DNA of 64,000 nt, taken from the NCBI GenBank assembly GCA_002281485.1, contig NCGF01000002.1, forward strand, positions 235,371 to 299,370, given 5' to 3'. The stretch comes from Sphingomonas sp. 28-66-16 (GTDB lineage Bacteria > Pseudomonadota > Alphaproteobacteria > Sphingomonadales > Sphingomonadaceae). This document shows positions 1 through 64,000 of the stretch, piece after piece (the stretch's first letter is position 1; each line of letters begins with the position of its first letter). A program made the position numbers and the translations under genes. Under the pieces are notes generated by a model. The model searched no databases. It saw nothing but the letters and a program-made list of their open reading frames with translations, and was not told where the DNA came from.

Positions 1-418
1 CGGCGCGGCCTTCGGGGTAGGGCAGATCGGTATCGACGACGAGCGCGCGCCGCAGCGGCACCGAGAACATCACCCCCAATATGCCCCCGGTCGCGGTGAT
101 CGCGGCGGTGGTAAGATAGGGGAAGCCCTGCCACCAGCCGACCATGATCAACCCGGGCAGCACGAAGATGATCGCCGCCAACGTGCCCGCCGCGCTCGCC
201 ACGGTCTGGACGATGTTGTTCTCCAGGATCGTCGCGCCCCTGAAAAAGCGCAGCACCGCCATCGAGATCACGGCGGCGGGAATCGAGGTCGCGAAAGTCA
301 GGCCGATCTTCAGGCCGAGATAGACGTTGGCGGCGGTGAACAGCAGCGTGATGATCCCGCCCAGGATGATCCCGCGCAGCGTGAGCTCGGCGACTGGCGC
401 CGGTTTCGCATCGGTCAT
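1..418 (-). CDS. OPT family oligopeptide transporter, N-terminal part (cut by window edge)
   Basis: Translating the minus strand from the ATG at 418 gives about 139 residues that run off the left edge. The N-terminus (MTDAKPAPVAELTLRG) is followed by hydrophobic segments typical of OPT transporters, with the family-like stretch AANVYLGLKIGLTFATSIPA near residues 28-47 and ENNIVQTVASAAG near 66-78. OPT proteins are multi-spanning inner-membrane importers of small peptides or metal chelates. Only the first three or so helices are present, so the substrate cannot be judged. The adjacent genes give no further clue. Confidence 0.85.
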   Translation of the reverse strand, partial: MTDAKPAPVAELTLRGIILGGIITLLFTAANVYLGLKIGLTFATSIPAAVISMAVLRFFRGATILENNIVQTVASAAGTLAAIIFVLPGLIMVGWWQGFPYLTTAAITATGGILGVMFSVPLRRALVVDTDLPYPEGRA

Positions 419-593
419 GCCTGGGCTCCGTGGGCGGCGGGGATCAATCGGGCGGGCGGGCTTGGCGCGTGAGACATCGCGGCACGCTCGCACATTCGCG
501 CCTGATAGGAAATGACTTGTCGGCGCTTGCCGTCTTTCCTGCGCATTGCCACTGTCGATTGGCCGGACGGGACTCCGGTCGAGGAAGTCAGCG

Positions 594-944
594 ATGGTCT
601 ATGTCTCGATTACGGGATTGACGCTCAAGGGGCCGTTCGCGGCCCCGCGTTTCTGGTGGCATGCGCTGCGGTCGATGGCGCAGGCGCAGGCGGCGCCGGG
701 CAATATCTTGGCGACCGCGCGGTCCGTGGACGGGGTCCAGCACACGCTGTCGATCTGGCAAAACCGCGCGGCGATGCGTCGCTTCATGATATCGGGGGCG
801 CATGCCAGGGCGATGCGCGCCTTCCCGGCGATCGCGAGCGGGTCGACCTATGGATTTGACGCCGAGGCGGCGCCGGGCTGGGACGAGGCGCTGGCCGCCT
901 GGCGCGCCCACGGCAAACCCTATGCCCTGGACGGCGCCAAATAG
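594..944 (+). CDS. Small DUF3291/monooxygenase-like protein
   Basis: A 116-residue protein starting MVYVSITGLTLKG. A GAGGAA ribosome-binding site at about 581-586 supports the ATG at 594. The pattern of a short N-terminal strand, a helix with RFWWHALRSMAQAQ, a strand ending HTLSIWQN and a helix RAAMRRFMISGAHARAM fits the dimeric alpha/beta-barrel fold of spheroidene-monooxygenase-like and DUF3291 proteins. There is no signal peptide. The family assignment rests on the look of the fold, not on a diagnostic residue, and no reaction can be stated. It stands alone between the OPT transporter and a glycine-zipper gene. Confidence 0.6.
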   Translation: MVYVSITGLTLKGPFAAPRFWWHALRSMAQAQAAPGNILATARSVDGVQHTLSIWQNRAAMRRFMISGAHARAMRAFPAIASGSTYGFDAEAAPGWDEALAAWRAHGKPYALDGAK

Positions 945-1011
945 ACGTTTCGTTCATGCAACATAAAAGCGCGATCGGTTGTTATAGGTGCACATCCGAA
1001 GGAGAGCTCCA

Positions 1012-1578
1012 ATGAACCGTGTTACCCGCCTGACCGCGCTCGTCGCCACCAGTTGCCTGGCGCTCGCGTCGCCTGCCATCGCCCAGACCGCGCAGGAAGA
1101 GGCCCGCTTCGAGCAGGCCCAGACGCGTTTCCAGAACGAATTGTCGATCTTCCGAACCGAGTTCGATCGCTATCAGCAAGCCCGCGCCAACCGCCCGGTC
1201 TATCGGGACCCGCGCGGCGGCGATCCACGTTACAATGATCCCCGTTACAATGACCCCCGCTACAACGGCACGAGCTTCAATGACGAGCGCGACGAGGGCA
1301 ATTATGATCCCGCGCGCTATTATCGCAACGATGCCCGCTATCAGGAGCGCGTGCTGGCGGCCGACGACCGCGTCTATCGCGGCAATGACGGGCGCTACTA
1401 CTGCAAGCGCAACGACGGCACGACCGGGCTGATCGTCGGCGCACTCGGCGGCGGGCTGCTCGGTAACGTCATTCAGGGCGGTCGCTCGCGGACCGTCGGC
1501 ACGCTGGTCGGCGGTGCGCTCGGCGCGGTGATCGGCAAGTCGGTCGATCAGAACAGCCAGGAAATCAAGTGCCGCTAA
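1012..1578 (+). CDS. Glycine-zipper 2TM surface-antigen-like envelope protein
   Basis: A 188-residue exported protein. The ATG at 1012 follows a GAAGGAGAG ribosome-binding site, and a Sec signal peptide (MNRVTRLTALVATSCLALASPAIAQ) precedes an Ala-rich helix. The middle holds tandem Tyr/Asp/Arg-rich repeats, PRYNDPRYNDPRYN, at about residues 71-85. The C-terminus has the glycine-zipper segment GLIVGALGGGLLGNVIQGG and a second zipper GTLVGGALGAVIGKSVD, typical of Gly-zipper 2TM / RcnB-type proteins common in Sphingomonas. A strong terminator follows directly, so it is likely monocistronic. Its exact envelope role is unknown. Confidence 0.75.
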   Translation: MNRVTRLTALVATSCLALASPAIAQTAQEEARFEQAQTRFQNELSIFRTEFDRYQQARANRPVYRDPRGGDPRYNDPRYNDPRYNGTSFNDERDEGNYDPARYYRNDARYQERVLAADDRVYRGNDGRYYCKRNDGTTGLIVGALGGGLLGNVIQGGRSRTVGTLVGGALGAVIGKSVDQNSQEIKCR

Positions 1579-1590
1579 TCATCTGACGAA

Positions 1591-1627
1591 GGGCGCCGCT
1601 CCCCTAAGGGAGTGGCGCCCTTTTTTT
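1591..1627 (+). terminator. Rho-independent terminator
   Basis: A 13-base stem GGGCGCCGCTCCC pairs with GGGAGTGGCGCCC across a CTAA loop (one G:T wobble) and is followed by seven T residues. It lies 12 bases after the stop of the glycine-zipper gene. Confidence 0.9.
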
Positions 1628-1931
1628 GCGCGTCGTCATCGGCGCCTTGCTTCACCATCGGCAGCGTTGGTGGGAATGGCTCCCACGGCTTCGAAAAGCA
1701 CTCGGATGCTCGGGATCAAGATTCGGCTGGCCGGCCTCGCGGCGGCAACGCTCACCACGGCAATCGCGCCGCGTCGCCCGTCCGTTGTTCTAGAATCCGA
1801 TGAGTTTACCTTGAACCGTTTGTCCCGAGCGAAGGCAAGGGACGTACCGCGAATCGCGTGGTGTCTCGACGTCGCGCGACACGAACGGATGAGGGTTTGA
1901 TTCAACCAAAAGCTGTCCGCTCTAACTGCCA
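1628..1931. other. Intergenic stretch without a supported gene
   Basis: About 300 bases between a terminator and the 3' end of the leftward glycan operon. Open frames here have no ribosome-binding site or recognisable protein. An imperfect inverted repeat, GTGTC...GACAC at about 1860-1881, lies just downstream of the leftward operon and could be a weak hairpin. Confidence 0.4.
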
Positions 1932-2915
1932 TCAAGACGTTCTTGCCACGCAGCGAAACCCGATATGTGTGGTGGAGGTCTCGATCATCTCGGGGTGGCG
2001 CGCGGCCGGGCGGTAGCGTTGGCAATAGTTGGCGGCACATAGATGTGAACCGCCCTTGAGGACCTTTCGGCCGATGCGAATCGCCGGTTTGCCGGGATCA
2101 TAACTGTCCCTCAGTTTGCCGCCGCGCGGGTTGCTAACGGTGCAGCACGCGCCATGGGTTTTTCGAGGATCGGCGTCGGCGAGGCGATCGATCCACCAGT
2201 CGGCGGTCCATTCCCACGTATTGCCGATCATGTCGTACAGGCCATAGCCGTTGGACGCATAGGATTTGACGGGCGAGGTGCGCTCCCAGCCGTCGAGGCA
2301 CTGGTTGGCAAAGGGGAACAGCCCCTGCCAGTAATTGGCCATCATCGCGCCACCGGGCGCGAGCGCATCGCCCCAGGCATAGTCCTTGCCTTCCAGCCCA
2401 CCGCGCGCGGCATATTCGTGTTCGGCCTCGGTGGGCAGTGCTTTGCCCGCCCAGTCGGCATAGGCTTTCGCATCGGCCCACGCGACATGGACGACGGGGT
2501 GATCCCACAGATCAAGACCGTCCAGCGAGGTGTCTGGGCCGAGCGGATGCCGCCAGTCGGCGCCGAATTCGAAGTGCCACCAATTGCCCGGCTGGGCGAG
2601 ATCGACCGGACCGGACGTCTTGCGAAAAACCAGCGAGCCGGCCCGGTCCATGCCGGGGAGCATGCCGGGATAATCCTCGATGCGGGGCGCCATCTCGGCA
2701 TGGGTGACGTGGCCGGTCGCGTCGACGAAGCAGGCGAACTGGCGGTTGGTGACCGGCGTCTCGTCGATCCAGAAGGCATCGACCGATACGCGGCGTCGCG
2801 GCGCTTCCTCGGGATAGAAATTGTCGGCCCCCATCATGAACGTGCCGGCAGGGATGTGGATCATCCCTGCATGTGGATCGCGGCGGGTGGCAGGGGATTC
2901 AGCCAAGTCGAACAC
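1932..2915 (-). CDS. Formylglycine-generating enzyme (sulfatase maturase)
   Basis: A 327-residue FGE-sulfatase family protein. In this family the enzyme oxidises a Cys in sulfatases to formylglycine using O2. The N-terminal core reads MIHIPAGTFMMGADNFYPEEAP. The C-terminal active-site block GGSHLCAANYCQRYRPAAR carries the two family cysteines (about C293 and C298), followed by GFRCV. Both redox cysteines are present, which favours a true maturase over a mere FGE-fold protein. The assigned start is a GTG with a poor ribosome-binding site; the ATG at 2864 is an alternative. It is the last gene of the leftward operon, and the sulfatase it probably matures is at 14.5-16.1 kb. Confidence 0.88.
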   Translation of the reverse strand: MFDLAESPATRRDPHAGMIHIPAGTFMMGADNFYPEEAPRRRVSVDAFWIDETPVTNRQFACFVDATGHVTHAEMAPRIEDYPGMLPGMDRAGSLVFRKTSGPVDLAQPGNWWHFEFGADWRHPLGPDTSLDGLDLWDHPVVHVAWADAKAYADWAGKALPTEAEHEYAARGGLEGKDYAWGDALAPGGAMMANYWQGLFPFANQCLDGWERTSPVKSYASNGYGLYDMIGNTWEWTADWWIDRLADADPRKTHGACCTVSNPRGGKLRDSYDPGKPAIRIGRKVLKGGSHLCAANYCQRYRPAARHPEMIETSTTHIGFRCVARTS

Positions 2916-2948
2916 CTTCAGACATCGGGTGAATGCCGATCATGCGGA

Positions 2949-3935
2949 TCAGGCCAAAAGCCCATTATAGCGCGCAAACCGCACGAACAGTACCGGCCAT
3001 TGGGCCGTCGGCACCGCTTGCGACAGCTGGACCCCGAACCCGTGCCCGCCTTTCTGGAAGACATGCATTTCGGCCTTCGACCCGGCGTCGAGCGTTGCCC
3101 GATACAGCGCGAGCGTGTTGGCCGGTGAAACCACCTGATCATCGCCAGCGCAGCACAGGAACAGCGGCGGCGTCCCTGATACGACATGCCTTTCCAGCGA
3201 ATAGGCGTCGCACACCGCCGCTGATGGGGCCGCCCCGAGCAGGGCCGCGCGCGAGGGGGCGTGCGCGCCGTTCCCCATCGTCACCACCGGAAACAGCAGC
3301 GCCGCCAGATCGGGGCGGGCGGACAGATCGTCCTGCGCGTCGACCCGCTCATAGACTCGTTCATCGAAACGCGTGGCCAGCGATCCGGCGACGTGCCCGC
3401 CTGCCGACGATCCCAATAATCCGATGCGATTCTTGTCGATGCCCAGGCGGTCGGCGTTGGCGCGCACCAGCCGGATCGCGCGCTGCGCGTCCTGCAGCGG
3501 CACGTCGGCACGCTGCGCCCAGCCTTCGCCGGGAAGACGATAGACGAGGATGAACGTCGTAATGCCCACCGCGGTCAGCCAGGCTGCGTGATCGGTCCCG
3601 GCAGCATCATAGTTGAGCACCGAAAAGCCACCGCCGGGGATCGCGATGACGGCGGCGCCATTGGGCTTTGCCGCACGCTTCACGATCAGAACCGGGTTGC
3701 CGATCCGGCTCAGCCGCCGGTGGCGTTTCCCCTTGGGATCAGGATTGTCCTGGATCAACTCGGTCAGCGCTACCCCAGCACCGCCCGGCGGCGTGCCGGG
3801 CCAGAGCGGCAACACCTCATCGGCACCGTCGGCGGCGGGGGTATCGGCTGGCCTCGACCAGCCCGCGCGCGCGACGGCGAACGATGCGACCCCCATGCCG
3901 CCCAGGATCAACGATCGTCGCGACTGTTCCACCAT
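2949..3935 (-). CDS. Tat-exported alpha/beta-hydrolase, acetylxylan-esterase-like
   Basis: A 328-residue carbohydrate-esterase-like alpha/beta hydrolase. The N-terminus MVEQSRRSLILGGMGVASF resembles a twin-arginine signal (SRRSLIL). The oxyanion motif IPGGGFSVLNYDAAG is near residue 98, the nucleophile elbow GLLGSSAGGHVAG holds Ser, the acid is in CCAGDDQVVSP, and the His is in KGGHGFGVQ. This arrangement is typical of deacetylases that strip acetyl groups from polysaccharides in the periplasm. It lies 33 bases before the FGE gene and 39 bases after a glycosidase gene, in one transcription unit. The exact ester substrate is not predictable. Confidence 0.8.
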   Translation of the reverse strand: MVEQSRRSLILGGMGVASFAVARAGWSRPADTPAADGADEVLPLWPGTPPGGAGVALTELIQDNPDPKGKRHRRLSRIGNPVLIVKRAAKPNGAAVIAIPGGGFSVLNYDAAGTDHAAWLTAVGITTFILVYRLPGEGWAQRADVPLQDAQRAIRLVRANADRLGIDKNRIGLLGSSAGGHVAGSLATRFDERVYERVDAQDDLSARPDLAALLFPVVTMGNGAHAPSRAALLGAAPSAAVCDAYSLERHVVSGTPPLFLCCAGDDQVVSPANTLALYRATLDAGSKAEMHVFQKGGHGFGVQLSQAVPTAQWPVLFVRFARYNGLLA

Positions 3936-3974
3936 GGCTTATCCTTCCCCGGCCTTTGTCGGCTTGCCCCATCT

Positions 3975-5294
3975 TCACTGCGCAGCGGCGGTTTGTCGCT
4001 CCGCCTGCGCCATCCGCTGCATCTTGTCGAAGCTGAGCGTCGTCAGCATATCGAGTGCTCTGGCTCTGAACGTGTCGCGCGAAGGCGCCATTCCGGTTTG
4101 CCGGCAGCTATCGGCGACAAAGTTCGTCATCGCCTGCAGATATTGTTGGTGGAGGTAATAGAGCGCCCGCCGCTGTCCGGTTTCGTCCACGAGCGACATT
4201 TCGTGCGAGGTGCCGTCGGGCGCATATTCATTATTGTAGAATTGCCAGATGAGCGCGAAGGGCAGATCGAGTTCGATGGCGACCTGCATGACATAGCGGC
4301 TCTTGAGATATTGCTGCTCGACGGTCAGCGGCCTGGTCTTGTCGGCATGATACCCATATTCGCCGATGAAGACGCGGTGGTCGAAGGGCAGGCCGGCCTT
4401 GGGTTTCAGTTGCCCTTCAAGATAGCGGACGATCTGTGTCAGCGGCTGCCTGATCGAGTCGATATCGGGCGACGGCGACTGCTTGATGGCTTCGTAGCTG
4501 GAGTAGGATACAAGATCGACGTCGGTCGCCGGTAGCACGCTCAGCGCGACGCTCGGTTTGCCGTCCAGCGCCCGTTTCACCAGATTGACCTCGACATAGT
4601 GATATACCTCGACGCCGTCATGCGGGGTCGCGGCCTTGGCGTCGTCGATCGCCTTCTGGCGGATGTTCAGCCAATCGATCATGCCCTTGATCGCCTCCGG
4701 CGTCGGCGGCGTGTCCTTGCCCTGGCCGCCGTTGAGCAGCCAGTCGCCCTCCCAATTGCCCAGCATGAAGACCTTGCCCGTCCCGGCGTAGCGCTTGAGG
4801 AGCCACGCGGTCAGATCGTAGATTTCGTCATAATATTGCTTCGCCGCGGCCTTGCTGACGCCGTGGTGCCAGTCGGCATCGGTGAAGGTCTGCACCCAGA
4901 ATTGATAATATTTGAAATCGAGATCGAGCGTCTGCTGCAGGCCGCGCGCCGCCTTGAGATAGTCGAGTTCGGTGCGCGCCCGGGCCGCCGCATCGCCGAA
5001 GCCGTATTTCCCCGCCTGGCGCTTCCCGAGCGAGATTTTCAGGATGTTCGAACCGAGCGCCCTGATCGCCTTCGCCTGGTCGAGAAGCGTGCTGTCCTTC
5101 GCAAAATCATGATTGCCACCAAATGCCTGCGTGCCAAGGACATAATTGTAGTTTGCCGCCGTCTGCAAAGCCGTGGCGCTACACCTGTCATCCGGCTTTG
5201 CCTGCGCGACCGAGCTGAAAGCGAGCGGCAGCAGCACGGCGGCGCGGCGTATCGCCCGGCGCCGCCAAGGGTTCAAGGTGTGAAGAGCCATCAT
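3975..5294 (-). CDS. Secreted TIM-barrel-like glycoside hydrolase
   Basis: About 439 residues with a signal peptide (RRAIRRAAVLLPLAFSSVAQA). The fold looks like a clan-A type glycosidase. Candidate acid/base and nucleophile glutamates lie in VFMLGNWEGDWLL and VFIGEYGYHADK, with further aromatic motifs in QFYNNEY. The start is ATG at 5294, overlapping the upstream stop as ATGA, or the next ATG at 5291, which is better spaced from GGGAGG. The frame stays open well upstream into the neighbouring gene, but that extension is out of keeping with a secreted enzyme. The GH family was not identified. It is translationally coupled to the GH2 gene. Confidence 0.7.
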   Translation of the reverse strand: MMALHTLNPWRRRAIRRAAVLLPLAFSSVAQAKPDDRCSATALQTAANYNYVLGTQAFGGNHDFAKDSTLLDQAKAIRALGSNILKISLGKRQAGKYGFGDAAARARTELDYLKAARGLQQTLDLDFKYYQFWVQTFTDADWHHGVSKAAAKQYYDEIYDLTAWLLKRYAGTGKVFMLGNWEGDWLLNGGQGKDTPPTPEAIKGMIDWLNIRQKAIDDAKAATPHDGVEVYHYVEVNLVKRALDGKPSVALSVLPATDVDLVSYSSYEAIKQSPSPDIDSIRQPLTQIVRYLEGQLKPKAGLPFDHRVFIGEYGYHADKTRPLTVEQQYLKSRYVMQVAIELDLPFALIWQFYNNEYAPDGTSHEMSLVDETGQRRALYYLHQQYLQAMTNFVADSCRQTGMAPSRDTFRARALDMLTTLSFDKMQRMAQAERQTAAAQ

Positions 5295-8200
5295 TTTCCT
5301 CCCGTAGGACCGGATGCGATGGCAACCGGAATCGAGGCGTTTTCGACATTCCAGCCGTCTACCCGGATGCTGGCGGGCCGTGCCGCTGATGCCGGCAGTT
5401 GCAGCGTCACCGTCCGCGTTTCGCCGGGCAGAAGCGACACGTAATTGTCGCTCCAGTAAGCAGGCAGGACGCGTGCGCCCGCAGCGTCGAGCGCCGAAAG
5501 CCGGACCATCAGGGCGGGGAGGGTGGTATCGTTCAGGACGGTCACCCTGATCTCGGTTTCCGGCGTGTCCGCGGTCTGGCGTGCCCGCACGGTGACCTTC
5601 GCGGGTGGCATGCTTGTCATTGCTGAATAGGCCGACGGGTCGCGCGCAAGCCAATAGACATTCTCGCTGAGCGGCGCGCCGCGCGCATCGAACAGCTCCA
5701 GCTTGGTAAGCACGACAGGCGATCGATCGAACATCGTCGCGTCGATCGCGTTGCCCGTTGCCGTCGTGGCGAGGGCGGCCGCGTCGATCCGGACCGATTG
5801 ATCGCTCAACAGCGCGCCGTCGAGACGGTAGTTGCGAATCCGGACGCGCGCCCGAGCCAGCGTATTGGCCAGGCTGTTGACCACGGCCACCTCCCTCCCT
5901 GGAAGGTTCAGCTGGACATGGACCGGCTCGGTTCCCTTTTTGAACCCGAAATAGGAAGCCTGCGTGTCGTAGTTGTGGCTGTAGATTTGCCATAAGGTGC
6001 TCGGCCAGGCGGGATGCGTCATCCAGAGCAGTCGACCGCTGTTGCGGACGAACAGTCCGTCGTTCATCCCTTCGAAGATCGCGCGATGCGATTCATAGTT
6101 CAGCAACTGCGCCTTCTTCTCGAAATCGGCGAGATCGGCCGGCGCGCCAAATCGCTCGGTAAGTGCTTTCATGAAGCTTTTGACGTCGCCCGCCTTTGCC
6201 TGATGCCAATCGTGATAGGCCCAGCTGTCGCTGATCGGCCACTGATCGGCCGACGGCATCATCGCCTTGAAGGTTTCGAGCGTGGGGAAGGAGGGCGTGC
6301 CCACCTCGGTTGAGAAACCACGCGCCAGTCGGGTGAAATAGGATTCCGGCGGCTGATAGTTCCATGGGCCGCTATTCGCCATCTCGATCAGGCGCGAATT
6401 GGGCAGATAGAGCCGGGTCCCATCGATCTGCCGCACCGCCTGATCGAGCGCGACGTTCAACATGGGGGGCGGGACCCCCTCGTTGCGGCCGATCCACAGG
6501 GCAATTGATGGATGGTACTGGAACCGGCCGATCGTGTCGCTGGCGTTGGCCATGAACAGCGCGTTGTCGGCCGGCTCGCCATTGTGATCCTGCGTCGAGA
6601 TCCAGAAATCGTTCAACACCAGCAGCCCGTATTCGTCCGCCAGATCGTAGAATACCTGTTCGGTGCTCTGGCCCAGCCAGTTGCGGATGGTGTTGACATT
6701 GGCCTGCTGATGCAGCCGGAAATAGGGCTCCATACGATCGCGCGAGACGCGCTTGAGCCAGTCATCCATGCCCCAATTGCCGCCGCGCACCGCGATCGGC
6801 ACGCCATTGACCCGGATCAGCAAATGGGGCGTCAGCGATGGGGACGATACCGGGGCGAGCGCTGGCGAGCCATCAATGGCGCGAGCCAGTGAAACGGCCC
6901 ATCCACCCTCGACCTTGCGAATCATCTCGTGCCGCACATCGAGCAGGCGCTCGCCCGGGCTTCGGTCTGGAATGACCGCTACGCGCTGCAACGCCTTCGC
7001 CGAATCGAGCGCCGACACTTCATAGCTGATCTCGCGAATGCCGTAGCGGACGTCCCGCTCGTCGCTGGCGGCGCCACCGGTGCTCGCCGTCAGCTTCAGG
7101 CGGTGCAAGGTCGGCTTGCCATAGCCGTTGGGCCACCACAGATCGGGATGGACGATGCGCAGTGCGCGAAACCGGCTGGGCGCGAACGTCACCATCTGGC
7201 TGCTGCGCGGCGCCAGCTTCACGGTCTGGGCAAGCGTCACCCGGCCCAGCAGCGCCGAGACGGTTGCCGCGACCGCTGTCTCCCCCTGATTGATCACGGG
7301 AACCGTGATCGTCAGTTCCGCGACACGATTGTCGGGTTTCGGTAGCACGGATCTGACATGTGGGTCGCCCAGCCGGACGGCGCCTGTTTCCTCCAGCACG
7401 ACGTCCTGCCAGATGCCGGTTTCGCGGTCGCGCACCGTCGGAATCCAGTCCCAGCCCTCGCTCGCGGCGAAAGTGGGGCCGTCGACTGCCATCGCGCCGC
7501 CATTCTGGCCGGGCCCGGCGGCGAGCGATTCCTCCTGCGCCAATCCCGGATGTGGCGGCGGGGAGACGCGGATCGCAACGGCCACGCGGGCGCCCGGTCG
7601 CAATCGTTCGTCGAGCGGGAATCGTCCGCGAATGAACGCGCCCACGATCGTGCCCAGCCGTTTGCCGTTGACCCAGATCTCCGCTGCATAGTTGATGCCT
7701 TCGAAATTCAGGGCGCTCAGCCGTTGGGCATCGTTGTCAGGCAGCGTAAATTCGGTGCGGTACCAGTAATCCTGCCGGGCGAGCCGCTCGGGAATCAGCA
7801 GATTGTTCAATCCGTAGGCGGGATCTGCGAAGACGCCGTTGTCGATGTAGCTGGTCAGCACCGTCCCCGGCACCGTGGCCGTCAGCCAGTCGCCGTCGGC
7901 GAACCCAGGGCTGGAGATTTCCTCGGGCGGGGCGTGGGTCTCGGACTGGGCCACGAATCGCCACGCCCCGACCTTCCAGCGACCCGACGCCATCATCGTC
8001 AGTGGTGCGGAAGGGCGCGGCCGGGCGGTCGCCGGTAGCGGCAGCGATGGATCGCGGCTGACGGGAAGCGTCGCCGGGTCCTGTGGTCGATCCTGGCCCG
8101 GATATTGTTTCGTCTGGACAGGCCAGGACTGGCTGCCGCTTTCGGCAGCGCCGTTCGTTACGCCTGGCGTCGAGCTCGTCATATGGCGTGCTGCGTTCGC

Positions 8201-8380
8201 GACCCTGTTCGATGCGGCGATCCCGGCACCGTCACTCGCCGGGCCCCCGATCATCGCGACGACGCGCGGCTGCGCATAGGCGGCTTCCTCCCCCGTCACG
8301 ACGCTAACGGCCGCCAGGGCAAGAGTGATGGCCAACCCGCCATGGAGCCGATGCACCATATTCCTCATCCCCAAGACCAT
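5291..8380 (-). CDS. GH2-family exo-beta-glycosidase (exo-glucosaminidase/mannosidase-like)
   Basis: A 1029-residue secreted glycosidase with a signal peptide ending near TGEEAAYAQ. The GH2 sugar-binding domain has GDWLTATVPGTVLTSYID, YGLNNL and QDYWYRTEFTLP at about residues 170-240, a layout seen in exo-beta-D-glucosaminidases and beta-mannosidases. The catalytic barrel has SIALWIGRNEG, with the acid/base Glu, and GFSTEVGTPSFP, with the probable nucleophile Glu. C-terminal Ig-like domains follow. The start is uncertain: ATGs at 8380, 8368 and 8359 lie in a row before the signal peptide. It is first in the leftward operon, divergent from the receptor. Specificity between glucosamine, mannose and galactose cannot be fixed by eye. 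Confidence 0.85.
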   Translation of the reverse strand: MVLGMRNMVHRLHGGLAITLALAAVSVVTGEEAAYAQPRVVAMIGGPASDGAGIAASNRVANAARHMTSSTPGVTNGAAESGSQSWPVQTKQYPGQDRPQDPATLPVSRDPSLPLPATARPRPSAPLTMMASGRWKVGAWRFVAQSETHAPPEEISSPGFADGDWLTATVPGTVLTSYIDNGVFADPAYGLNNLLIPERLARQDYWYRTEFTLPDNDAQRLSALNFEGINYAAEIWVNGKRLGTIVGAFIRGRFPLDERLRPGARVAVAIRVSPPPHPGLAQEESLAAGPGQNGGAMAVDGPTFAASEGWDWIPTVRDRETGIWQDVVLEETGAVRLGDPHVRSVLPKPDNRVAELTITVPVINQGETAVAATVSALLGRVTLAQTVKLAPRSSQMVTFAPSRFRALRIVHPDLWWPNGYGKPTLHRLKLTASTGGAASDERDVRYGIREISYEVSALDSAKALQRVAVIPDRSPGERLLDVRHEMIRKVEGGWAVSLARAIDGSPALAPVSSPSLTPHLLIRVNGVPIAVRGGNWGMDDWLKRVSRDRMEPYFRLHQQANVNTIRNWLGQSTEQVFYDLADEYGLLVLNDFWISTQDHNGEPADNALFMANASDTIGRFQYHPSIALWIGRNEGVPPPMLNVALDQAVRQIDGTRLYLPNSRLIEMANSGPWNYQPPESYFTRLARGFSTEVGTPSFPTLETFKAMMPSADQWPISDSWAYHDWHQAKAGDVKSFMKALTERFGAPADLADFEKKAQLLNYESHRAIFEGMNDGLFVRNSGRLLWMTHPAWPSTLWQIYSHNYDTQASYFGFKKGTEPVHVQLNLPGREVAVVNSLANTLARARVRIRNYRLDGALLSDQSVRIDAAALATTATGNAIDATMFDRSPVVLTKLELFDARGAPLSENVYWLARDPSAYSAMTSMPPAKVTVRARQTADTPETEIRVTVLNDTTLPALMVRLSALDAAGARVLPAYWSDNYVSLLPGETRTVTLQLPASAARPASIRVDGWNVENASIPVAIASGPTGGK

Positions 8381-8912
8381 TTCTTGCTGTCTTTTTATAA
8401 AGTCACTTTAATCAAATAAGAGGGGCATTGGTCAAGCATCAAAGCGTGGCGCCGTCGTCGCGGGCGTCGAAAGCGCGCCGCAAAATCATGGGAATCCAGC
8501 CGTTAAAGATATGGAAAAAGACGGAATTGATGGGTGACGCGTGACGGCCGCGGCAAAGCCTGGCGACACCGATTAAATGAAACAAATTTCTTTACTAAAG
8601 CGATCGACTCGATATAGGGGTGCTATTCGCTCCGGTTTCGAGTCGGCCCGTCAGATGCCGATCACGCCGTGGCGAAAGGGTGGAGGGGAGCATGAGGCTG
8701 TCATTGGCAGTAAGGGAATGCCCGCGACCGGCAGTCGCCTGGCTCCCCGACACGCGCATCGGCAATCGGTTCGCCCCAAGGATATCGGCTCGAGCCGCCG
8801 CGCTTGCGGATCGCCGTGTGGCGCCCCCCTTCAGGGGGAGCGCTCCGGCATCGGCCGGTATCCTTGCGCACCGGATTGCTCGCATCATCATTTTCTGTGG
8901 GGGAGAAGCCAA
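8381..8912. promoter_or_regulatory. Divergent control region of the glycan locus with two short palindromes
   Basis: This 532-base AT-richer gap drives the two divergent operons. It holds a perfect 13-bp odd palindrome TAAAGTCACTTTA (8398-8410), 18 bases from the GH2 start, and a perfect 11-bp one, CTTTACTAAAG (8590-8600). These are candidate operators, for example for the ROK regulator at 16.3 kb. An open frame continues through 8577-8912 into the receptor gene but is not needed, because a good start with a signal peptide lies at 8913. Confidence 0.45.
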
Positions 8913-11900
8913 ATGAAACTGCGCCTTGTCGTGTCCGGATCCAGATTGGCGGTGGCCGTCAGCATCCTCACTTTTGCCTGCACTACCGCGAACGCGCAGG
9001 ATGCAACGCCGCAGGCCGCGAAGCCCGATGCCCGCAAAACCGGTCCGAACGCGCCGCCGTCCGCCGCGACCATCGATACGGATTCGAGCGATACCATCGT
9101 CGTCACCGGGGTTCGTCAATCGATCGAATCCTCGATCGACGACAAGCGACTGGCGACGGAGATCAAGGATTCGATCACTGCGGAAGACATCGGCCAGCTG
9201 GCGAATGACAATGTGGCCGAAGCATTGCAGCGCATTCCCGGCGTCCAGGTCAACCGCAGCAATGATGGCGAGGGCAAGCAGGTCCAGATCCGCGGCTTGT
9301 CCGAGAATAATGTGACCATCAATGGCGCTACTGCGACTGGCACGGGCGACGTCGATCTGTCCAACGGCAATGATCGCAGCGTCAATTTCCAGGACATTCC
9401 CGCCGAGCTGTTTTCCGGCGTGGAAATCCTGAAGGCGGCGACGGCGGACAAAATTGAAGGATCGCTGGGCGGCACGATCAACCTGCAGACCCGGGCCCCG
9501 CTGAAGGGCAAGCGCGACTTCGTCGTCAACGCTTCGGCCTCGGACATTTATCGCCCTTATGGCGGCAAGTGGAGTCCGTCGGCAAACGTGTTCTTGCAGA
9601 AGAAATTTCGCAATACGCCGCTCGGCGACTTCGGCGTCATCCTCGATTTCGGCTACAAGCGGATCTCTTCGGTCACGGCGGTATATGGCGGCGGCGAATA
9701 TTTCGGGGCACCCGGCGCCTGGCTGCGCCTGTCGGGGGCCGATCCGCTCCCGACCAGCACCGGCGCCAATCAGACTGCGGCGAATTACAATTTCTTCTCG
9801 CTGGCGACCATTCCCAACGCCACCGGCGGCGGTTCGGTGGCCAACCCGTACAGATATGCGCCGATCGACGCCAATGGCGACGGCGTCGCCAATGCCAGCG
9901 ACACGGTCTACGTCCCCAACGCGTTCGGCGAATCCCGCCGTACCCGCGACGACGAGCGCAAGACCTTCAACGGCACGCTGGAGTGGAGGCCCGCTTCCAA
10001 TCTCGATTTCCGGTTCGATACGGTCCTGTCCAGCCTGAATCAGAACCTGACCGGCGCCAATTTCAACATCGTATCGAACGTTCCGCGCGCGGGTATCCTG
10101 GGCGGCGGCCCCGCCAACGTGTTCCAGAAACTGGAAGACTCGCCGGGGCTCGGCTCGGTCTATGTGATGACCGACGGCCGGCTTGCATCCTTCGTGCTGC
10201 GGGGCGGCGCCCAACCGTCGATCAACGAGACCCGGCGCAATTCCAAACAGTTCTCGCTGCAGTCGACCTGGGACGTGTCATCGAACTTCAAGCTGTTCGC
10301 CGAGGGATCGATCTCGCGCGGCGACGCGACGACGCTCAATTTCGGGCAGCTCAACACCTCGATCGAGCAGCAGGGCGGCAACAATGCGCGCCTCAACACC
10401 CAGGATTTCTACAATATCGTCGACTTCAGCCTGGGCAGCAATCTGATCCCCAATATCTCGTTCTACGAAGACCCCTTTCCGTCCTCGTTCTTCGGGGTCA
10501 ATTCGGTGGTGCCGTCGTCGCAGCTCAAGGTCCTCAACCCGGGCGACCTGACGTACAATCGGCTTCGCTACTACACCTATCAGCGCAACGCTGCAGACAC
10601 GAACAACAAGGACGATTCGGCCCGCATCGATGCAAGCTGGACGACCGACCACGGTTTCATATCCGCGATCAAGGGTGGTTTCCGCTGGGCGCAGCGCGAG
10701 TTCCGGCGGCAGAGCTTCGTCAACCAGAACCAGACCGGCGGTATCTACGGTGCCTCGGATGGCGTCAGCCCGCCGTCACAGTCGGTGCTGATCCAGCAGA
10801 TCCCAGTCAATCCGGCCAACACCACCGATCCGGTCGCGGCCGCCACCTCGACGTTCCTGCAATCCTGCCTGACCACTGCGGACCTCGGCAACCAGCTGGC
10901 CAGGTTCGGCGGCAATCTGCCGACCAGTTTCGGCACGACCGGCGGCTGCGACATCACGGCGGTGCAGAATTATTTCAACCTGATCGACATCCGCGCGATC
11001 AACCCCGCCACCGGTGTCGGCTATTACGAGAATATCAGCGAGCGCTTCGCGGTGCGCGACGAAACCGTCGCCGGATATCTACAGGCCGATTTCAAGTTCC
11101 CGCTCGGCAGGGTGGACGTGTTCGGCAATTTCGGTGTGCGCTACGTGCGAACCGATACTTCGTCCTCGGGCAATTTCCTGAATCCCGGTGCGGTGAAGAC
11201 GTACAGCGTCACCACCTTCAAGAATCACTATGATGACTGGCTACCGACCGCCAACATCAACGTCCCGCTGAACCGCAAGCTCGTGCTGCGCATGGCCTAT
11301 TCGCGGACCCTGGGCCGGCCGCAGCTGACGCAGATCGCACCGAGCCTCGTCCTCGTCCGCCCGGCGACGCCCGACCCGATCTATGCCGGCTCCGGCACGG
11401 CCGGGAACCCCTATCTGAAGGCGATCCATTCCGACAATTTCGATGCATCGCTTGAATGGTATTATGACAAAGGCAGCTATCTGTCTGTCGCACTGTTCGC
11501 AAAGAACATCGATTCGACCATCTATCTCGATCCGACACCCGTCGACTATCAAATCGGCAACGAACTATTCTCGATCTCGACCTACCGGAATTTCGGGGGC
11601 ACCAAGATCAAGGGCCTCGAGATCGGCGCGTCGCATGCGTTCAATTATCTGCCGGGGCTCCTCCAGAATTTGGGGATGACCGGCAATTTGACGGTCATCA
11701 GCGAGAGCAGCAGCCTGCGCGATCAGGAAGGTGATCAGATCGGCCGTCGCGGACTATCCAAGCTGACGTATAACGTTGGCGGCTATTATGACGATGGCAA
11801 GTTAACTCTCAGGCTGGCCTATAACTGGCGATCGAAGTTCACGCGGATCGAAACCGTTCCGCTCGGCTTCGCCAGCGCAAACTCGCTGCCGGAAATCGAA

Positions 11901-12083
11901 GCCGCGCGCGGTCAGCTCGATTTCTCGGCACGCTTCAAGATTGTCAAAGGCGTGAAGATCAATTTCGACGCGATCAACCTGACCAACACCGGCACCTTCC
12001 GCTACCTAAAATACCCCGTACTGGTGAACTATGTGGCGAATGCCGGTCGGGCCTTCAACATGGGGGTTTCGTTCAACTTCTAG
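8913..12083 (+). CDS. TonB-dependent receptor for a glycan
   Basis: A 1056-residue outer-membrane receptor. The ATG at 8913 follows GGGGGAGA and gives a clean signal peptide (MKLRLVVSGSRLAVAVSIL...TTANAQ). A TonB-box-like segment DTIVVTGVRQSIESS is followed by the plug: NVAEALQRIPGVQVNRSNDG, VQIRGLSENNVTING and VEILKAATADKIEGSLGG. The long beta-barrel ends with GRAFNMGVSFNF, a terminal Phe as usual for barrels. The length and plug match the large Xanthomonas/Caulobacter carbohydrate-type receptors. It is first in the rightward operon with a ROK kinase, permease and sulfatase, so it probably imports oligosaccharides released outside the cell. Confidence 0.93.
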   Translation: MKLRLVVSGSRLAVAVSILTFACTTANAQDATPQAAKPDARKTGPNAPPSAATIDTDSSDTIVVTGVRQSIESSIDDKRLATEIKDSITAEDIGQLANDNVAEALQRIPGVQVNRSNDGEGKQVQIRGLSENNVTINGATATGTGDVDLSNGNDRSVNFQDIPAELFSGVEILKAATADKIEGSLGGTINLQTRAPLKGKRDFVVNASASDIYRPYGGKWSPSANVFLQKKFRNTPLGDFGVILDFGYKRISSVTAVYGGGEYFGAPGAWLRLSGADPLPTSTGANQTAANYNFFSLATIPNATGGGSVANPYRYAPIDANGDGVANASDTVYVPNAFGESRRTRDDERKTFNGTLEWRPASNLDFRFDTVLSSLNQNLTGANFNIVSNVPRAGILGGGPANVFQKLEDSPGLGSVYVMTDGRLASFVLRGGAQPSINETRRNSKQFSLQSTWDVSSNFKLFAEGSISRGDATTLNFGQLNTSIEQQGGNNARLNTQDFYNIVDFSLGSNLIPNISFYEDPFPSSFFGVNSVVPSSQLKVLNPGDLTYNRLRYYTYQRNAADTNNKDDSARIDASWTTDHGFISAIKGGFRWAQREFRRQSFVNQNQTGGIYGASDGVSPPSQSVLIQQIPVNPANTTDPVAAATSTFLQSCLTTADLGNQLARFGGNLPTSFGTTGGCDITAVQNYFNLIDIRAINPATGVGYYENISERFAVRDETVAGYLQADFKFPLGRVDVFGNFGVRYVRTDTSSSGNFLNPGAVKTYSVTTFKNHYDDWLPTANINVPLNRKLVLRMAYSRTLGRPQLTQIAPSLVLVRPATPDPIYAGSGTAGNPYLKAIHSDNFDASLEWYYDKGSYLSVALFAKNIDSTIYLDPTPVDYQIGNELFSISTYRNFGGTKIKGLEIGASHAFNYLPGLLQNLGMTGNLTVISESSSLRDQEGDQIGRRGLSKLTYNVGGYYDDGKLTLRLAYNWRSKFTRIETVPLGFASANSLPEIEAARGQLDFSARFKIVKGVKINFDAINLTNTGTFRYLKYPVLVNYVANAGRAFNMGVSFNF

Positions 12084-12117
12084 CCGCCTTTTTTCTTCGC
12101 CCGGACCGGAGTTCGAC

Positions 12118-13095
12118 ATGAACCTTCATCCAATCCCGCGATCTTCCAACGATACGGGGGCATCCCGCCTGATCGTTGGTGTCGAACTCGGCGGAACGAA
12201 GTGCATTGCCACGCTGGCCGACGAAAATGGCGTGGTGATCGAGCAGCACAGAACGCCAACCACCGTGCCTGCGGAAACGCTCCCGGCGCTGGTCGCGCAT
12301 GTCGATCGCTGGTGCGCGTCGAGTGAAATTGCCGCGATCGGCATAGCCAGCTTCGGGCCGCTGGACCTGCGCGTCGGGTCGCCGGGCTATGGCTGTATCG
12401 CGCAGACGACGAAGCGCGGCTGGTCGGGCGCCCAGGTCCGGCAGGCGCTGTCCTCGCGGTGGCGTTTGCCGACCGCCTTCGATACCGACGTCAATGGCGC
12501 GGCCGCTGCGGAAATGCGCTGGGGCGTCGGACTGGGGCTTACCGACTTCGCCTATGTGACGATCGGTACCGGCGTTGGCGTCGGATTGTTCGTCAATGGT
12601 CGTCCGACGCGCGGGACCGGGCATTGCGAAATGGGCCACATCCGCATTCCCCGGCTGCCGGGGGACGCCACCGCCAGCATCTGTTCGTTTCACGACGATT
12701 GCGTGGAGGGGCTCGCATCGGGGCCGGCCATCAAGGCGGCGCTTGGCGGACGATCGTTCGACAGCGTGGCGGCGGACGATCCGATCTGGAATGGGGTGGC
12801 GCATGCCATTGCGTGCCTGTGCCATGCGCTGGTTTGTACCACCGGGCCGCAGCGCATCGCCATTGGCGGCGGCGTTCTGGAGCGTCAGCCGCATCTGCTT
12901 GCCCGCATTGAGCCGCTGCTCGGTGCAAGCCTCAATGGCTATTTGCAGATTCCCGACGACGTGCCCTTCATTGTAGCACCGGCGCTTGGCGATCAGGCCG
13001 GGGCGTTGGGGCCAATTGCTCTGGCCTGCGGCTTGCTCTCCGACCAATCAACGGCCGAGGCGGCGTCGGCCGAGCGGGAAGGGGTCTTGCATTGA
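12118..13095 (+). CDS. ROK-family sugar kinase, fructokinase-like
   Basis: A 325-residue cytoplasmic kinase. It has the ATP-binding start GVELGGTKCIATL, the catalytic region AFDTDVNGAAAAEMRWG, GTGVGVGLFVNG, and the ROK signature EMGHIRI. The zinc site has the fructokinase arrangement CSFHDDCVEGLASGPA rather than the CxCGxxGC of glucokinases, which points to a Mak/ScrK-like ketose or related hexose kinase. A CGGAG ribosome-binding site precedes the ATG at 12118. It follows the receptor by 34 bases and overlaps the permease gene by 4 bases, so it probably phosphorylates the monosaccharide released by the locus. Confidence 0.87.
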   Translation: MNLHPIPRSSNDTGASRLIVGVELGGTKCIATLADENGVVIEQHRTPTTVPAETLPALVAHVDRWCASSEIAAIGIASFGPLDLRVGSPGYGCIAQTTKRGWSGAQVRQALSSRWRLPTAFDTDVNGAAAAEMRWGVGLGLTDFAYVTIGTGVGVGLFVNGRPTRGTGHCEMGHIRIPRLPGDATASICSFHDDCVEGLASGPAIKAALGGRSFDSVAADDPIWNGVAHAIACLCHALVCTTGPQRIAIGGGVLERQPHLLARIEPLLGASLNGYLQIPDDVPFIVAPALGDQAGALGPIALACGLLSDQSTAEAASAEREGVLH

Positions 13096-14384
13096 AAGTC
13101 GAACAACGATCGGCAAGCACCGGCCTCGCTTTCGCGTGCGTCACCACGCTGTTCTTCGCCTGGGGGTTCATCACGTCGCTGATCGATCCGCTGGTGGCGG
13201 CGGTGAAGGGGATTTTCAGCCTGTCAGACGTCGAGGCCCAGCTGAGCGCATCGGCGTTCTTCATTGCCTATGGCGTCATGAGCCTGCCAGCCGCAGTACT
13301 GCTGGCCCGACGCAGGTCGGTTGCCACCGTGCTCATCGCGCTGGCGTTGATGATCGCGGGCTGCATGCTGATGCTGCTCGCGACGAACCTCGCCATCTAC
13401 GGGCTGGTGCTGGTCGGGCTGTTCGTGCTTGCCAGCGGGATCACCATTTTGCAGGTCGCGGCAAACCCGCTCGCGGCGGTGCTCGGCAGGCCCGATCGCA
13501 GCCATTTGCGGTTGACGCTCAGCCAGGCGTTCAACAGCCTTGGCACCTTCATCGGTCCGTTCCTCGGCGCATCGCTGTTCCTCAAGGGCGTCGAAATCAG
13601 GCAGGGTGAACAGCTGAACGATGCGGTGCGCGCATCGGCGCTGGCCGGGATCGACTCCGCGTTCCTGGCGATCGCCGTTCTCATTGCGTTGCTCGCTTTG
13701 TTCATCTGGTTCGCACGTCGGCTGATCGGTGCCGCGGCGCCGGCGGCACCCGAGCAAGCCTCGTCCAGCGGTATCGCCGCCATGCTCGCGGAGGCCATCT
13801 CGTCGCGCTGGGCGTTGCTCGGCGGTGCTGCCATCTTCCTGTACGTCGGGGCGGAGGTTGCCATCGGCACGCAGATGGCGCTCTTCCTGCATAGCGATAC
13901 GGTGCTTGGCGTGCCGCTCGAGCAGGCCGGAAAAATGGTCAGTCTCTATTGGGGCGGCGCGATGGTCGGTCGCCTGATCGGGTCAGCTTTGCTGGCGCGC
14001 GTCCGGGCCTCCGCGCTGCTCGCGACGTTCGCGGCGATAGCGTGCGCCATCTGCCTGTTCGTGTTTCTGATCGGTGGTGCCGCCGGTGGCTATGCCGCGC
14101 TGACGATCGGCCTGTTCAATTCGATCATGTTTCCGGTCATCTTCACGCTGACGCTCGAACGGTCGTCGGCGAGCGAAGCGGCGACATCCGGGTTCCTGTG
14201 CTTCAGCATCGTGGGCGGCGCGGCCATTCCGCTGCTCGTCGGCCTGGTGTCGGGTGCCACCAGCTACGCAACCGCCTTCGCGGTGCCGGCTGCCTGCTAC
14301 CTGCTGCTGCTGGGCTTTGCGCTCGCCGCCGGGCGGGTGGCGGCGATCCGCACCGAGGATTTCGCGCCTCATGCCGCTCATTGA
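13092..14384 (+). CDS. Sugar MFS permease, FucP/NagP-like
   Basis: A 430-residue inner-membrane protein with about 12 hydrophobic segments. The N-terminus LAFACVTTLFFAWGFITSLID and the segments FFIAYGVMSLPAA and ILQVAANPLAAVLG are characteristic of the fucose/galactose/glucose:H+ symporter family, to which NagP-type N-acetylglucosamine permeases also belong. The start is TTG, overlapping the kinase stop (TTGA) and preceded by GGGAAGGGG. The downstream sulfatase follows after about 90 bases. Substrate identity is open: fucose, glucose, N-acetylglucosamine and others are all transported by relatives. Confidence 0.88.
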   Translation: MKVEQRSASTGLAFACVTTLFFAWGFITSLIDPLVAAVKGIFSLSDVEAQLSASAFFIAYGVMSLPAAVLLARRRSVATVLIALALMIAGCMLMLLATNLAIYGLVLVGLFVLASGITILQVAANPLAAVLGRPDRSHLRLTLSQAFNSLGTFIGPFLGASLFLKGVEIRQGEQLNDAVRASALAGIDSAFLAIAVLIALLALFIWFARRLIGAAAPAAPEQASSSGIAAMLAEAISSRWALLGGAAIFLYVGAEVAIGTQMALFLHSDTVLGVPLEQAGKMVSLYWGGAMVGRLIGSALLARVRASALLATFAAIACAICLFVFLIGGAAGGYAALTIGLFNSIMFPVIFTLTLERSSASEAATSGFLCFSIVGGAAIPLLVGLVSGATSYATAFAVPAACYLLLLGFALAAGRVAAIRTEDFAPHAAH

Positions 14385-14474
14385 CCGGAGACCGGCGATG
14401 GCCGCCCTGCACCGCGCGCCGCGCGCTGTGGCGGTGGGCTGGGGGAAGACAAGGCTGGACCTTAGGAGGTGATG

Positions 14475-16118
14475 ATGACGATGTTTTCCAAACGGCGGCG
14501 GGTATTCGGCAGCCTTGTTACTGCGCTACTGCTATCCGCGGTTTCCGGGCCGGTCGCGGCGATCGACAAGGGCGGCGATGCCCCCGCGCGGCCGGCCGCG
14601 CAGCCCCTCCCGCGTCCGGCGACACGACCCAACATCATCTTCATCCTCAACGACGACCAGCGTTACGACGCGATGGGCTTTCTGGACCCTGCGCTGAAGA
14701 CGCCGAACATGGACCGGATCGCCCGGGAAGGCGTCTATTTCCGCAACGCCTTCGTCACCACCTCGCTGTGCAGTCCCAGCCGGGCGTCGATCCTGACCGG
14801 CGAGTACATGCACAATCACGGCATCGCCGATAACAACATCAAGGCGCGCCCGGGAACATTTTATTTCCCGCAGGCGCTGCAGGCCGCAGGCTACAACACG
14901 GCCTTTATCGGCAAATGGCACATGGGCGGCGAGAGCGACGCGCCGCAGCCGGGCTTCGATCACTGGATCAGCTTCAAGGGCCAGGGCCATTATCTGCCCC
15001 AGGACAAGGAGGGCGGCCCGCGCAACATGCTGAACATCGACGGCGAGCATGTCGAGCAGCATGGTTACATCACCGACGAGCTCAACAGCTATGCGCTCGA
15101 CTGGCTCAGGCAGCAGAGCAGGGACAAGCCCTTCTTCCTCTATCTTAGCCACAAGGCCGTGCACGCCGATTTCATTCCCGCGGTGCGCCACCAGCATCTC
15201 TACAGCCGCGACAGCATCAAGCTGCCGGATAGCATGGCCGACACGCCAGGGAATTACGAGGGCAAGCCGCGCTGGGTGAAGACGCAGCGCAACTCGTGGC
15301 ACGGCGTCGATTTCCCCTATCACTCGACGCTGGACATCGTCGATTACAAGCTGCGCTACAACGAAACGCTGGCGGCGGTCGATGAAGGCATCGGTGCGAT
15401 CCTGGCCGAGCTCAAGAAAAAGGGTATGCTCGACAATACCATCGTGGTGATGACGGGGGACAATGGCTTCCTGTTCGGCGAGCACGGGATGATCGACAAG
15501 CGCAGCGCGTACGAGGAATCGATGCGCGTGCCGCTCATCGCGTTCGGCGGGGGGATGGTCAAAGGTCGGGTGGTCGACGACATCGTCGCCAATATCGATT
15601 TTGCGCCGACCTTCCTCGCACTCGCCGGTGCGAAGGCGCCCGAGGGCGTGAAGATCGACGGAATGAGCTACGCCGATCAGCTCATGGGGCGCCCGAACGA
15701 GGGGCCGTGGCGGACGTCGCTGAACTACGAATATTATTGGGAATATAATTATCCCCAAACCCCCACGACTTTCGCCCTGAGGGGCGATCGATACAAGTAT
15801 ATCCAGTATCACGGTATCTGGGACACTGAGGAGCTTTACGATCTCAAGGCCGATCCAAAGGAAATGAAAAACCTGATCGCCGATCCCGCGTTGCAGCCGA
15901 TCATCAAGAGGATGCGCGTGCAGCTTTTCGCCGGCCTCGATCCCAGTCAGGGGCGATCGACCGTAACCTTCACCGAGCGCTACGGCGAGGGATCTGTCCT
16001 CAGAAACAGGAACGGCGCGAAGCCCGGCGATTTCCCGGCCCGCTGGATGCGCGACGGCACCGAAGGAGATCTGCGCAACGGCAACATCGCCGATGGCGTG
16101 AAGCCCGTCGGACACTGA
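14475..16118 (+). CDS. Cys-type S1 sulfatase
   Basis: A 547-residue periplasmic sulfatase. The SD AGGAGGT (14464-14470) is best spaced for the ATG at 14475; starts at 14469 and 14481 are possible. A signal peptide (FGSLVTALLLSAVSGPVAA) precedes the metal-site motif NIIFILNDDQRYDAMGF. The sulfatase signature CSPSRAS carries the residue converted to formylglycine, Cys99 with this start. GKWHMGG and TGDNGFLFGEHGMIDK supply further metal and sulfate ligands. The CxPxR form requires an FGE-type maturase, which is encoded in the same locus at 1.9-2.9 kb. It probably removes sulfate from the glycan or its fragments. The subfamily is not assigned. Confidence 0.92.
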   Translation: MTMFSKRRRVFGSLVTALLLSAVSGPVAAIDKGGDAPARPAAQPLPRPATRPNIIFILNDDQRYDAMGFLDPALKTPNMDRIAREGVYFRNAFVTTSLCSPSRASILTGEYMHNHGIADNNIKARPGTFYFPQALQAAGYNTAFIGKWHMGGESDAPQPGFDHWISFKGQGHYLPQDKEGGPRNMLNIDGEHVEQHGYITDELNSYALDWLRQQSRDKPFFLYLSHKAVHADFIPAVRHQHLYSRDSIKLPDSMADTPGNYEGKPRWVKTQRNSWHGVDFPYHSTLDIVDYKLRYNETLAAVDEGIGAILAELKKKGMLDNTIVVMTGDNGFLFGEHGMIDKRSAYEESMRVPLIAFGGGMVKGRVVDDIVANIDFAPTFLALAGAKAPEGVKIDGMSYADQLMGRPNEGPWRTSLNYEYYWEYNYPQTPTTFALRGDRYKYIQYHGIWDTEELYDLKADPKEMKNLIADPALQPIIKRMRVQLFAGLDPSQGRSTVTFTERYGEGSVLRNRNGAKPGDFPARWMRDGTEGDLRNGNIADGVKPVGH

Positions 16119-16321
16119 GTTCCTCGCAGGCCGCGCAGTTTCGGAAAGCGTCGCTGTCGGGGCGCGCTCGGACGCGGCGAGCGTCTCGCCCTGCTGCCCT
16201 TCGTCCATCATCCTGCTTGAACAGTTGCATAATGACGACCGGATAGACATGACTGGACGCTGCCATGCCGGCGTCAAGTCATGCGCATCCCTGTCAGCCC
16301 CTAGATCGGAGAGTTTCATAG

Positions 16322-17560
16322 ATGCCGAGCAGCGAACGGATGCCTTCAGGAACCGAATTCGCATCGCTCGACCGGGTAAATCTGGTCAGCACGGGATTGT
16401 CGGGAACTAACCTTGAGCGCGGCAGCTCGCACAATCTTCGGGTGACCTTGCAAGCGATCCGGCTGAACGCGCCGATTACCAAGGTCGAGCTCGCGGAAAT
16501 TACCGGGCTTACCCCGCCGTCGATGACGAACATTACGCGAAAGTTGCTGGCCGACGGGTTGATCGTCGAGACCGGGCGCCGCCGCGGGGAGCGCGGCCAG
16601 CCTGCAGTGGAACTCGCGATCAATGCCAATGGCGCCTTTTCGGTCGGTATCAATATCGATCGCGATCACATCACGATGGTTGCGCTCGATTTCCTGGGCC
16701 GCGTGCGCGCCCGCGTTGCCGAGGAAATCGCCTTTGCGATGCCCGAGCAGGTGATCGATTTCTTCACACGCAACCTGGCTGCGATCCGCGCCTCCGGGGA
16801 AGTCGATATGGATCGCATCGCGGGAATCGGCGTCGCCATCCCCGACGATTTCGGTCGCGTCGACATGCCGCTTCGCCCGAGCGATTTCGGCATATGGGAG
16901 ACCTTCGACCTCAGGCAGCTCTTCGCCGCACATGATCTGGATGTCTTCATCGAGAATGACGCAAGCGCAGCGGCGATCGGTGAGCTTCAGTTCGGCCACG
17001 GCCGTGCCGCGCAGACGTTTTTCTATGTGCTGATCAGTGCCGGCCTCGGCGGCGGGCTGGTGATCGATGGGCACCAGGTACGCGGCGCTTCCGGGCGCAG
17101 CGGCGAGATCGGTTTTCTGCCGCTCGGCAAGGCACGTCGCAAGCCCATCAATCTCCAGGACGTCGTTTCGCTGTCCGGCCTTTTCGGACACCTGGCCGCC
17201 GCAGGCTTTCCTGACGTTGGCCTGGGCGGGCTCGGCAAGCTCAAGGGTGCTATGGCCGAAGCGGCGCTTGCCTGGTCGGAGAAAGCGGCCGATTTGTTGT
17301 GCGAGCCAATACTCGTCATCAATGCAGCAATCGATCCCGAAGCGATCTTCATCGGTGGCCGCCTGCCCGCCAAACTGGTCGACTCGTTGTGCGGCCGGTT
17401 GGCCGTAAACATCCGCCACAGGGGCGCTTCTCTCCCCGCGCGGGCGCCGGTTCTGCGCGCGGCGCTTGCCGAAGATGCGGCGGCGATGGGTGCCGCTATT
17501 CTACCCTTCTCGAGCCGCTTCCTCCCGTCGCGAACGGCGCTCATGAAGATCGAAGCCTAG
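16322..17560 (+). CDS. ROK-family transcriptional repressor
   Basis: A 412-residue regulator. The N-terminal winged helix (about residues 40-95: VELAEITGLTPPSMTNITRKLLADGLIVETG) precedes a ROK sugar-binding domain with VGINIDRDHITMVALD and FIENDASAAAIGE. The GxGxG-type loop ISAGLGGGLVIDG is present, but the CxCG zinc motif of ROK kinases and of NagC/Mlc is missing, replaced by LPLGKARRKPI. It lies 203 bases after the sulfatase gene on the same strand and is the likely local repressor responding to a sugar or sugar phosphate. Its operators may be the palindromes between 8381 and 8912. Confidence 0.88.
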   Translation: MPSSERMPSGTEFASLDRVNLVSTGLSGTNLERGSSHNLRVTLQAIRLNAPITKVELAEITGLTPPSMTNITRKLLADGLIVETGRRRGERGQPAVELAINANGAFSVGINIDRDHITMVALDFLGRVRARVAEEIAFAMPEQVIDFFTRNLAAIRASGEVDMDRIAGIGVAIPDDFGRVDMPLRPSDFGIWETFDLRQLFAAHDLDVFIENDASAAAIGELQFGHGRAAQTFFYVLISAGLGGGLVIDGHQVRGASGRSGEIGFLPLGKARRKPINLQDVVSLSGLFGHLAAAGFPDVGLGGLGKLKGAMAEAALAWSEKAADLLCEPILVINAAIDPEAIFIGGRLPAKLVDSLCGRLAVNIRHRGASLPARAPVLRAALAEDAAAMGAAILPFSSRFLPSRTALMKIEA

Positions 17561-18221
17561 CTCCCGGCCAGCGGCGTCGACAGTCTCCACATCGATGTTG
17601 AGGTGCTTCCAGTCCAACGGCCTAGAGCCAGTCATCCTTCCATATGATTTCATCGATCAGCCGCGGACCGTAAATTGGTCGCCCTAGATCGAAAAAATAC
17701 GACGAATGGCCCAGGTCGATCCAACGCCGCCCATTGAACCCAACTTAAAATGCGGAACCGGATGTAGCAGCGGTTTGCGCATTACGGTCAACAAGCGCTG
17801 AATCGCAGCGATTCTGGCTTGACGATGGTGACCCCTACGGGAGGGGTCGAAGGAAAAGTCAAGCTAGCAAAAACATAGACTTAACGACCGCAGCACCTTG
17901 CGATTGGATCAGTTTTGTATCAGCTTTCCGGCTCACCGCAAGGCCACTTCCAGCCGCCTAGCGGCGGAAAGTAGGACAGTTCGGTTGGAGACTCCCGAAT
18001 ACTGTCGCGATCGGCTGGGAGGTGCCTTTGATCGTCGGCCTTTGGTGATTCGGGTGGAAAACGGACCGGCCTCTTTGGGACACTGATATCGAATGCCAGA
18101 CCTTCGTTCATGAAGCGCGGCAGGTTGGAGCCCATCGTTTCGCCGACTCGTTGGACAGCGCGTTGCCGAACTCTGGACGGGAAGGAGCTTGCCCCCAAAT
18201 CAGGAAAGTCGAGTCTCCGAC
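17561..18221. other. 660-base intergenic region with a perfect hairpin
   Basis: No open frame here has a convincing start or known protein. A perfect inverted repeat GACCCCT-ACGGG-AGGGGTC sits at 17830-17848, just after TTGACG (17819-17824). It is not followed by a T-run, so a regulatory site or structured RNA is as likely as a terminator. The stretch separates the glycan locus from the signalling block and may hold remnants of an older gene. Confidence 0.4.
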
Positions 18222-21200
18222 TTACGCAACGCTGGCGGGATCGATCTTTGCATCGGGGCCTGCGGCAAGCACTAGGCGGGCCAGCGCAGGGAGCGACTTG
18301 GCACCCGTCTTCTTCATGATCGAGGCGCGGTGATTTTCGACCGTGCGCTGGCTGATCTGCAGGTCAGCGGCGATATTCTTGCTCGGGTGCCCGGCGAGCA
18401 CCATGTCCATGACCTGGCTCTGGCGTGGCGTTAGCCCGTTGATGTGCGCGACGGCATCATCGTGCCAAGCAGCGAACTTGACGCTATCGCGCGCCAGATC
18501 GAGGGCATGGTCGATGCTCGCAAGCAGCGCGCCGACTGCAACCGGTTTTTCGATGAAATCGACAGCGCCAGCCTTCATCGCCTGCACCGCCATCGGCACG
18601 TCGCTGCTGCCGGTGATCATGATCGCGGGCAGAGCATGACCTGCCTGTTTCAACCGTCGGAGCAGTTCGAAGCCGTCGATGCCGGGCAGATAGGCATCGA
18701 TTAACAAGCACGCCTGTCCAGCCGGCGCATAGACTGCGAGAAACGATTCGCAGTCGGGAAATATGGCAACGCGCCTGCCATCGGCCACAAGAACGTCTCG
18801 AAGTGCGGTACGAACGGCGATATCATCATCGACGATGTAGATCGCCGGCCTTGTGTCATCAGCCGACGGGGACGCTGGCGACGCATCGGTCTGCCCATCC
18901 ACAAGAAGGCGATGGATTGCATCGGTGAGTTCGCCGCGCTTGACCGGCTTATTGAACTGCACGCAACCCTGCTCGGCCACGTCGCGCAGGGTACTCGTTG
19001 AAATATCTCCGGTCAGGATGATCACCGGGATGCCCCCGAGTTTCTCCCTTATCCGGGCTGCAAGTTGTAGCCCACCCTCACCATCAGACAGGTTGAAATC
19101 CGACAGCAGGAGCTCTGGTTTAGTCTTTGCGTTGGCGATCATTGTCAGCGCCTCCGCGCCGTTTGAGGCGGTTGACACCTCATGCCCGGCGCTCGTCAGC
19201 AACTCGTCCAGCAAGGTCCGCACGTCCTCATCGTCCTCGACCACCAGAATATGGCCTGTTATCTGGCCAGCGACGGGTGCTGTGATCGCAAGCGCTGGCG
19301 CATGTACCAGTTGTGGCGCCTTGGCTGGCGCGTCGGGCAGCGTAATCTCGATCGCAAATACCGACCCTTTCCCGAGCCGCGAGCGGACACTCACGCGGTG
19401 CCCCAGCAACGTCCCCAGCCGCTGGACGATCGACAAGCCGAGGCCGAGTCCGCGCACCCGCTCGCGCGCGGCATTGCCGATCTGGTGATATTCATCAAAA
19501 ATAGCGTGAAGCTCGGCGTCGGGAATGCCGATGCCGCTGTCCCACACCTCGACGCGCAGTACGCCCCCGCATTGACGGCACCCGACCAGCACTTTGCCCT
19601 GGCGGGTATATTTCAGCGCATTGGCGATCAGGTTGCGCAGCATCTGCTTGATCAATGCGGGGTCGCTATGGACCACCCGGCTGCAGCGCGCCATCCGCAG
19701 ATCGAGATGTTGCGCCTCGGCCTGGTCGGCAAATTCGGCAACCGCGCGCGCGAGCAGGTCGCCGATGACAAAATCGACCGGCTTGGGCAGAACGACGCCC
19801 GCCTCGATCTGGTTAATGTCGAGCATCGTGTTGAGCATCGACGACATCGTGCCGAGCGTCTGGTCGAGCCGGGCGATCAGCGATTGCGCCCGCTCGCCGC
19901 TGACCGCGCTCACCAGCAACCCCTGCAACAACGCGAGCGATTGAAGGGGCTGGCGCAGATCATGGCTGGCCGCCGCCAGAAAGCGCGACTTGGCGAGATT
20001 GGCGTTCTCCGCGTCGCGCATCGCCAGTTCGAGCGCACGCCGCGATGCCTTGCGCTCGGTAATGTCGACAAAGGTGATGACCACGCCCTCAACCGCATTG
20101 TCATGCGCGCGGTACGGCTGGATGCGGCGAAGGAACCAGTGCCCGCCAGACGCGGCGACCTCGCGCTCGACAGACGCGTGGCCCTTAAGCACGGCTTGCG
20201 CATCGTGGGTCAGCTCGGGGTCGGCGGCCAGCGCGACGAGATCGGCGAGCGGCCGACCGATATCGCCGGGGATGAGGCTGAACAGCGCTCGGGTCGACGG
20301 CGTGAAGAACCGGATTTTCAAGTCGATGTCGAGAAACAACGTAGCGACGTCGGTGCTGTAGAGCACGTTCTGCAAATCGTCCGCTGTCGTGCGCTGGCGT
20401 TCGAGCGTTTCCTGGAGCTGGCCGTTGAGCGCGGTCAGCTCCTCGTTGAGCGATTGCAGTTCTTCCTTCGAGGTCAGCAGTTCCTCGTTGGTCGTCTGAT
20501 ATTCCTCGTTGACCGACAGCGCTTCCTCGTTGACCGCGCGGTGATCCTCGCCCGAGCTTTCGAGATCGTGGATCGCGGCGCGCAGATCGGCGCGCACCGC
20601 GTCGAGCTCGCGTTCAAGTTCGACGATCTGCGGCGCGTCGCTCAACCGGTTGGTCGATGCGCTGGCCAGCTTGGCCCCCGGTGCGTCGATGAAGGCGATC
20701 AGCAGCAGCTCCTCGCCATCGTGCTGGAGCGAGCGGATATCGATCGTGAAGGACAGATTGTGCCCGTCATGCCTGACGCGCCCGCCCGGCAGCGTGGTGT
20801 GCGGCGTCGCGCGGCCGACGCTGTCGATCGCGGTGCGCAGACGGGTGCGTAGTGCAGGCGTCGCCATCGCCAGCAGGTCGTACGTCGGATAGCCCGGCGC
20901 AACGCGCAGATAACGCTCGGTCGGGCCGGTCGAATAGAGGCACTCATGCGCGCGGTTGATGAGCACGACTGCAGGCGCGTAATGCTCAGCGACGAGGCGC
21001 CGGCACAGATCGGCAAGCGCCGGCTGCCGCACCGATGTGCGGTTGTTGTTCGCGCCCGCCGGGCTCCGCATCGTGGCGCCGCCGCCAATGGGGAAGTGCA
21101 GCGCGCCGGCGCGGCTCCGGCCGATCTGTCGAAAAATACGCTCCGGCTTGGCGACCGGCTCGAATTGGCCATCGGCCTGGCCGATCGTTTCGGCATTGCC

Positions 21201-22547
21201 GAGCAGCAGGATGCCGCCGCGCTTCAACGCGAAGTGGAACAGCGCGATGACCCGCGCCTGCGCCTCAGTGCCGAGATAGATCAGCAGATTGCGGCACGAG
21301 ATTACATCGAGCTTCGAAAAGGGCGGATCGGCGAGCACGTCCTGGACCGTGAACACCACCAGATCGCGCAGGTCGCGCAGCACGCGGTAGCCATGCTCGT
21401 CATGCGCAAACCAGCGCGCCAGCCGGGCGGCCGAAACGTTCTTCGCGATCGCCGCTGGATACTGCCCCTCGCGTGCGACCGCAACCGCATCGGCATCGAG
21501 ATCGGACGCAAACACGCACAGCTTGATCGTCCGCTTGGCCGCCGCGATCGCTTCCTGGAACAAAATCGCCAGCGAATAGACTTCCTCGCCGGTGCTGCAG
21601 CCGGGCACCCACAGCCGCAGCGCCTGATCCTCGGGATGGTCGCGGACGATATCGGGGATGATCTTTGTGGCGAGCAGATCGAAGACCTTAGCGTCGCGAA
21701 AGAAGCTGGTCACGTTGATCAGCAGATCATTCGCCAGCAAGTTCAGCTCGGCCGGATCGGCCTTCAGCGCGGTGAGATAGTTTGCCATGCCCTCTACCGG
21801 CGTCGCCGCCATCGCCATCCGGTGCTCGATCCGCCGGCGCAGCGTGCCGGGCTTGTAGAGCGTGAAGTCGTGCGAGGTGCGCTCGCGCAGCAGATTGATG
21901 ATATCGGCCAGCGATCTATCGGCCTCGGGCGTGCCGTCATCGGCCGAATGCCCGGCGCCGACCAGCCCGACATGCGCGAGCATCGCCGCCGGCATCGCCG
22001 CGACTTCAAGCACCGCATCGACCAGACCGGTCGCGATTGCTGCCTGCGGCATGCCATCGAATTCGGCTTCGGCCGGTTCCTGCGCCAGCACATACCCACC
22101 GGCGGCGCGGACCGCGGCCAGGCCGGCGCTGCCGTCGCTGCCTGTCCCTGACAGAACCACCGCCACTGACCGGCTGCCGGCATCCGCTGCGATCGATTCG
22201 AACAGGAAATCGATCGGCAGCCGCGAACCATGCGGCTCGGTCGGCTTGGTCAGCCGCAGCGCGCCGTTCGCGATCGACAGATATTTGCCTGCCGGGATGA
22301 CATAGAGATGATCGGGCTGGACGATCGTGCCATCGATCGCCTCGGCGACGGGCATATGAGTATGTTCGGCGAGCAGACCAGCCATCAGGCTCTTGTGCGC
22401 GGGGTCAAGGTGCTGGACGAGCAGATAGACCATGCCGGCATCGCTGGGGAGCGCGATGACGAGCTTGGTTAGCGCGCCAAGGCCGCCCGCCGAGGCGCCG
22501 ATTCCGACGATGGGGTGATTGCCGCCGGTGCTTTCTGTGTCGGACAT
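18222..22547 (-). CDS. CheB-CheR-PAS-histidine kinase-REC-REC-LuxR (FixJ-like) fusion regulator
   Basis: About 1441 residues. An N-terminal CheB methylesterase domain (VGIGASAGG, Ser19; VQHLDP, His46; SGTGSDGS) is followed by a CheR methyltransferase domain (WVPGCSTGEEVYSLAI, ISCRNLLIYL) and a Glu-rich coiled coil of NEE repeats. Next come a PAS domain and a histidine kinase with SHDLRQPLQSL (His862) and an ATPase domain. REC1 (Asp1150 in LLSDFNL) and REC2 (Asp1284 in LLIDAYLPG) precede a LuxR helix-turn-helix. REC2 plus HTH closely resembles FixJ: DVPMAVQAMKAGAVDFIEKP, then ISQRTVENHRASIMKKTGAK. The start is uncertain: ATG 22547 fits the family, while a GAGGAGG precedes an in-frame TTG at 22604. 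No transmembrane segments were seen. It is the candidate activator of the 19-bp motif regulon. Confidence 0.88.
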   Translation of the reverse strand: MSDTESTGGNHPIVGIGASAGGLGALTKLVIALPSDAGMVYLLVQHLDPAHKSLMAGLLAEHTHMPVAEAIDGTIVQPDHLYVIPAGKYLSIANGALRLTKPTEPHGSRLPIDFLFESIAADAGSRSVAVVLSGTGSDGSAGLAAVRAAGGYVLAQEPAEAEFDGMPQAAIATGLVDAVLEVAAMPAAMLAHVGLVGAGHSADDGTPEADRSLADIINLLRERTSHDFTLYKPGTLRRRIEHRMAMAATPVEGMANYLTALKADPAELNLLANDLLINVTSFFRDAKVFDLLATKIIPDIVRDHPEDQALRLWVPGCSTGEEVYSLAILFQEAIAAAKRTIKLCVFASDLDADAVAVAREGQYPAAIAKNVSAARLARWFAHDEHGYRVLRDLRDLVVFTVQDVLADPPFSKLDVISCRNLLIYLGTEAQARVIALFHFALKRGGILLLGNAETIGQADGQFEPVAKPERIFRQIGRSRAGALHFPIGGGATMRSPAGANNNRTSVRQPALADLCRRLVAEHYAPAVVLINRAHECLYSTGPTERYLRVAPGYPTYDLLAMATPALRTRLRTAIDSVGRATPHTTLPGGRVRHDGHNLSFTIDIRSLQHDGEELLLIAFIDAPGAKLASASTNRLSDAPQIVELERELDAVRADLRAAIHDLESSGEDHRAVNEEALSVNEEYQTTNEELLTSKEELQSLNEELTALNGQLQETLERQRTTADDLQNVLYSTDVATLFLDIDLKIRFFTPSTRALFSLIPGDIGRPLADLVALAADPELTHDAQAVLKGHASVEREVAASGGHWFLRRIQPYRAHDNAVEGVVITFVDITERKASRRALELAMRDAENANLAKSRFLAAASHDLRQPLQSLALLQGLLVSAVSGERAQSLIARLDQTLGTMSSMLNTMLDINQIEAGVVLPKPVDFVIGDLLARAVAEFADQAEAQHLDLRMARCSRVVHSDPALIKQMLRNLIANALKYTRQGKVLVGCRQCGGVLRVEVWDSGIGIPDAELHAIFDEYHQIGNAARERVRGLGLGLSIVQRLGTLLGHRVSVRSRLGKGSVFAIEITLPDAPAKAPQLVHAPALAITAPVAGQITGHILVVEDDEDVRTLLDELLTSAGHEVSTASNGAEALTMIANAKTKPELLLSDFNLSDGEGGLQLAARIREKLGGIPVIILTGDISTSTLRDVAEQGCVQFNKPVKRGELTDAIHRLLVDGQTDASPASPSADDTRPAIYIVDDDIAVRTALRDVLVADGRRVAIFPDCESFLAVYAPAGQACLLIDAYLPGIDGFELLRRLKQAGHALPAIMITGSSDVPMAVQAMKAGAVDFIEKPVAVGALLASIDHALDLARDSVKFAAWHDDAVAHINGLTPRQSQVMDMVLAGHPSKNIAADLQISQRTVENHRASIMKKTGAKSLPALARLVLAAGPDAKIDPASVA

Positions 22548-22714
22548 GGGTTGGGCCGGGCCCGCAAGTGCGACCGGTGCTCGCGACGGGAGGGTACCCG
22601 ACAAGCTGCTTTGCCTCCTCACGGGACTGCCAAGCGTGACAGGACGTTTCCATCATAGCATTGGCCATGCTTCACGTCGACGGCGATCGATGAACCCGGC
22701 GCGCAAATAAAATG

Positions 22715-22733
22715 TGGGTATTTTCCGATCCTG
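22715..22733 (+). promoter_or_regulatory. 19-bp repeated motif, copy 1 (upstream of response regulator)
   Basis: TGGGTATTTTCCGATCCTG. A -10-like TAGATG lies 22 bases downstream, and the response-regulator ATG is 60 bases downstream. It lies in the gap divergent from the hybrid regulator but points away from it. Confidence 0.75.
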
Positions 22734-22792
22734 ACAGACGCCAGTAACCAGCAGCTAGATGGAGTGTCCGTTTCGGGGCCGGAAAGACCGCC

Positions 22793-23161
22793 ATGACCAA
22801 GCCACTGCGCATTCTGATCGTTGAAGACGAAGAACTGATTGCCATGCTGCTCGCCGAAACGGTCGAGGCGCTGGGCCACGAGGTTTGCGCTACGGCAGCC
22901 ACGCAAGCAGCGGCGGTAGCTGCCGCCGAAGCGCTTCGCCCTGATCTCATGATCGTCGACTCAGGCCTGGGCGATAGCAGCGGCGTCGATGCGGTCGCGA
23001 CGATCCTCAAGACAAGCTTCATTCCGCACCTTTTCGTAACCGGCAACGCGCTTGAAGTCGCAGCGCGACGACCCGACGCCGTCATTCTGCAAAAACCGTT
23101 CTTTGTTCCCGAACTGGTAACCGCCATCGCCCGGGCACGTGCAATGCAGGCACGACCTTGA
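22793..23161 (+). CDS. Single-domain response regulator
   Basis: A 122-residue stand-alone receiver domain. It has the acidic pair VEDEE, the phospho-acceptor Asp in LMIVDSGLG (about residue 56), the Thr in LFVTGNA and the Lys in VILQKPF. There is no output domain. It is divergent from the hybrid kinase and headed by copy 1 of the 19-bp motif. It could act as a phosphate sink or feedback element in that phosphorelay, or as a diffusible CheY-like output. The kinase pairing is inferred from position only. Confidence 0.87.
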   Translation: MTKPLRILIVEDEELIAMLLAETVEALGHEVCATAATQAAAVAAAEALRPDLMIVDSGLGDSSGVDAVATILKTSFIPHLFVTGNALEVAARRPDAVILQKPFFVPELVTAIARARAMQARP

Positions 23162-23194
23162 CCGCGCCGCTATGCAACGCTGGATGGCTTGGAC

Positions 23195-23380
23195 TCACGC
23201 GGGGAGCGTCAGGACGCCCTGGACGAGGACCAGGGTCGGATCACCCGGATACTCGCTCGCGACGAAGACCATCGCGCGCTCCAGCTCGATCGCCGCATGA
23301 TTATCGCGGCTCTCAATCGCTTGCAGCGTGCGAATGCCCTGAGCCTCGGCGTAGGCGGCCACCAGATGCAGCATTTCCAT
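23195..23380 (-). CDS. Small hypothetical protein under the 19-bp motif
   Basis: A 61-residue frame on the minus strand (MEMLHLVAAYAEAQGIRTLQ..., ending LVLVQGVLTLPA). No family was recognised and the ribosome-binding site is weak. Its main support is the copy of the 19-bp motif at 23410-23428, which points toward it with a GATAAG -10-like box at 23386-23391. The predicted transcript start then falls at about the ATG, so translation would be leaderless or begin at the second Met (23374). The protein looks like a small soluble helix-strand domain. Confidence 0.45.
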   Translation of the reverse strand: MEMLHLVAAYAEAQGIRTLQAIESRDNHAAIELERAMVFVASEYPGDPTLVLVQGVLTLPA

Positions 23381-23409
23381 CCGCGCTTATCGATGCTCCC
23401 GGCAGCGTC

Positions 23410-23428
23410 CAGCTTCGGAAACTACCTA
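23410..23428 (-). promoter_or_regulatory. 19-bp repeated motif, copy 2
   Basis: On the minus strand it reads TAGGTAGTTTCCGAAGCTG. GATAAG follows after 18 bases. It points to the 61-residue frame at 23195-23380. Confidence 0.72.
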
Positions 23429-23603
23429 TACCGCTTGTATAACCGCTCGCCGCCAATGGATGATATGCTCGGTTCTCAACGAGTTCGGCTGGGATGTCGA
23501 AGCGCCCTGCGTGCGGGGCGTAGCGGGCGGATCAGTCTGGCGGCGTGGCGAATGCTTCAAGACGGCGGGTATTGCCCGACGAACCCGCACACCGCTTTAC
23601 CTC

Positions 23604-23622
23604 TGCGTATATTCCGATCCTG
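23604..23622 (+). promoter_or_regulatory. 19-bp repeated motif, copy 3 (upstream of RcnB-like gene)
   Basis: TGCGTATATTCCGATCCTG. TATCCA follows after 21 bases. The RcnB-like ATG is 61 bases downstream of the motif. Confidence 0.72.
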
Positions 23623-23682
23623 CCGCACGACAAAGCGGCACATTATCCAAATCGTCCGCAACACGAAATGCAGGATAGGTCG

Positions 23683-24237
23683 ATGAAGAAGCTCTTGTTA
23701 GCGAGCATGACGATGCTGATCCTCGGGCCAGTCCCGGTCGAAGCGCAGAATCATTCGCCAAGGCACGAGCGGCCACAGGGCCAGTCGAGCCAGCACCGCG
23801 TCCATAGCAACGGCAGCGATACGGGCGGTCGGCCAGAGCGGCCGGCGAGGCGTGCCGCGCCGTCCCGGACTGCAGCGCCGCAGCCGCGCGGTGCGCAGGC
23901 AGACCGGGAGACGCGAACGCACAGGCGACTCGGGCAGCGCGGACAATCACTGTCTGTGCCGACCTATCGCGGCCATGGCAGGCACAGCGGCAGATTTCAG
24001 CGCCAGCATGCCGCGCCGTTCCGCTATCCCCGCGGCTATGGCCATCGGCGCTGGTCGGTCGGGCTGTTGCTGCCGCGCATCTTTTTGGGATCGCGCTATT
24101 ATTACAGCGATTATCGCGCCTTCGGCGTGGGCACGCCGCCCTATGGCTACCGGTGGATCCGCTATGGATCAGACCTGCTCCTCGTTAAAATCCGCACCGG
24201 CCGGATCAGGCGAGTTATCCAGGGCGCTTTCCATTGA
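23683..24237 (+). CDS. RcnB-like periplasmic protein
   Basis: A 184-residue exported protein. A signal peptide (MKKLLLASMTMLILGPVPVEAQ) leads into a low-complexity His/Arg/Pro/Gln-rich region. The C-terminal RcnB-type domain ends GYRWIRYGSDLLLVKIRTGR. RcnB proteins are periplasmic; in Escherichia coli the founding member affects nickel/cobalt homeostasis, but the many Sphingomonas paralogues are uncharacterised. The ATG at 23683 follows AGGATAGGT, and an upstream open extension lacks a signal peptide. Motif copy 3 lies 61 bases upstream. It is followed closely by another small gene. Confidence 0.78.
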   Translation: MKKLLLASMTMLILGPVPVEAQNHSPRHERPQGQSSQHRVHSNGSDTGGRPERPARRAAPSRTAAPQPRGAQADRETRTHRRLGQRGQSLSVPTYRGHGRHSGRFQRQHAAPFRYPRGYGHRRWSVGLLLPRIFLGSRYYYSDYRAFGVGTPPYGYRWIRYGSDLLLVKIRTGRIRRVIQGAFH

Positions 24238-24260
24238 GCGCCCCGGGAAAAGGATCGACC

Positions 24261-24605
24261 ATGTCGCATGACGCCCCCGCCATCGCCCCCGGCCTTCGCG
24301 ATACGATCCCTGGTACGCACCGGCGCGCGCTGGAGAAGGTTTTTCAGCACCCGCTCACCCACAATCTGACGTTGCGTGAGGTGACCCACCTGTTCGAGAC
24401 GATCGGCAGCGCCGAGCATCAGCACAATGGCGACGTGTTGCTGCGGGTAGGTGGCGAACACCTGTCGCTGAAGCCCACGCGCGGCAAAGATCTTGACGCG
24501 ACCGAGGTAATGGATCTGCGCCACTTGCTGGTGCGCGGCGGGTGGTCGGACAACAAACCGGCGCAAGCCATACATGCCGAACCCGAACCCATCCCCGAGT
24601 CATGA
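24261..24605 (+). CDS. Conserved-looking small hypothetical protein
   Basis: A 114-residue soluble protein starting MSHDAPAIAPGL. An AAGGA ribosome-binding site selects the ATG at 24261. The core HRRALEKVFQHPLTHNLTLREV followed by LLRVGGEHLSLKPTRGKDL looks like a helix-rich domain with a beta-hairpin, recalling small HicA-like or double-stranded-RNA-binding-like folds. I do not recognise a defined family. It lies 23 bases after the RcnB-like gene, so the two are probably co-transcribed from motif copy 3. Confidence 0.65.
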   Translation: MSHDAPAIAPGLRDTIPGTHRRALEKVFQHPLTHNLTLREVTHLFETIGSAEHQHNGDVLLRVGGEHLSLKPTRGKDLDATEVMDLRHLLVRGGWSDNKPAQAIHAEPEPIPES

Positions 24606-24716
24606 TCGTCATCGATTTCGCGAAAGCGCACGCCTACCGCTCAATTCCGCCAGCCAGATAATAGCCACTGATTTTCGTTGGTGGCGCCGGCACGACTATC
24701 TCAAATGCCTAGGCAA

Positions 24717-24917
24717 TCACCCCGCTCGCCCGACTGACAGGGTGCCCTTTTTTTTCGAGTCGAGACTGGCAGCGCCCTTCTCAAAAAGATCATCTGATTC
24801 ACCCGGGACAGATGGTTCCTGGGAAGGTGTAGTCGCTCCGCCTTCATTGTCCCATCTCGAAAGCGCACGCTGCTCGGGTCTGGGCAAATTTGGGCGCTGC
24901 CGATGTCTTACGGGCAT
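24717..24917 (-). CDS. Small protein with RALSRWDNEGGA motif (paralogue 1)
   Basis: A 66-residue minus-strand frame starting MPVRHRQRPNLPRPEQRALS. Residues 17-28 (RALSRWDNEGGA) are almost repeated in the protein at 62718-63059 (TALSRWDNEGGA), although the DNA around the motif differs, which argues for protein-level conservation. The tail is Ser/Lys/Glu-rich and probably disordered. AAGGA lies about 11 bases before the ATG. Motif copy 4 at 25103-25121 points toward this gene with TATCTC as a -10-like box. Function unknown. Confidence 0.5.
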   Translation of the reverse strand: MPVRHRQRPNLPRPEQRALSRWDNEGGATTPSQEPSVPGESDDLFEKGAASLDSKKKGTLSVGRAG

Positions 24918-25280
24918 GGGTCAATGGTCCTTTTTGCGCGCTTAGCGCCAATCACATGGGCGAATCCTGGCCAGCGTGATCCACCAAACGAGTCTGGCGG
25001 TCGCGCCACCGACAAAGGAGCGTTTGCAATCTGGCCATTCCCCCCGGGTTTTGCGTCGGCGGCTGTCTGCTGAGTGAGATAGGCTTTGGCAGACGCCGGT
25101 CTCAGGGTCGGAAACTACGCACCATCGCGAGCAAGATACGATTCTTGCGGGCTGGGTTGGCTGCGTAGATTCCGTCGCTCGCAGGCGATGTCGGTCAAGT
25201 CCATATCAGTCGGTGCATCAGCGTGGCTCTGGACAAACAGGCGCCTCGAGCCGTTGACCGCCCTCAACCAAGGCTTTCCC
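24918..25280. other. Intergenic region holding motif copy 4
   Basis: About 360 bases without a supported gene. Apart from the 19-bp motif at 25103-25121 nothing convincing is seen. The gap separates the leftward RWDNEGGA gene from the rightward SHOCT-domain gene. Confidence 0.45.
25103..25121 (-). promoter_or_regulatory. 19-bp repeated motif, copy 4
   Basis: On the minus strand it reads TGCGTAGTTTCCGACCCTG. The -10-like TATCTC (25076-25081) follows after 21 bases. It points left to the RWDNEGGA gene. Confidence 0.7.
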
Positions 25281-25517
25281 ATGACTGATTTCAACTCCCA
25301 TATGTTTTTCTTCGGTTGGGAATGGATCCTGTGGATAGGGTTCATCTTCCTCCTTTTCTCCAGTGTCGGTAACTGGGGCTATGCCTATCGTGCCCACCGC
25401 AAAGTTGACGGCGTACCGCGCCGCGACGCCTCAACGATAATAAACGAGCGATACGCGGCGGGCGAACTGACGCGCCCACAATATCTGGAGCTTAAGGCCG
25501 ATCTCGCTGCGAACTAG
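25281..25517 (+). CDS. SHOCT-domain membrane protein
   Basis: A 78-residue protein, MTDFNSHMFFFGWEWILW..., with one N-terminal membrane helix (WILWIGFIFLLFSSVGNWGYA). The short C-terminal SHOCT motif is INERYAAGELTRPQYLELKADL (positions about 56-77). SHOCT domains are small oligomerisation modules. The frame stays open upstream to 25086, but that part has no membrane or family character, so the internal ATG at 25281 is preferred. Its neighbours are a PRC-barrel protein and transketolase, in an apparent stress and energy block. Confidence 0.72.
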   Translation: MTDFNSHMFFFGWEWILWIGFIFLLFSSVGNWGYAYRAHRKVDGVPRRDASTIINERYAAGELTRPQYLELKADLAAN

Positions 25518-25618
25518 GCCATCACGCCCCGCGAGCCGGTTCATGGCGACACCGCGCTCGACGATCGTGCGGATGCGAAAGCCAAGCCGGTCGGCCCCCT
25601 CAATGTTAGGAGCGCATC

Positions 25619-26386
25619 ATGATTCTACAGGCGTCGAAGATTAAAGGGTTCAAGATCGAGGCCAGCGATGGAGCGATCGGATCGATCACCGATCTGCTTT
25701 TCGACGATTTGACCTGGCGCATTCGCTGGCTCGTGGTCGATACGGGCGGCTGGCTTTCAGGGCGCAGCGTTTTGTTGCCGCCTGCCGTACTCGGGCATGT
25801 CAATCACATCGGGCATCACTATGCGGTGCGGCTTACCCGGCAGCAGGTGAAGGACAGCCCATCGTTGGAAAGCCACGCGCCGGTATCGCGCCAGATGGAA
25901 TCCGGTCTGTATGACTATTATGGCTGGGCGCCTTATTGGTCGACCGGCTTCTACATGGGAGGCTATGGCTACACTGGCGGCATGATGGAGCCGCCAGGCC
26001 CGGGTTTCGAGCAGGCGGTAGCCGAAAAGGCCGTTCAGCAAGCGGGAGATCCCGGTCTGCGCAGCGTCCACGAGGTAACCGGATATCATCTGCACGCAAG
26101 CGACGGCGAGATCGGCCACGTCGCCGACTTCCTGATCGAGGATGCAGATTGGAGCATCCATTATCTAGTCGCCGATACGCGCAACTGGTGGCCCGGCAAG
26201 CATGTTCTGGTTTCGCCCCGGTCAATCGTCTCGACCGAATGGGCCGACCGTCTGGTCAACCTCGACATCAATCGTGAAAAGCTGAAGGGCGCGCCGGCCT
26301 ATGACGGATCGCAGGCGATCGACCGCGCGTATGAATATGCCTTTCACGCCTATTATGACGGCAAGCGCGTCGTCGAACCGGCCTGA
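25619..26386 (+). CDS. Protein with two PRC-barrel domains
   Basis: A 255-residue protein with two PRC-barrel units. The first is at about residues 1-75 (KIKGFKIEASDGAIGSITDLLFDD, WLVVDTGGWLSGRSVLLPP), the second at about 145-220 (GYHLHASDGEIGHVADFLIED, YLVADTRNWWPGKHVLVSP). A Tyr/Gly-rich linker joins them. PRC barrels bind partner proteins or RNA in ribosome maturation and photosynthetic reaction centres. The two-domain form is frequent next to stress genes in proteobacteria. AGGAG precedes the ATG at 25619. The transketolase GTG is 5 bases after its stop, so the two are likely co-transcribed. Confidence 0.83.
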   Translation: MILQASKIKGFKIEASDGAIGSITDLLFDDLTWRIRWLVVDTGGWLSGRSVLLPPAVLGHVNHIGHHYAVRLTRQQVKDSPSLESHAPVSRQMESGLYDYYGWAPYWSTGFYMGGYGYTGGMMEPPGPGFEQAVAEKAVQQAGDPGLRSVHEVTGYHLHASDGEIGHVADFLIEDADWSIHYLVADTRNWWPGKHVLVSPRSIVSTEWADRLVNLDINREKLKGAPAYDGSQAIDRAYEYAFHAYYDGKRVVEPA

Positions 26387-26391
26387 TCGAA

Positions 26392-28482
26392 GTGGCGCCT
26401 CCCGAAAAAGCGACTCACCGGTCAAAAGCTGATTTGTCGAGCGACGGCACGCCGCCGGACATCGACCAGCGTTGCATCGACACGATCCGGACGCTGTCGA
26501 TGGACGCCGTTCAGCGGGCCAATTCGGGCCATCCCGGCACGCCAATGGCACTCGCACCGGTGATCCATACGTTGTGGCAGCAATTTCTGCGCTTCGATCC
26601 CGCCGACGCTGACTGGCCCAACCGCGATCGGTTTGTGCTGTCCAACGGCCATGCCTCGATGATGCTTTACGCCATATTGTTTCTGGCAGGGGTTCGCAGC
26701 GTCGATCAGGAGGCGCTGACGCTCGACGACATCAAGGAGGTTCGCAGTCTCGGCAGCCGCTGCCCCGGGCATCCGGAACGGGGCGTCACCCCCGGCGTCG
26801 AGACCACCACCGGGCCGCTCGGCCAGGGGTGTGGTAACAGCGTCGGCATGGCGATTGCCGGCCGCTGGCTCGGCGCGCATTTCAATCGCCCCGGCTTCGT
26901 GCTGTTTGACCACGACGTCTACGCCTTTTGCGGCGATGGCGACATGATGGAGGGCGTCAGCAGCGAAGCCGCCGCGCTTGCCGGGCATCTGATGCTCGGC
27001 AACCTGTGCTGGATCTACGACCGCAACCGCGTCACCATTGAAGGCCATACCGATCTTGCCTTTACCGAAGATGTCGCGGCGCGGTTTCTGGCCTATGGCT
27101 GGAATGTCGAACAGGTCGGCGATGCCAATGACACCAATCGGCTTGCCGACGCATTCGCCGCGTTTCGCGCCAGCATCGACGTGCCGACCCTCATCATCGT
27201 CGACAGCCATATCGGTTACGGCGCGCCGCACAAGCAGGACACCAACGCCGCCCATGGCGATCCGCTTGGGCCAGAGGAAATCCGGCTCGCCAAACGCCGC
27301 TATGGCTGGCCGGAGGGGGAAGATTTCCATGTGCCGAAAGGGGTCGAGGCGCATTACCGCGAAGGTATCGGCGCTCGTGGCGCAGACTTAAGCGCAGCTT
27401 GGCGCGATATGCTGGAAGGCTATCGTGTCGCACATCCGGAGGCGGCCGAGACGCTTGACCGGATCATCGCCGGCACGCCGCCTGCGGGCGTTGCCGATGA
27501 TCTTCCACTGTTCGCTGCCGATGCCAAGGGGATCGCCACCCGCGAAGCCTCGGCAATCGTCCTAAATACCATCGCAGAGCGCTATTCGGAAATGATCGGC
27601 GGCGCCGCCGACCTCGCGCCTTCGACCAAGACGCGGCTCAATTTCACTGGCGCAGGCGATGTGGAAGCGCCTACGCCCGGCGGTCGCAACCTGCATTTCG
27701 GCATCCGCGAACATGCAATGGGGTCGATCAGCAACGGCCTCGCCCTGTCTGGCCTGCGCCCGTTCGACGCGACCTATCTGGTGTTTTCCGACTATATGAA
27801 GCCGGCGATCCGACTGTCGGCGCTGATGGCACTGCCGGTCATCCATGTGTTCACGCATGATTCGATCGGCGTCGGCGAAGATGGCCCGACGCATCAACCG
27901 ATCGAGCAGCTGGCAGCGCTGCGCAGCATGCCCGACATGCTGACCTTCCGGCCTGCCGACGCCAACGAAGTCGTCGCGAGCTGGCGCGCCATTGTCGCAC
28001 TCCGCCAGCCCGCGTGTCTCGTCCTCACTCGCCAGGCAGTACCGACGCTCGATCGCCGCCTTTATGCCGACGCCGCTGGGGTTGCACGCGGTGCCTATGT
28101 GCTGGCTGGGGACGTCGACACCACCCCCGATCTGATCCTGATCGCGACTGGCAGCGAAGTCGCGCCGTGCGTTGCTGCCTTTGAGACGCTCCGCGCCGAG
28201 GGGGTGGCGGTACGGGTCGTCAGCATGCCGTGCTGGGCGTTGTTCGAGGCGCAGGACAAAAACTATCGCGACAGCATCCTGCCGCCGCGTGTGATGGCCC
28301 GCGTTACCGTCGAGGCGGCCTCGCCGCTGGGTTGGGATCGCTACGCCGGTGCGGTCGGAACGATCATCGCCATGCGCAGCTTTGGCACGTCGGCGCCGAC
28401 TGCCGATGTGATGCGGCAGTTCGGCTTCACGGCCGCGCACGTGCTCGCAGCAGCGCGCCAGCAGCTCGCAGCCGCTGGATGA
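26392..28482 (+). CDS. tkt: Transketolase
   Basis: A 696-residue thiamine-diphosphate enzyme that moves two-carbon units between pentose-phosphate sugars. Family motifs are ANSGHPGTPMALAP, FVLSNGHASMMLYA, TTGPLGQGCGNSVGMA, and the ThDP/Mg site CGDGDMMEGVSSEAA. The pyrimidine domain has NLHFGIREHAMGSI and HDSIGVGEDGPTHQP. The start is GTG at 26392 without a clear ribosome-binding site, so translation may be coupled to the PRC-barrel gene. It overlaps zwf by ATGA, and rpe follows. It is one of several non-oxidative pentose phosphate enzymes gathered in this island. Confidence 0.96.
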   Translation: MAPPEKATHRSKADLSSDGTPPDIDQRCIDTIRTLSMDAVQRANSGHPGTPMALAPVIHTLWQQFLRFDPADADWPNRDRFVLSNGHASMMLYAILFLAGVRSVDQEALTLDDIKEVRSLGSRCPGHPERGVTPGVETTTGPLGQGCGNSVGMAIAGRWLGAHFNRPGFVLFDHDVYAFCGDGDMMEGVSSEAAALAGHLMLGNLCWIYDRNRVTIEGHTDLAFTEDVAARFLAYGWNVEQVGDANDTNRLADAFAAFRASIDVPTLIIVDSHIGYGAPHKQDTNAAHGDPLGPEEIRLAKRRYGWPEGEDFHVPKGVEAHYREGIGARGADLSAAWRDMLEGYRVAHPEAAETLDRIIAGTPPAGVADDLPLFAADAKGIATREASAIVLNTIAERYSEMIGGAADLAPSTKTRLNFTGAGDVEAPTPGGRNLHFGIREHAMGSISNGLALSGLRPFDATYLVFSDYMKPAIRLSALMALPVIHVFTHDSIGVGEDGPTHQPIEQLAALRSMPDMLTFRPADANEVVASWRAIVALRQPACLVLTRQAVPTLDRRLYADAAGVARGAYVLAGDVDTTPDLILIATGSEVAPCVAAFETLRAEGVAVRVVSMPCWALFEAQDKNYRDSILPPRVMARVTVEAASPLGWDRYAGAVGTIIAMRSFGTSAPTADVMRQFGFTAAHVLAAARQQLAAAG

Positions 28483-30026
28483 GCGACAAAGCTGCCCCTC
28501 GCGTGGCCGCGCCGGTGATCGGCGATCCGTGTGCGATCGTTATCTTCGGCGCAGGCGGTGACATGACCAAAAGACTTATGGTCCCGGCGCTGTATAATCT
28601 GGCACGCACAGGCGTGCTGCCGCAGGATTTTGCCATCATCGGCGTCGATTTGGCAGCCGGCACGGCAGCGAGCTGGTGCAATAGCCTGCACGATATGCTG
28701 GCCAGCTTCATCGGCGACGAACGCGCCGAATTCCGGATCGACCATATCGACACGGCGGTGTGGGAAGGGCTGGCCGCCCGGATGACCTATCTCCAGGGCG
28801 ACATCACCAAGCCACAGGTTTACGCCGATATCGCCGCCGGGCTCGAAGCCGCAGCCAAGGAGCATGGCACGCAGGGCAATGCCATTTTCTACCTAGCCGT
28901 TGCGGGTAGTTTTTTCGCGAGCGTCGTCGAGCAGTTGGCCGATGCCAAGCTCACCGAGGACACCGGCACGCCTCATTGGCGCCGCGTCGTCGTCGAAAAA
29001 CCCTTTGGCCACAGCCTCGCCTCAGCCCAGGCGCTCAACCGTGACATTCTCAAGACACTGCGCGAAGACCAGATTTTCCGGATCGACCATTTTCTGGGCA
29101 AGGATACGGTGCAGAGCATTATGGCGCTGCGCTTTGCCAATGGCCTGTTCGAGCCGATCTGGAACCGCGACCGGATCGACCATGTCCAGATTACCGTCGC
29201 TGAGACGGTGGGGGTCGAGACGCGCGGCAAATTCTATGAGGCGACGGGCGCGCTGCGCGATATGGTGCCCAATCACATCTTCACATTGCTATCGATGGTC
29301 GCGATGGAGCCGCCCACCGGCTTCGACGCAGCCTCGATCCGGTCGCGCAAGGCGGATGTCTTTGCAGCTATGGCGGCGGCCCGGCCGGACCAGTCGGTGC
29401 GCGGCCAATACGGCTCGGGCTCGGTCCGCGACCGCCCTGTGCCAAGCTATCGCCAGGAGCCCGAGGTCGCTACCGACTCCCTTGTCGAAACCTATGTCGC
29501 GATGGAGCTGGCGATCGACAACTGGCGCTGGGCCGGCGTGCCGTTTTACTTCCGCACCGGCAAGCATCTGACCAAGCGCAGCACCGAGATCGCCATCCGC
29601 TTCAAGCAAGCTCCGTTTGCCGCTTTTCGCGATACGCCGGTGGATAGCTTGCGGCCCAACTGGCTGGTGCTGCGGATCGCGCCCGACGAAGGTATTTCGC
29701 TGCAATTCGAGGTCAAGCGCCCGGGGTCTGCGGTCGATCTGGCGGCGGTAAAGATGGATTTCCATTATGCTGACTGGTTCCCCAAGGAGCCCAATGTCGG
29801 CTATGAAACGCTGATCCGCGATGTGATGGTGGGCGACCAGACGCTGTTCATGCGCGCCGACATGGTCGAGCAGGGGTGGCGGATCGTCCAGCCGGTGCTC
29901 GATGCCTGGGCCGCAGATGCGGATGGTCCCGATGGCTACGCATCCGGCAGCGACGGACCGGCGGCGGCAGCTGCATTGCTCGCGCGGAGCGGGCGCGACT
30001 GGCGGCCGATCGGCATCCCGGCATGA
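28479..30026 (+). CDS. zwf: Glucose-6-phosphate dehydrogenase
   Basis: A 515-residue oxidoreductase that makes 6-phosphogluconolactone and NAD(P)H. The nucleotide-binding loop is IFGAGGDMTKR (instead of the common GASGDL), the substrate loop VVVEKPFGHS, and the catalytic region FRIDHFLGKDTVQ carries the active-site His. The start ATGA overlaps the tkt stop and the end overlaps rpe, so this is a tightly coupled operon. No 6-phosphogluconolactonase gene was found nearby, although gnd is present, so that step must be encoded elsewhere or be spontaneous. Confidence 0.96.
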   Translation: MSDKAAPRVAAPVIGDPCAIVIFGAGGDMTKRLMVPALYNLARTGVLPQDFAIIGVDLAAGTAASWCNSLHDMLASFIGDERAEFRIDHIDTAVWEGLAARMTYLQGDITKPQVYADIAAGLEAAAKEHGTQGNAIFYLAVAGSFFASVVEQLADAKLTEDTGTPHWRRVVVEKPFGHSLASAQALNRDILKTLREDQIFRIDHFLGKDTVQSIMALRFANGLFEPIWNRDRIDHVQITVAETVGVETRGKFYEATGALRDMVPNHIFTLLSMVAMEPPTGFDAASIRSRKADVFAAMAAARPDQSVRGQYGSGSVRDRPVPSYRQEPEVATDSLVETYVAMELAIDNWRWAGVPFYFRTGKHLTKRSTEIAIRFKQAPFAAFRDTPVDSLRPNWLVLRIAPDEGISLQFEVKRPGSAVDLAAVKMDFHYADWFPKEPNVGYETLIRDVMVGDQTLFMRADMVEQGWRIVQPVLDAWAADADGPDGYASGSDGPAAAAALLARSGRDWRPIGIPA

Positions 30027-30760
30027 TGGCGATTCCGGCCCCCGCCAGCGACACCGCCCCGCCATCGGTCATCATAGCGGCCTCCATCCTCGCGGCGGAT
30101 TTCGGGCACCTTGCCGATGAAGTTCACGCGGTAGATGCCGCCGGGGCGGACTGGATCCATGTCGACGTGATGGACGGCCGCTTCGTGCCGGAAATCACCA
30201 TTGGTCCCGGCGTCGTGGCAGCGATCCGCCGAAGCACGGCAAAACCGCTGAACGTCCATCTGATGATCGTCGAGCCCGACCGGCAGATCGCTGCCTTTGC
30301 AGCGGCCGGCGCCGATCACATCCTCATCCATGCCGAGGCGACCGCAACGGTCCATCTCCACCGCGTGCTCGGCGAAATCCGAGCGCTCGGGTGCAAAGCG
30401 GGGGTCGTACTCGATCCGGCCACGCCTGCGGCGATGATCGACTATGTGCTTCAGCTTTGCGATATCGCAATGGTGATGACGGTCAGTCCCGGCGCGGGTG
30501 GCCAGGCCTTCCTGCCCGACATGTTGCCCAAGATTCGTCACCTGCGCGCGCTGTGCAACGAACGCGGGCTCGTGCCGATCATCGAGGTCGATGGCGGCCT
30601 GGATGATGAGACGACGGGCCTCGCAATTGCCGCGGGCGCCAGTGCCATTGCGGCGGGCAGCGCGATCTTCGGGTCGCCCGATTATGCAGCAGCAATCGCC
30701 GGCATCCGCCGATCGGCCCGCGCCGCGCCGACCGACATCATGCCTCGCATCAGTCCTTGA
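30023..30760 (+). CDS. rpe: Ribulose-phosphate 3-epimerase
   Basis: A 245-residue TIM-barrel epimerase interconverting ribulose-5-P and xylulose-5-P. Motifs are IIAASILAADFGHL, WIHVDVMDGRFVP with metal ligands, LNVHLMI and IIEVDGGLDDET. The usual M-S-V-N-P-G-F-G-G loop reads MTVSPGAGGQAF, with Asn to Ser and Phe to Ala, which may alter the active site. The first of two tandem ATGs (30023) overlaps the zwf stop. The stop codon itself lies inside copy 5 of the 19-bp motif, which drives the next operon. Confidence 0.93.
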   Translation: MMAIPAPASDTAPPSVIIAASILAADFGHLADEVHAVDAAGADWIHVDVMDGRFVPEITIGPGVVAAIRRSTAKPLNVHLMIVEPDRQIAAFAAAGADHILIHAEATATVHLHRVLGEIRALGCKAGVVLDPATPAAMIDYVLQLCDIAMVMTVSPGAGGQAFLPDMLPKIRHLRALCNERGLVPIIEVDGGLDDETTGLAIAAGASAIAAGSAIFGSPDYAAAIAGIRRSARAAPTDIMPRISP

Positions 30761-30776
30761 GTAGTTTCCGATCCCG
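30758..30776 (+). promoter_or_regulatory. 19-bp repeated motif, copy 5 (upstream of gnd operon)
   Basis: TGAGTAGTTTCCGATCCCG. Its first three bases are the rpe stop codon. The -10-like box is weak (CAAGTT after 21 bases). The gnd start is 82 bases downstream. Confidence 0.68.
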
Positions 30777-30858
30777 GTCGGGCTGGGTCCGTGCCCCCAA
30801 GTTGGGCGTTAACGGTTGATCAGGTCCCGACCCTGATCGCAGGCTTTGGAGCAACGAC

Positions 30859-31905
30859 ATGCAGATAGGAATTATCGGCCTTGGCCGCATGGGCCTCAAC
30901 ATCGGTATCCGCCTGTCCGATGCCGGCCATGACTGCGTGGTGTTCGACCGGGACCCCGCCGCGACTACCGCAGCCGTCGCCAAGGGGCTGAAGGGGGCAG
31001 ACGATCTGGCCGCGATGCTGGCAATGCTCGCTCCGCCGCGCCTGGTATGGCTGATGCTGCCGGCGGCGGTCGTCGACGGCGCAATCGCCGATCTCGTCCC
31101 CGGGCTTATCGAAGGCGACGTGGTCGTCGATGGCGGCAACAGCCATTATCTCGACGATCTTCGCCGCGCTCAGGCGCTGGGGTCGGCGGGGCTCCACTAT
31201 GTCGATGTCGGGGTCAGCGGCGGCGTATGGGGTCGCGAGCGCGGGTTCTGCCATATGATCGGCGGCGAGCACGATATCGTCCAGCGCCTCGACCCGATTT
31301 TCCGGTCGCTGGCGCCCGGTGTTGCGGCGGCAGCGCGCACGCCCGGCGCGACGGGTGAACCCGGCAATGCCGAACTGGGCTATCTCCACTGCGGCCCCGC
31401 AGGCGCAGGGCATTTCGTCAAGATGGTCCATAATGGCATCGAATACGGCATGATGGCGGCACTTGCCGAAGGGCTGAATGTCCTGCGCCATGCCAATGTC
31501 GGCGCAGGCGTGCATGCTGCGGATGCGGAAACCGCACCACTGCGTGAGCCCGAACATTATCGCTATGATTTCGACATGGCTGCCGTCAGCGAGGTCTGGC
31601 GGCGCGGCAGCGTCATTTCCTCATGGCTGCTCGATCTGGCGGCGGGGGCGCTGCGCGCCGATCCCGGTCTCGATCATTTTGCGGGCCGCGTTTCCGATTC
31701 GGGTGAGGGGCGCTGGACGCTGCAGGTCGCGATCGACGAAGGCGTGCCGGCACCGGTGCTCGCCACCGCCTTGTTCGCGCGGTTCGAATCGCGCGGCGCT
31801 GCCGATTATGCCGATCGCTTGCTGTCTGCGCTGCGCTTCGGCTTTGGCGGCCATCTGGAAAAAACGGCCGCGGCGGCACCGGTCGCCGAGCCCGCACCGC
31901 AATGA
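30859..31905 (+). CDS. gnd: 6-phosphogluconate dehydrogenase, decarboxylating (short YqeC/GntZ type)
   Basis: A 348-residue enzyme. It has the N-terminal Rossmann motif IGIIGLGRMGLNIG, the substrate loop VVDGGNSHYLDDL and the catalytic stretch GPAGAGHFVKMVHNGIEYGMM with Lys and Asn. The length is that of the shorter GntZ/YqeC group rather than the 470-residue enteric Gnd. A TTGGAG site precedes the ATG. It is first in a four-gene unit, gnd-tal-pgi-phosphatase, each overlapping the next by ATGA, preceded by motif copy 5. It supplies ribulose-5-P and a reduced pyridine nucleotide. Confidence 0.93.
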   Translation: MQIGIIGLGRMGLNIGIRLSDAGHDCVVFDRDPAATTAAVAKGLKGADDLAAMLAMLAPPRLVWLMLPAAVVDGAIADLVPGLIEGDVVVDGGNSHYLDDLRRAQALGSAGLHYVDVGVSGGVWGRERGFCHMIGGEHDIVQRLDPIFRSLAPGVAAAARTPGATGEPGNAELGYLHCGPAGAGHFVKMVHNGIEYGMMAALAEGLNVLRHANVGAGVHAADAETAPLREPEHYRYDFDMAAVSEVWRRGSVISSWLLDLAAGALRADPGLDHFAGRVSDSGEGRWTLQVAIDEGVPAPVLATALFARFESRGAADYADRLLSALRFGFGGHLEKTAAAAPVAEPAPQ

Positions 31906-32999
31906 AAGTCCCTGCCATGCTCGCGCCCGCAACCGCCGCCCTCAGTCGCCTCGGCCAGAGCCTGTGGCTGGACAACATCACCCGCGATCTGCTCGATCAT
32001 GGCACACTGCAGCACTATATCGACACGATGTCGGTTACCGGGCTGACGTCCAACCCGACGATCTTCGACAAGGCCATCGCCAGCAGCACCGCTTATGATG
32101 CCGAGATCCGGGATCGCCACAGTGCAGGCGAAAGTGACGAGACGCTATTCTTCCATCTTGCGATCGCAGATCTTCGACGCGCTGCCGATCTGTTCGCAAC
32201 AGTCTATGCCGCGCGCTGCGGCGTTGATGGCTTTGTATCGCTGGAAGTGTCGCCGCAGCTGGCGCACGACACCGACGCGACGATCGCTCAGGCCAAGTCG
32301 CTCCACGCCAGTGCGGCGCGCGCCAATCTGTACATGAAGATACCGGGCACGGCGGAAGGGATACCGGCGATCGCCGAATGCATATTCGCGGGTGTGCCGG
32401 TAAACGTCACGCTGCTATTTTCGGTCAGCCAGTACCGCGCGGCGGCCGATGCCTGGCTGAACGGGCTCGAACGGCGCGTCTCCGCAGGGCTGGCGCCCGA
32501 TACCGCCTCAGTCGCGTCGCTGTTTGTCAGCAGGTGGGACGTTGCAGTTGCCGATCGCACTAGCGCGCCGCTCCGTAATACGCTGGGCATTGCCATTGCC
32601 GGGCAGGTATACCGAGCGTACCGCGAAACGCTCGAATCCGATCGTTTCCAGCGGCTGCAGAATTTTGGCGCGCGGGCGCAACGGCTGTTGTTCGCGAGCA
32701 CCGGGACGAAGGACCCGGCTGCCTCGGACACGCTTTATGTCGGCGCGCTGGCGGCACCAAACACGATCAACACCTTGCCCGAAGGAACATTGCAGGCGTT
32801 TGCCGCGCATGGCTATACGCCCGCCACGATGAGGCATGCGGCGGGCGAGGCCGATGCGATGGTGGCGCGGCATGTGGCGGCGGGCATCGATATCGACGCG
32901 CTCGGCGCCCAATTGCAGGAAGAAGGCGCCCGATCCTTCGTCGCGTCATGGCAAAGCTTGCTTGCGGCGATTGCGCGCAAGCGCCAGCAGGCGGCATGA
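31902..32999 (+). CDS. tal: Transaldolase
   Basis: A 365-residue transaldolase of the actinobacterial/cyanobacterial-like class. Motifs are [40 protein letters not shown] and the Schiff-base Lys in [16 protein letters not shown], with [19 protein letters not shown] following. The region [18 protein letters not shown] closes the active site. It transfers dihydroxyacetone units between sugar phosphates, linking Pgi/Zwf products to pentose phosphates. It overlaps gnd and pgi by 4 bases each, so the three are co-expressed. Confidence 0.94.
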
Positions 33000-34582
33000 G
33001 CCCGAGCTCCGCTTGGGCGGCGCTGACCGCCCACCATCAGCGCATCAAGGACGTGCATCTTCGCACCCTGTTTGACGATGATCCGGGCCGTGCGGAGCGA
33101 TTCTCGGCCGAAGCAGCCGGCCTGTTGCTCGATTTTTCAAAGAACCGCATCAGCAACGAAACCATCGATCTATTGGTTGCGCTCGCCGCCGAGCGCGGGG
33201 TCGTAGATCGCCGCGATGCGATGTTTGCCGGTGAGCGGATCAATACCAGTGAAGATCGCGCGGTCCTCCATGTCGCCTTACGCGCGCCACCAGGCGAGCA
33301 ATTGAGCGTCGACGACATCAACGTCGTGCCGGATGTGCACCAGGTGCTGGCGGCCATGGGGACGTTTGCAGATGGCGTCCGCAGTGGTGCGCTGACCGGG
33401 CATGGTGGCAAGCGTTTCACCACGATCATCAATATCGGCATCGGCGGGTCATATCTCGGCCCCGAAATGGCCGCGCTGGCGCTGCGCGAATTTCGCGATC
33501 CGAGCCTCGATTTTCGCTTTGTCGCCAATGTTGACGGCGCCGCGTTCAGCGCGGCGACGGAGGATCTGGATGCCGGGGAAACCCTGTTCATCGTTGCCTC
33601 AAAAACCTTCACGACGCTTGAAACCATGGCCAACGCCGCCGCCGCTCGCGCCTGGCTGGTCGATCGGCTGGGTGAGGAGGCGGCGGTGGCGAGCCACTTT
33701 GCCGCCGTCTCGACGAACATTGCCGGCGCCGTTGCCTTCGGTATCGATCTGGCGCGCATCTTCGGCTTCTGGGACTGGGTCGGCGGGCGCTATTCGATGG
33801 ACAGCGCGATCGGGCTGTCCACCATGATCGCAATCGGTCCCGATAGCTTTCAGGAGATGCTCGGCGGCTTTCACGCCATGGACGCGCATTTCAGGACGGC
33901 GCAGCCCGCCGCCAATTTGCCGATGTTGCTGGGGCTGATATCGGTTTGGTACAACAACTTCTTCGGTGCGCAAACGCTGGCGGTCATCCCTTATGCTGCT
34001 GCGCTGGCGCGGTTTCCGGCCTATCTCCAGCAGCTCCAGATGGAGAGCAACGGCAAGCATGTCGATCTTGCCGGGCACATGGTTGATGGCGACACCGGGC
34101 CGATCATCTGGGGTGAACCGGGCACCGACGGCCAGCACAGCTTCTTCCAGCTGCTCCACCAGGGCACACGCCTAGTCCCGTGCGACCTGATCGGGTTCTG
34201 CCGGCCGTTGAGCCCGCTCATCGACCAGCACGACCTACTGATGGCCAGTCTGTTCGCGCAGGCCGAGGCGCTTGCCTTTGGCAAGGCGGCGGATGCCGAC
34301 GCTCCGTACCGCGCGACCGAAGGCAACCGGCCGACCAACATTATCCTCGCGGAGCGGCTCGATCCGGCGACGCTCGGCGCGCTCGTCGCGCTGTATGAGC
34401 ACAGCGTCTTCACTCAAGGCGCGATCTGGGGAATCGATAGCTTCGATCAATGGGGCGTCGAGCTGGGCAAGGAGCTTGCCGACGCCATCATTCCCGAGCT
34501 GAACCGCGATACCGCGCCGGCACTGGTGCACGACACGTCGACCAACGCGCTGATCGAGCGCTACCGGGCGCTGCGCGGATGA
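32996..34582 (+). CDS. pgi: Glucose-6-phosphate isomerase
   Basis: A 528-residue isomerase interconverting glucose-6-P and fructose-6-P. Signatures are [18 protein letters not shown], the sugar-phosphate loop [36 protein letters not shown], the catalytic Glu in [14 protein letters not shown], and [16 protein letters not shown] with the ring-opening His. The start ATGA overlaps tal; a longer upstream frame is just readthrough of the tal region. Pgi is the entry point from glucose-6-P to the fructose-6-P that phosphoketolase can split. Confidence 0.96.
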
Positions 34583-35226
34583 GCAACACGACCCGCGATA
34601 ACCCGACGCCGACGATCTACCTCATCCGCCACGGTGAGACCACATGGTCGTTGAGCGGCCAGCATACCGGCAGAACCGATCTCGCACTGACACCGCATGG
34701 TGAGGATCAGGCGCGCGCGCTGTCACCGGTGCTGGAGAGGATTACTTTTAGCCATGTCATGACCAGTCCGCTGCGCCGCGCGCGCCAGACATGTCAGCTG
34801 GCAGGACTTGCCGAGGTGGCAATCGTCGAGCCCGATCTGATTGAATGGGATTATGGCGAGTATGAAGGGCTGCGCTCGGCCGATATCCGCAAGCAAAGGC
34901 CCGACTGGTCGATCTTTCGCGATGGTTGTCCCGGCGGCGAAACCGCAGACCAGATCGCCCGCCGCGCCGACCGGATGATCGCCCGGCTGGCTGGGCTCGC
35001 TGGCAATATCGCGCTGTTCGGCCACGGCCAATTCGGGCGCAGCCTTGCCGTGCGCTGGATCGATCTGGCGCTCGTCAACGCTGGGCGGCTGACGCTGGAC
35101 ACGGCATCGCTCGGCATCCTGGGCCATGACGGGCACCATTCGGATACAAGGGTCATTGCACTTTGGAACTTTGTCCCGAGCGGAAACGTCGCGCATCGCG
35201 CTCAGGCCTACCCTACGCAAGCATAG
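34579..35226 (+). CDS. Histidine phosphatase family protein (phosphoglycerate-mutase-like)
   Basis: A 215-residue enzyme with the catalytic motif [12 protein letters not shown] (phospho-His), the second Arg in [14 protein letters not shown], the acid loop [13 protein letters not shown] and the second His in [12 protein letters not shown]. The branch covers phosphoglycerate mutases, sugar phosphatases and cobalamin phosphatases. The short insert and the position after pgi favour a sugar-phosphate phosphatase over a glycolytic mutase, but this is open. It is the last gene of the gnd operon. Its TAG stop lies within motif copy 6. Confidence 0.85.
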
Positions 35227-35242
35227 GTAGATTCCGATGCTG
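35224..35242 (+). promoter_or_regulatory. 19-bp repeated motif, copy 6
   Basis: TAGGTAGATTCCGATGCTG, with a good TATAGA box (35262-35267) 19 bases later. Its first three bases are the stop codon of the histidine phosphatase. It points to the small gene at 35376 and to tpiA. Confidence 0.73.
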
Positions 35243-35375
35243 CCGACGTTGCCGGAAAATTTATAGACTAGCCAATCAATACCGTCGCTTAAGCTTATCG
35301 ACCCAGCGTGGCCCTTTGGCCGCTTGGTCGGTTGTTAGGGCTATGGACTATTGGCATCGCACGAGGGATCTTAAC

Positions 35376-35600
35376 ATGGAGTCGGCTTCCAATTCATTTC
35401 TTTGCGGGCGCGCAAGCACCGAGATCAATATGGCCGCTGACGCGTACGATGCGTCTGCAACGTGGTCGCATACCCACCTTGCGCAACTCTATATCCTTAG
35501 GTGCAGCGAGGCGACATGGCATTCAATAGTGTGCGACAGCTGCGAATTAGGAACCGAGTGCGAGCGGTTGCGGGCGAAGCACCATGCAGAGTTTGCATAG
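35376..35600 (+). CDS. Small Cys-containing hypothetical protein
   Basis: A 74-residue frame beginning MESASNSFLCGRASTEIN. The central helix ATWSHTHLAQLYILRCSEATW leads to a compact IVCDSCELGTECERL motif with three Cys, suggestive of a metal- or redox-binding turn. The ribosome-binding site is weak. Support comes from its place about 110 bases downstream of the TATAGA box of motif copy 6, in an otherwise empty gap before tpiA. No family was recognised. Confidence 0.42.
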   Translation: MESASNSFLCGRASTEINMAADAYDASATWSHTHLAQLYILRCSEATWHSIVCDSCELGTECERLRAKHHAEFA

Positions 35601-35775
35601 GCTCCCAAAATGACCAACAGGCGAGGGTTGGCCATGTCGTCGATTTCAAGCCTAGCGGCTCCAATGCTGTTACCGCGCCGCGGGATTTTCTCCAAAAGGC
35701 GGTCATCAGTCGCTTCATGGGCCGTTTCCAGCCGCGAAGGCCCAATGGCTGGCAAGAAAATGAGGAAATCCTTGA

Positions 35776-36579
35776 GTGCCGTTCCTCATCGCCGCCAATT
35801 GGAAAATGTATGGCCTCGACGAGCAACTGACAGAAATTAGGGCAATATCCGAGTGCGTGCGAACCTTGGCGAGCGCGATCGATGTGCTGGTCTGCGTTCC
35901 TGCCACGCTCATATCGCGTGCGGTAGACGCAAGTGGTGGAGGCGTTGCGATCGGCGGCGAGGATTGTGATGCCGCCATCAGTGGCGCTTTTACAGGCGAT
36001 GTAAGCGCTGAGATGCTCAAGGATGCCGGCGCAAGTGCGGTCATTGTCGGGCATTCGGAGCGGCGCGCAAAGCACCACGAAACAGACGCCATGGTCGCCG
36101 CCAAAGCAGCGGCCGCCGCGCGGGCCGGATTGGGTGCTATCATCTGTATCGGCGAGACCAAAGCTCAACGTGACGCGGGCGAAGCGCTGCAAGTCTGCAG
36201 CGCCCAGCTTGAGTCGAGCCTGCCGGTCGATCGGCGGCTGCTTGCTGGGAGCGCGATCGCCTATGAACCCTTATGGGCGATCGGCAGCGGGAGTATGCCC
36301 GCAGGCGAGGTGACCAGCGAGGTTCACGCGCATATTCGCCAACAACTAAAGGTGCTGCTGGGAGAGCGAGAAAACAGCGTCCCGGTGCTTTACGGGGGAT
36401 CGGTCACCCCCGACAATGCCACCGAAATTCTGGCATTGCCCGAGGTGGGCGGGGTGCTGGTCGGGGGTGCCAGCCTGAGGTCAGCGGATTTCAATGCCAT
36501 CGTTCGAGCAGCAGCAGCGATCGCGGGCACGTCTGCTGCGTCGAACGCAGCAGATTTGGCTTATAGGGCCGGTCGTTGA
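35776..36579 (+). CDS. tpiA: Triosephosphate isomerase
   Basis: A 267-residue isomerase interconverting dihydroxyacetone-P and glyceraldehyde-3-P. The N-terminal LIAANWKMYG carries the substrate Asn and Lys. GAFTGDVSAEML and IVGHSERRAKH carry the electrophilic His, the catalytic Glu is in AIAYEPLWAIGSG, and VLYGGSVTPDNA binds phosphate. The start is GTG with GAGGAAA about 9 bases upstream. It is either monocistronic or transcribed with the small upstream gene. With aldolase, transaldolase and transketolase it closes the carbon-rearrangement set of the island. Confidence 0.94.
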   Translation: MPFLIAANWKMYGLDEQLTEIRAISECVRTLASAIDVLVCVPATLISRAVDASGGGVAIGGEDCDAAISGAFTGDVSAEMLKDAGASAVIVGHSERRAKHHETDAMVAAKAAAAARAGLGAIICIGETKAQRDAGEALQVCSAQLESSLPVDRRLLAGSAIAYEPLWAIGSGSMPAGEVTSEVHAHIRQQLKVLLGERENSVPVLYGGSVTPDNATEILALPEVGGVLVGGASLRSADFNAIVRAAAAIAGTSAASNAADLAYRAGR

Positions 36580-36675
36580 AGAATCGGGGTATGCGCTCCA
36601 ACCGGAAAACGCCGTAGCAAGTGGCTAAAACATCGCGTCGCTGCGCCCCCGGCGACTAAATGGTCGCGTCGACTG

Positions 36676-37974
36676 TCATTCCATCGCCGCGAGCAGGCTG
36701 TCGAGCGGTACGGTTGCGAACGTCGTGAAGCTGTCGGCGATGGCGTAGGGAAGCAATAGCATGCGTTCGATGGCTATCGCGCCACAGCTATAGAGGACAT
36801 TTGGCACATAGCCGTCATGCTCGGCTGGATCAGGCCGGATCAACGGCTCGCTCAGCCGCCCCAGCAGTTTCGTGGGATCATGCTTGTCGAGCAGGCACGC
36901 GCCCAAACAATAGTTGCGAACGGCGCCGACGCCATGGGTGATCACGAGCCAGCCCTCGTCGATCTCGATTGGCGACCCGCAGTTGCCGATCTGGACGATT
37001 TCCCATGGATAGCGTGGCGTAACGATCTTTGTGCCCGCTTCCCAAGTGTACAGGTCGTCCGACTTCTGCACCCAGATATTCTCGTGGTCCTGCCGACCGA
37101 GCATGAAATAGTGTCCGTCGATTTTGCGGGGGAACAGCGCCATGCCCTTATTGTCGGTGCCGGGCCCACGCAGTGCAGTAAGATCAATGGTCTTGAAGTC
37201 AGTGGTCCGCAGGATCTCCTGCCGGATAGCGCCGCCGCTGAACGCCGTGTAGGTGCCGAGATAGGTCGCGTTGTCATCGTCGTCCACGAAGCGGAGCAGG
37301 CGCAGATCCTCGATACCATGTCGCTGTGCGGGCGTAACCGGAAAGATCACGATTTCTGAAGGGTCGCGGGCATCATCGAAAAATAGCCGCACCCCGGGGT
37401 CATCGGGTTCGCCGCCGGGGATCATCTTGATGCGTGGCGAGATCGCCTGAATACTGGGCGGGTCGATGGACAGGCAGCCATCCGACCAGAGCCCGGTTCG
37501 GAAGGTGACCGAGGAGACATTGCCTTCGCCAACCCCCCGTAAAGACAGCATCAACCTTACCGCACCCTCTGGTACGCCCGCCTGATCGGGATGAGGCACG
37601 ATGCTGGGATTGAAGAGCGCTGCTGCCTCGAACGAATATTCTTCGCTGAAATAGGCACCTATGAGTAGGGATTGATCAGTGTCGATCGCGCAGGGAGCTA
37701 TGACCAGGCCGTTGATATCATGGAACCGCCGGAGCAGACCCGCCGGCACATCGCGGTGATGCTTGGCGAGGCTGTCGGTGAAACGGGCAAGTTCGTCCGC
37801 CACCTCTGCATCGTCGAGCGCCATCACCCGGTTTGCGATGCGCTGGGCGCGCGACTGCTTGGGGTCGATAAAGGGCGGCTGATCATCCGCGGGCATGAAG
37901 GGCCGGATGACCACACGCGACGGATCGGGCCGGAGTTTGACCGGCAGATGCGTAGCCAGATCACTGCCCGTCAT
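36676..37974 (-). CDS. GH130-family glycoside phosphorylase (mannoside phosphorylase-like)
   Basis: A 432-residue GH130 protein. It has the catalytic-acid region HGIEDLRLLRF (family form G-x-E-D-x-R), YLGTYTAFSG, NKGMALFPRKIDGHYFML, and the phosphate-side motif IGNCGSPIEIDEGWLVITHGV. GH130 enzymes phosphorolyse beta-mannosides to alpha-mannose-1-phosphate plus the rest of the sugar. The start is ATG at 37974 (MTGSDLATHLPVKL), overlapping aldolase by 14 bases. The frame is open further upstream but only as a shadow of aldolase. Its neighbours ManA and a phosphomannomutase-like HAD enzyme fit a route from mannose-1-P to fructose-6-P. Confidence 0.85.
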   Translation of the reverse strand: MTGSDLATHLPVKLRPDPSRVVIRPFMPADDQPPFIDPKQSRAQRIANRVMALDDAEVADELARFTDSLAKHHRDVPAGLLRRFHDINGLVIAPCAIDTDQSLLIGAYFSEEYSFEAAALFNPSIVPHPDQAGVPEGAVRLMLSLRGVGEGNVSSVTFRTGLWSDGCLSIDPPSIQAISPRIKMIPGGEPDDPGVRLFFDDARDPSEIVIFPVTPAQRHGIEDLRLLRFVDDDDNATYLGTYTAFSGGAIRQEILRTTDFKTIDLTALRGPGTDNKGMALFPRKIDGHYFMLGRQDHENIWVQKSDDLYTWEAGTKIVTPRYPWEIVQIGNCGSPIEIDEGWLVITHGVGAVRNYCLGACLLDKHDPTKLLGRLSEPLIRPDPAEHDGYVPNVLYSCGAIAIERMLLLPYAIADSFTTFATVPLDSLLAAME

Positions 37975-39004
37975 GGCTGTCTCCGGGCAACGCCGCTTCC
38001 ACCGCAGCATCATAGCCGCCGCGACGGGCAGCGTGGTTGCACATCGCACGGTGCGCAATGGACGCCTGCGCGGCTGCCGTCCTGTCGTCACGTCCGGCCC
38101 AGATTTCGAGTGCGGGTTGCTGAATGGCACGCGCGAAAGAGAAGGCGAGCTGCCATGGCATGCGCCCGCGAAAGCGGTTGTTCATCGCGTTTAGCCGTAC
38201 CGATGCGAGTTCGGCGGGTTGCCCGCCTGACAGGAAAGCAACGCCAGGAACCGCCGCTGGAACAGTATGAAGCAACGCATTCACGGTAGCGTCGGCGACA
38301 GCATCTACGCCCGCCTGGACCGCGCAGTCGGTGCCCGGCAACACCATATTGGGCTTCAGGATCATGGCTTCCAGCACGACGCCTTGTTCGTCGGCATGGC
38401 GGAAAAAGGCGTGCAGAATGGCTTCGGTCACCTCGGCGTCGCGCGCCAGATTATGAGCGCCCTTCATCAGCACCTCAGGCTCCACCACCGGGACCAGTCC
38501 GTCCTGCTGGCAGATCGCCGCATAACGCGCGAGCATCATCGCATTGCCTTCCAGACAGCCCCGGCTGGGCAGCGTGGGGCCAATCACAATGACCCCGCGC
38601 CACTTGGCAAAGCGGGCGCCCATCTCGACATAGGCTGCAAGCCGACCCCTCAGTCCATCGAGACCTTCGGTGATCTTTTCATCGGGGTGCCCGGCGAGCA
38701 TGATCGTACCTTCATCGACCTTGATGCCGGCCAGGATTTCCGCGCGGTCGAGCACCGACACAAACGACGCGCCGCTACTCGTCGTTTGACGGATCGTCTC
38801 GTCCGACAGGATGACCGCGCCGATCCAGCGTTCGAGATCGGGTGTCGTCACAATCAATTCGCGCCAGGCGCGACGCATCTCGATGGTCTCGGGAATGCCC
38901 AGCGCGGCGAAGCGCCGATTGCAGGTGTCGACGCTTTCGTCAATCGCCAGCAGCCCTTTGTCGTGCTCCACCATCCGCCAGGCGATATGGGCGAGATCGG
39001 CCAT
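37961..39004 (-). CDS. fba: Class I fructose-1,6-bisphosphate aldolase
   Basis: A 347-residue Schiff-base aldolase. It has KGLLAIDESVDTCNRRFAAL near the N-terminus, AGIKVDEGT, VVEPEVLMKG, the Schiff-base Lys in LEAMILKPNMVLPG, and the C-terminal GVAFLSGGQPAELA and PWQLAFSFARAIQ. The ATG at 39004 lies 2 bases after the phosphoketolase stop; an in-frame start at 39025 would overlap it. This animal-type aldolase is co-transcribed with phosphoketolase upstream and the GH130 gene downstream, all from motif copy 7. Confidence 0.92.
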   Translation of the reverse strand: MADLAHIAWRMVEHDKGLLAIDESVDTCNRRFAALGIPETIEMRRAWRELIVTTPDLERWIGAVILSDETIRQTTSSGASFVSVLDRAEILAGIKVDEGTIMLAGHPDEKITEGLDGLRGRLAAYVEMGARFAKWRGVIVIGPTLPSRGCLEGNAMMLARYAAICQQDGLVPVVEPEVLMKGAHNLARDAEVTEAILHAFFRHADEQGVVLEAMILKPNMVLPGTDCAVQAGVDAVADATVNALLHTVPAAVPGVAFLSGGQPAELASVRLNAMNNRFRGRMPWQLAFSFARAIQQPALEIWAGRDDRTAAAQASIAHRAMCNHAARRGGYDAAVEAALPGDSHDGQ

Positions 39005-39006
39005 GC

Positions 39007-41427
39007 TCAAATAGGCTCTCCCCATGTCCAGTTGCGGATTTCGGGCAGGTCTTCGCCGTGCCGATCGATATAGCGCTTATGCTCAACGAGCTTGTCGCGC
39101 ATCGACTGCTGGAGATAGGCACCCTGGCTGCCGGTCTGCGGCAGCCGGTCGATCGCGTCGATAACAAGGCTGAACCGATCAAGCCCGTTCTGCACGCGAA
39201 TGTCGAAGGGCGTCGTGATCGTTCCCTCTTCGCGGTAGCCATGGACGCGCAGATTGCGGTTGGTGCGGTGATAGGTGAGCTGGTGGACCAGTCCCGGATA
39301 GCCGTGAAAGCCGAAGATCACTGGCTTGTCGCGCGTGAACAGCGAATCGAAATCGTGCTCGCTAAGGCCATGCGGGTGTTCATCACAGGGCTGGAGCTTC
39401 ATCAGGTCGACAACATTGATCACGCGAACCCGAAGCTCGGGCAGATGCGCCCTCAGTATAGATGTTGCCGCCATGATCTCCAGCGTCGGCGTGTCGCCGC
39501 AGCTTGCCATCACCACGTCGGGCTCGCCGTCCTGATCGTTGCTCGCCCATCCCCAGATGCCGATGCCTTGAGTGCAATGCGTAACGGCGGCATCGATCGA
39601 TAGCCATTGCGGCAGCGCATGCTTGCCCGCCACAACGACGTTCACATAATGGCGGCTGCGCAAGCAGTGATCGAATACCGACAGCAGGCAGTTGGCATCG
39701 GGCGGCAGATAGACGCGGACGATATCGGCCTTCTTGGCGACAACATGGTCTAGAAAGCCCGGATCCTGATGGGTGAAGCCGTTGTGATCTTGCTGCCAGA
39801 CATGGCTGGCGAGCAGGATATTCAGCGAGGCGATGTTGCGCCGCCAAGGGATTTCCTTGGTAACCTTGAGCCATTTCGCATGCTGGCCGACCATTGAATC
39901 GACGATGCGGATGAACGCTTCGTAGCTGTTGAACAGGCCGTGACGCCCGGTGAGCAGATAGCCCTCAAGCCAGCCCTCGCACTGGTGCTCGCTGAGCATC
40001 GAATCGACGACGCGGCCTGCCGGCGCGAGAAACTCGTCATTGGGCTGCGTGCTGGCATCCCATTGACGGTTGGTGACCTCGAACACCGCGCCGAGCAGGT
40101 TCGACAGCGTCTCATCGGGCCCGAAGATGCGAAAATTATCGGGGTTTTCTCTCACCACGTCGCGCAGAAATCGCCCCAGCACCGGCGTGTCGCCGAGCAC
40201 AATCGCGCCGGGGTGGGGGACCGCGACCGCGTGCGCGCGAAAATCAGGCATCCGAAGATTGTGGAGCAATATGCCGCCATTGGCATGCGGGTTGGCGCCC
40301 ATCCGCCGATCGCCCTCAGGCGCCAGCGCGGCAAGTTCGGGGACCAGCGCCCCGGCATCGTCGAACAATTCCTCGGGACGATAGCACTTCATCCAGCTTT
40401 CGAGCTGCTCGACATGGCCCGGGTGATCCTTGCTCACCAGTAGCGGCACCTGATGTGACCGGAACGTCCCTTCGACCTGCAACCCGTCGACGATCCGGGG
40501 CCCTGTCCAGCCTTTGGGCGAACGCAAGACGATCATCGGCCAGCGCGGGCGCGTGGCGTCGTTGTTCTCGCGGGCATTATGCTGGATCGCCTGAATGTCG
40601 GCTATCACCCGCGTCATCGCGCGTGCCATCTGCTGGTGCATGTCGCCAGGATCGTCGCCCTCGACGAAATGCGGCGTCCAGCCATTGCCTCGCAAAAACT
40701 GTTCGAGCTCGTCGTGATCGATCCGCGCGAGCACCGTCGGATTGCTGATCTTGTAACCGTTCAAGTGCAGGATGGGCAACACCACGCCATCCGTGACGGG
40801 ATCGAGGAATTTGTTCGATTGCCAGGCGGTCGCGAGCGGCCCCGTCTCGGCCTCCCCGTCGCCGACCACGCACGCGACGATCAGATCGGGATTGTCGAGC
40901 ACCGCGCCGAAAGCATGGCTGAGCGAATAGCCCAGCTCGCCGCCTTCGTGGATCGACCCCGGCGTGGTCGGCGCGACGTGGCTCGATATGCCGCCGGGGA
41001 ACGAGAATTGCGTGAACAGCCGCTTCATCCCCGCCTCGTCGCGGCTGATGTTGGGGAAGAACTCGCTGTACGAGCCTTCCAGATAGGTGTTGCCGACCAG
41101 CGCGGGGCCACCGTGCCCGGGACCGGCGATGTAGATCATGTTCAGATCATGCGCCCGGATGACGCGGTTAAGGTGAACATAGATGAAGTTCTGTCCCGGC
41201 GTCGTGCCCCAATGCCCGACGACCAGCGGCTTCACATGCGCCAACGTCAGCGGCTCACGAAGCAGCGGGTTATCGTAAAGGTAAATCTGCCCGACCGAGA
41301 GGTAATTGGCCGCGCGCCAATAGGCGTCGGTTAGACGAAGTTCTTCTGATCCAAGCGTCGGCTCGGACGGCGAGGTCGAGACGTCGACAAGGTGCAGCGG
41401 CTCCAAGGCTATGGCGGGTGCGTCCAT
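39007..41427 (-). CDS. xfp: Phosphoketolase (xylulose-5-P/fructose-6-P)
   Basis: An 806-residue thiamine-diphosphate enzyme that splits xylulose-5-P or fructose-6-P with phosphate, giving acetyl phosphate plus a triose or tetrose phosphate. Diagnostic stretches are [59 protein letters not shown], the ThDP site [11 protein letters not shown] and [12 protein letters not shown]. Length is normal. Motif copy 7 with a TATACC box lies about 95 bases upstream. It heads a leftward operon with aldolase and the GH130 phosphorylase. Acetate kinase, its usual partner, is encoded at 44.2 kb. Confidence 0.97.
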
Positions 41428-41522
41428 GGGATTGCTGCTCCGGGAAAGATGTCGGTCGGTCCGCCGAAAAGGTCGAAAACGTCGCGTCGGGGACGGTATA
41501 GCCCGAGCGCATCGCCCGGCTG

Positions 41523-41541
41523 GAGGATCGGAAACTACTTA
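41523..41541 (-). promoter_or_regulatory. 19-bp repeated motif, copy 7 (toward xfp)
   Basis: On the minus strand it reads TAAGTAGTTTCCGATCCTC. TATACC (41495-41500) follows after 22 bases. Copy 8 lies back to back 7 bases away, so the two make an inverted repeat. Confidence 0.78.
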
Positions 41542-41548
41542 CGACGAC

Positions 41549-41567
41549 TGGGTAGTTTCCGACACTG
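41549..41567 (+). promoter_or_regulatory. 19-bp repeated motif, copy 8 (toward manA)
   Basis: TGGGTAGTTTCCGACACTG, divergent from copy 7. The -10-like box is weak (TGACAA after 20 bases). The manA start is 35 bases downstream. Confidence 0.72.
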
Positions 41568-41602
41568 TCGCCGCGCGGCGGTTGGCGTGACAACGGCGTG
41601 CG

Positions 41603-42595
41603 ATGATCCAGCCGCCCACGACTCCGCTCCGCTTCGACCCGATTTACCAGTACCGACTATGGGGTGGCCGCCATCTCGCGGACTTGCTCGCCGTCCCGCT
41701 GCCAGCTGAAGGGCCGATCGGTGAAGCGTGGTTGCTGAGCGATCGCGACGATAATCCAAGCCATGTATCGGAGGGGCCGCTGAAAGGCCGCACGTTGGCC
41801 GAGCTGATCGACGCATTTCCGGAAGCCATTCTCGGCAATCTGGCGCCGCGCTTCCGGCGTTTTCCGCTGCTGCTCAAATATCTTGATGTCTCGGCAATGC
41901 TGTCGGTGCAGGTCCATCCGCCGGCCGACCAGGCTGATCTGATCCCTGCGGGGGAAACCGCTAAGACCGAAGGCTGGGTCGTGCTGTCGGCCGAGCCGCA
42001 CAGCCGCATTTATGCCGGGTTGAAGCCCGGCGTCTCGCTCGCCGCGCTTCGCGCGCTCTCGCAGGCGACTGTCGATGATCTGTTGCCGAGCTTCACGCCG
42101 TCGCGCGGGCAAAGCTTCCTGATCGAGGCAGGCGACGTCCATTCGCTCGGCAACGGCGTGGTCGTCCTCGAGGTTCAGCAAAACAGCGACGTGACGTTCC
42201 GCCTTTACGACTGGGATAATGTCGATCCAACCACGGGCCATCATCGCCCGTTGCAGATCGACAAGGCATTGCAGTGCGTCGATCTGGCTCAGGGTGTCAT
42301 CGGGCCGCTTGCGCCGCAGATCGAATCGTCAGGATCGGTCCGCCGCGAACGCCTGCTCGACTCGCCACATTTCCGCTTGTGCCGCATTACCGCGTCGACG
42401 CCCTATGCGGTCGGCACAGCAGCCACGCCGACCGTGCTGGTGTGCATTGAAGGGACGGGCAATGTCGACAACGAAGGGCAGGATTTTCCGATGCGTAAAG
42501 GGGCTGTCATGCTGTTGCCGGCAGCGATCGGCCTGTGTCGGTTCCGCCCCGACAATGAGGCGACGCTGATCGAGATCGTCGTTCCGTCAACCTGA
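41603..42595 (+). CDS. manA: Mannose-6-phosphate isomerase, class I
   Basis: A 330-residue zinc cupin enzyme converting mannose-6-P to fructose-6-P. Its motifs match the Bacillus ManA branch: YRLWGGRHLADLL, PIGEAWLLSDRDDNPS, the Zn site LSVQVHPPADQAD, KTEGWVVLSAEP (relatives have TECW) and GDVHSLGNGVVVLEVQQNSD. The start ATG is 35 bases after motif copy 8 and has little room for a leader. Its 3' end faces rpiA with a 5-base gap. It is divergent from the phosphoketolase operon, which uses the same fructose-6-P pool. Confidence 0.92.
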   Translation: MIQPPTTPLRFDPIYQYRLWGGRHLADLLAVPLPAEGPIGEAWLLSDRDDNPSHVSEGPLKGRTLAELIDAFPEAILGNLAPRFRRFPLLLKYLDVSAMLSVQVHPPADQADLIPAGETAKTEGWVVLSAEPHSRIYAGLKPGVSLAALRALSQATVDDLLPSFTPSRGQSFLIEAGDVHSLGNGVVVLEVQQNSDVTFRLYDWDNVDPTTGHHRPLQIDKALQCVDLAQGVIGPLAPQIESSGSVRRERLLDSPHFRLCRITASTPYAVGTAATPTVLVCIEGTGNVDNEGQDFPMRKGAVMLLPAAIGLCRFRPDNEATLIEIVVPST

Positions 42596-42600
42596 CGCCA

Positions 42601-43314
42601 TCAGTCGCCGCTCTTGTTCCGCATCAACCGCTGTACGCCCCCCGCTGCGGCGACATAGGCGATATCGAATTCGTCGAGAAACAGGCCGTGGCCGAGCAGG
42701 CCGGGGATCACCGAAAGCGCGAGCGCCAGTGGCTCGGGATCCTCAATCAGGCCGAAATCGCAATCGAGCACGGCATTTTGCTGGTCGGTACCATAGGGTT
42801 CGCCACCTCCCATCCGCCGCACCACGCTGGCGCCGAGGGCTTCGATCCGCCGCGTTACGAAACCAGCGGCGAACGGCAGAACCTCGACCGGCAGCGCATG
42901 TGCGCCGAGACGCCCCACCAGCTTGCTGTCATCGACGATCGCTATCATCCGCCCCGCCGCAGTCGCGACGATCTTCTCGCGCAGCAGGGCACCCCCGCCG
43001 CCCTTGATCGAGCGCAATCGGTGGTCGAGCTCGTCGGCGCCGTCGATGCCGATATCGACATGGTCGAGCGTATCGAACGCCATTACTGTTAGTCCTGCCG
43101 CCTCCGCCGCGCGCGCCGTTTCAAGCGACGTCGCGACAGTGGTGATGCGGAGCCCGGCCTTGGCCCGCTCACCCAGCGCGTCGATCGCAAAAGCTGCCGT
43201 CGTACCGGTGCCGAGACCGACGATCATCCCATCGACCACCTCGGCGACGGCGGCCAAGGCGGCCATGCGCTTCAACACGGCTGTATCGCGCGTGGCGGCT
43301 TCTTCGATGATCAT
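42601..43314 (-). CDS. rpiA: Ribose-5-phosphate isomerase A
   Basis: A 237-residue isomerase of ribose-5-P and ribulose-5-P. It has the phosphate loop VGLGTGTTAAFAIDAL, IDGADELDHRL with the catalytic Asp residues, and IKGGGGALLREKIVA with the substrate loop and Glu. The C-terminal GLIEDPEPLALALSVIPGLLGHGLF is typical. It lies convergent to manA (5 bases apart) and divergent from the HAD gene across a 52-base gap. No copy of the 19-bp motif lies directly in front of it. Confidence 0.93.
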   Translation of the reverse strand: MIIEEAATRDTAVLKRMAALAAVAEVVDGMIVGLGTGTTAAFAIDALGERAKAGLRITTVATSLETARAAEAAGLTVMAFDTLDHVDIGIDGADELDHRLRSIKGGGGALLREKIVATAAGRMIAIVDDSKLVGRLGAHALPVEVLPFAAGFVTRRIEALGASVVRRMGGGEPYGTDQQNAVLDCDFGLIEDPEPLALALSVIPGLLGHGLFLDEFDIAYVAAAGGVQRLMRNKSGD

Positions 43315-43366
43315 GGACCTATCCCTGCGCGGGCTTCGTTATGCGCACAACTGAACATGAAAGCGA

Positions 43367-44125
43367 ATGATGAAGCGGTTGGTTGCATTTGATCTCGACG
43401 GAACGCTTGCCGAGAGCAAGCAGCCGATCGACGCGGAAATGGCAAGCTTGCTGGCGCGGCTCACCCGGATCGTCACGGTCGCGGTCATTTCCGGCGGCGA
43501 CTGGCCGCAATTCGACCAGCAACTCGTCGGCCATCTGCCGGCCGAGGCTGATCTTAACCGGCTGATCCTGCTGCCCACGTCGGGGACCAAGCTTTACCGG
43601 TACAAAACCACGTGGACGCAGATCTATGCGCAGGATTTCACGGCAGAGGAACGCACGCATATCCTGACCGCGCTCGACAAGGCGGTGGATGCAGCGGGGC
43701 TGGTCGGCGGACGGACTTGGGGCGACAAGATCGAGGACCGCGGCAGCCAGATCACCTTTTCAGGCCTAGGCCAGCACGCACCGCTTGACGCCAAGACCGC
43801 CTGGGATCCCGATTTTGCCAAGCGCAAGCAGCTTCAGGCCGAACTGGCGCCGCTACTTCCCGGCTTCGCGGTCCGCGTCGGCGGATCGACCTCGATCGAC
43901 ATTACGCGCGCAGGTGTCGACAAGGCCTACGGCATGACGCAGCTTGCCGCCGTTGCCAACATTGCCACCGAAGACATGATCTTCCTAGGGGATGCGATCT
44001 ATCCCGGCGGCAACGACGATGCAGTTCGCGAAGCCGGGATCGACACGATCGCCGTCCGCGACGTGCATGAGACCAAACGCGTGGTTGAGGGGATCTTCAT
44101 GTGCCTGCGCGGTGCCGTCAGCTGA
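43367..44125 (+). CDS. HAD-IIB hydrolase, phosphomannomutase-like
   Basis: A 252-residue HAD-superfamily protein: the nucleophile motif VAFDLDGTLAES, the motif II-like AVISGGDWPQF, and motifs III/IV in FLGDAIYPGGNDDAV. The C2-cap segment ITFSGLGQHAPLDAKTAWD and the loop GGSTSIDITRAGVDKAYGM are characteristic of the eukaryote-type phosphomannomutase / sucrose-phosphate-phosphatase branch. It may convert mannose-1-P, the product of the GH130 phosphorylase, to mannose-6-P for ManA; a plain sugar phosphatase is the alternative. The ATG at 43367 is followed at once by a second ATG. Confidence 0.82.
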   Translation: MMKRLVAFDLDGTLAESKQPIDAEMASLLARLTRIVTVAVISGGDWPQFDQQLVGHLPAEADLNRLILLPTSGTKLYRYKTTWTQIYAQDFTAEERTHILTALDKAVDAAGLVGGRTWGDKIEDRGSQITFSGLGQHAPLDAKTAWDPDFAKRKQLQAELAPLLPGFAVRVGGSTSIDITRAGVDKAYGMTQLAAVANIATEDMIFLGDAIYPGGNDDAVREAGIDTIAVRDVHETKRVVEGIFMCLRGAVS

Positions 44126-44141
44126 GCCGAAGCCAGCGCTA

Positions 44142-44160
44142 TGCGTAGTTTCCGAGCCTC
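44142..44160 (+). promoter_or_regulatory. 19-bp repeated motif, copy 9 (upstream of ackA-atp)
   Basis: TGCGTAGTTTCCGAGCCTC, followed after 20 bases by TATAGG (44181-44186). The ackA ATG is 82 bases downstream of the motif. Confidence 0.78.
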
Positions 44161-44242
44161 CCGCGCCAATCACCTTTCCGTATAGGTAGCTCGTCCGGCC
44201 TGCGCGTGCCGGCATGTTCGCGCGTGTCGTCAGGAGATTGCC

Positions 44243-47241
<2,999 letters not shown>

Positions 47242-47245
<4 letters not shown>

Positions 47246-47529
47246 GCGACGCTGATCCGTCGCCGCAAGACCCGCTGATCGCCAGCATCCGCCTGCGCGG
47301 CGAACGCGAAGCACGCTGGCTGCGCGACGGCGAGGAATCGGTTGCGCGCAGGCTGGCGCAAATCGGCGTGCTCGGCTGGATTTCGGTGGTGCCGATGCTG
47401 ATCGGCATTTTTGTTGGGCGATGGCTGGACCGGACCTATCAAACCGGCATCTTCTGGACTGCGCCACTGCTGATGCTCGGCGCGGCGTTCGGTTGCTGGT
47501 CGGCCTGGCGCTGGATCAGGAACGCATGA
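47242..47529 (+). CDS. atpQ: N-ATPase accessory membrane protein AtpQ (AtpI family)
   Basis: A 95-residue protein with a charged N-terminus (IASIRLRGEREARWLRDGEE) and two membrane helices, ARRLAQIGVLGWISVVPMLI and FWTAPLLMLGAAFGCWSAWR. Position and size match AtpQ of the N-ATPase operon, an AtpI-like protein thought to help c-ring assembly or Mg uptake. It overlaps both neighbours by 4 bases. Confidence 0.85.
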
Positions 47530-47798
47530 TGCCCGGGCTCGCCGTCGTCGCCTGGTTCGCCTTGGGCAGTGCCGTGGGCGCTGCTTATTTCGCTGGCATC
47601 TGGTGGAGCGCGGCGCAGTTTGCCCGGGGCGGGCGCGTCACGATGACGATCGTGCTGGCGCTGATACGGCTGGCGGTGCTCGGCGGGCTGCTCACACTGG
47701 CCAGCGTCCAGGGGGCCGGACCGTTGCTGGCGATGGCGGTGGGCATCGTGCTGGCCCGCTTCGGCGTGATGCGCCGGGTGCGGCGGGTCGCGCCATGA
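47526..47798 (+). CDS. atpR: N-ATPase accessory membrane protein AtpR
   Basis: A 90-residue protein of almost wholly hydrophobic character with about three helices (LAVVAWFALGSAVGAAYFAG; VTMTIVLALIRLAVLGGLL; LLAMAVGIVLARFGVMRRV). AtpR is specific to N-ATPase operons; a role in c-ring assembly has been proposed. The ATG at 47526 overlaps the atpQ stop, and a longer upstream reading is only a shadow of atpQ. Confidence 0.83.
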   Translation: MMPGLAVVAWFALGSAVGAAYFAGIWWSAAQFARGGRVTMTIVLALIRLAVLGGLLTLASVQGAGPLLAMAVGIVLARFGVMRRVRRVAP

Positions 47799-48481
47799 TG
47801 TCGCCGCTCGGCAGCGTCACACTGTTTCACCTCGGGCCGGTGCCGGTTTCGCAGGCCGTGGTCACGACCTGGGCGATCATGGCGCTGCTCACACTCGGCG
47901 CGATCATTGTCTCGCGGTTACTCAGGCAAGCGCCGACGCGCAGCCAAGCACTGTTCGAGCTAATCGTCGACACTGTCGACAGCGAAATCCGCAACACCAT
48001 GCAGGTCGATCCTGGCCCGTATCGCGCCTTTATCGGCACGATTTTCCTGTTCATCTTCGTCGCCAACTGGTCGACGCTGATTCCGGGCGTCGCGCCTCCG
48101 ACCGCGCGGCTCGAGACCGATGCCGCACTCGCACTGCTGGTGTTTCTTGCGGTGATCTGGTTCGGCATCCGTTCGGGCGGGGTCGGCGGCTATCTCGCGA
48201 CCTTTGCCACGCCCAATGTGCTGATGATCCCGCTCAATCTGGTCGAAAGCGTCACCCGCGCCTTTTCGATGTTCGTCCGGCTGTTCGGCAATGTGATGAG
48301 CGGCGTGTTCGTGATCGGTATCGTCCTGACGCTCGCTGGGCTGCTCGTGCCGATCCCGTTGATGGCGCTCGATCTGCTTACCGGCGCGGTGCAGGCCTAT
48401 ATCTTCGCTGTGCTGGCAATGGTGTTCATCAGCAGCGCGCTTCCCACAACTCAGCCTAAACAGAAAAGGACGGCACCATGA
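47795..48481 (+). CDS. atpB: N-ATPase Fo a subunit
   Basis: A 228-residue membrane subunit that carries ions between the membrane half-channels and the c ring. About five or six helices are seen. The conserved Arg is in AFSMFVRLFGNVMSG, and GAVQAYIFAVLAMVFISSAL forms the last helix. The start ATGA overlaps atpR, and it overlaps atpE. Confidence 0.93.
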   Translation: MMSPLGSVTLFHLGPVPVSQAVVTTWAIMALLTLGAIIVSRLLRQAPTRSQALFELIVDTVDSEIRNTMQVDPGPYRAFIGTIFLFIFVANWSTLIPGVAPPTARLETDAALALLVFLAVIWFGIRSGGVGGYLATFATPNVLMIPLNLVESVTRAFSMFVRLFGNVMSGVFVIGIVLTLAGLLVPIPLMALDLLTGAVQAYIFAVLAMVFISSALPTTQPKQKRTAP

Positions 48482-48723
48482 ACTGGTTGGCCCTTTGCAG
48501 TATCATTTCGGCCGCGTTCGCCGTGTCGTTCGGCGCAATCGGCCCGGCGCTCGCCGAAGGGCGCGCGGTCGCAGCCGCGATGGACGCGATCGCGAGACAG
48601 CCCGAATCGGCCAACACGATCTCGCGCACGCTGTTTGTCGGTCTCGCGATGATCGAGACGACGGCGATCTATTGCCTGGTGATCGCGCTGCTTCTGCTGT
48701 TCGCCAACCCGCTGCTGAAGTGA
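48478..48723 (+). CDS. atpE: N-ATPase Fo c subunit with two carboxylates
   Basis: An 81-residue helical hairpin. Helix 1 has GAIGPALAEGRAVAAAMDAI (Glu27) and the loop ARQPE. Helix 2 has LAMIETTAIYCLVIALLLL with the ion-carrying Glu60 and the following Thr61, Thr62 and Tyr65, which match the positions of Na+ ligands in sodium ATPases. In sodium c rings the position of Glu27 is Gln. Paired carboxylates are typical of N-ATPases, and both Na+ and H+ transport have been argued for them, so the ion stays open. Confidence 0.93.
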   Translation: MNWLALCSIISAAFAVSFGAIGPALAEGRAVAAAMDAIARQPESANTISRTLFVGLAMIETTAIYCLVIALLLLFANPLLK

Positions 48724-48727
48724 CGCG

Positions 48728-49459
48728 ATGAGCATCGACTGGTGGACGCTTGGCTTCCAGACCGTCAATGTCGCGGTCCTGATTTGGCTACTCGGGCATT
48801 TTTTCTGGAAGCCCGTTGCGGCAATGATCGAGGCGCGCCAAGCTGCGGCAGATAAAGTGACCGGCGAGGCCGAGGCAGCGCGCGCAAAGGCCGATGCCGC
48901 ACTGGCCGATGTCGAGAAAACGCGTGCGGGCTTTGCCAAGGAGCGAGAGGCGATCCTCTCCGATGCCCATCAGGCTGCCGAAGCAGCGCGCACCAAGACG
49001 CTGGCTGAGGCTCAGACTGCGGCGGAAGCGACCGAGGCCGCGGCCAAGGCGGCAATCGCCAAGGACGACCAGGTGCTGCAAAAGGCCTGGGCCGCGCGAT
49101 CGGCTGATCTGGCTGTCGATATCGCCGGTCGGCTGTCGGCGAGGATGGACAGCAAAGCAGTGCAGGCCAATTTCCTGGACGATTTGCTGCGCGAAATCCG
49201 TGACCTTCCTGAAGCGGCGCGCAAGGCCGTGCGCGCGGAAGACGTAACGTTGGAATTGAGAAGTGCGGTCAAGATCGACGCTGCCGCGCGCAAAAGCTGC
49301 GGCATATCGATCGGCGAGGCATTCGGGGGTGCGCCGAAACTCACCTTCAAGACCGATCATAAGCTGATCGCCGGGTTCGAACTCCATGGCGAGCACCTGG
49401 TCGTATCGAGCAGCTGGCGCGCCGATCTGGCAGCGATCAAGGCCGATCTCGCGACATGA
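48728..49459 (+). CDS. atpF: N-ATPase b subunit with delta-like C-terminal extension
   Basis: A 243-residue subunit. The N-terminal membrane helix ([20 protein letters not shown]) leads into a long Ala/Glu/Lys-rich coiled coil. The last 60 or so residues ([20 protein letters not shown]...[13 protein letters not shown]) resemble the C-terminal part of delta/OSCP. No separate atpH is present in the operon, as in other N-ATPases, so this extension probably replaces delta at the top of F1. Confidence 0.9.
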
Positions 49460-50964
49460 ACGCGCCCGACACCTGGCTGGAGGAGGCGCGGCGCAAGCTC
49501 GACGGCACCGCGCCCACCGCCCATGCCGAACAGATTGGCCGGGTCGAGGAAGTCGGCGACGGAATCGCGTTGGTTTCGGGGCTGCCGGGCGTGCGGCTCG
49601 ACGAATTGCTCCGCTTCGAGCGCGGTCAGTACGGCTTTGCGCAGATGCTCGATGAGGATCGCATTGGCTGCGTGCTACTCGATGACGTCGATGGCGTGGA
49701 GGCGGGCGACAGCGTGCGCGGCACCGGCGATGTCGTGCGCGTTCCGGTTGGGGCCGCGCTATTGGGGCGGGTCGTCGATCCGCTCGGCCGCCCGCTAGAC
49801 GGCAAGGGACCGATCGAAAGCGACAATCTGATGCCTATCGAACGGCCCGCGCCGTCGATCATCGACCGCGATCTGGTCGTCGATCCAGTCCAGACCGGCC
49901 TCGTCGTGATCGACGCATTGTTTGCGCTTGGGCGCGGGCAGCGCGAGCTGATCATTGGCGACCGCGCGATCGGCAAGACCACGATCGCGATCGACACGAT
50001 CATCAATCAGAAGCACAGCGACATTGTCTCCATCTATGTCGCGGTCGGCCAGAAAAGCTCGAGCGTGCGCCGCGCGATCGATGCGATCCAGCAAGAGGCC
50101 GCGCCCGAACGCTGCATCATCGTCGTCGCCAGCGCCGCCAGCTCACCCGGACTGCAATGGATCGCACCCTTCGCCGGCATGACGATGGCCGAGCATTTTC
50201 GCGATACGGGCGACCACGCGCTGATCGTGATCGACGACCTGACCAAGCATGCCGCCACCCACCGCGAAATCGCGTTGCTGACGCGGCAGTCGCCGGGGCG
50301 CGAGGCCTATCCCGGCGACGTCTTCTACGTCCATGCGCGACTGCTCGAGCGCGCATCGAAGCTGTCGAAGGCCAGGGGCAGCGGCTCGCTCACTGCGCTG
50401 CCGATCGCCGAAACCGATGCAGGAAACTTAAGCGCCTATATCCCGACCAATCTCATATCGATCACCGACGGGCAGATCGTGCTCGATGCAAAGCTGTTCT
50501 ACGAAGGCCAAAAACCGGCCGTGGATGTCGGCACCAGCGTCAGCCGCGTCGGCGGCAAGACCCAGGCACATGCGTTGCGTGCGGCGGCGCAGACGCTGCG
50601 GCTTGATTATGCGCAGTTCCTCGAACTCGAAAGCTTTACCCGCTTCGGCGGAATGCCCGATACGCGCGTCCGCCAGCAATTGACGCGGGGGCAGCGCATC
50701 AGGGCGATCCTCAACCAGATTCAGCACGCGCCGCTGCGGCTTGCCGATGAGGTTGCGCTAGTGCTCGCGGTACAGGGCGGATTGCTCGACGTGCTGCCGC
50801 TGTCGGCGATCTCCGACTTTCGAAAGGGTCTGGCCGACATGATCGATCGCGACGCTACCGATGCCGTCGCGATGATCCAGAACGACGGCACGCTCGACGA
50901 CGATGACAAGGCGACGCTGATAACTGCCCTGGATACCTATGCCAAAAGCGTCGCACCCGCATGA
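49456..50964 (+). CDS. atpA: N-ATPase F1 alpha subunit
   Basis: A 502-residue nucleotide-binding, non-catalytic subunit. Its P-loop reads [15 protein letters not shown] (the common form is GDRQTGKT). Further motifs are [54 protein letters not shown] and [20 protein letters not shown]-like [16 protein letters not shown]. It overlaps atpF and atpG by 4 bases. Confidence 0.96.
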
Positions 50965-51821
50965 CGTTGCGCCTGGCCGATATCGGCGCGCGGATCGAGG
51001 GCGTCGAGCAACTTGGTGCGGTGGTCAACGCGATGCGCGGCATTGCCGCCGCACGTGCGCAGCAGGCGCGGACCCAGGTCGCCGCCGTCGACACTTATGC
51101 AGCAACGATCGCGATCGCGATTGGCCGGGCGTTGGCGCTGATGCCGTCGCCCATCCCCGCCGATGAGGTAGCAGTGCCGGACCCGGCCGCGCCCAAACCG
51201 GCGTTGGTAGTGTTCGCGGCCGAGCAGGGATTTGCCGGCGCTTTCAGCGAGCATGTCTTTGCATCGCTTGGCGATCAACTCGCGGGATCGCGGCTGTTCC
51301 TGCTGGGCAGTCGTGGGGCGTCGCTTGCTGCAGAGCGCGGGTTCGCGCCTGTGTGGAGTAGCGCAATGCCATCGCATTCGGGCGGAACGCCCAAGCTGGC
51401 GGAGCAGGTCAGCGCGGCGCTATATGCGGGCATTGCCAAGGGCGAGATCGGCAGGCTGGATGTAATCTTCAGCCAGCGCGACCCCGGCCAATCCGCGGTG
51501 ATCAAACGGGTGGCGCTGTTGCCGCTTGATCTCTCGCGCTTTCCAAGTACTCACCAGGCCAGTCCGCCACTCCATAATCTGGACCCGGCCGAGCTTGTCG
51601 CTGGCTTGGCCGCCGATTATCTCCACGCTCAACTCTGTCAGGCGGCGCTCCACTCCTTCGCGACGGAGAACGAGGCTCGGATGGAAGCGATGGCGGCAGC
51701 GCGCGACCAGGTTGCGCGGCAACTGGCTGAGCTTCAGGCGACAGAGCGACGAGTGCGACAGGAAGACATCACCGCCGAGGTGATCGAACTGGCCGCAGGT
51801 GCTGTCGCGAGCCGAGGATAG
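50961..51821 (+). CDS. atpG: N-ATPase F1 gamma subunit
   Basis: A 286-residue central-stalk subunit. The N-terminal coiled coil ([20 protein letters not shown]) and C-terminal helix ([20 protein letters not shown]) flank a Rossmann-like core with [16 protein letters not shown]. The sequence is diverged from housekeeping gamma subunits, as expected for N-ATPase. It is the last gene of the operon; no terminator hairpin was seen before the convergent lipoprotein gene 18 bases away. Confidence 0.88.
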
Positions 51822-51839
51822 AGGCGGCAGTCAGGGCCG

Positions 51840-52334
51840 TTACGGTCGCTCGTAAACGAAGTGAGCGGTAACGGGAGTTGCGGTGCTGCTTCTGGTGACC
51901 CGAAACTCGATCGGATATCTTCCGGGGCTGGGCAGCTGGGCATATCGCCCATACGACTGGATTCCAGCACTGGACATAAATTCCATCGGCAGCCACCCAG
52001 AGGTCCGCGCGCTTGAGCCCCCGAGCCGAACGGCCACGCTGGCGTTCTTGATGCGCGTCTTTGAGCGCGTTTCGAACACAGCCAGAACGATGTGGTAGGA
52101 ATTGGGTGATTGAGGTTGTGGCATTTGCATCGATGCGTTGGAGGGAGCGCCCATATCTTTCGATGCGATCGCGCCCTTGACGATGCCGTAGTAGAATGTC
52201 AGCCCGCCGATTGCCTTGGTTTGCGGTGTCAATTTCTCAACCTGCGAAGTCTTGCGCTGTTGCGTGCAGCCAGACGTCGTCAGCGAGGCCAACAAGCCAA
52301 CGATGAGCGCGGCGGGAAGGGAATTCGGGTTCAC
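51840..52334 (-). CDS. Hypothetical lipoprotein
   Basis: A 164-residue protein with a lipoprotein signal (MNPNSLPAALIVGLLASLTTSGC), the Cys being at about residue 23. The mature part has a beta-rich look: GGLTFYYGIVKGAI, SYHIVLAVFETRSKTRI, SVAVRLGG and a C-terminal HFVYERP. No family was recognised with confidence; the pattern recalls small periplasmic beta-sandwich proteins. The start codon is GTG, with no ribosome-binding site. Motif copy 10 and TAATTT place the transcript start at about this codon, so translation may be leaderless. It is convergent with the atp operon. Confidence 0.7.
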   Translation of the reverse strand: MNPNSLPAALIVGLLASLTTSGCTQQRKTSQVEKLTPQTKAIGGLTFYYGIVKGAIASKDMGAPSNASMQMPQPQSPNSYHIVLAVFETRSKTRIKNASVAVRLGGSSARTSGWLPMEFMSSAGIQSYGRYAQLPSPGRYPIEFRVTRSSTATPVTAHFVYERP

Positions 52335-52367
52335 CCGTACAAATTAATCGGTCGGCCTGTTAACGTG

Positions 52368-52386
52368 GAGGATCGGAATCTACGCA
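52368..52386 (-). promoter_or_regulatory. 19-bp repeated motif, copy 10 (upstream of lipoprotein)
   Basis: On the minus strand it reads TGCGTAGATTCCGATCCTC. TAATTT (52341-52346) follows after 21 bases. The gene starts 33 bases downstream. Confidence 0.75.
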
Positions 52387-52907
52387 GTGCGGGCAACGTT
52401 TCATTTGCTGAACGGCGCCTGCTAACGGGAGAAACGCAGCGCCCCCTTCCAGGTCAATGTCGGGTGGGGCACCCGCTCGTCATCGCCGCCATTGCAAGTT
52501 TGAACGAATGCCGAAGCCCAGCGCGGCGACAAGACTTTGGCTGAACCGCGGTTCAGATGTGCAGCATCAGCGGCCCCTGGTCGGGCCGATGCGACACATA
52601 ACGAACCGACGATAGAACCACGCCAAGTGCACCCCAACTGCGCTGCTCACAAACACAATGAGACGCCTGAATTGAGCTGATACAGAGATTGGCAGGGTGA
52701 ACGGTGGGAGCGACCAGTATCAATGGCGCGACCAGGAGCTGACCGGTCAGCGACGAACACGGCAGCACGCGACCGGAATATAGCCGACTTGCCTGGATGA
52801 TCTTGACCTCGATGACCGTGATGTTGGGACCGATGTATTTCAGCAATGATTTGTGTCTGAGGCGAGCCACTCTGCATACGATGGAACAGCTTCTCGGTGC
52901 AATTGCC
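52387..52907. other. Gene-poor spacer between two motif copies
   Basis: About 520 bases of lower coding quality. A 105-codon minus-strand frame (52553-52870) exists but has no ribosome-binding site or recognisable features. Motif copies 10 and 11 lie at its two edges and point outward. Confidence 0.4.
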
Positions 52908-52926
52908 TGAGTATTTTCCGATGCTG
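52908..52926 (+). promoter_or_regulatory. 19-bp repeated motif, copy 11 (upstream of Spy-like gene)
   Basis: TGAGTATTTTCCGATGCTG. TAGTGA follows after 22 bases. The gene start is 93 bases downstream of the motif. Confidence 0.72.
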
Positions 52927-53019
52927 CCCCCCTTCACTTCGAGGGCCATAGTGATGCCGTGTCGGCAGACCTTAGATTCAGCGAACTGCCAATGATCAAA
53001 GCAAAAAAAGGAAACGACC

Positions 53020-53586
53020 ATGCGTTCGACCGGAACCCGCCTTGCCCTTGCCCTGCTTGCACTGACCGCTTCCGTGACGGTCGCGCATGCGCAGACCGCC
53101 GCCCCGCACCATCCCAGCAGCCCGGTTCCTAATCCTCAGGCCGGCATGCCGATGCCGGACGCCACTGCACCAGGCAGCCAGCCAAGGACAATGGGTGGGG
53201 ACATGGGATGCATGATGGCGACGATGCGCCCGATGATGCCGGAACGCGGCGGCATGGAAATGCCGTTCGAGCACATGGAGGGCCGTGTCGCCTATCTGAA
53301 AGCCGAGTTGCAGATTACCGACGCGCAGTTGCGGCCGTGGAACACGTTCGCTGACATGATGCGTGCCAATGCGATCGCGATGAAGGCTATGCATGATGGG
53401 ATGATGAAGGACGGTATGCCCAGTACGACGCCAGAGCGCATGGCAGCGCAGCATAAGATGATGTCCGCACGAATTGGAATATTGGAACGCTCGGAGGCCA
53501 ACACCAGAGCGCTTTACGCTTCGCTGTCGGAAGAGCAGCGGAAAGCGTTCGACCAGATGATGGTAGATTATTTGGGAATGATGTGA
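53020..53586 (+). CDS. Met-rich Spy/CpxP-like periplasmic protein
   Basis: A 188-residue exported protein. A signal peptide (LALALLALTASVTVAHAQ) precedes a His/Pro/Met-rich region (MGGDMGCMMATMRPMMPERG) that could bind copper. Two LTxxQ-type repeats follow: LKAELQITDAQLRPWNTFAD and LYASLSEEQRKAFDQMM. Spy/CpxP proteins are periplasmic chaperones induced by envelope and copper stress. AAGGA selects the ATG at 53020. Motif copy 11 is upstream, so it belongs to the motif regulon although it borders the metal genes. Confidence 0.8.
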   Translation: MRSTGTRLALALLALTASVTVAHAQTAAPHHPSSPVPNPQAGMPMPDATAPGSQPRTMGGDMGCMMATMRPMMPERGGMEMPFEHMEGRVAYLKAELQITDAQLRPWNTFADMMRANAIAMKAMHDGMMKDGMPSTTPERMAAQHKMMSARIGILERSEANTRALYASLSEEQRKAFDQMMVDYLGMM

Positions 53587-53620
53587 CCGACTCGCACACG
53601 CGCTGCTGGCGATGTACCTA

Positions 53621-53661
53621 GTTTGATCGTGTAGACTCCGTACCTAAGATCTGAAGGCAAT
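53621..53661 (+). promoter_or_regulatory. Possible MerR-family promoter of the HMA-protein gene
   Basis: TAGACT-CCGTAC sits at 53632-53643, with CAATAT after a 20-base spacer from TAGACT. CCGTAC resembles the left half of mercury MerR operators (TTGACTCCGTAC), but the right half is degenerate. TTGATC also lies just upstream. Weak evidence. Confidence 0.3.
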
Positions 53662-53666
53662 ATGCT

Positions 53667-53918
53667 ATGAAAACTGAGCATTTGACAGTCAGTGGGATGT
53701 CGTGCGGGGGCTGCGTCACCCGTGTGACGGAAGCTCTAGCAGCGATCCCCGGGGTAGGAGGCGTAGAGGTCGCGCTCTCGACCGGGAAAGTTGACGTGTC
53801 ATATGACGAGAAACTGACCCAGCCTGGTCAAATGACTTCGGCTCTCGAGAGAGCTGGCTACCCTGTTGGTGCGCCCCAAGTCGATGCTGCGCCTAAATCA
53901 AAGGGATGCTGCGGTTAA
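53667..53918 (+). CDS. Heavy-metal-associated (HMA) domain protein, MerP/CopZ-like
   Basis: An 83-residue protein, one ferredoxin-like HMA domain: LTVSGMSCGGCVTRVTEALA with the metal-binding CGGC pair, VEVALSTGKVDVSYDE, and LERAGYPVG. There is no signal peptide, so it is cytoplasmic and closer to CopZ than to periplasmic MerP. The C-terminal tail KSKGCCG adds two Cys. It probably shuttles Cu(I) or another soft metal to the P-type ATPase encoded 2 kb away. The CCGTAC element upstream hints at control by a MerR-type regulator. Confidence 0.85.
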   Translation: MKTEHLTVSGMSCGGCVTRVTEALAAIPGVGGVEVALSTGKVDVSYDEKLTQPGQMTSALERAGYPVGAPQVDAAPKSKGCCG

Positions 53919-53945
53919 CGGGACCCCGGATTGGAGGAACCGATA

Positions 53946-54785
53946 ATGCTAAATGGGGTGATTCTTCTCTGGTATATGTTGACGGCGCTAGCTGTCGGCT
54001 TCGTTGCGATAGACATTCGATCGTCGCCGGTATCGCCAGTGATGAGGTGGGCGTTCGTCCTTTTTACCGCATATACCGGGCCGATTGGCGTATTCCTATA
54101 CGTGCTTGGATGCCGGGAGCCGCTTCCTGATCGCCACGCTGACTACGTACAAGCGCGGTGGCGGCAGGTTCTTGGCTCAACCATGCATTGCATCGCTGGT
54201 GACGGCGTCGGCATTCTTGCTGGCGCTGTCATAGGCTCGGTCATGTCGCTCGATCGGCCGCTTGAGGTGGCGCTCGAATATGGGCTGGGGTTTGGATTTG
54301 GGTGGACGATTTTCCAGTCGCTGTTCATGCGCAGTATGGCTGGGGGATCCTACAGGGTAGCGCTCAAGCGCGCATTCATACCTGAATTTCTGTCGATGAA
54401 CCTGGTGATGGCCGGAATGACGCCGGTCGCTACGGTGTTTTGGGCGGCGGTCGGTGGTAAGCAGAGTCCGCTAACGCCAACATTCTGGTTCGCGATGAGC
54501 ATGGCGCTATTGGCTGGCTTTGTGGTGGCATATCCAATCAATTGGTGGCTGGTCGCCAAGGGCCTGAAGCATGGAATGTCCACGGCAAGCGATCACGCGC
54601 CAAACTATGGTTCAGGCAAGGCTACCGCGGTCCAGTCTTCGCCGATGGCTCATCCGGGCGCCTCGACGACAGAAATCGCGTTGATGGCGGCCATATCGAT
54701 CATCGCATTCGGTTGCGCGTATGCGATCGCGAGCGTCGTCCAGGCAAATATGGAGATGCCGTCAATCGCGCTTCCTTCCCGCTAA
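53946..54785 (+). CDS. DUF4396 membrane protein
   Basis: A 279-residue protein with about seven hydrophobic segments (VILLWYMLTALAVGFVAID; FVLFTAYTGPIGVFLYVLGC; the last, EIALMAAISIIAFGCAYAIA). The segments WRQVLGSTMHCIAGDGVGIL and SLFMRSMAGGSYRVALKRAF match DUF4396 proteins, which often lie next to HMA-domain and copper genes. TTGGAGGAACC, spaced 9 bases, favours the ATG at 53946 over a TTG at 53931. A His/Met linker (HAPNYGSGK...SPMAHPG) may bind metal. Function unknown; a metal-linked membrane role is likely. Confidence 0.83.
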   Translation: MLNGVILLWYMLTALAVGFVAIDIRSSPVSPVMRWAFVLFTAYTGPIGVFLYVLGCREPLPDRHADYVQARWRQVLGSTMHCIAGDGVGILAGAVIGSVMSLDRPLEVALEYGLGFGFGWTIFQSLFMRSMAGGSYRVALKRAFIPEFLSMNLVMAGMTPVATVFWAAVGGKQSPLTPTFWFAMSMALLAGFVVAYPINWWLVAKGLKHGMSTASDHAPNYGSGKATAVQSSPMAHPGASTTEIALMAAISIIAFGCAYAIASVVQANMEMPSIALPSR

Positions 54786-54860
54786 CGGTGAAGGATGCAG
54801 GACCAAAGACCGGGATCAGACGTCTGGTCGCCGGGATGCTGCCGGGGCAAGTGTCGCCTC

Positions 54861-55034
54861 TCAGGCCTGATGACAGGCCTTGTGCTTATTGTCGCAGCAG
54901 GAGCGCCCTGTCATGCCGTGATCGATAGACGCCATTTTTGGCATGGGGTCGACGCACATTGCCTTCATCGCCAGCGCCGGGATCGGTGCCGCCAGAACGA
55001 TGATCGCCAAGATCATGATGAGCAAGCGCTTCAT
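54861..55034 (-). CDS. 57-residue exported Cys/His/Met-rich peptide
   Basis: The minus strand encodes a signal peptide, MKRLLIMILAIIVLAAPIPA, with a cut after ALA. A 35-residue mature part, MKAMCVDPMPKMASIDHGMT followed by GRSCCDNKHKACHQA, has four Cys, three His and four Met. This strongly suggests a small periplasmic metal-binding protein. It sits 242 bases downstream of cueR on the same strand, within copper genes. No good ribosome-binding site is seen. The gene is short enough to be missed by standard annotation. Confidence 0.6.
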   Translation of the reverse strand: MKRLLIMILAIIVLAAPIPALAMKAMCVDPMPKMASIDHGMTGRSCCDNKHKACHQA

Positions 55035-55276
55035 ACGACTATTTGACTATCACAACCTATTGCGCGTGCGCCAGCGGCGGTGTCGCCAGGCGGAACATTC
55101 GAGAACGACGCCCGGAAGCGATGGACAATCATCGTCGGCGCCTTTGTCGGTTTACGGCGGTGACGGGGCGTTGCCCGTCACGCAGTACGGCGGCAACTCC
55201 TGCGCGTTATCCGTGGTCCGCTCAGCGACGTCACCCATCATGCCGATGGGCAAACACCAGTGTTTGATCGAATACC

Positions 55277-55666
55277 CTACCCAGTATTGAGAGCCTCGAT
55301 GATCGGACAATCCGGCCTCCCGTCGCCGTGGCATTGTTCGGCGAGATCGAGCAGCGCCCTTCGCATCGCCTCGAGTGCAGCGGCCTTGCGGTGCAGTTCG
55401 TCGGCGCGCGCCAAAGCGAGCTGCTTGACGTCGATGCTCTGGCGGTCGCGGTCATGCCACAGGCTCAGCAGCGAGCGGATGTCCTCGATCGGGAAGCCCA
55501 GATCGCGCGCGTTTGCGATGAAGCGGAGGCGGTGCAAATCGGCATCGGCATAATCGCGGTAGCCGCTGTCCCGGCGGGCAGGTGCCGGGATCAGGCCGAT
55601 GGCTTCATAGTGGCGGATCATCCGCTGCGAGACGCCGCTCTCCTGCGATGCCAGCCCGATATTCAT
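55277..55666 (-). CDS. cueR: CueR, copper-responsive MerR-family activator
   Basis: A 129-residue regulator. The N-terminal winged helix is [20 protein letters not shown] and [17 protein letters not shown]. After the dimerisation helix, the metal loop [12 protein letters not shown] carries the two Cys of CueR (7 residues between), which bind Cu(I). The start overlaps the Cu-ATPase stop by 4 bases, so the regulator is co-transcribed with the pump and autoregulated. Two MerR-type 19-base-spacer promoters at 58.0 and 58.2 kb are its likely targets. Confidence 0.93.
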
Positions 55667-58011
55667 AGCTTCGCCCTGTTCAGTCGCAGCGCATTGGTAA
55701 CGACGGTAAAGCTCGACAGCGCCATCGCCGCGCCCGCGATCATCGGCGACAGGAGCAAACCCGTCACCGGATAGAGCACGCCCGCCGCGATTGGCACTCC
55801 GATACCGTTGAACACGAACGAGAAGAACAGATTCTGCCGGATGTTGCGCATCGTCGCGCGGGCCAGACGGCGCGCGCGCACCATCGCCGCCAGATCACCC
55901 TTGGTCAGCGTCATCCCGGCGCTCTCGATCGCGACATCAGTGCCAGTGCCCATCGCCACACCGACATCGGCGGCAGCAAGCGCGGGCGCGTCATTGATGC
56001 CATCCCCGGCCATCGCCACCTTGGCACCCCTTGCCTTCAACTCGCCGATGATCCGCGCCTTGTCCTCGGGTTTGAGCCCGGCATGGACCTCATCGATCCC
56101 GCCGATCGCTTTCGCCACCGCTTGCGCCGTGCCTTCGGCATCGCCGGTCAGCATGACGATCCGCAAGCCTTCCGCCTTGAGTGCGGTAATGGCGTCGTGC
56201 GCGGATTCGCGGAGTGGATCGGCGACTGCGATCAGGCCGGCGAGCTTGCCTTCGATCGCGACCAACATCACGCCCGCGCCCTCATGGCGATAGCGATCCG
56301 CGGCGTCGGCCAGTTGTCCCGCATCGACCCCAATCCGCTCCATCTGTGCGGCATTGCCAACGACTACATGCTTGCCATCGACGAGCCCGCTGACACCCAA
56401 GCCGGTTTGCGATTCAAACTGCTCGAGCGACCTAAGGTCGAGCTTTGCCGCCTCTGCGGCAACGACGATTGCATGCGCCAGCGGATGCTCCGAGCGGCCC
56501 TCCACGGCAGCCGCCGCCGCGAGCAGCGAATCCTCATCGAAGCCGTCGCTAGGTTCGATCGCTGTCACTTTCGGGCGGCCCTCGGTCAGGGTGCCGGTCT
56601 TGTCGATCACCAGCGTGTCGACGCTGGCCATCATTTGCAGCGCCTCGGCATCCTTGATCAGCACCCCGGCACGCGCGCCGCGCCCCGTGCCGACCATGAT
56701 CGACATCGGCGTGGCGAGCCCCAGCGCGCAGGGGCAGGCAATGATCAACACCGCAATGGCGTTGAGCAAGGCATGGCCGAAGCGCGGCTCCGGCCCGACC
56801 AGATTCCAGACGATGAAGGTCAGGACCGCGATCCCCACCACCAGCGGCACGAACCAACCCGACACACGGTCGGCAATCGCCTGGATCGGCGCGCGGCTGC
56901 GCTGTGCCTCCGCGACCATCTTGACGATCCGTGCCAGCACAGTGTCGGACCCCACGGCACGCGCCTCGATCACCAGTGATCCGGTGCCGTTGATCGTCCC
57001 GCCGGTGACGTCGGCATCCTTCTCCTTGAGCACCGGCGCCGGTTCGCCGGTCAGCATCGCTTCATCGACCGAGGAACGGCCGTCGACCACCACGCCATCG
57101 ACCGGCAACGCCTCACCAGGCCGCACACGCAGTCTGTCGCCGGTCGCGACGTCGGCAAGCGGCACCTCTTCCTCACTGCCATCCTTGCGCAATCGCCGCG
57201 CCGTCTTGGGCGTGAGATCCATCAGCGCGCGGATTGCCCGGCCAGTCGCGGCGCGCGCGCGCAGTTCGAGCACCTGCCCGAGCAGCACCAGCGTGACGAC
57301 CACCCCCGCTGCCTCGTAATAAACGGGGATGACGCCGTGCATCCGGAATGAGGGCGGGAACAACCCGGGCGCGATCGTGGCGACCAGACTATAGGCGAAG
57401 GCCGCCCCCACGCCGAGCGACACGAGCGTGAACATGTTGAGGTTGCCCGTGCGGATCGAGGTCCAGCCGCGCTGGAAGAACGGTGCGCCCGCCCACAGGA
57501 CAATCGGTGCGGTCAGCGCGAGCTGAACCCAAGGCGAATAGGCCGCCGGCACGAAGCTCATGCCGAGCATTTCTGCCACCATCGAAATTGCCAGCAACGG
57601 CACGCTCAACACCCCCGCCACCCAGACGCGCCGGGTAAAATCGACGAGCTCGGGGTTGGGGCGGGTGTCGAGCGTCGGATTTTCCGGCTCTAGCGCCATG
57701 CCGCAAATCGGGCAGGTGCCAGGGCCAACCTGCCTAATCTGGGGATGCATCGGGCATGTCCAAATCGCACCGGGTACAGCTTGGGGCTGCGGTAAAGGCT
57801 TGTCGCTGAGATAGGTTTCAGGATCGGCGACGAATTTGCTCCGGCAACCCGCGCTGCAAAAATGATAACTGTGGCCATCATGATCGGCGTGATACTTGGT
57901 CTTCGCCGGGTCGACGCTCATGCCGCAAACGGGATCGGTGACCTTGCCGTCTGCTCGGTCGAGCTGCGGAATATCGGCGCTGTGGCCGTGTGCGTGATGA
58001 TCGCTGGTCAT
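55663..58011 (-). CDS. copA: Copper-translocating P1B-type ATPase
   Basis: A 782-residue pump. The N-terminus is His-rich (HHAHGHSAD), followed by a YHS-type metal site ([25 protein letters not shown]) and a heavy-metal-binding box, WTCPMHPQI...[12 protein letters not shown]. The membrane CPC motif is [15 protein letters not shown], the phospho-Asp motif [13 protein letters not shown] in SEHPLAHAI and the hinge [13 protein letters not shown]. There is no classic HMA domain. The start ATG at 58011 (MTSDHHAHG) has GGAG upstream; more upstream ATGs overlap the promoter. It exports Cu(I) to the periplasm. First gene of the copA-cueR operon, with a CueR box directly upstream. Confidence 0.94.
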
Positions 58012-58030
58012 GTGGGTCTCCATGCGAACC

Positions 58031-58061
58031 CAGATAGGGTCTGACATCATGTCAGGGTCAA
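58031..58061 (-). promoter_or_regulatory. CueR-type promoter of the Cu-ATPase operon
   Basis: On the minus strand: TTGACC, a 19-base spacer, then TATCTG. The spacer holds the perfect palindrome CTGACAT-G-ATGTCAG (58041-58055). The overlong 19-base spacer is the hallmark of MerR-family promoters. Confidence 0.82.
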
Positions 58062-58243
58062 GCCCTGACTTGGTCGGGTCCACAAATCACAACGCGCCAG
58101 ACATGACTTCCCCTCTTGGATGGAAAATTTCACATCCCCGCTAGGCGGTTACTGTAGGCGAAGGAGGGAGGCGCGACAGAGCGCCAAAAGTGAAACTTGC
58201 CGGACGCTTTGAGAGTTAATGTCAGGAATGTCGATATAAGCGC

Positions 58244-58274
58244 TTGACCTTACCACAGTGTCAGACCCCATCTT
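58244..58274 (+). promoter_or_regulatory. CueR-type promoter of the copper oxidase operon
   Basis: TTGACC (58244-58249), a 19-base spacer ending TGTCAGACCC, then CATCTT (58269-58274). It shares TTGACC and TGTCAGACCC with the Cu-ATPase promoter at 58031-58061. The oxidase ATG is 87 bases downstream of the -10. Confidence 0.78.
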
Positions 58275-58361
58275 CATCGACAACGTTGGCGGTCGGTGTC
58301 GGGGATCCGCACAGTCGCTGCTTGGTTATTCACAAACTATTTTACCCGCCCATGGAGGCCC

Positions 58362-60221
58362 ATGACCAACCTTCTCGATCGTCGCCAGCTTATCCGGGGC
58401 GCTGCTTTTGCCGGTGGCAGCTTTGCGCTGTCGGCATGGATGCCTGCTTGGGCGCAGACCTCGTCGAGCGGCATCGCCGCGCTGCTACCGATGGTGTCAG
58501 GGCAGGACATTGCCCTTACGATCGCACGCCAGACAATGCGGATCGACGGTCGGCTCAGCCACGCAATCGGCATCAATGGCACCGTGCCCGGGCCATTGAT
58601 CCGACTGCGCGAGGGGCAGAACGTCCGCCTTACTGTCAACAATGATCTTGACGAAGACAGTTCGATTCACTGGCACGGCTTGCTGGTGCCGCCGCAGTTT
58701 GACGGCGTCCCTGGCATCTCGTTCCCCGGCATCAAGCCGCGCTCGCGCTACCTGTACGAATTCCCGATCAAGCAGTCGGGCACCTATTGGTATCACAGTC
58801 ATTCGGGCATGCAGGAGCAGCTCGGCCTGTATGGCCCGATCGTGATCGATCCGGCAGGGGATGATCCGGTGGCGTCCGATCGCGAGCACGTCATTGTCCT
58901 GTCGGATCACAGCCAGATGTCGCCGGAAGCCATTTTCCGGAAGATGAAACAGATGCCGGGTTACTTCAATTATCAGAAACAGACGCTCGGCGGATTGCTG
59001 GCGGGAAAGAACCAGTCGCTCGAGCAGCGCGCGATGTGGGGCGGCATGCGGATGGATCCGACTGACATCGCCGACGTCAATGGATCGACTTACACATTCC
59101 TCGTCAACGGTCATGGCCCCGAGGACAACTGGACCGCACTTTTCAGCCCCGGCGAGTGCGTGCGCCTGCGGGTCATCAATGCATCGTCGATGACGACGTT
59201 CAACGTTCGCATTCCTGGACTCAAGCTTACGATCGTTCAGGCCGACGGGCAGAATGTCCGCCCGGTAATGGTCGACGAGTTCCAGATCGGCGTGGCCGAA
59301 ACCTATGACGTGGTCGTCCAGCCGAGTGACGACACCGCCTACACGCTAGTCGGCGAAAGCGTCGATCGTTCTGGCATGGCGCGAGCCACGCTCGCGCCGC
59401 GCGCTGGCATGGCGGCGGCGGTCCCGGCGCTACGCAAGCGCCCGCTCGCCTCGATGAAGGATATGGGCATGGGCGATGTGGGCGCAATGGACATGGCTGG
59501 CTCCGGCGACCCCAATGGCGCAGCCGTGGATCATGCCGCGATGGGGCATGACATGGGTGGCATGGCGCCCGGCAGCAAAATGGCCGGCATAGCGCCTGCG
59601 AGCGCCGCGATTCCCGGCATGTCCGGGGGCGATACAATGCAGAACATGTCCATGACCGGCATGGACATGAAGATGCGCGATTTCTCGAACGCGCCCACAA
59701 TCGCGAAAAATCCAGGCGTTCAGACCGTCTCGATGAATCCGGTCGATCGCACTGGTGAGCCCGGTCAGGGGCTGGAGAATGTCGGTCACCGCGTACTCGT
59801 CTATCGCGACCTGATGGCGCTCGACCGCAACCCGGACGTGCGTGCGCCCAGCCGCTCGCTCGACATTCACCTGACCGGCAACATGGAGCGGTTCATGTGG
59901 TCGTTCGACGGGGTGAAAATGTCCGATGCGACCGAGCCGTTCGCGTTCACAGAGGGTGAGCGGGTTCGCGTCACCTTGATCAACGACACGATGATGGCGC
60001 ATCCGATCCACCTGCATGGTCATTTCTTCGAGCTGGTTACCGGGCACGGCAACCACGCGCCGCGCAAGCATACCGTGATCGTCCAGCCAGGCGGCAAGGT
60101 GAGCTGGGACCTGACCGCAGACGCGGTCGGCGATTGGGCGTTCCACTGCCATATGCTGTATCACATGATGGCGGGCATGATGCGCACGGTGAGTGTCCGC
60201 CCTCGGGGGGAAGCCGCATGA
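58362..60221 (+). CDS. pcoA: Multicopper oxidase CopA/PcoA (copper resistance)
   Basis: A 619-residue Tat-exported periplasmic oxidase. The signal DRRQLIRGAAFAGGSFALSA carries the RR pair. Copper-site motifs are SIHWHGLLVP, GTYWYHSHSGMQEQLG, HPIHLHGHFFEL and the C-terminal WAFHCHMLYHMMAGM. A Met/His-rich insert at about residues 365-450 (MKDMGMGDVGAMDM, MSMTGMDMKM) is typical of Cu(I)-binding CopA oxidases. GGAGG precedes the ATG. It is translationally coupled to copB and headed by a CueR-type promoter. Confidence 0.95.
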   Translation: MTNLLDRRQLIRGAAFAGGSFALSAWMPAWAQTSSSGIAALLPMVSGQDIALTIARQTMRIDGRLSHAIGINGTVPGPLIRLREGQNVRLTVNNDLDEDSSIHWHGLLVPPQFDGVPGISFPGIKPRSRYLYEFPIKQSGTYWYHSHSGMQEQLGLYGPIVIDPAGDDPVASDREHVIVLSDHSQMSPEAIFRKMKQMPGYFNYQKQTLGGLLAGKNQSLEQRAMWGGMRMDPTDIADVNGSTYTFLVNGHGPEDNWTALFSPGECVRLRVINASSMTTFNVRIPGLKLTIVQADGQNVRPVMVDEFQIGVAETYDVVVQPSDDTAYTLVGESVDRSGMARATLAPRAGMAAAVPALRKRPLASMKDMGMGDVGAMDMAGSGDPNGAAVDHAAMGHDMGGMAPGSKMAGIAPASAAIPGMSGGDTMQNMSMTGMDMKMRDFSNAPTIAKNPGVQTVSMNPVDRTGEPGQGLENVGHRVLVYRDLMALDRNPDVRAPSRSLDIHLTGNMERFMWSFDGVKMSDATEPFAFTEGERVRVTLINDTMMAHPIHLHGHFFELVTGHGNHAPRKHTVIVQPGGKVSWDLTADAVGDWAFHCHMLYHMMAGMMRTVSVRPRGEAA

Positions 60222-61387
60222 GCCGCGCCGCCCTCGCCGGCCTCGTCACAGGCGCGATGCTGGCGACCGCGGCACCTGCCGCCGCCCAATCCTCTATGCC
60301 GGGTATGGATATGAAGGGCATGAAAGGCATGAAAATGCCGATGCCAGCCCCGACCAAAAAGAAGGTCGTTCCAGTACCAGCCAAGACGAAGCCAGCGGTC
60401 AGACCCGCCGCAATCAAACCAAGAGCGCCGCGCGCGTCGAAGCCGGCTGCTGATGACATGCAGGGCATGGCAATGCCCGGAATGGCGATGCCGGGAATGG
60501 CGACGTCCAAGGACACTCCGCCTCCCGCCGGGCAGGCGATGCCCGATATGGATATGTCAGCCGACCAAGCTTCAGCTGAACCAATGGCGGACATGGCGAC
60601 GATGCCTGGCATGGCAATGCCCTTGCCGAGCGGCACCGACCTGCCGCCCGGCAACGCACCGGCCCCGGTGCCGCCCACCGACCATTATGCCGCCCGCTTC
60701 TTTCCGCCCGAGGATATCCACCGCGCCCACCGGGCGATGATGCGCGAAGAAGGCGGCCGCAATTTCTCGATGATCCTTTTCAACCTCGCCGAATATCAGG
60801 TCCGCGACGGCAAGGACGGCTATCGATGGGATGGCGAGGCGTGGTTCGGTGGCGATATCAACCGTTTCACATTGAAAACCGAGGGTGAAGGCGCGTTTCG
60901 CGAAGGGGTCGACAGCGCGGAAGTCCAGGCGCTCTACAGCCGCGCGATCGGTCCCTATTTCAACCTTCAGGCCGGCGTCCGGCACGATTTCCAACCTTCG
61001 CCCAACCGGACCTATGCCACCATCGGATTCGAGGGGCTCTCACCGTATATGTTTGAAGTCGGGGGCGCGGCGTTCATCTCAGAAAAGGGTGATATATTGG
61101 GCCGGATCGAAGGCTATTATGATCAGCGGATCACGCAGCGCCTGATCCTCCAGCCAAGGGTCGAACTCAATTTGTCGGCACAGGACGTCCCCGAGAACCG
61201 ATTGGGCGCCGGCCTGACCAACGCCGAACTCGGCCTGCGTTTGCGCTACGAATTCGTCCGTGAATTCGCGCCTTATATTGGCGTTTCCTATGATGCCAAA
61301 ACCGGGCGAACCGCTGACTTTGCGCGCGCCGACGGCAAGAGCGGGACCTCGACCAGCTTGGTGGCTGGCGTGCATTTCTGGTTCTAG
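60218..61387 (+). CDS. copB: Copper resistance outer-membrane protein CopB
   Basis: A 389-residue protein. The signal peptide (LAGLVTGAMLATAAPAAAQ) is followed by long Met-rich repeats (MPGMDMKGMKGMKMPMP; MQGMAMPGMAMPGMA). The CopB beta-barrel domain contains RFFPPEDIHRAHRAMMREEG, GEAWFGGDINRFTLKTEGEG and a C-terminal LVAGVHFWF ending in Phe. It probably sequesters copper at the outer membrane or lets it leave the periplasm. The start overlaps the oxidase stop (ATGA). Confidence 0.93.
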   Translation: MSRAALAGLVTGAMLATAAPAAAQSSMPGMDMKGMKGMKMPMPAPTKKKVVPVPAKTKPAVRPAAIKPRAPRASKPAADDMQGMAMPGMAMPGMATSKDTPPPAGQAMPDMDMSADQASAEPMADMATMPGMAMPLPSGTDLPPGNAPAPVPPTDHYAARFFPPEDIHRAHRAMMREEGGRNFSMILFNLAEYQVRDGKDGYRWDGEAWFGGDINRFTLKTEGEGAFREGVDSAEVQALYSRAIGPYFNLQAGVRHDFQPSPNRTYATIGFEGLSPYMFEVGGAAFISEKGDILGRIEGYYDQRITQRLILQPRVELNLSAQDVPENRLGAGLTNAELGLRLRYEFVREFAPYIGVSYDAKTGRTADFARADGKSGTSTSLVAGVHFWF

Positions 61388-61415
61388 CGACGCGTGAAGA
61401 TGAGAGGATAGTTCG

Positions 61416-62009
61416 ATGCACTCCGACCGATGGCGTCATCACCTGCCAAGCATATGGTTCGTCACCATTGGAGCTGCGGTCATGCTCTTTCTCGCAGCGA
61501 TTTTAGTTTATTTTGGCGCCTACGACATCGCTGCGGACGCCCCGCATGCCCGCCCGGTCTATGCGCTACTGGATAGCTTGCGCGACCGCTCGATCGTGGT
61601 ACGGGCGCGTGGCATTGTACCGCCCGCCGATTTGAATGCGGCCAGTCGGGTATCGACAGGCGCCGGTCTTTACGACGAGATGTGCACCAGCTGCCACCTC
61701 GGCCCCGGCGTCGAGCGAAGCGAATTAAGCCAGGGACTGTACCCGCAGGCGCCCGAACTCGCGAAGGCGCAGGACATGACCGCTGCCGAACAGTTCTGGA
61801 TCATCAAGCACGGCGTCAAGCTGAGCGCGATGCCCGCTTGGGGAAAGACACATTCGGACGAGTTGATGTGGGACATGGTGGCGTTCTTGCGCCGCCTTCC
61901 GGGCATGACGCCTGCGCAATATCAGCAACTTGTCGCCACCGCACCGGGCGATCACGACGAGATGATGAAGGAAATGCCGCACAACAAAGAACCCGGCCAT
62001 CATCACTGA
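61416..62009 (+). CDS. Membrane-anchored mono-heme cytochrome c
   Basis: A 197-residue protein with an N-terminal anchor (IWFVTIGAAVMLFLAAILVY) and one heme site CTSCH (about residues 90-94). The Met ligand is probably in LSAMPAWGKTHSDELMWDMV. The C-terminus is His-rich (HNKEPGHHH). It resembles the small cytochromes that accompany CopAB clusters and may take electrons from, or pass them to, the oxidase. GAGGAT precedes the ATG. It starts 28 bases after copB. Confidence 0.85.
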   Translation: MHSDRWRHHLPSIWFVTIGAAVMLFLAAILVYFGAYDIAADAPHARPVYALLDSLRDRSIVVRARGIVPPADLNAASRVSTGAGLYDEMCTSCHLGPGVERSELSQGLYPQAPELAKAQDMTAAEQFWIIKHGVKLSAMPAWGKTHSDELMWDMVAFLRRLPGMTPAQYQQLVATAPGDHDEMMKEMPHNKEPGHHH

Positions 62010-62073
62010 TCATTTCCAGACGCGCAGGTTTCCAATCAAGGGCAATGGGGCATCTATCACCGGGAGAAGAGAC

Positions 62074-62559
62074 ATGCAGGACGACGAGCAGCAGATGAAG
62101 ATGGGCTATAGCCGGTTCGCAGCGATGATCGCGACATCGACTGTGGTGATGTTCGGCTTGATGTATCTCAATACCTATTCGTTGGACCACATATTCTACA
62201 GCCAGACGCGGACCTGGATGGCGATCTACATGGGCGCGGTCATGGCAATCATCATGCTCGGTTTCATGTGGTCGATGTATCCCAACCGGCGTACCAATCT
62301 GGCGATCATCGTAAGCAGCGTGGTCGTTTTTGCAGGCGCGTTATGGCTGGTTCGCAGCCAGGAGACAGTCGACGACATCTCCTACATGAAGGCAATGATC
62401 CCGCATCACTCGATCGCGATCATGACCAGCAAACGGGCGCACATCAAGGATCCCGAAGTGCGCAAATTGGCCGACGGCATCATCGACGCGCAGGTCCGCG
62501 AAATCGCAGAGATGAAGATCATGATCGCCCGCTTGGAGGCAAAGCCGACACCCAACTGA
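62074..62559 (+). CDS. DUF305 family membrane protein
   Basis: A 161-residue protein with three membrane helices (AAMIATSTVVMFGLMYLNTY; WMAIYMGAVMAIIMLGFMW; LAIIVSSVVVFAGALWLV) followed by a DUF305 segment, YMKAMIPHHSIAIMTSKRA and ADGIIDAQVREIAEMK. The Met/His pairs of this domain suggest copper binding. GGGAGAAGAGAC lies before the ATG. It is the last gene of the pcoA-copB-cytochrome-DUF305 run, followed by a terminator. Confidence 0.88.
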   Translation: MQDDEQQMKMGYSRFAAMIATSTVVMFGLMYLNTYSLDHIFYSQTRTWMAIYMGAVMAIIMLGFMWSMYPNRRTNLAIIVSSVVVFAGALWLVRSQETVDDISYMKAMIPHHSIAIMTSKRAHIKDPEVRKLADGIIDAQVREIAEMKIMIARLEAKPTPN

Positions 62560-62673
62560 GCGCCGGGCCTGCTATCGTATCGCGAGGTATGGTCCGCGGG
62601 AAGCGGCGGGAGAGTCATGGCCCATAAAGGGTCCGACTAGACTGAAGTCATTCGTCGCGATCGCTGGCGCATA

Positions 62674-62695
62674 GGCGAGAGAGGTCGCCTTTTTT
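62674..62695 (+). terminator. Rho-independent terminator of the copper operon
   Basis: A short stem GGCGA pairs with TCGCC over the loop GAGAGG and is followed by six T residues. It lies 115 bases after the DUF305 stop. Confidence 0.7.
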
Positions 62696-62717
62696 GCCAG
62701 GCAGAGAGAGAGTGGGA

Positions 62718-63059
62718 TCACGGGGGCGGGATCTCTCGGAAATGAAGGGCACGGTCGACAAGCTGCATCATGTGGGTAGCAGCCTGAAGTGTGAGAGGGT
62801 GCTGCGTGAACCCTGGCCTTGGGGAAATGTAGGTCGCCATCTCGCGAACCACACTATGGGTTCGATCCGACCCTTCCGCGAGCAGCGCGATCACCAAATT
62901 TTCCAGCGCGATTACGCGCACACGGAGCTGCACCAAATCGGTATTTGAAAGATCGGGCGTGTTGAGTTGCTCGGGCTGCGCACCGCCTTCGTTATCCCAC
63001 CGCGACAAGGCGGTTTGTCGCTGCTGGTCGATCTGCGTCGGCGTTTTTGCATTACCCAT
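62718..63059 (-). CDS. Small protein with TALSRWDNEGGA motif (paralogue 2)
   Basis: A 113-residue soluble protein, MGNAKTPTQIDQQRQTALSR..., followed by WDNEGGAQPEQLN. A helix, LVQLRVRVIALENLVIALLA, and a helical tail with THMMQLVDRALHFREI follow. The TALSRWDNEGGA segment matches the protein at 24717-24917. ATGs at 63059, 63074 and 63128 are possible; 63059 is the first after a plausible leader, but the ribosome-binding site is weak. No copy of the 19-bp motif was seen upstream. Function unknown. Confidence 0.6.
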   Translation of the reverse strand: MGNAKTPTQIDQQRQTALSRWDNEGGAQPEQLNTPDLSNTDLVQLRVRVIALENLVIALLAEGSDRTHSVVREMATYISPRPGFTQHPLTLQAATHMMQLVDRALHFREIPPP

Positions 63060-63232
63060 TACGGCGGTCTGCATTCTTAGCGCCGACCAGTTCGACCCGA
63101 TGCTGAAACCGACCTTCAGAGTACACAACGTTCATCCCAAATCTCCCGATGGCAGAGTTAGCATAGCGAATCTTTCGGTTGTCGGCTGCAGCCCGTCGAT
63201 CCGGCTCCGGCGGTCTGGTCTGCTATCATGGA

Positions 63233-63652
63233 TCAGACGTGATATAAACTGGACAACAGCGCAGTCTGATCGTCCGTGGGGCATGAGTGCGGCGACCCAG
63301 CGCCGGCGTACCAAGCTCGAAAGGCGGCAAGCTGGGGCGCGTCGCTCGAATCCAGCCCTTCCGGAATCGACCAGACTTGCGCTATCTTCGCTAGGCTTCG
63401 GCAAGCGCCTGACCGTCCGCGCCGCCGTAAGCTGGTGTTCGTTTCCTCTGCTGGGATGAGCAGCAATGCGGCATTGCGGCCGAATTCGCGCCGTACCCAC
63501 GCCCAATTCTGATACGCAATGGCGATCGCTGTACTCTTGTGGGTTGGGCCTAGCTGAGGACACTTCTCGGAAAATGTGCAGCAAGTCGCAATAGCGCCGC
63601 CAACAGCAACGCGACCCCAAACTAACAAGGTTGGGATGATCGCTGCTCCCAT
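63233..63652 (-). CDS. Uncertain hypothetical frame
   Basis: A 139-codon minus-strand frame whose C-terminal half (WSIPEGLDSSDAPQLAAFRA, ending TALLSSLYHV) looks protein-like. It lacks a good ribosome-binding site, and overlapping frames compete. It fills the otherwise empty gap between the RWDNEGGA gene and the RND pump. It may be a decayed or spurious gene. Confidence 0.28.
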   Translation of the reverse strand: MGAAIIPTLLVWGRVAVGGAIATCCTFSEKCPQLGPTHKSTAIAIAYQNWAWVRREFGRNAALLLIPAEETNTSLRRRGRSGACRSLAKIAQVWSIPEGLDSSDAPQLAAFRAWYAGAGSPHSCPTDDQTALLSSLYHV

Positions 63653-63723
63653 CTCATCTAGGAAGGTTTGCGGGCCATGTTCGTCTCCTTACGTTGCCGA
63701 GAGATCGCAATGCCGAGGGGGCG

Positions 63724-64000
<277 letters not shown>

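Follow-up and report, generated by a model that had tools for sequence, protein, structure and literature searches.

Which protein reads the 19-bp motif that recurs along a 64,000-nucleotide stretch of Sphingomonas sp. 28-66-16 DNA (hereafter, the window), and which genes would it control? The sites lie in what looks like a FixJ-type regulon, predicted to govern fermentation and energy genes. An initial annotation had listed 11 copies. All 11 were recovered in the window at ≤3 mismatches, each with the correct coordinates and strand, and T1, GTA at positions 4 to 6, TTCCGA at positions 9 to 14, and C17 are invariant among them, as had been proposed. Dinucleotide shuffles (n = 100) yielded a mean of 0.02 motif matches and a maximum of 1, versus 11 in the window. 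The extended consensus is TRVGTAGWTTCCGANSCTG. In the genome's own assembly (3,136,252 bases; 86% complete), the exact pattern TNNGTANNTTCCGANNC has 11 matches, which are the listed copies alone (reversed control, 0). A second pattern, TNNGTANNTTCCNNNNCT, in which positions 13 and 14 are freed and T18 is required, also has 11 matches, all within the island (reversed control, 2); the copy at 30758 escapes it because of the CC at its positions 17 and 18. An additional, weaker 12th copy at 25162(+), TGCGTAGATTCCGTCGCTC, was absent from the initial list. The two whole-genome scans thus gave 12 sites in total, all inside one 30-kb stretch. No match falls beyond 22715-52926, and the glycan and copper genes therefore have no upstream copy, as claimed. 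An Rfam search of window positions 17000 to 56000 gave 0 matches at gathering thresholds.

The position of the motif relative to genes strongly supports a promoter-proximal activator site, as predicted from sequence. None of the 11 strict sites lies within a gene of the window according to our own gene finder, and the flanking sequence varies from one site to another. A TA hexamer had been noted downstream of nine copies; TA indeed begins 40 to 42 bases from the motif start in 9 of 11, the two sites lacking it being 30758 and 41549. We extended the count to 165 sites in related loci, de-duplicated by 60-bp context, a total that is uninformative on abundance because the loci were picked for carrying the motif or the fusion described below. 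Among these, 139 have a same-strand gene within 400 bp downstream, versus 16% of random positions (gene calls here and in the genic and first-gene counts come from a home-made codon-bias finder). After one site near a locus edge was dropped, TAnnnT occurred 11, 24, and 18 times at offsets 40, 41, and 42 from the motif start and 0 to 3 times at any other offset from 18 to 65 (164 sites), and TA fell within positions 36 to 43 at 105 of the 164 sites, versus 26% expected from shuffled flanks. With this phase-locked, −10-like TA as reference, the motif spans about −52 to −35, where an activator would sit. The initial annotation had made its promoter reading depend in part on whether the motif is equally common inside genes; only 3 of the 165 sites are genic, versus 84% of random positions, and with sites that are intergenic, gene-pointing, and phase-locked to a −10 in many genomes, the reading comes through this sequence half of the test with strong support.

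At the left end of the island, the predicted operator at 22715..22733 (+) is divergent from the fusion gene and precedes a stand-alone receiver-domain protein of 122 aa (22793..23161, +; Pfam-type domain assignment), whose BLAST-linkage cluster, drawn from 14 genomes or loci, supplies the first gene behind the motif more often than any other. The predicted copy at 23410..23428 (−) precedes a 59- to 61-aa ORF (23195-23374 as called), which by eye is an acetyltransferase-like fragment. The copy predicted at 23604..23622 (+) precedes an RcnB-family protein with its ATG 79 bases from the motif start, and the one at 25103..25121 (−) is a predicted operator without a convincing ORF behind it. The 12th copy, of the TTCCGT form (25162..25180, +; predicted operator), heads a same-strand run (25281-30760, +) of SHOCT-like (by eye), PRC-barrel, transketolase, G6PDH, and ribulose-P epimerase genes; the TTCCGT form likewise precedes the SHOCT gene of the S. 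paeninsulae plasmid. A further predicted operator, 30758..30776 (+), has no TA at the −10 place and lies 101 bases before the start of gnd, in front of genes for 6-phosphogluconate dehydrogenase, transaldolase, glucose-6-P isomerase, and a histidine-phosphatase-like protein (30859..35226, +). From the predicted copy at 35224..35242 (+), the next called gene, triose-phosphate isomerase, is 552 bases on.

Two predicted operators point away from each other farther along. That at 41523..41541 (−) lies 114 bases before the phosphoketolase start of a phosphoketolase, class I fructose-bisphosphate aldolase, and mannobiose-phosphorylase-like run (36676..41427, −), and that at 41549..41567 (+), without the −10 TA, lies 54 bases before a mannose-6-P isomerase-like gene (41603-42595, +; family-model match). 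The predicted copy at 44142..44160 (+) is 101 bases before acetate kinase, which is followed by a second F-type ATPase operon (44243..51821, +). Subunits beta, c, and alpha of this ATPase were assigned by models and the remaining subunits by position. The alternate-subunit models score below their cut-offs (beta, TIGR03305, 621.6 versus 752; alpha, TIGR03324, 603.9 versus 750.5; c, TIGR03322, 117 versus 130.85); the ordinary atpD/atpA models and PRK13468 (c) pass. The last two predicted operators are 52368..52386 (−), which precedes a putative 164-aa lipoprotein-like ORF, and 52908..52926 (+), 112 bases before an LTXXQ-motif protein (53020-53586). The lipoprotein-like ORF, with a GTG 52 bases from the motif start, was left uncalled by our gene finder.

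The likely regulator, judged by its domains, adjoins the sites. The gene at 18222..22622 (−), overlooked as the regulator in the initial annotation, encodes a CheB-CheR-PAS-HisKA-HATPase-REC-REC-HTH fusion (Pfam domains) of 1,466 aa from GTG, or 1,460 aa by our gene finder. Its last 200 residues resemble FixJ: residues 1258 to 1455 match the NCBIfam FixJ model NF006900 with 237.8 bits, under the cut-off of 255, and the nearest solved structure to this part is FixJ 5xso (E = 1.8e-43), which we take to be the protein from B. japonicum. The best NCBIfam match of the whole protein is a NahK/ErcS'-type core at residues 872 to 1239, with 344.7 bits, below the cut-offs of both NF041832 and NF041831 (400 and 1500). 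The FixJ part is thus the C terminus of a 1,466-aa ORF and not a ~200-aa protein paired with FixL; kinase, receiver, and HTH stand on a single chain, as in hybrid two-component transcription regulators. The own genome has four GerE domains, including that of the fusion, and the receiver-receiver-HTH segment matches only itself there at E ≤ 1e-30.

Motif and fusion occur together in other genomes. Among 385 alphaproteobacterial genomes (the class sample), the motif is present in 14 of 16 with the fusion versus 12 of 369 without it; when the own genome is left out, it is in 13 of 15 fusion genomes (Fisher p about 1e-15), with a pattern derived partly from named loci, possibly including some of the same genomes. 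In the family sample, at least four copies were found in 7 of 12 fusion genomes versus 1 of 385 without the fusion, the threshold and the counting of G202's split gene as a fusion both having been set post hoc. Of the 385 family genomes that lack the fusion, 92 have at least one stray copy of a loose pattern, and the relative G059 has five scattered loose-pattern copies. A site within 800 bp upstream, oriented away from the fusion gene, is present at 26 of 39 non-redundant fusion loci and missing at 13; the only site oriented the same way as the fusion gene is in the window, 798 bp off. Fusion genomes G468 and G488 (2 of 16 in the class sample) and G419 (family sample) have 0 sites, loci L081, L102, and L108 have none, and locus L093 and plasmid locus L189 have the TTCCGG form only. 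Some records are shared between the plasmid and genome samples, which therefore cannot be treated as independent (e.g., G303 contig C1 matches the S. paeninsulae plasmid in length and coordinates, and G193 C2 likewise matches a Polymorphobacter megasporae plasmid).

The predicted operator tracks the FixJ part rather than CheB/CheR. Close homologues that stop around residue 1240, short of the FixJ part, had 0 sites in all six cases examined, i.e., genome-wide in G236, G186, G095, and G429, within 22 kb at L096, and within 24 kb on a Methylocystis bryophila plasmid. For 16 more distant homologues in the family sample, the alignment covered residues 30 to 900 only; 4 of them had a single stray loose match and 12 had none. 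Among four class genomes with such homologues, G519 had two sites plus a FixJ-type HTH elsewhere, and three had none. Sites adjoin an 881-aa ORF in G513 that has the same kind of C terminus and no CheB/CheR seen by eye, and a short HTH ORF sits between two sites in G713. CheB/CheR was rejected as the defining partner because sites lie near this 881-aa fusion without them and near FixL/FixJ-like pairs. The latter were found within the motif islands of G032 and G150, which are motif rich and lack the fusion; the gene order motif-xfp-ackA-fixL-fixJ was seen once in these islands, the nearest site is about 3 kb from the pair in G150, and one of the two G032 pairs lies about 8 kb from its nearest site. 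Stand-alone FixJ-like proteins of relatives score 231 to 247 bits with NF006900 (cut-off, 255), and three FixL-like proteins of G032/G150 score 495 to 500 bits with NF041777 (cut-off, 850). In L143, the sole FixL-like protein checked, a His and an Arg align with FixL 1dp6; these are presumably the heme ligand and heme-pocket residue.

Such pairs raise the alternative that an ordinary stand-alone FixLJ pair from another part of the genome uses the sites, with the fusion merely feeding in or being unrelated. Several genomes (e.g., G030, G303, and G213) hold both the fusion and a stand-alone FixJ-like protein, and a separate FixLJ could be missing from our assembly, since it is 86% complete. However, no stand-alone FixJ-like protein was found in that assembly at E ≤ 1e-30, the motif accompanies the fusion in 14 of 16 fusion genomes of the class sample, and a recurring site layout flanks the fusion gene; we regard the alternative as unlikely and the adjoining fusion as the better candidate. 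The strong two-part signal, phase-locked with fixed spacing, is also compatible with a promoter element of an alternative sigma factor instead of an activator site, but the downstream box is TA rich like a housekeeping −10, positions 17 to 22 (C T G n C n) resemble a weak TTGACA at 18-bp spacing, the upstream bases match the FixJ target in the published excerpts, and presence tracks the FixJ-type HTH, down to the short ORF of G713. This very improbable reading was set aside as the less likely one. Confinement to one island, together with a fusion gene that is plasmid-borne in relatives, would suit a dispersed repeat or the remnant of a mobile element with no part in regulation, a reading that is hardly credible because conservation ends at the motif and −10 (about 19 bp plus the −10) and the flanks differ between sites; orientation and start distance are constrained as well. 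FixK as an intermediate was rejected, the motif by eye not being an FNR-type palindrome.

Computation directly gives the operators, their promoter position, their confinement to the island, the way they co-occur with fusions ending in FixJ, and the lack of sites beside those examined homologues that have no FixJ part. It is quite probable that the motif is the operator of a FixJ-type domain, here the C terminus of the 1,466-aa fusion, which would activate fermentation and energy operons via a phosphorelay; we infer the binding, the phosphorelay, the cue, any role for CheB/CheR, and a positive instead of a negative effect on transcription. The cue reaching the PAS-kinase of the fusion would most likely be a drop in oxygen or a failure of respiration, and phosphate would pass from His to receiver 1 and on to receiver 2, directly or via the 122-aa single-receiver protein. 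Phosphorylated receiver 2 may then free the HTH to bind operators at −52 to −35 and contact RNA polymerase at promoters whose −35 is poor and whose −10 is TA rich. The operons switched on would comprise the pentose-phosphate/phosphoketolase/acetate-kinase route, with ATP made by substrate-level phosphorylation, as well as the second F-type ATPase and small stress proteins. The low-oxygen cue is suggested by gene content and by the relatives with FixL/FixJ-like pairs in the same islands.

Regulator and motif recur, often on plasmids, probably with genes for making energy when oxygen is short. Many of the carrier bacteria are regarded as aerobes. We tentatively suggest a horizontally moving, often plasmid-borne cassette in which a fixed operator and FixJ-type output are retained and the sensor is swapped between lineages (a CheB-CheR-PAS-kinase fusion, a PAS-kinase fusion without CheB/CheR, or a FixL-like partner); the large form would have CheB/CheR built into a transcription factor, perhaps as an adaptation memory. 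FixJ-type control would reach beyond nitrogen-fixation cascades to transferable fermentation, second-ATPase, and stress genes, and the system would be an example of sensor exchange on one fixed operator. One CheB-CheR class here has a DNA-binding end, its operator and regulon are predicted, and variants without the output occur naturally, so its function is directly testable by reporter.

Among the open-access full texts listed as matches, neither a CheB-CheR-FixJ fusion nor this regulon is described in any title or opening of an abstract, and the listed matches to the exact motif string are for the most part papers on primers, microRNAs, or animals that have nothing to do with it. Genome surveys record CheB-CheR hybrids and kinases bearing CheB, with output undescribed in the excerpts: a CheB-CheR hybrid is RC1_3878 of Rhodospirillum centenum (PMC2890560), and an Azospirillum table lists CheB and CheR fused inside histidine kinases (PMC4618731). 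These share the fused CheB and CheR with the protein studied here, whereas the excerpts describe no DNA-binding output, operator, or regulon (PMC2890560, PMC4618731). Unlike the NahK/ErcS'-type hybrid kinase core (NF041832, NF041831), the fusion is extended by a FixJ-like output. Bacteroides HTCS, described in the excerpt as having a membrane sensor and serving polysaccharide use, likewise have kinase and transcription regulator on one polypeptide and control catabolic genes (PMC11253607), but here CheB-CheR-PAS forms the input and the HTH belongs to the LuxR/FixJ type.

The closest relation is to FixJ of rhizobia, with which the system shares a receiver plus LuxR-type HTH output, the core GTAGTTTCC, and promoter-proximal geometry, as far as the excerpted text goes. 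There, the SELEX class I FixJ sequence is GTAGTTTCCC, the S. meliloti fixK site is TAAGTAATTTCCCTTA, and the reconstructed regulon comprises nifA, fixK, fixX, and SMc03253 in Rhizobiales and fixK in Caulobacterales (PMC4999443). The comparison with published FixJ sites that the initial annotation called for shows the motif core identical to GTAGTTTCCC at 9 of 10 bases, with the last base altered; GTAGWTTCC at positions 4 to 12, followed by G instead of C, makes the motif a predicted operator of the GTAGTTTCCC or GTAMGTAG kind. Its FixJ-type hint was therefore apt, with a FixJ-like output encoded alongside. The motif departs from these operators in having GA (sometimes GG) after TTCC plus CT at positions 17 and 18. 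FixJ of rhizobia controls nif/fix genes in the excerpt, whereas the sites here precede carbon, ATPase, and stress genes, and the output is fused to CheB-CheR-PAS-kinase in a genome where no stand-alone FixJ was found. The motif and regulon had been called unfamiliar, which does not hold for the core, a published FixJ class I sequence; against these excerpts, the extended form of the motif and its regulon are new.

We recovered in the window all 11 copies of the 19-bp motif reported in the initial annotation, on the strands assigned to them and in greater number than chance predicts, and we found a 12th at 25162 that departs from the core at one base. An exact 17-base pattern matched 11 times in the 3.14-Mb genome, each time within the island that holds the copies (22715-52926), and its reversal matched nowhere in that genome; with bases 13 and 14 freed and T18 required, there were 11 matches, all in the island, and 2 for the reversed pattern. 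The predicted regulon is thus local to the island, as far as the 86%-complete assembly shows. Copper-type P-type ATPase and multicopper-oxidase-like genes (55663-61387; identified by eye) adjoin the island and carry no copies of the motif, the putative operator. The trait is patchy among relatives: a loose pattern matched in 22 of 61 relatives, own genome counted (25 matches in G030, 11 in the own genome, 9 in G032, 6 in G021, 5, scattered, in G059, and 1 to 3 in the others), and most same-genus genomes among the 61 had no match.

To characterize the position of the motif, we pooled the window with 33 segments from the genomes of relatives (L142 to L174) and 30 named loci (L080 to L109) and called genes with a purpose-built codon-bias finder. 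The view that the motif is a promoter element, and hence not equally frequent inside genes, held on the sequence side, as the sites are intergenic, gene-facing, and phase-locked to a downstream TA. Only 3 of the 165 distinct strict sites fell within called genes, compared with 84% of 5,000 random positions, and for 139 of 165 the next gene was no more than 400 bp away and on the same strand (16% of random positions). Matches to four short control patterns lay inside genes in 70 of 88, 114 of 142, 14 of 24, and 24 of 38 cases; the loci used for this test contained no match to the pattern when fully reversed. Distances from motif start to start codon peak at approximately 70 to 135 bp. Over 164 sites, the consensus reads T R V G T A G W T T C C G A N S C T G, and T18 is present in 96% of them. 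TAnnnT hexamers begin 53 times at offsets 40 to 42, against 0 to 3 times at any other single offset between 18 and 65, and TA occurs within positions 36 to 43 at 105 of 164 sites (26% in shuffled flanks); the TA is in register at 9 of the 11 window sites. If TAnnnT is the -10 element, the motif would span about -52 to -35, and C17-T18-G19-n-C21 would overlap a weak -35 element.

Domain and family models, together with gene calls, bore out the central-carbon, ATPase, and small-protein genes described behind the motif in the window. The predicted targets include oxidative and nonoxidative pentose-phosphate enzymes, phosphoketolase, a class I aldolase, a mannobiose-phosphorylase-like protein, small stress-like proteins, and acetate kinase, with downstream of it a second F-type ATPase operon (45402-51821; beta first, alpha late), which resembles the alternate (N-type) ATPase, with alternate-subunit models scoring below cut-off. 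In relatives, Pfam and record annotations placed phosphoketolase, acetate kinase, oleate hydratase, BON, PRC-barrel, and ferritin-like proteins, alcohol dehydrogenases, and transhydrogenase behind or near sites, and in a Caballeronia plasmid the arginine deiminase pathway is near, not directly behind, a site. Such genes provide routes to ATP and redox balance without full respiration. Three own sites (25103, 35224, and 52368) have weak or odd targets; no convincing open reading frame (ORF) lies behind 25103-25121 (minus strand), although this is a strong operator with a -10, and a small RNA or unrecognized small protein could be expressed from it.

The candidate regulator directly adjoins the sites. 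This 1,466-aa ORF (18222-22622, minus strand) matches CheB, CheR, PAS, HisKA, HATPase, two receiver domains, and a LuxR-type helix-turn-helix (HTH). Its last 200 residues score 237.8 bits against the FixJ model (cut-off, 255), its nearest solved structure is FixJ (5xso), and by eye the kinase histidine (SHDLRQP) and one aspartate per receiver are kept. The own genome has four GerE domains, including that of the fusion, which is the sole own-genome match to its receiver-receiver-HTH segment at an E value of ≤1e-30. In the search output, the fusion gene of G801 (C221:3236-7567) is interrupted in frame by a single TAG, which may be an assembly error or decay.

Motif and FixJ-ended fusion co-occur across genomes. 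In the family sample (397 genomes), the fusion was present in 12, including G419, aligned only from residue 664, and G202, split over two contigs. At least four motif copies occurred in 7 of these 12 versus 1 of 385 without the fusion (G150), and at least one loose match in 11 of 12 versus 92 of 385. In the class sample (385 genomes, scanned with a tighter pattern derived from the 164-site consensus), 14 of 16 fusion genomes had the motif (all but G468 and G488) versus 12 of 369 without the fusion; with the own genome left out, the counts were 13 of 15 versus 12 of 369 (Fisher P of ~1e-15), the 15 being spread over 13 families. Named carriers include Rhodopila, Bosea, Rhizobium, Neoroseomonas, Lichenifustis, Hyphomonas, and Oceanibacterium. 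Among 27 named loci with a FixJ-ended fusion and flanking DNA (L080 to L108 minus L092, which has no flank, and L096, which has no FixJ part), 23 had a strict site; the others were L081, L093 (TTCCGG form only), L102, and L108. Metagenome-assembled records labeled Acidobacteria and Candidatus Kuenenia (L101 and L104) also hold fusion and motif, reflecting either transfer beyond Proteobacteria or binning error.

Homologs lacking the FixJ part serve as natural controls. Four close homologs end near residue 1240, and their genomes (G236, G186, G095, and G429) had no motif genome-wide; none was found at the Aquisediminimonas locus (L096) or in the Methylocystis bryophila plasmid region, both with such homologs. 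Conversely, G513, with motif and no full fusion, has an 881-aa ORF with adjoining sites (L190, 3546-6191) that by eye reads PAS-kinase-receiver-receiver-HTH with a FixJ-type end and no CheB or CheR, and G713, likewise, has a short HTH ORF between two sites (72% identical over 65 residues). The operator thus follows the HTH. Among the other class genomes with motif and no full fusion, in G519 a related gene (45%) sits in a 916-aa frame interrupted by two stops, 9 kb from one of the two sites and 27 kb from the other; the only related gene in G612 is 35% identical and lies elsewhere in the genome; and the remaining 8 of the 12 had one or two motif matches each and no homolog at an E value of ≤1e-20.

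The layout around the fusion gene was compared in 39 nonredundant loci containing the start of a FixJ-ended fusion (TTCCG forms counted; L097 appears shortened). In 26, a site within 800 bp upstream is directed away, toward a divergent gene, and the only upstream site oriented like the fusion gene is 23410 of the window, which lies 798 bp away with another gene in between. Downstream, 15 sites point onward and 3 back. A frequent first gene behind sites encodes a single-receiver protein of ~120 aa; a BLAST-linkage cluster of these comprises 15 proteins drawn from 14 genomes or loci, and 12 of the 15 are encoded by the first gene after a motif (the Pfam check covered the window's member).

Twenty plasmid records had a match to the fusion protein at a coverage of ≥80%; among the matches listed, 18 extend to the FixJ end and 2 (M. 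bryophila) stop short. Regions of 12 plasmids with the FixJ-ended form contained at least one strict site in 11 cases and the TTCCGG form only in L189. In the best match, a conjugative plasmid of Sphingomonas paeninsulae, the first 33 kb contain 12 strict sites, away from the fusion gene. Two records are labeled betaproteobacteria: Caballeronia SBC2, with three sites beside the fusion gene, and Roseateles XES5, with one site and a record flagged UNVERIFIED_ORG. Polysaccharide loci on plasmids of Agrobacterium pusense and Roseateles XES5 (L180, 9572; L183, 9764) contain more distant fusion genes (46 to 50% identity); in each, a single operator precedes a divergent response-regulator gene, and the same switch is possibly wired to exopolysaccharide.

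Two genomes without the fusion, G032 and G150 (9 and 12 sites), encode FixJ-like proteins of 207 to 209 aa beside FixL-like kinases. The G150 pair is ~3 kb from the nearest site, and one of two G032 pairs is ~8 kb away. The other G032 pair lies in a nearly overlapping run on one strand (motif, phosphoketolase, acetate kinase, FixL-like, FixJ-like; L144, 7277-13039), an apparent operon uniting a regulator pair with its likely targets. The PAS domain of the FixL-like protein in L143 can be aligned with FixL (1dp6), and the DRSxHD histidine and the arginine following IG, residues with heme roles in FixL, are both matched. These pairs provide the best evidence that low oxygen would be the kind of cue served by the regulon, evidence that does not extend to oxygen sensing by the fusion protein itself.

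A published study (PMC4999443) quotes a SELEX FixJ site, GTAGTTTCCC, and the S. meliloti fixK site, TAAGTAATTTCCCTTA, and gives a reconstructed FixJ regulon of nifA, fixK, and fixX plus a single proline hydroxylase gene. Bases 1 to 12 of our motif fit both quoted sites, whereas GA at bases 13 and 14 and CT at 17 and 18 differ; GG replaces GA at 20 of 182 sites. The FixJ-like core named in the initial annotation agrees with these published sites, and the unfamiliarity claimed for the motif is confined to its extended form and its regulon, the core being known. Given this fit and this difference, we call the motif a putative operator of the FixJ type belonging to a separate specificity group, not a categorically new element.
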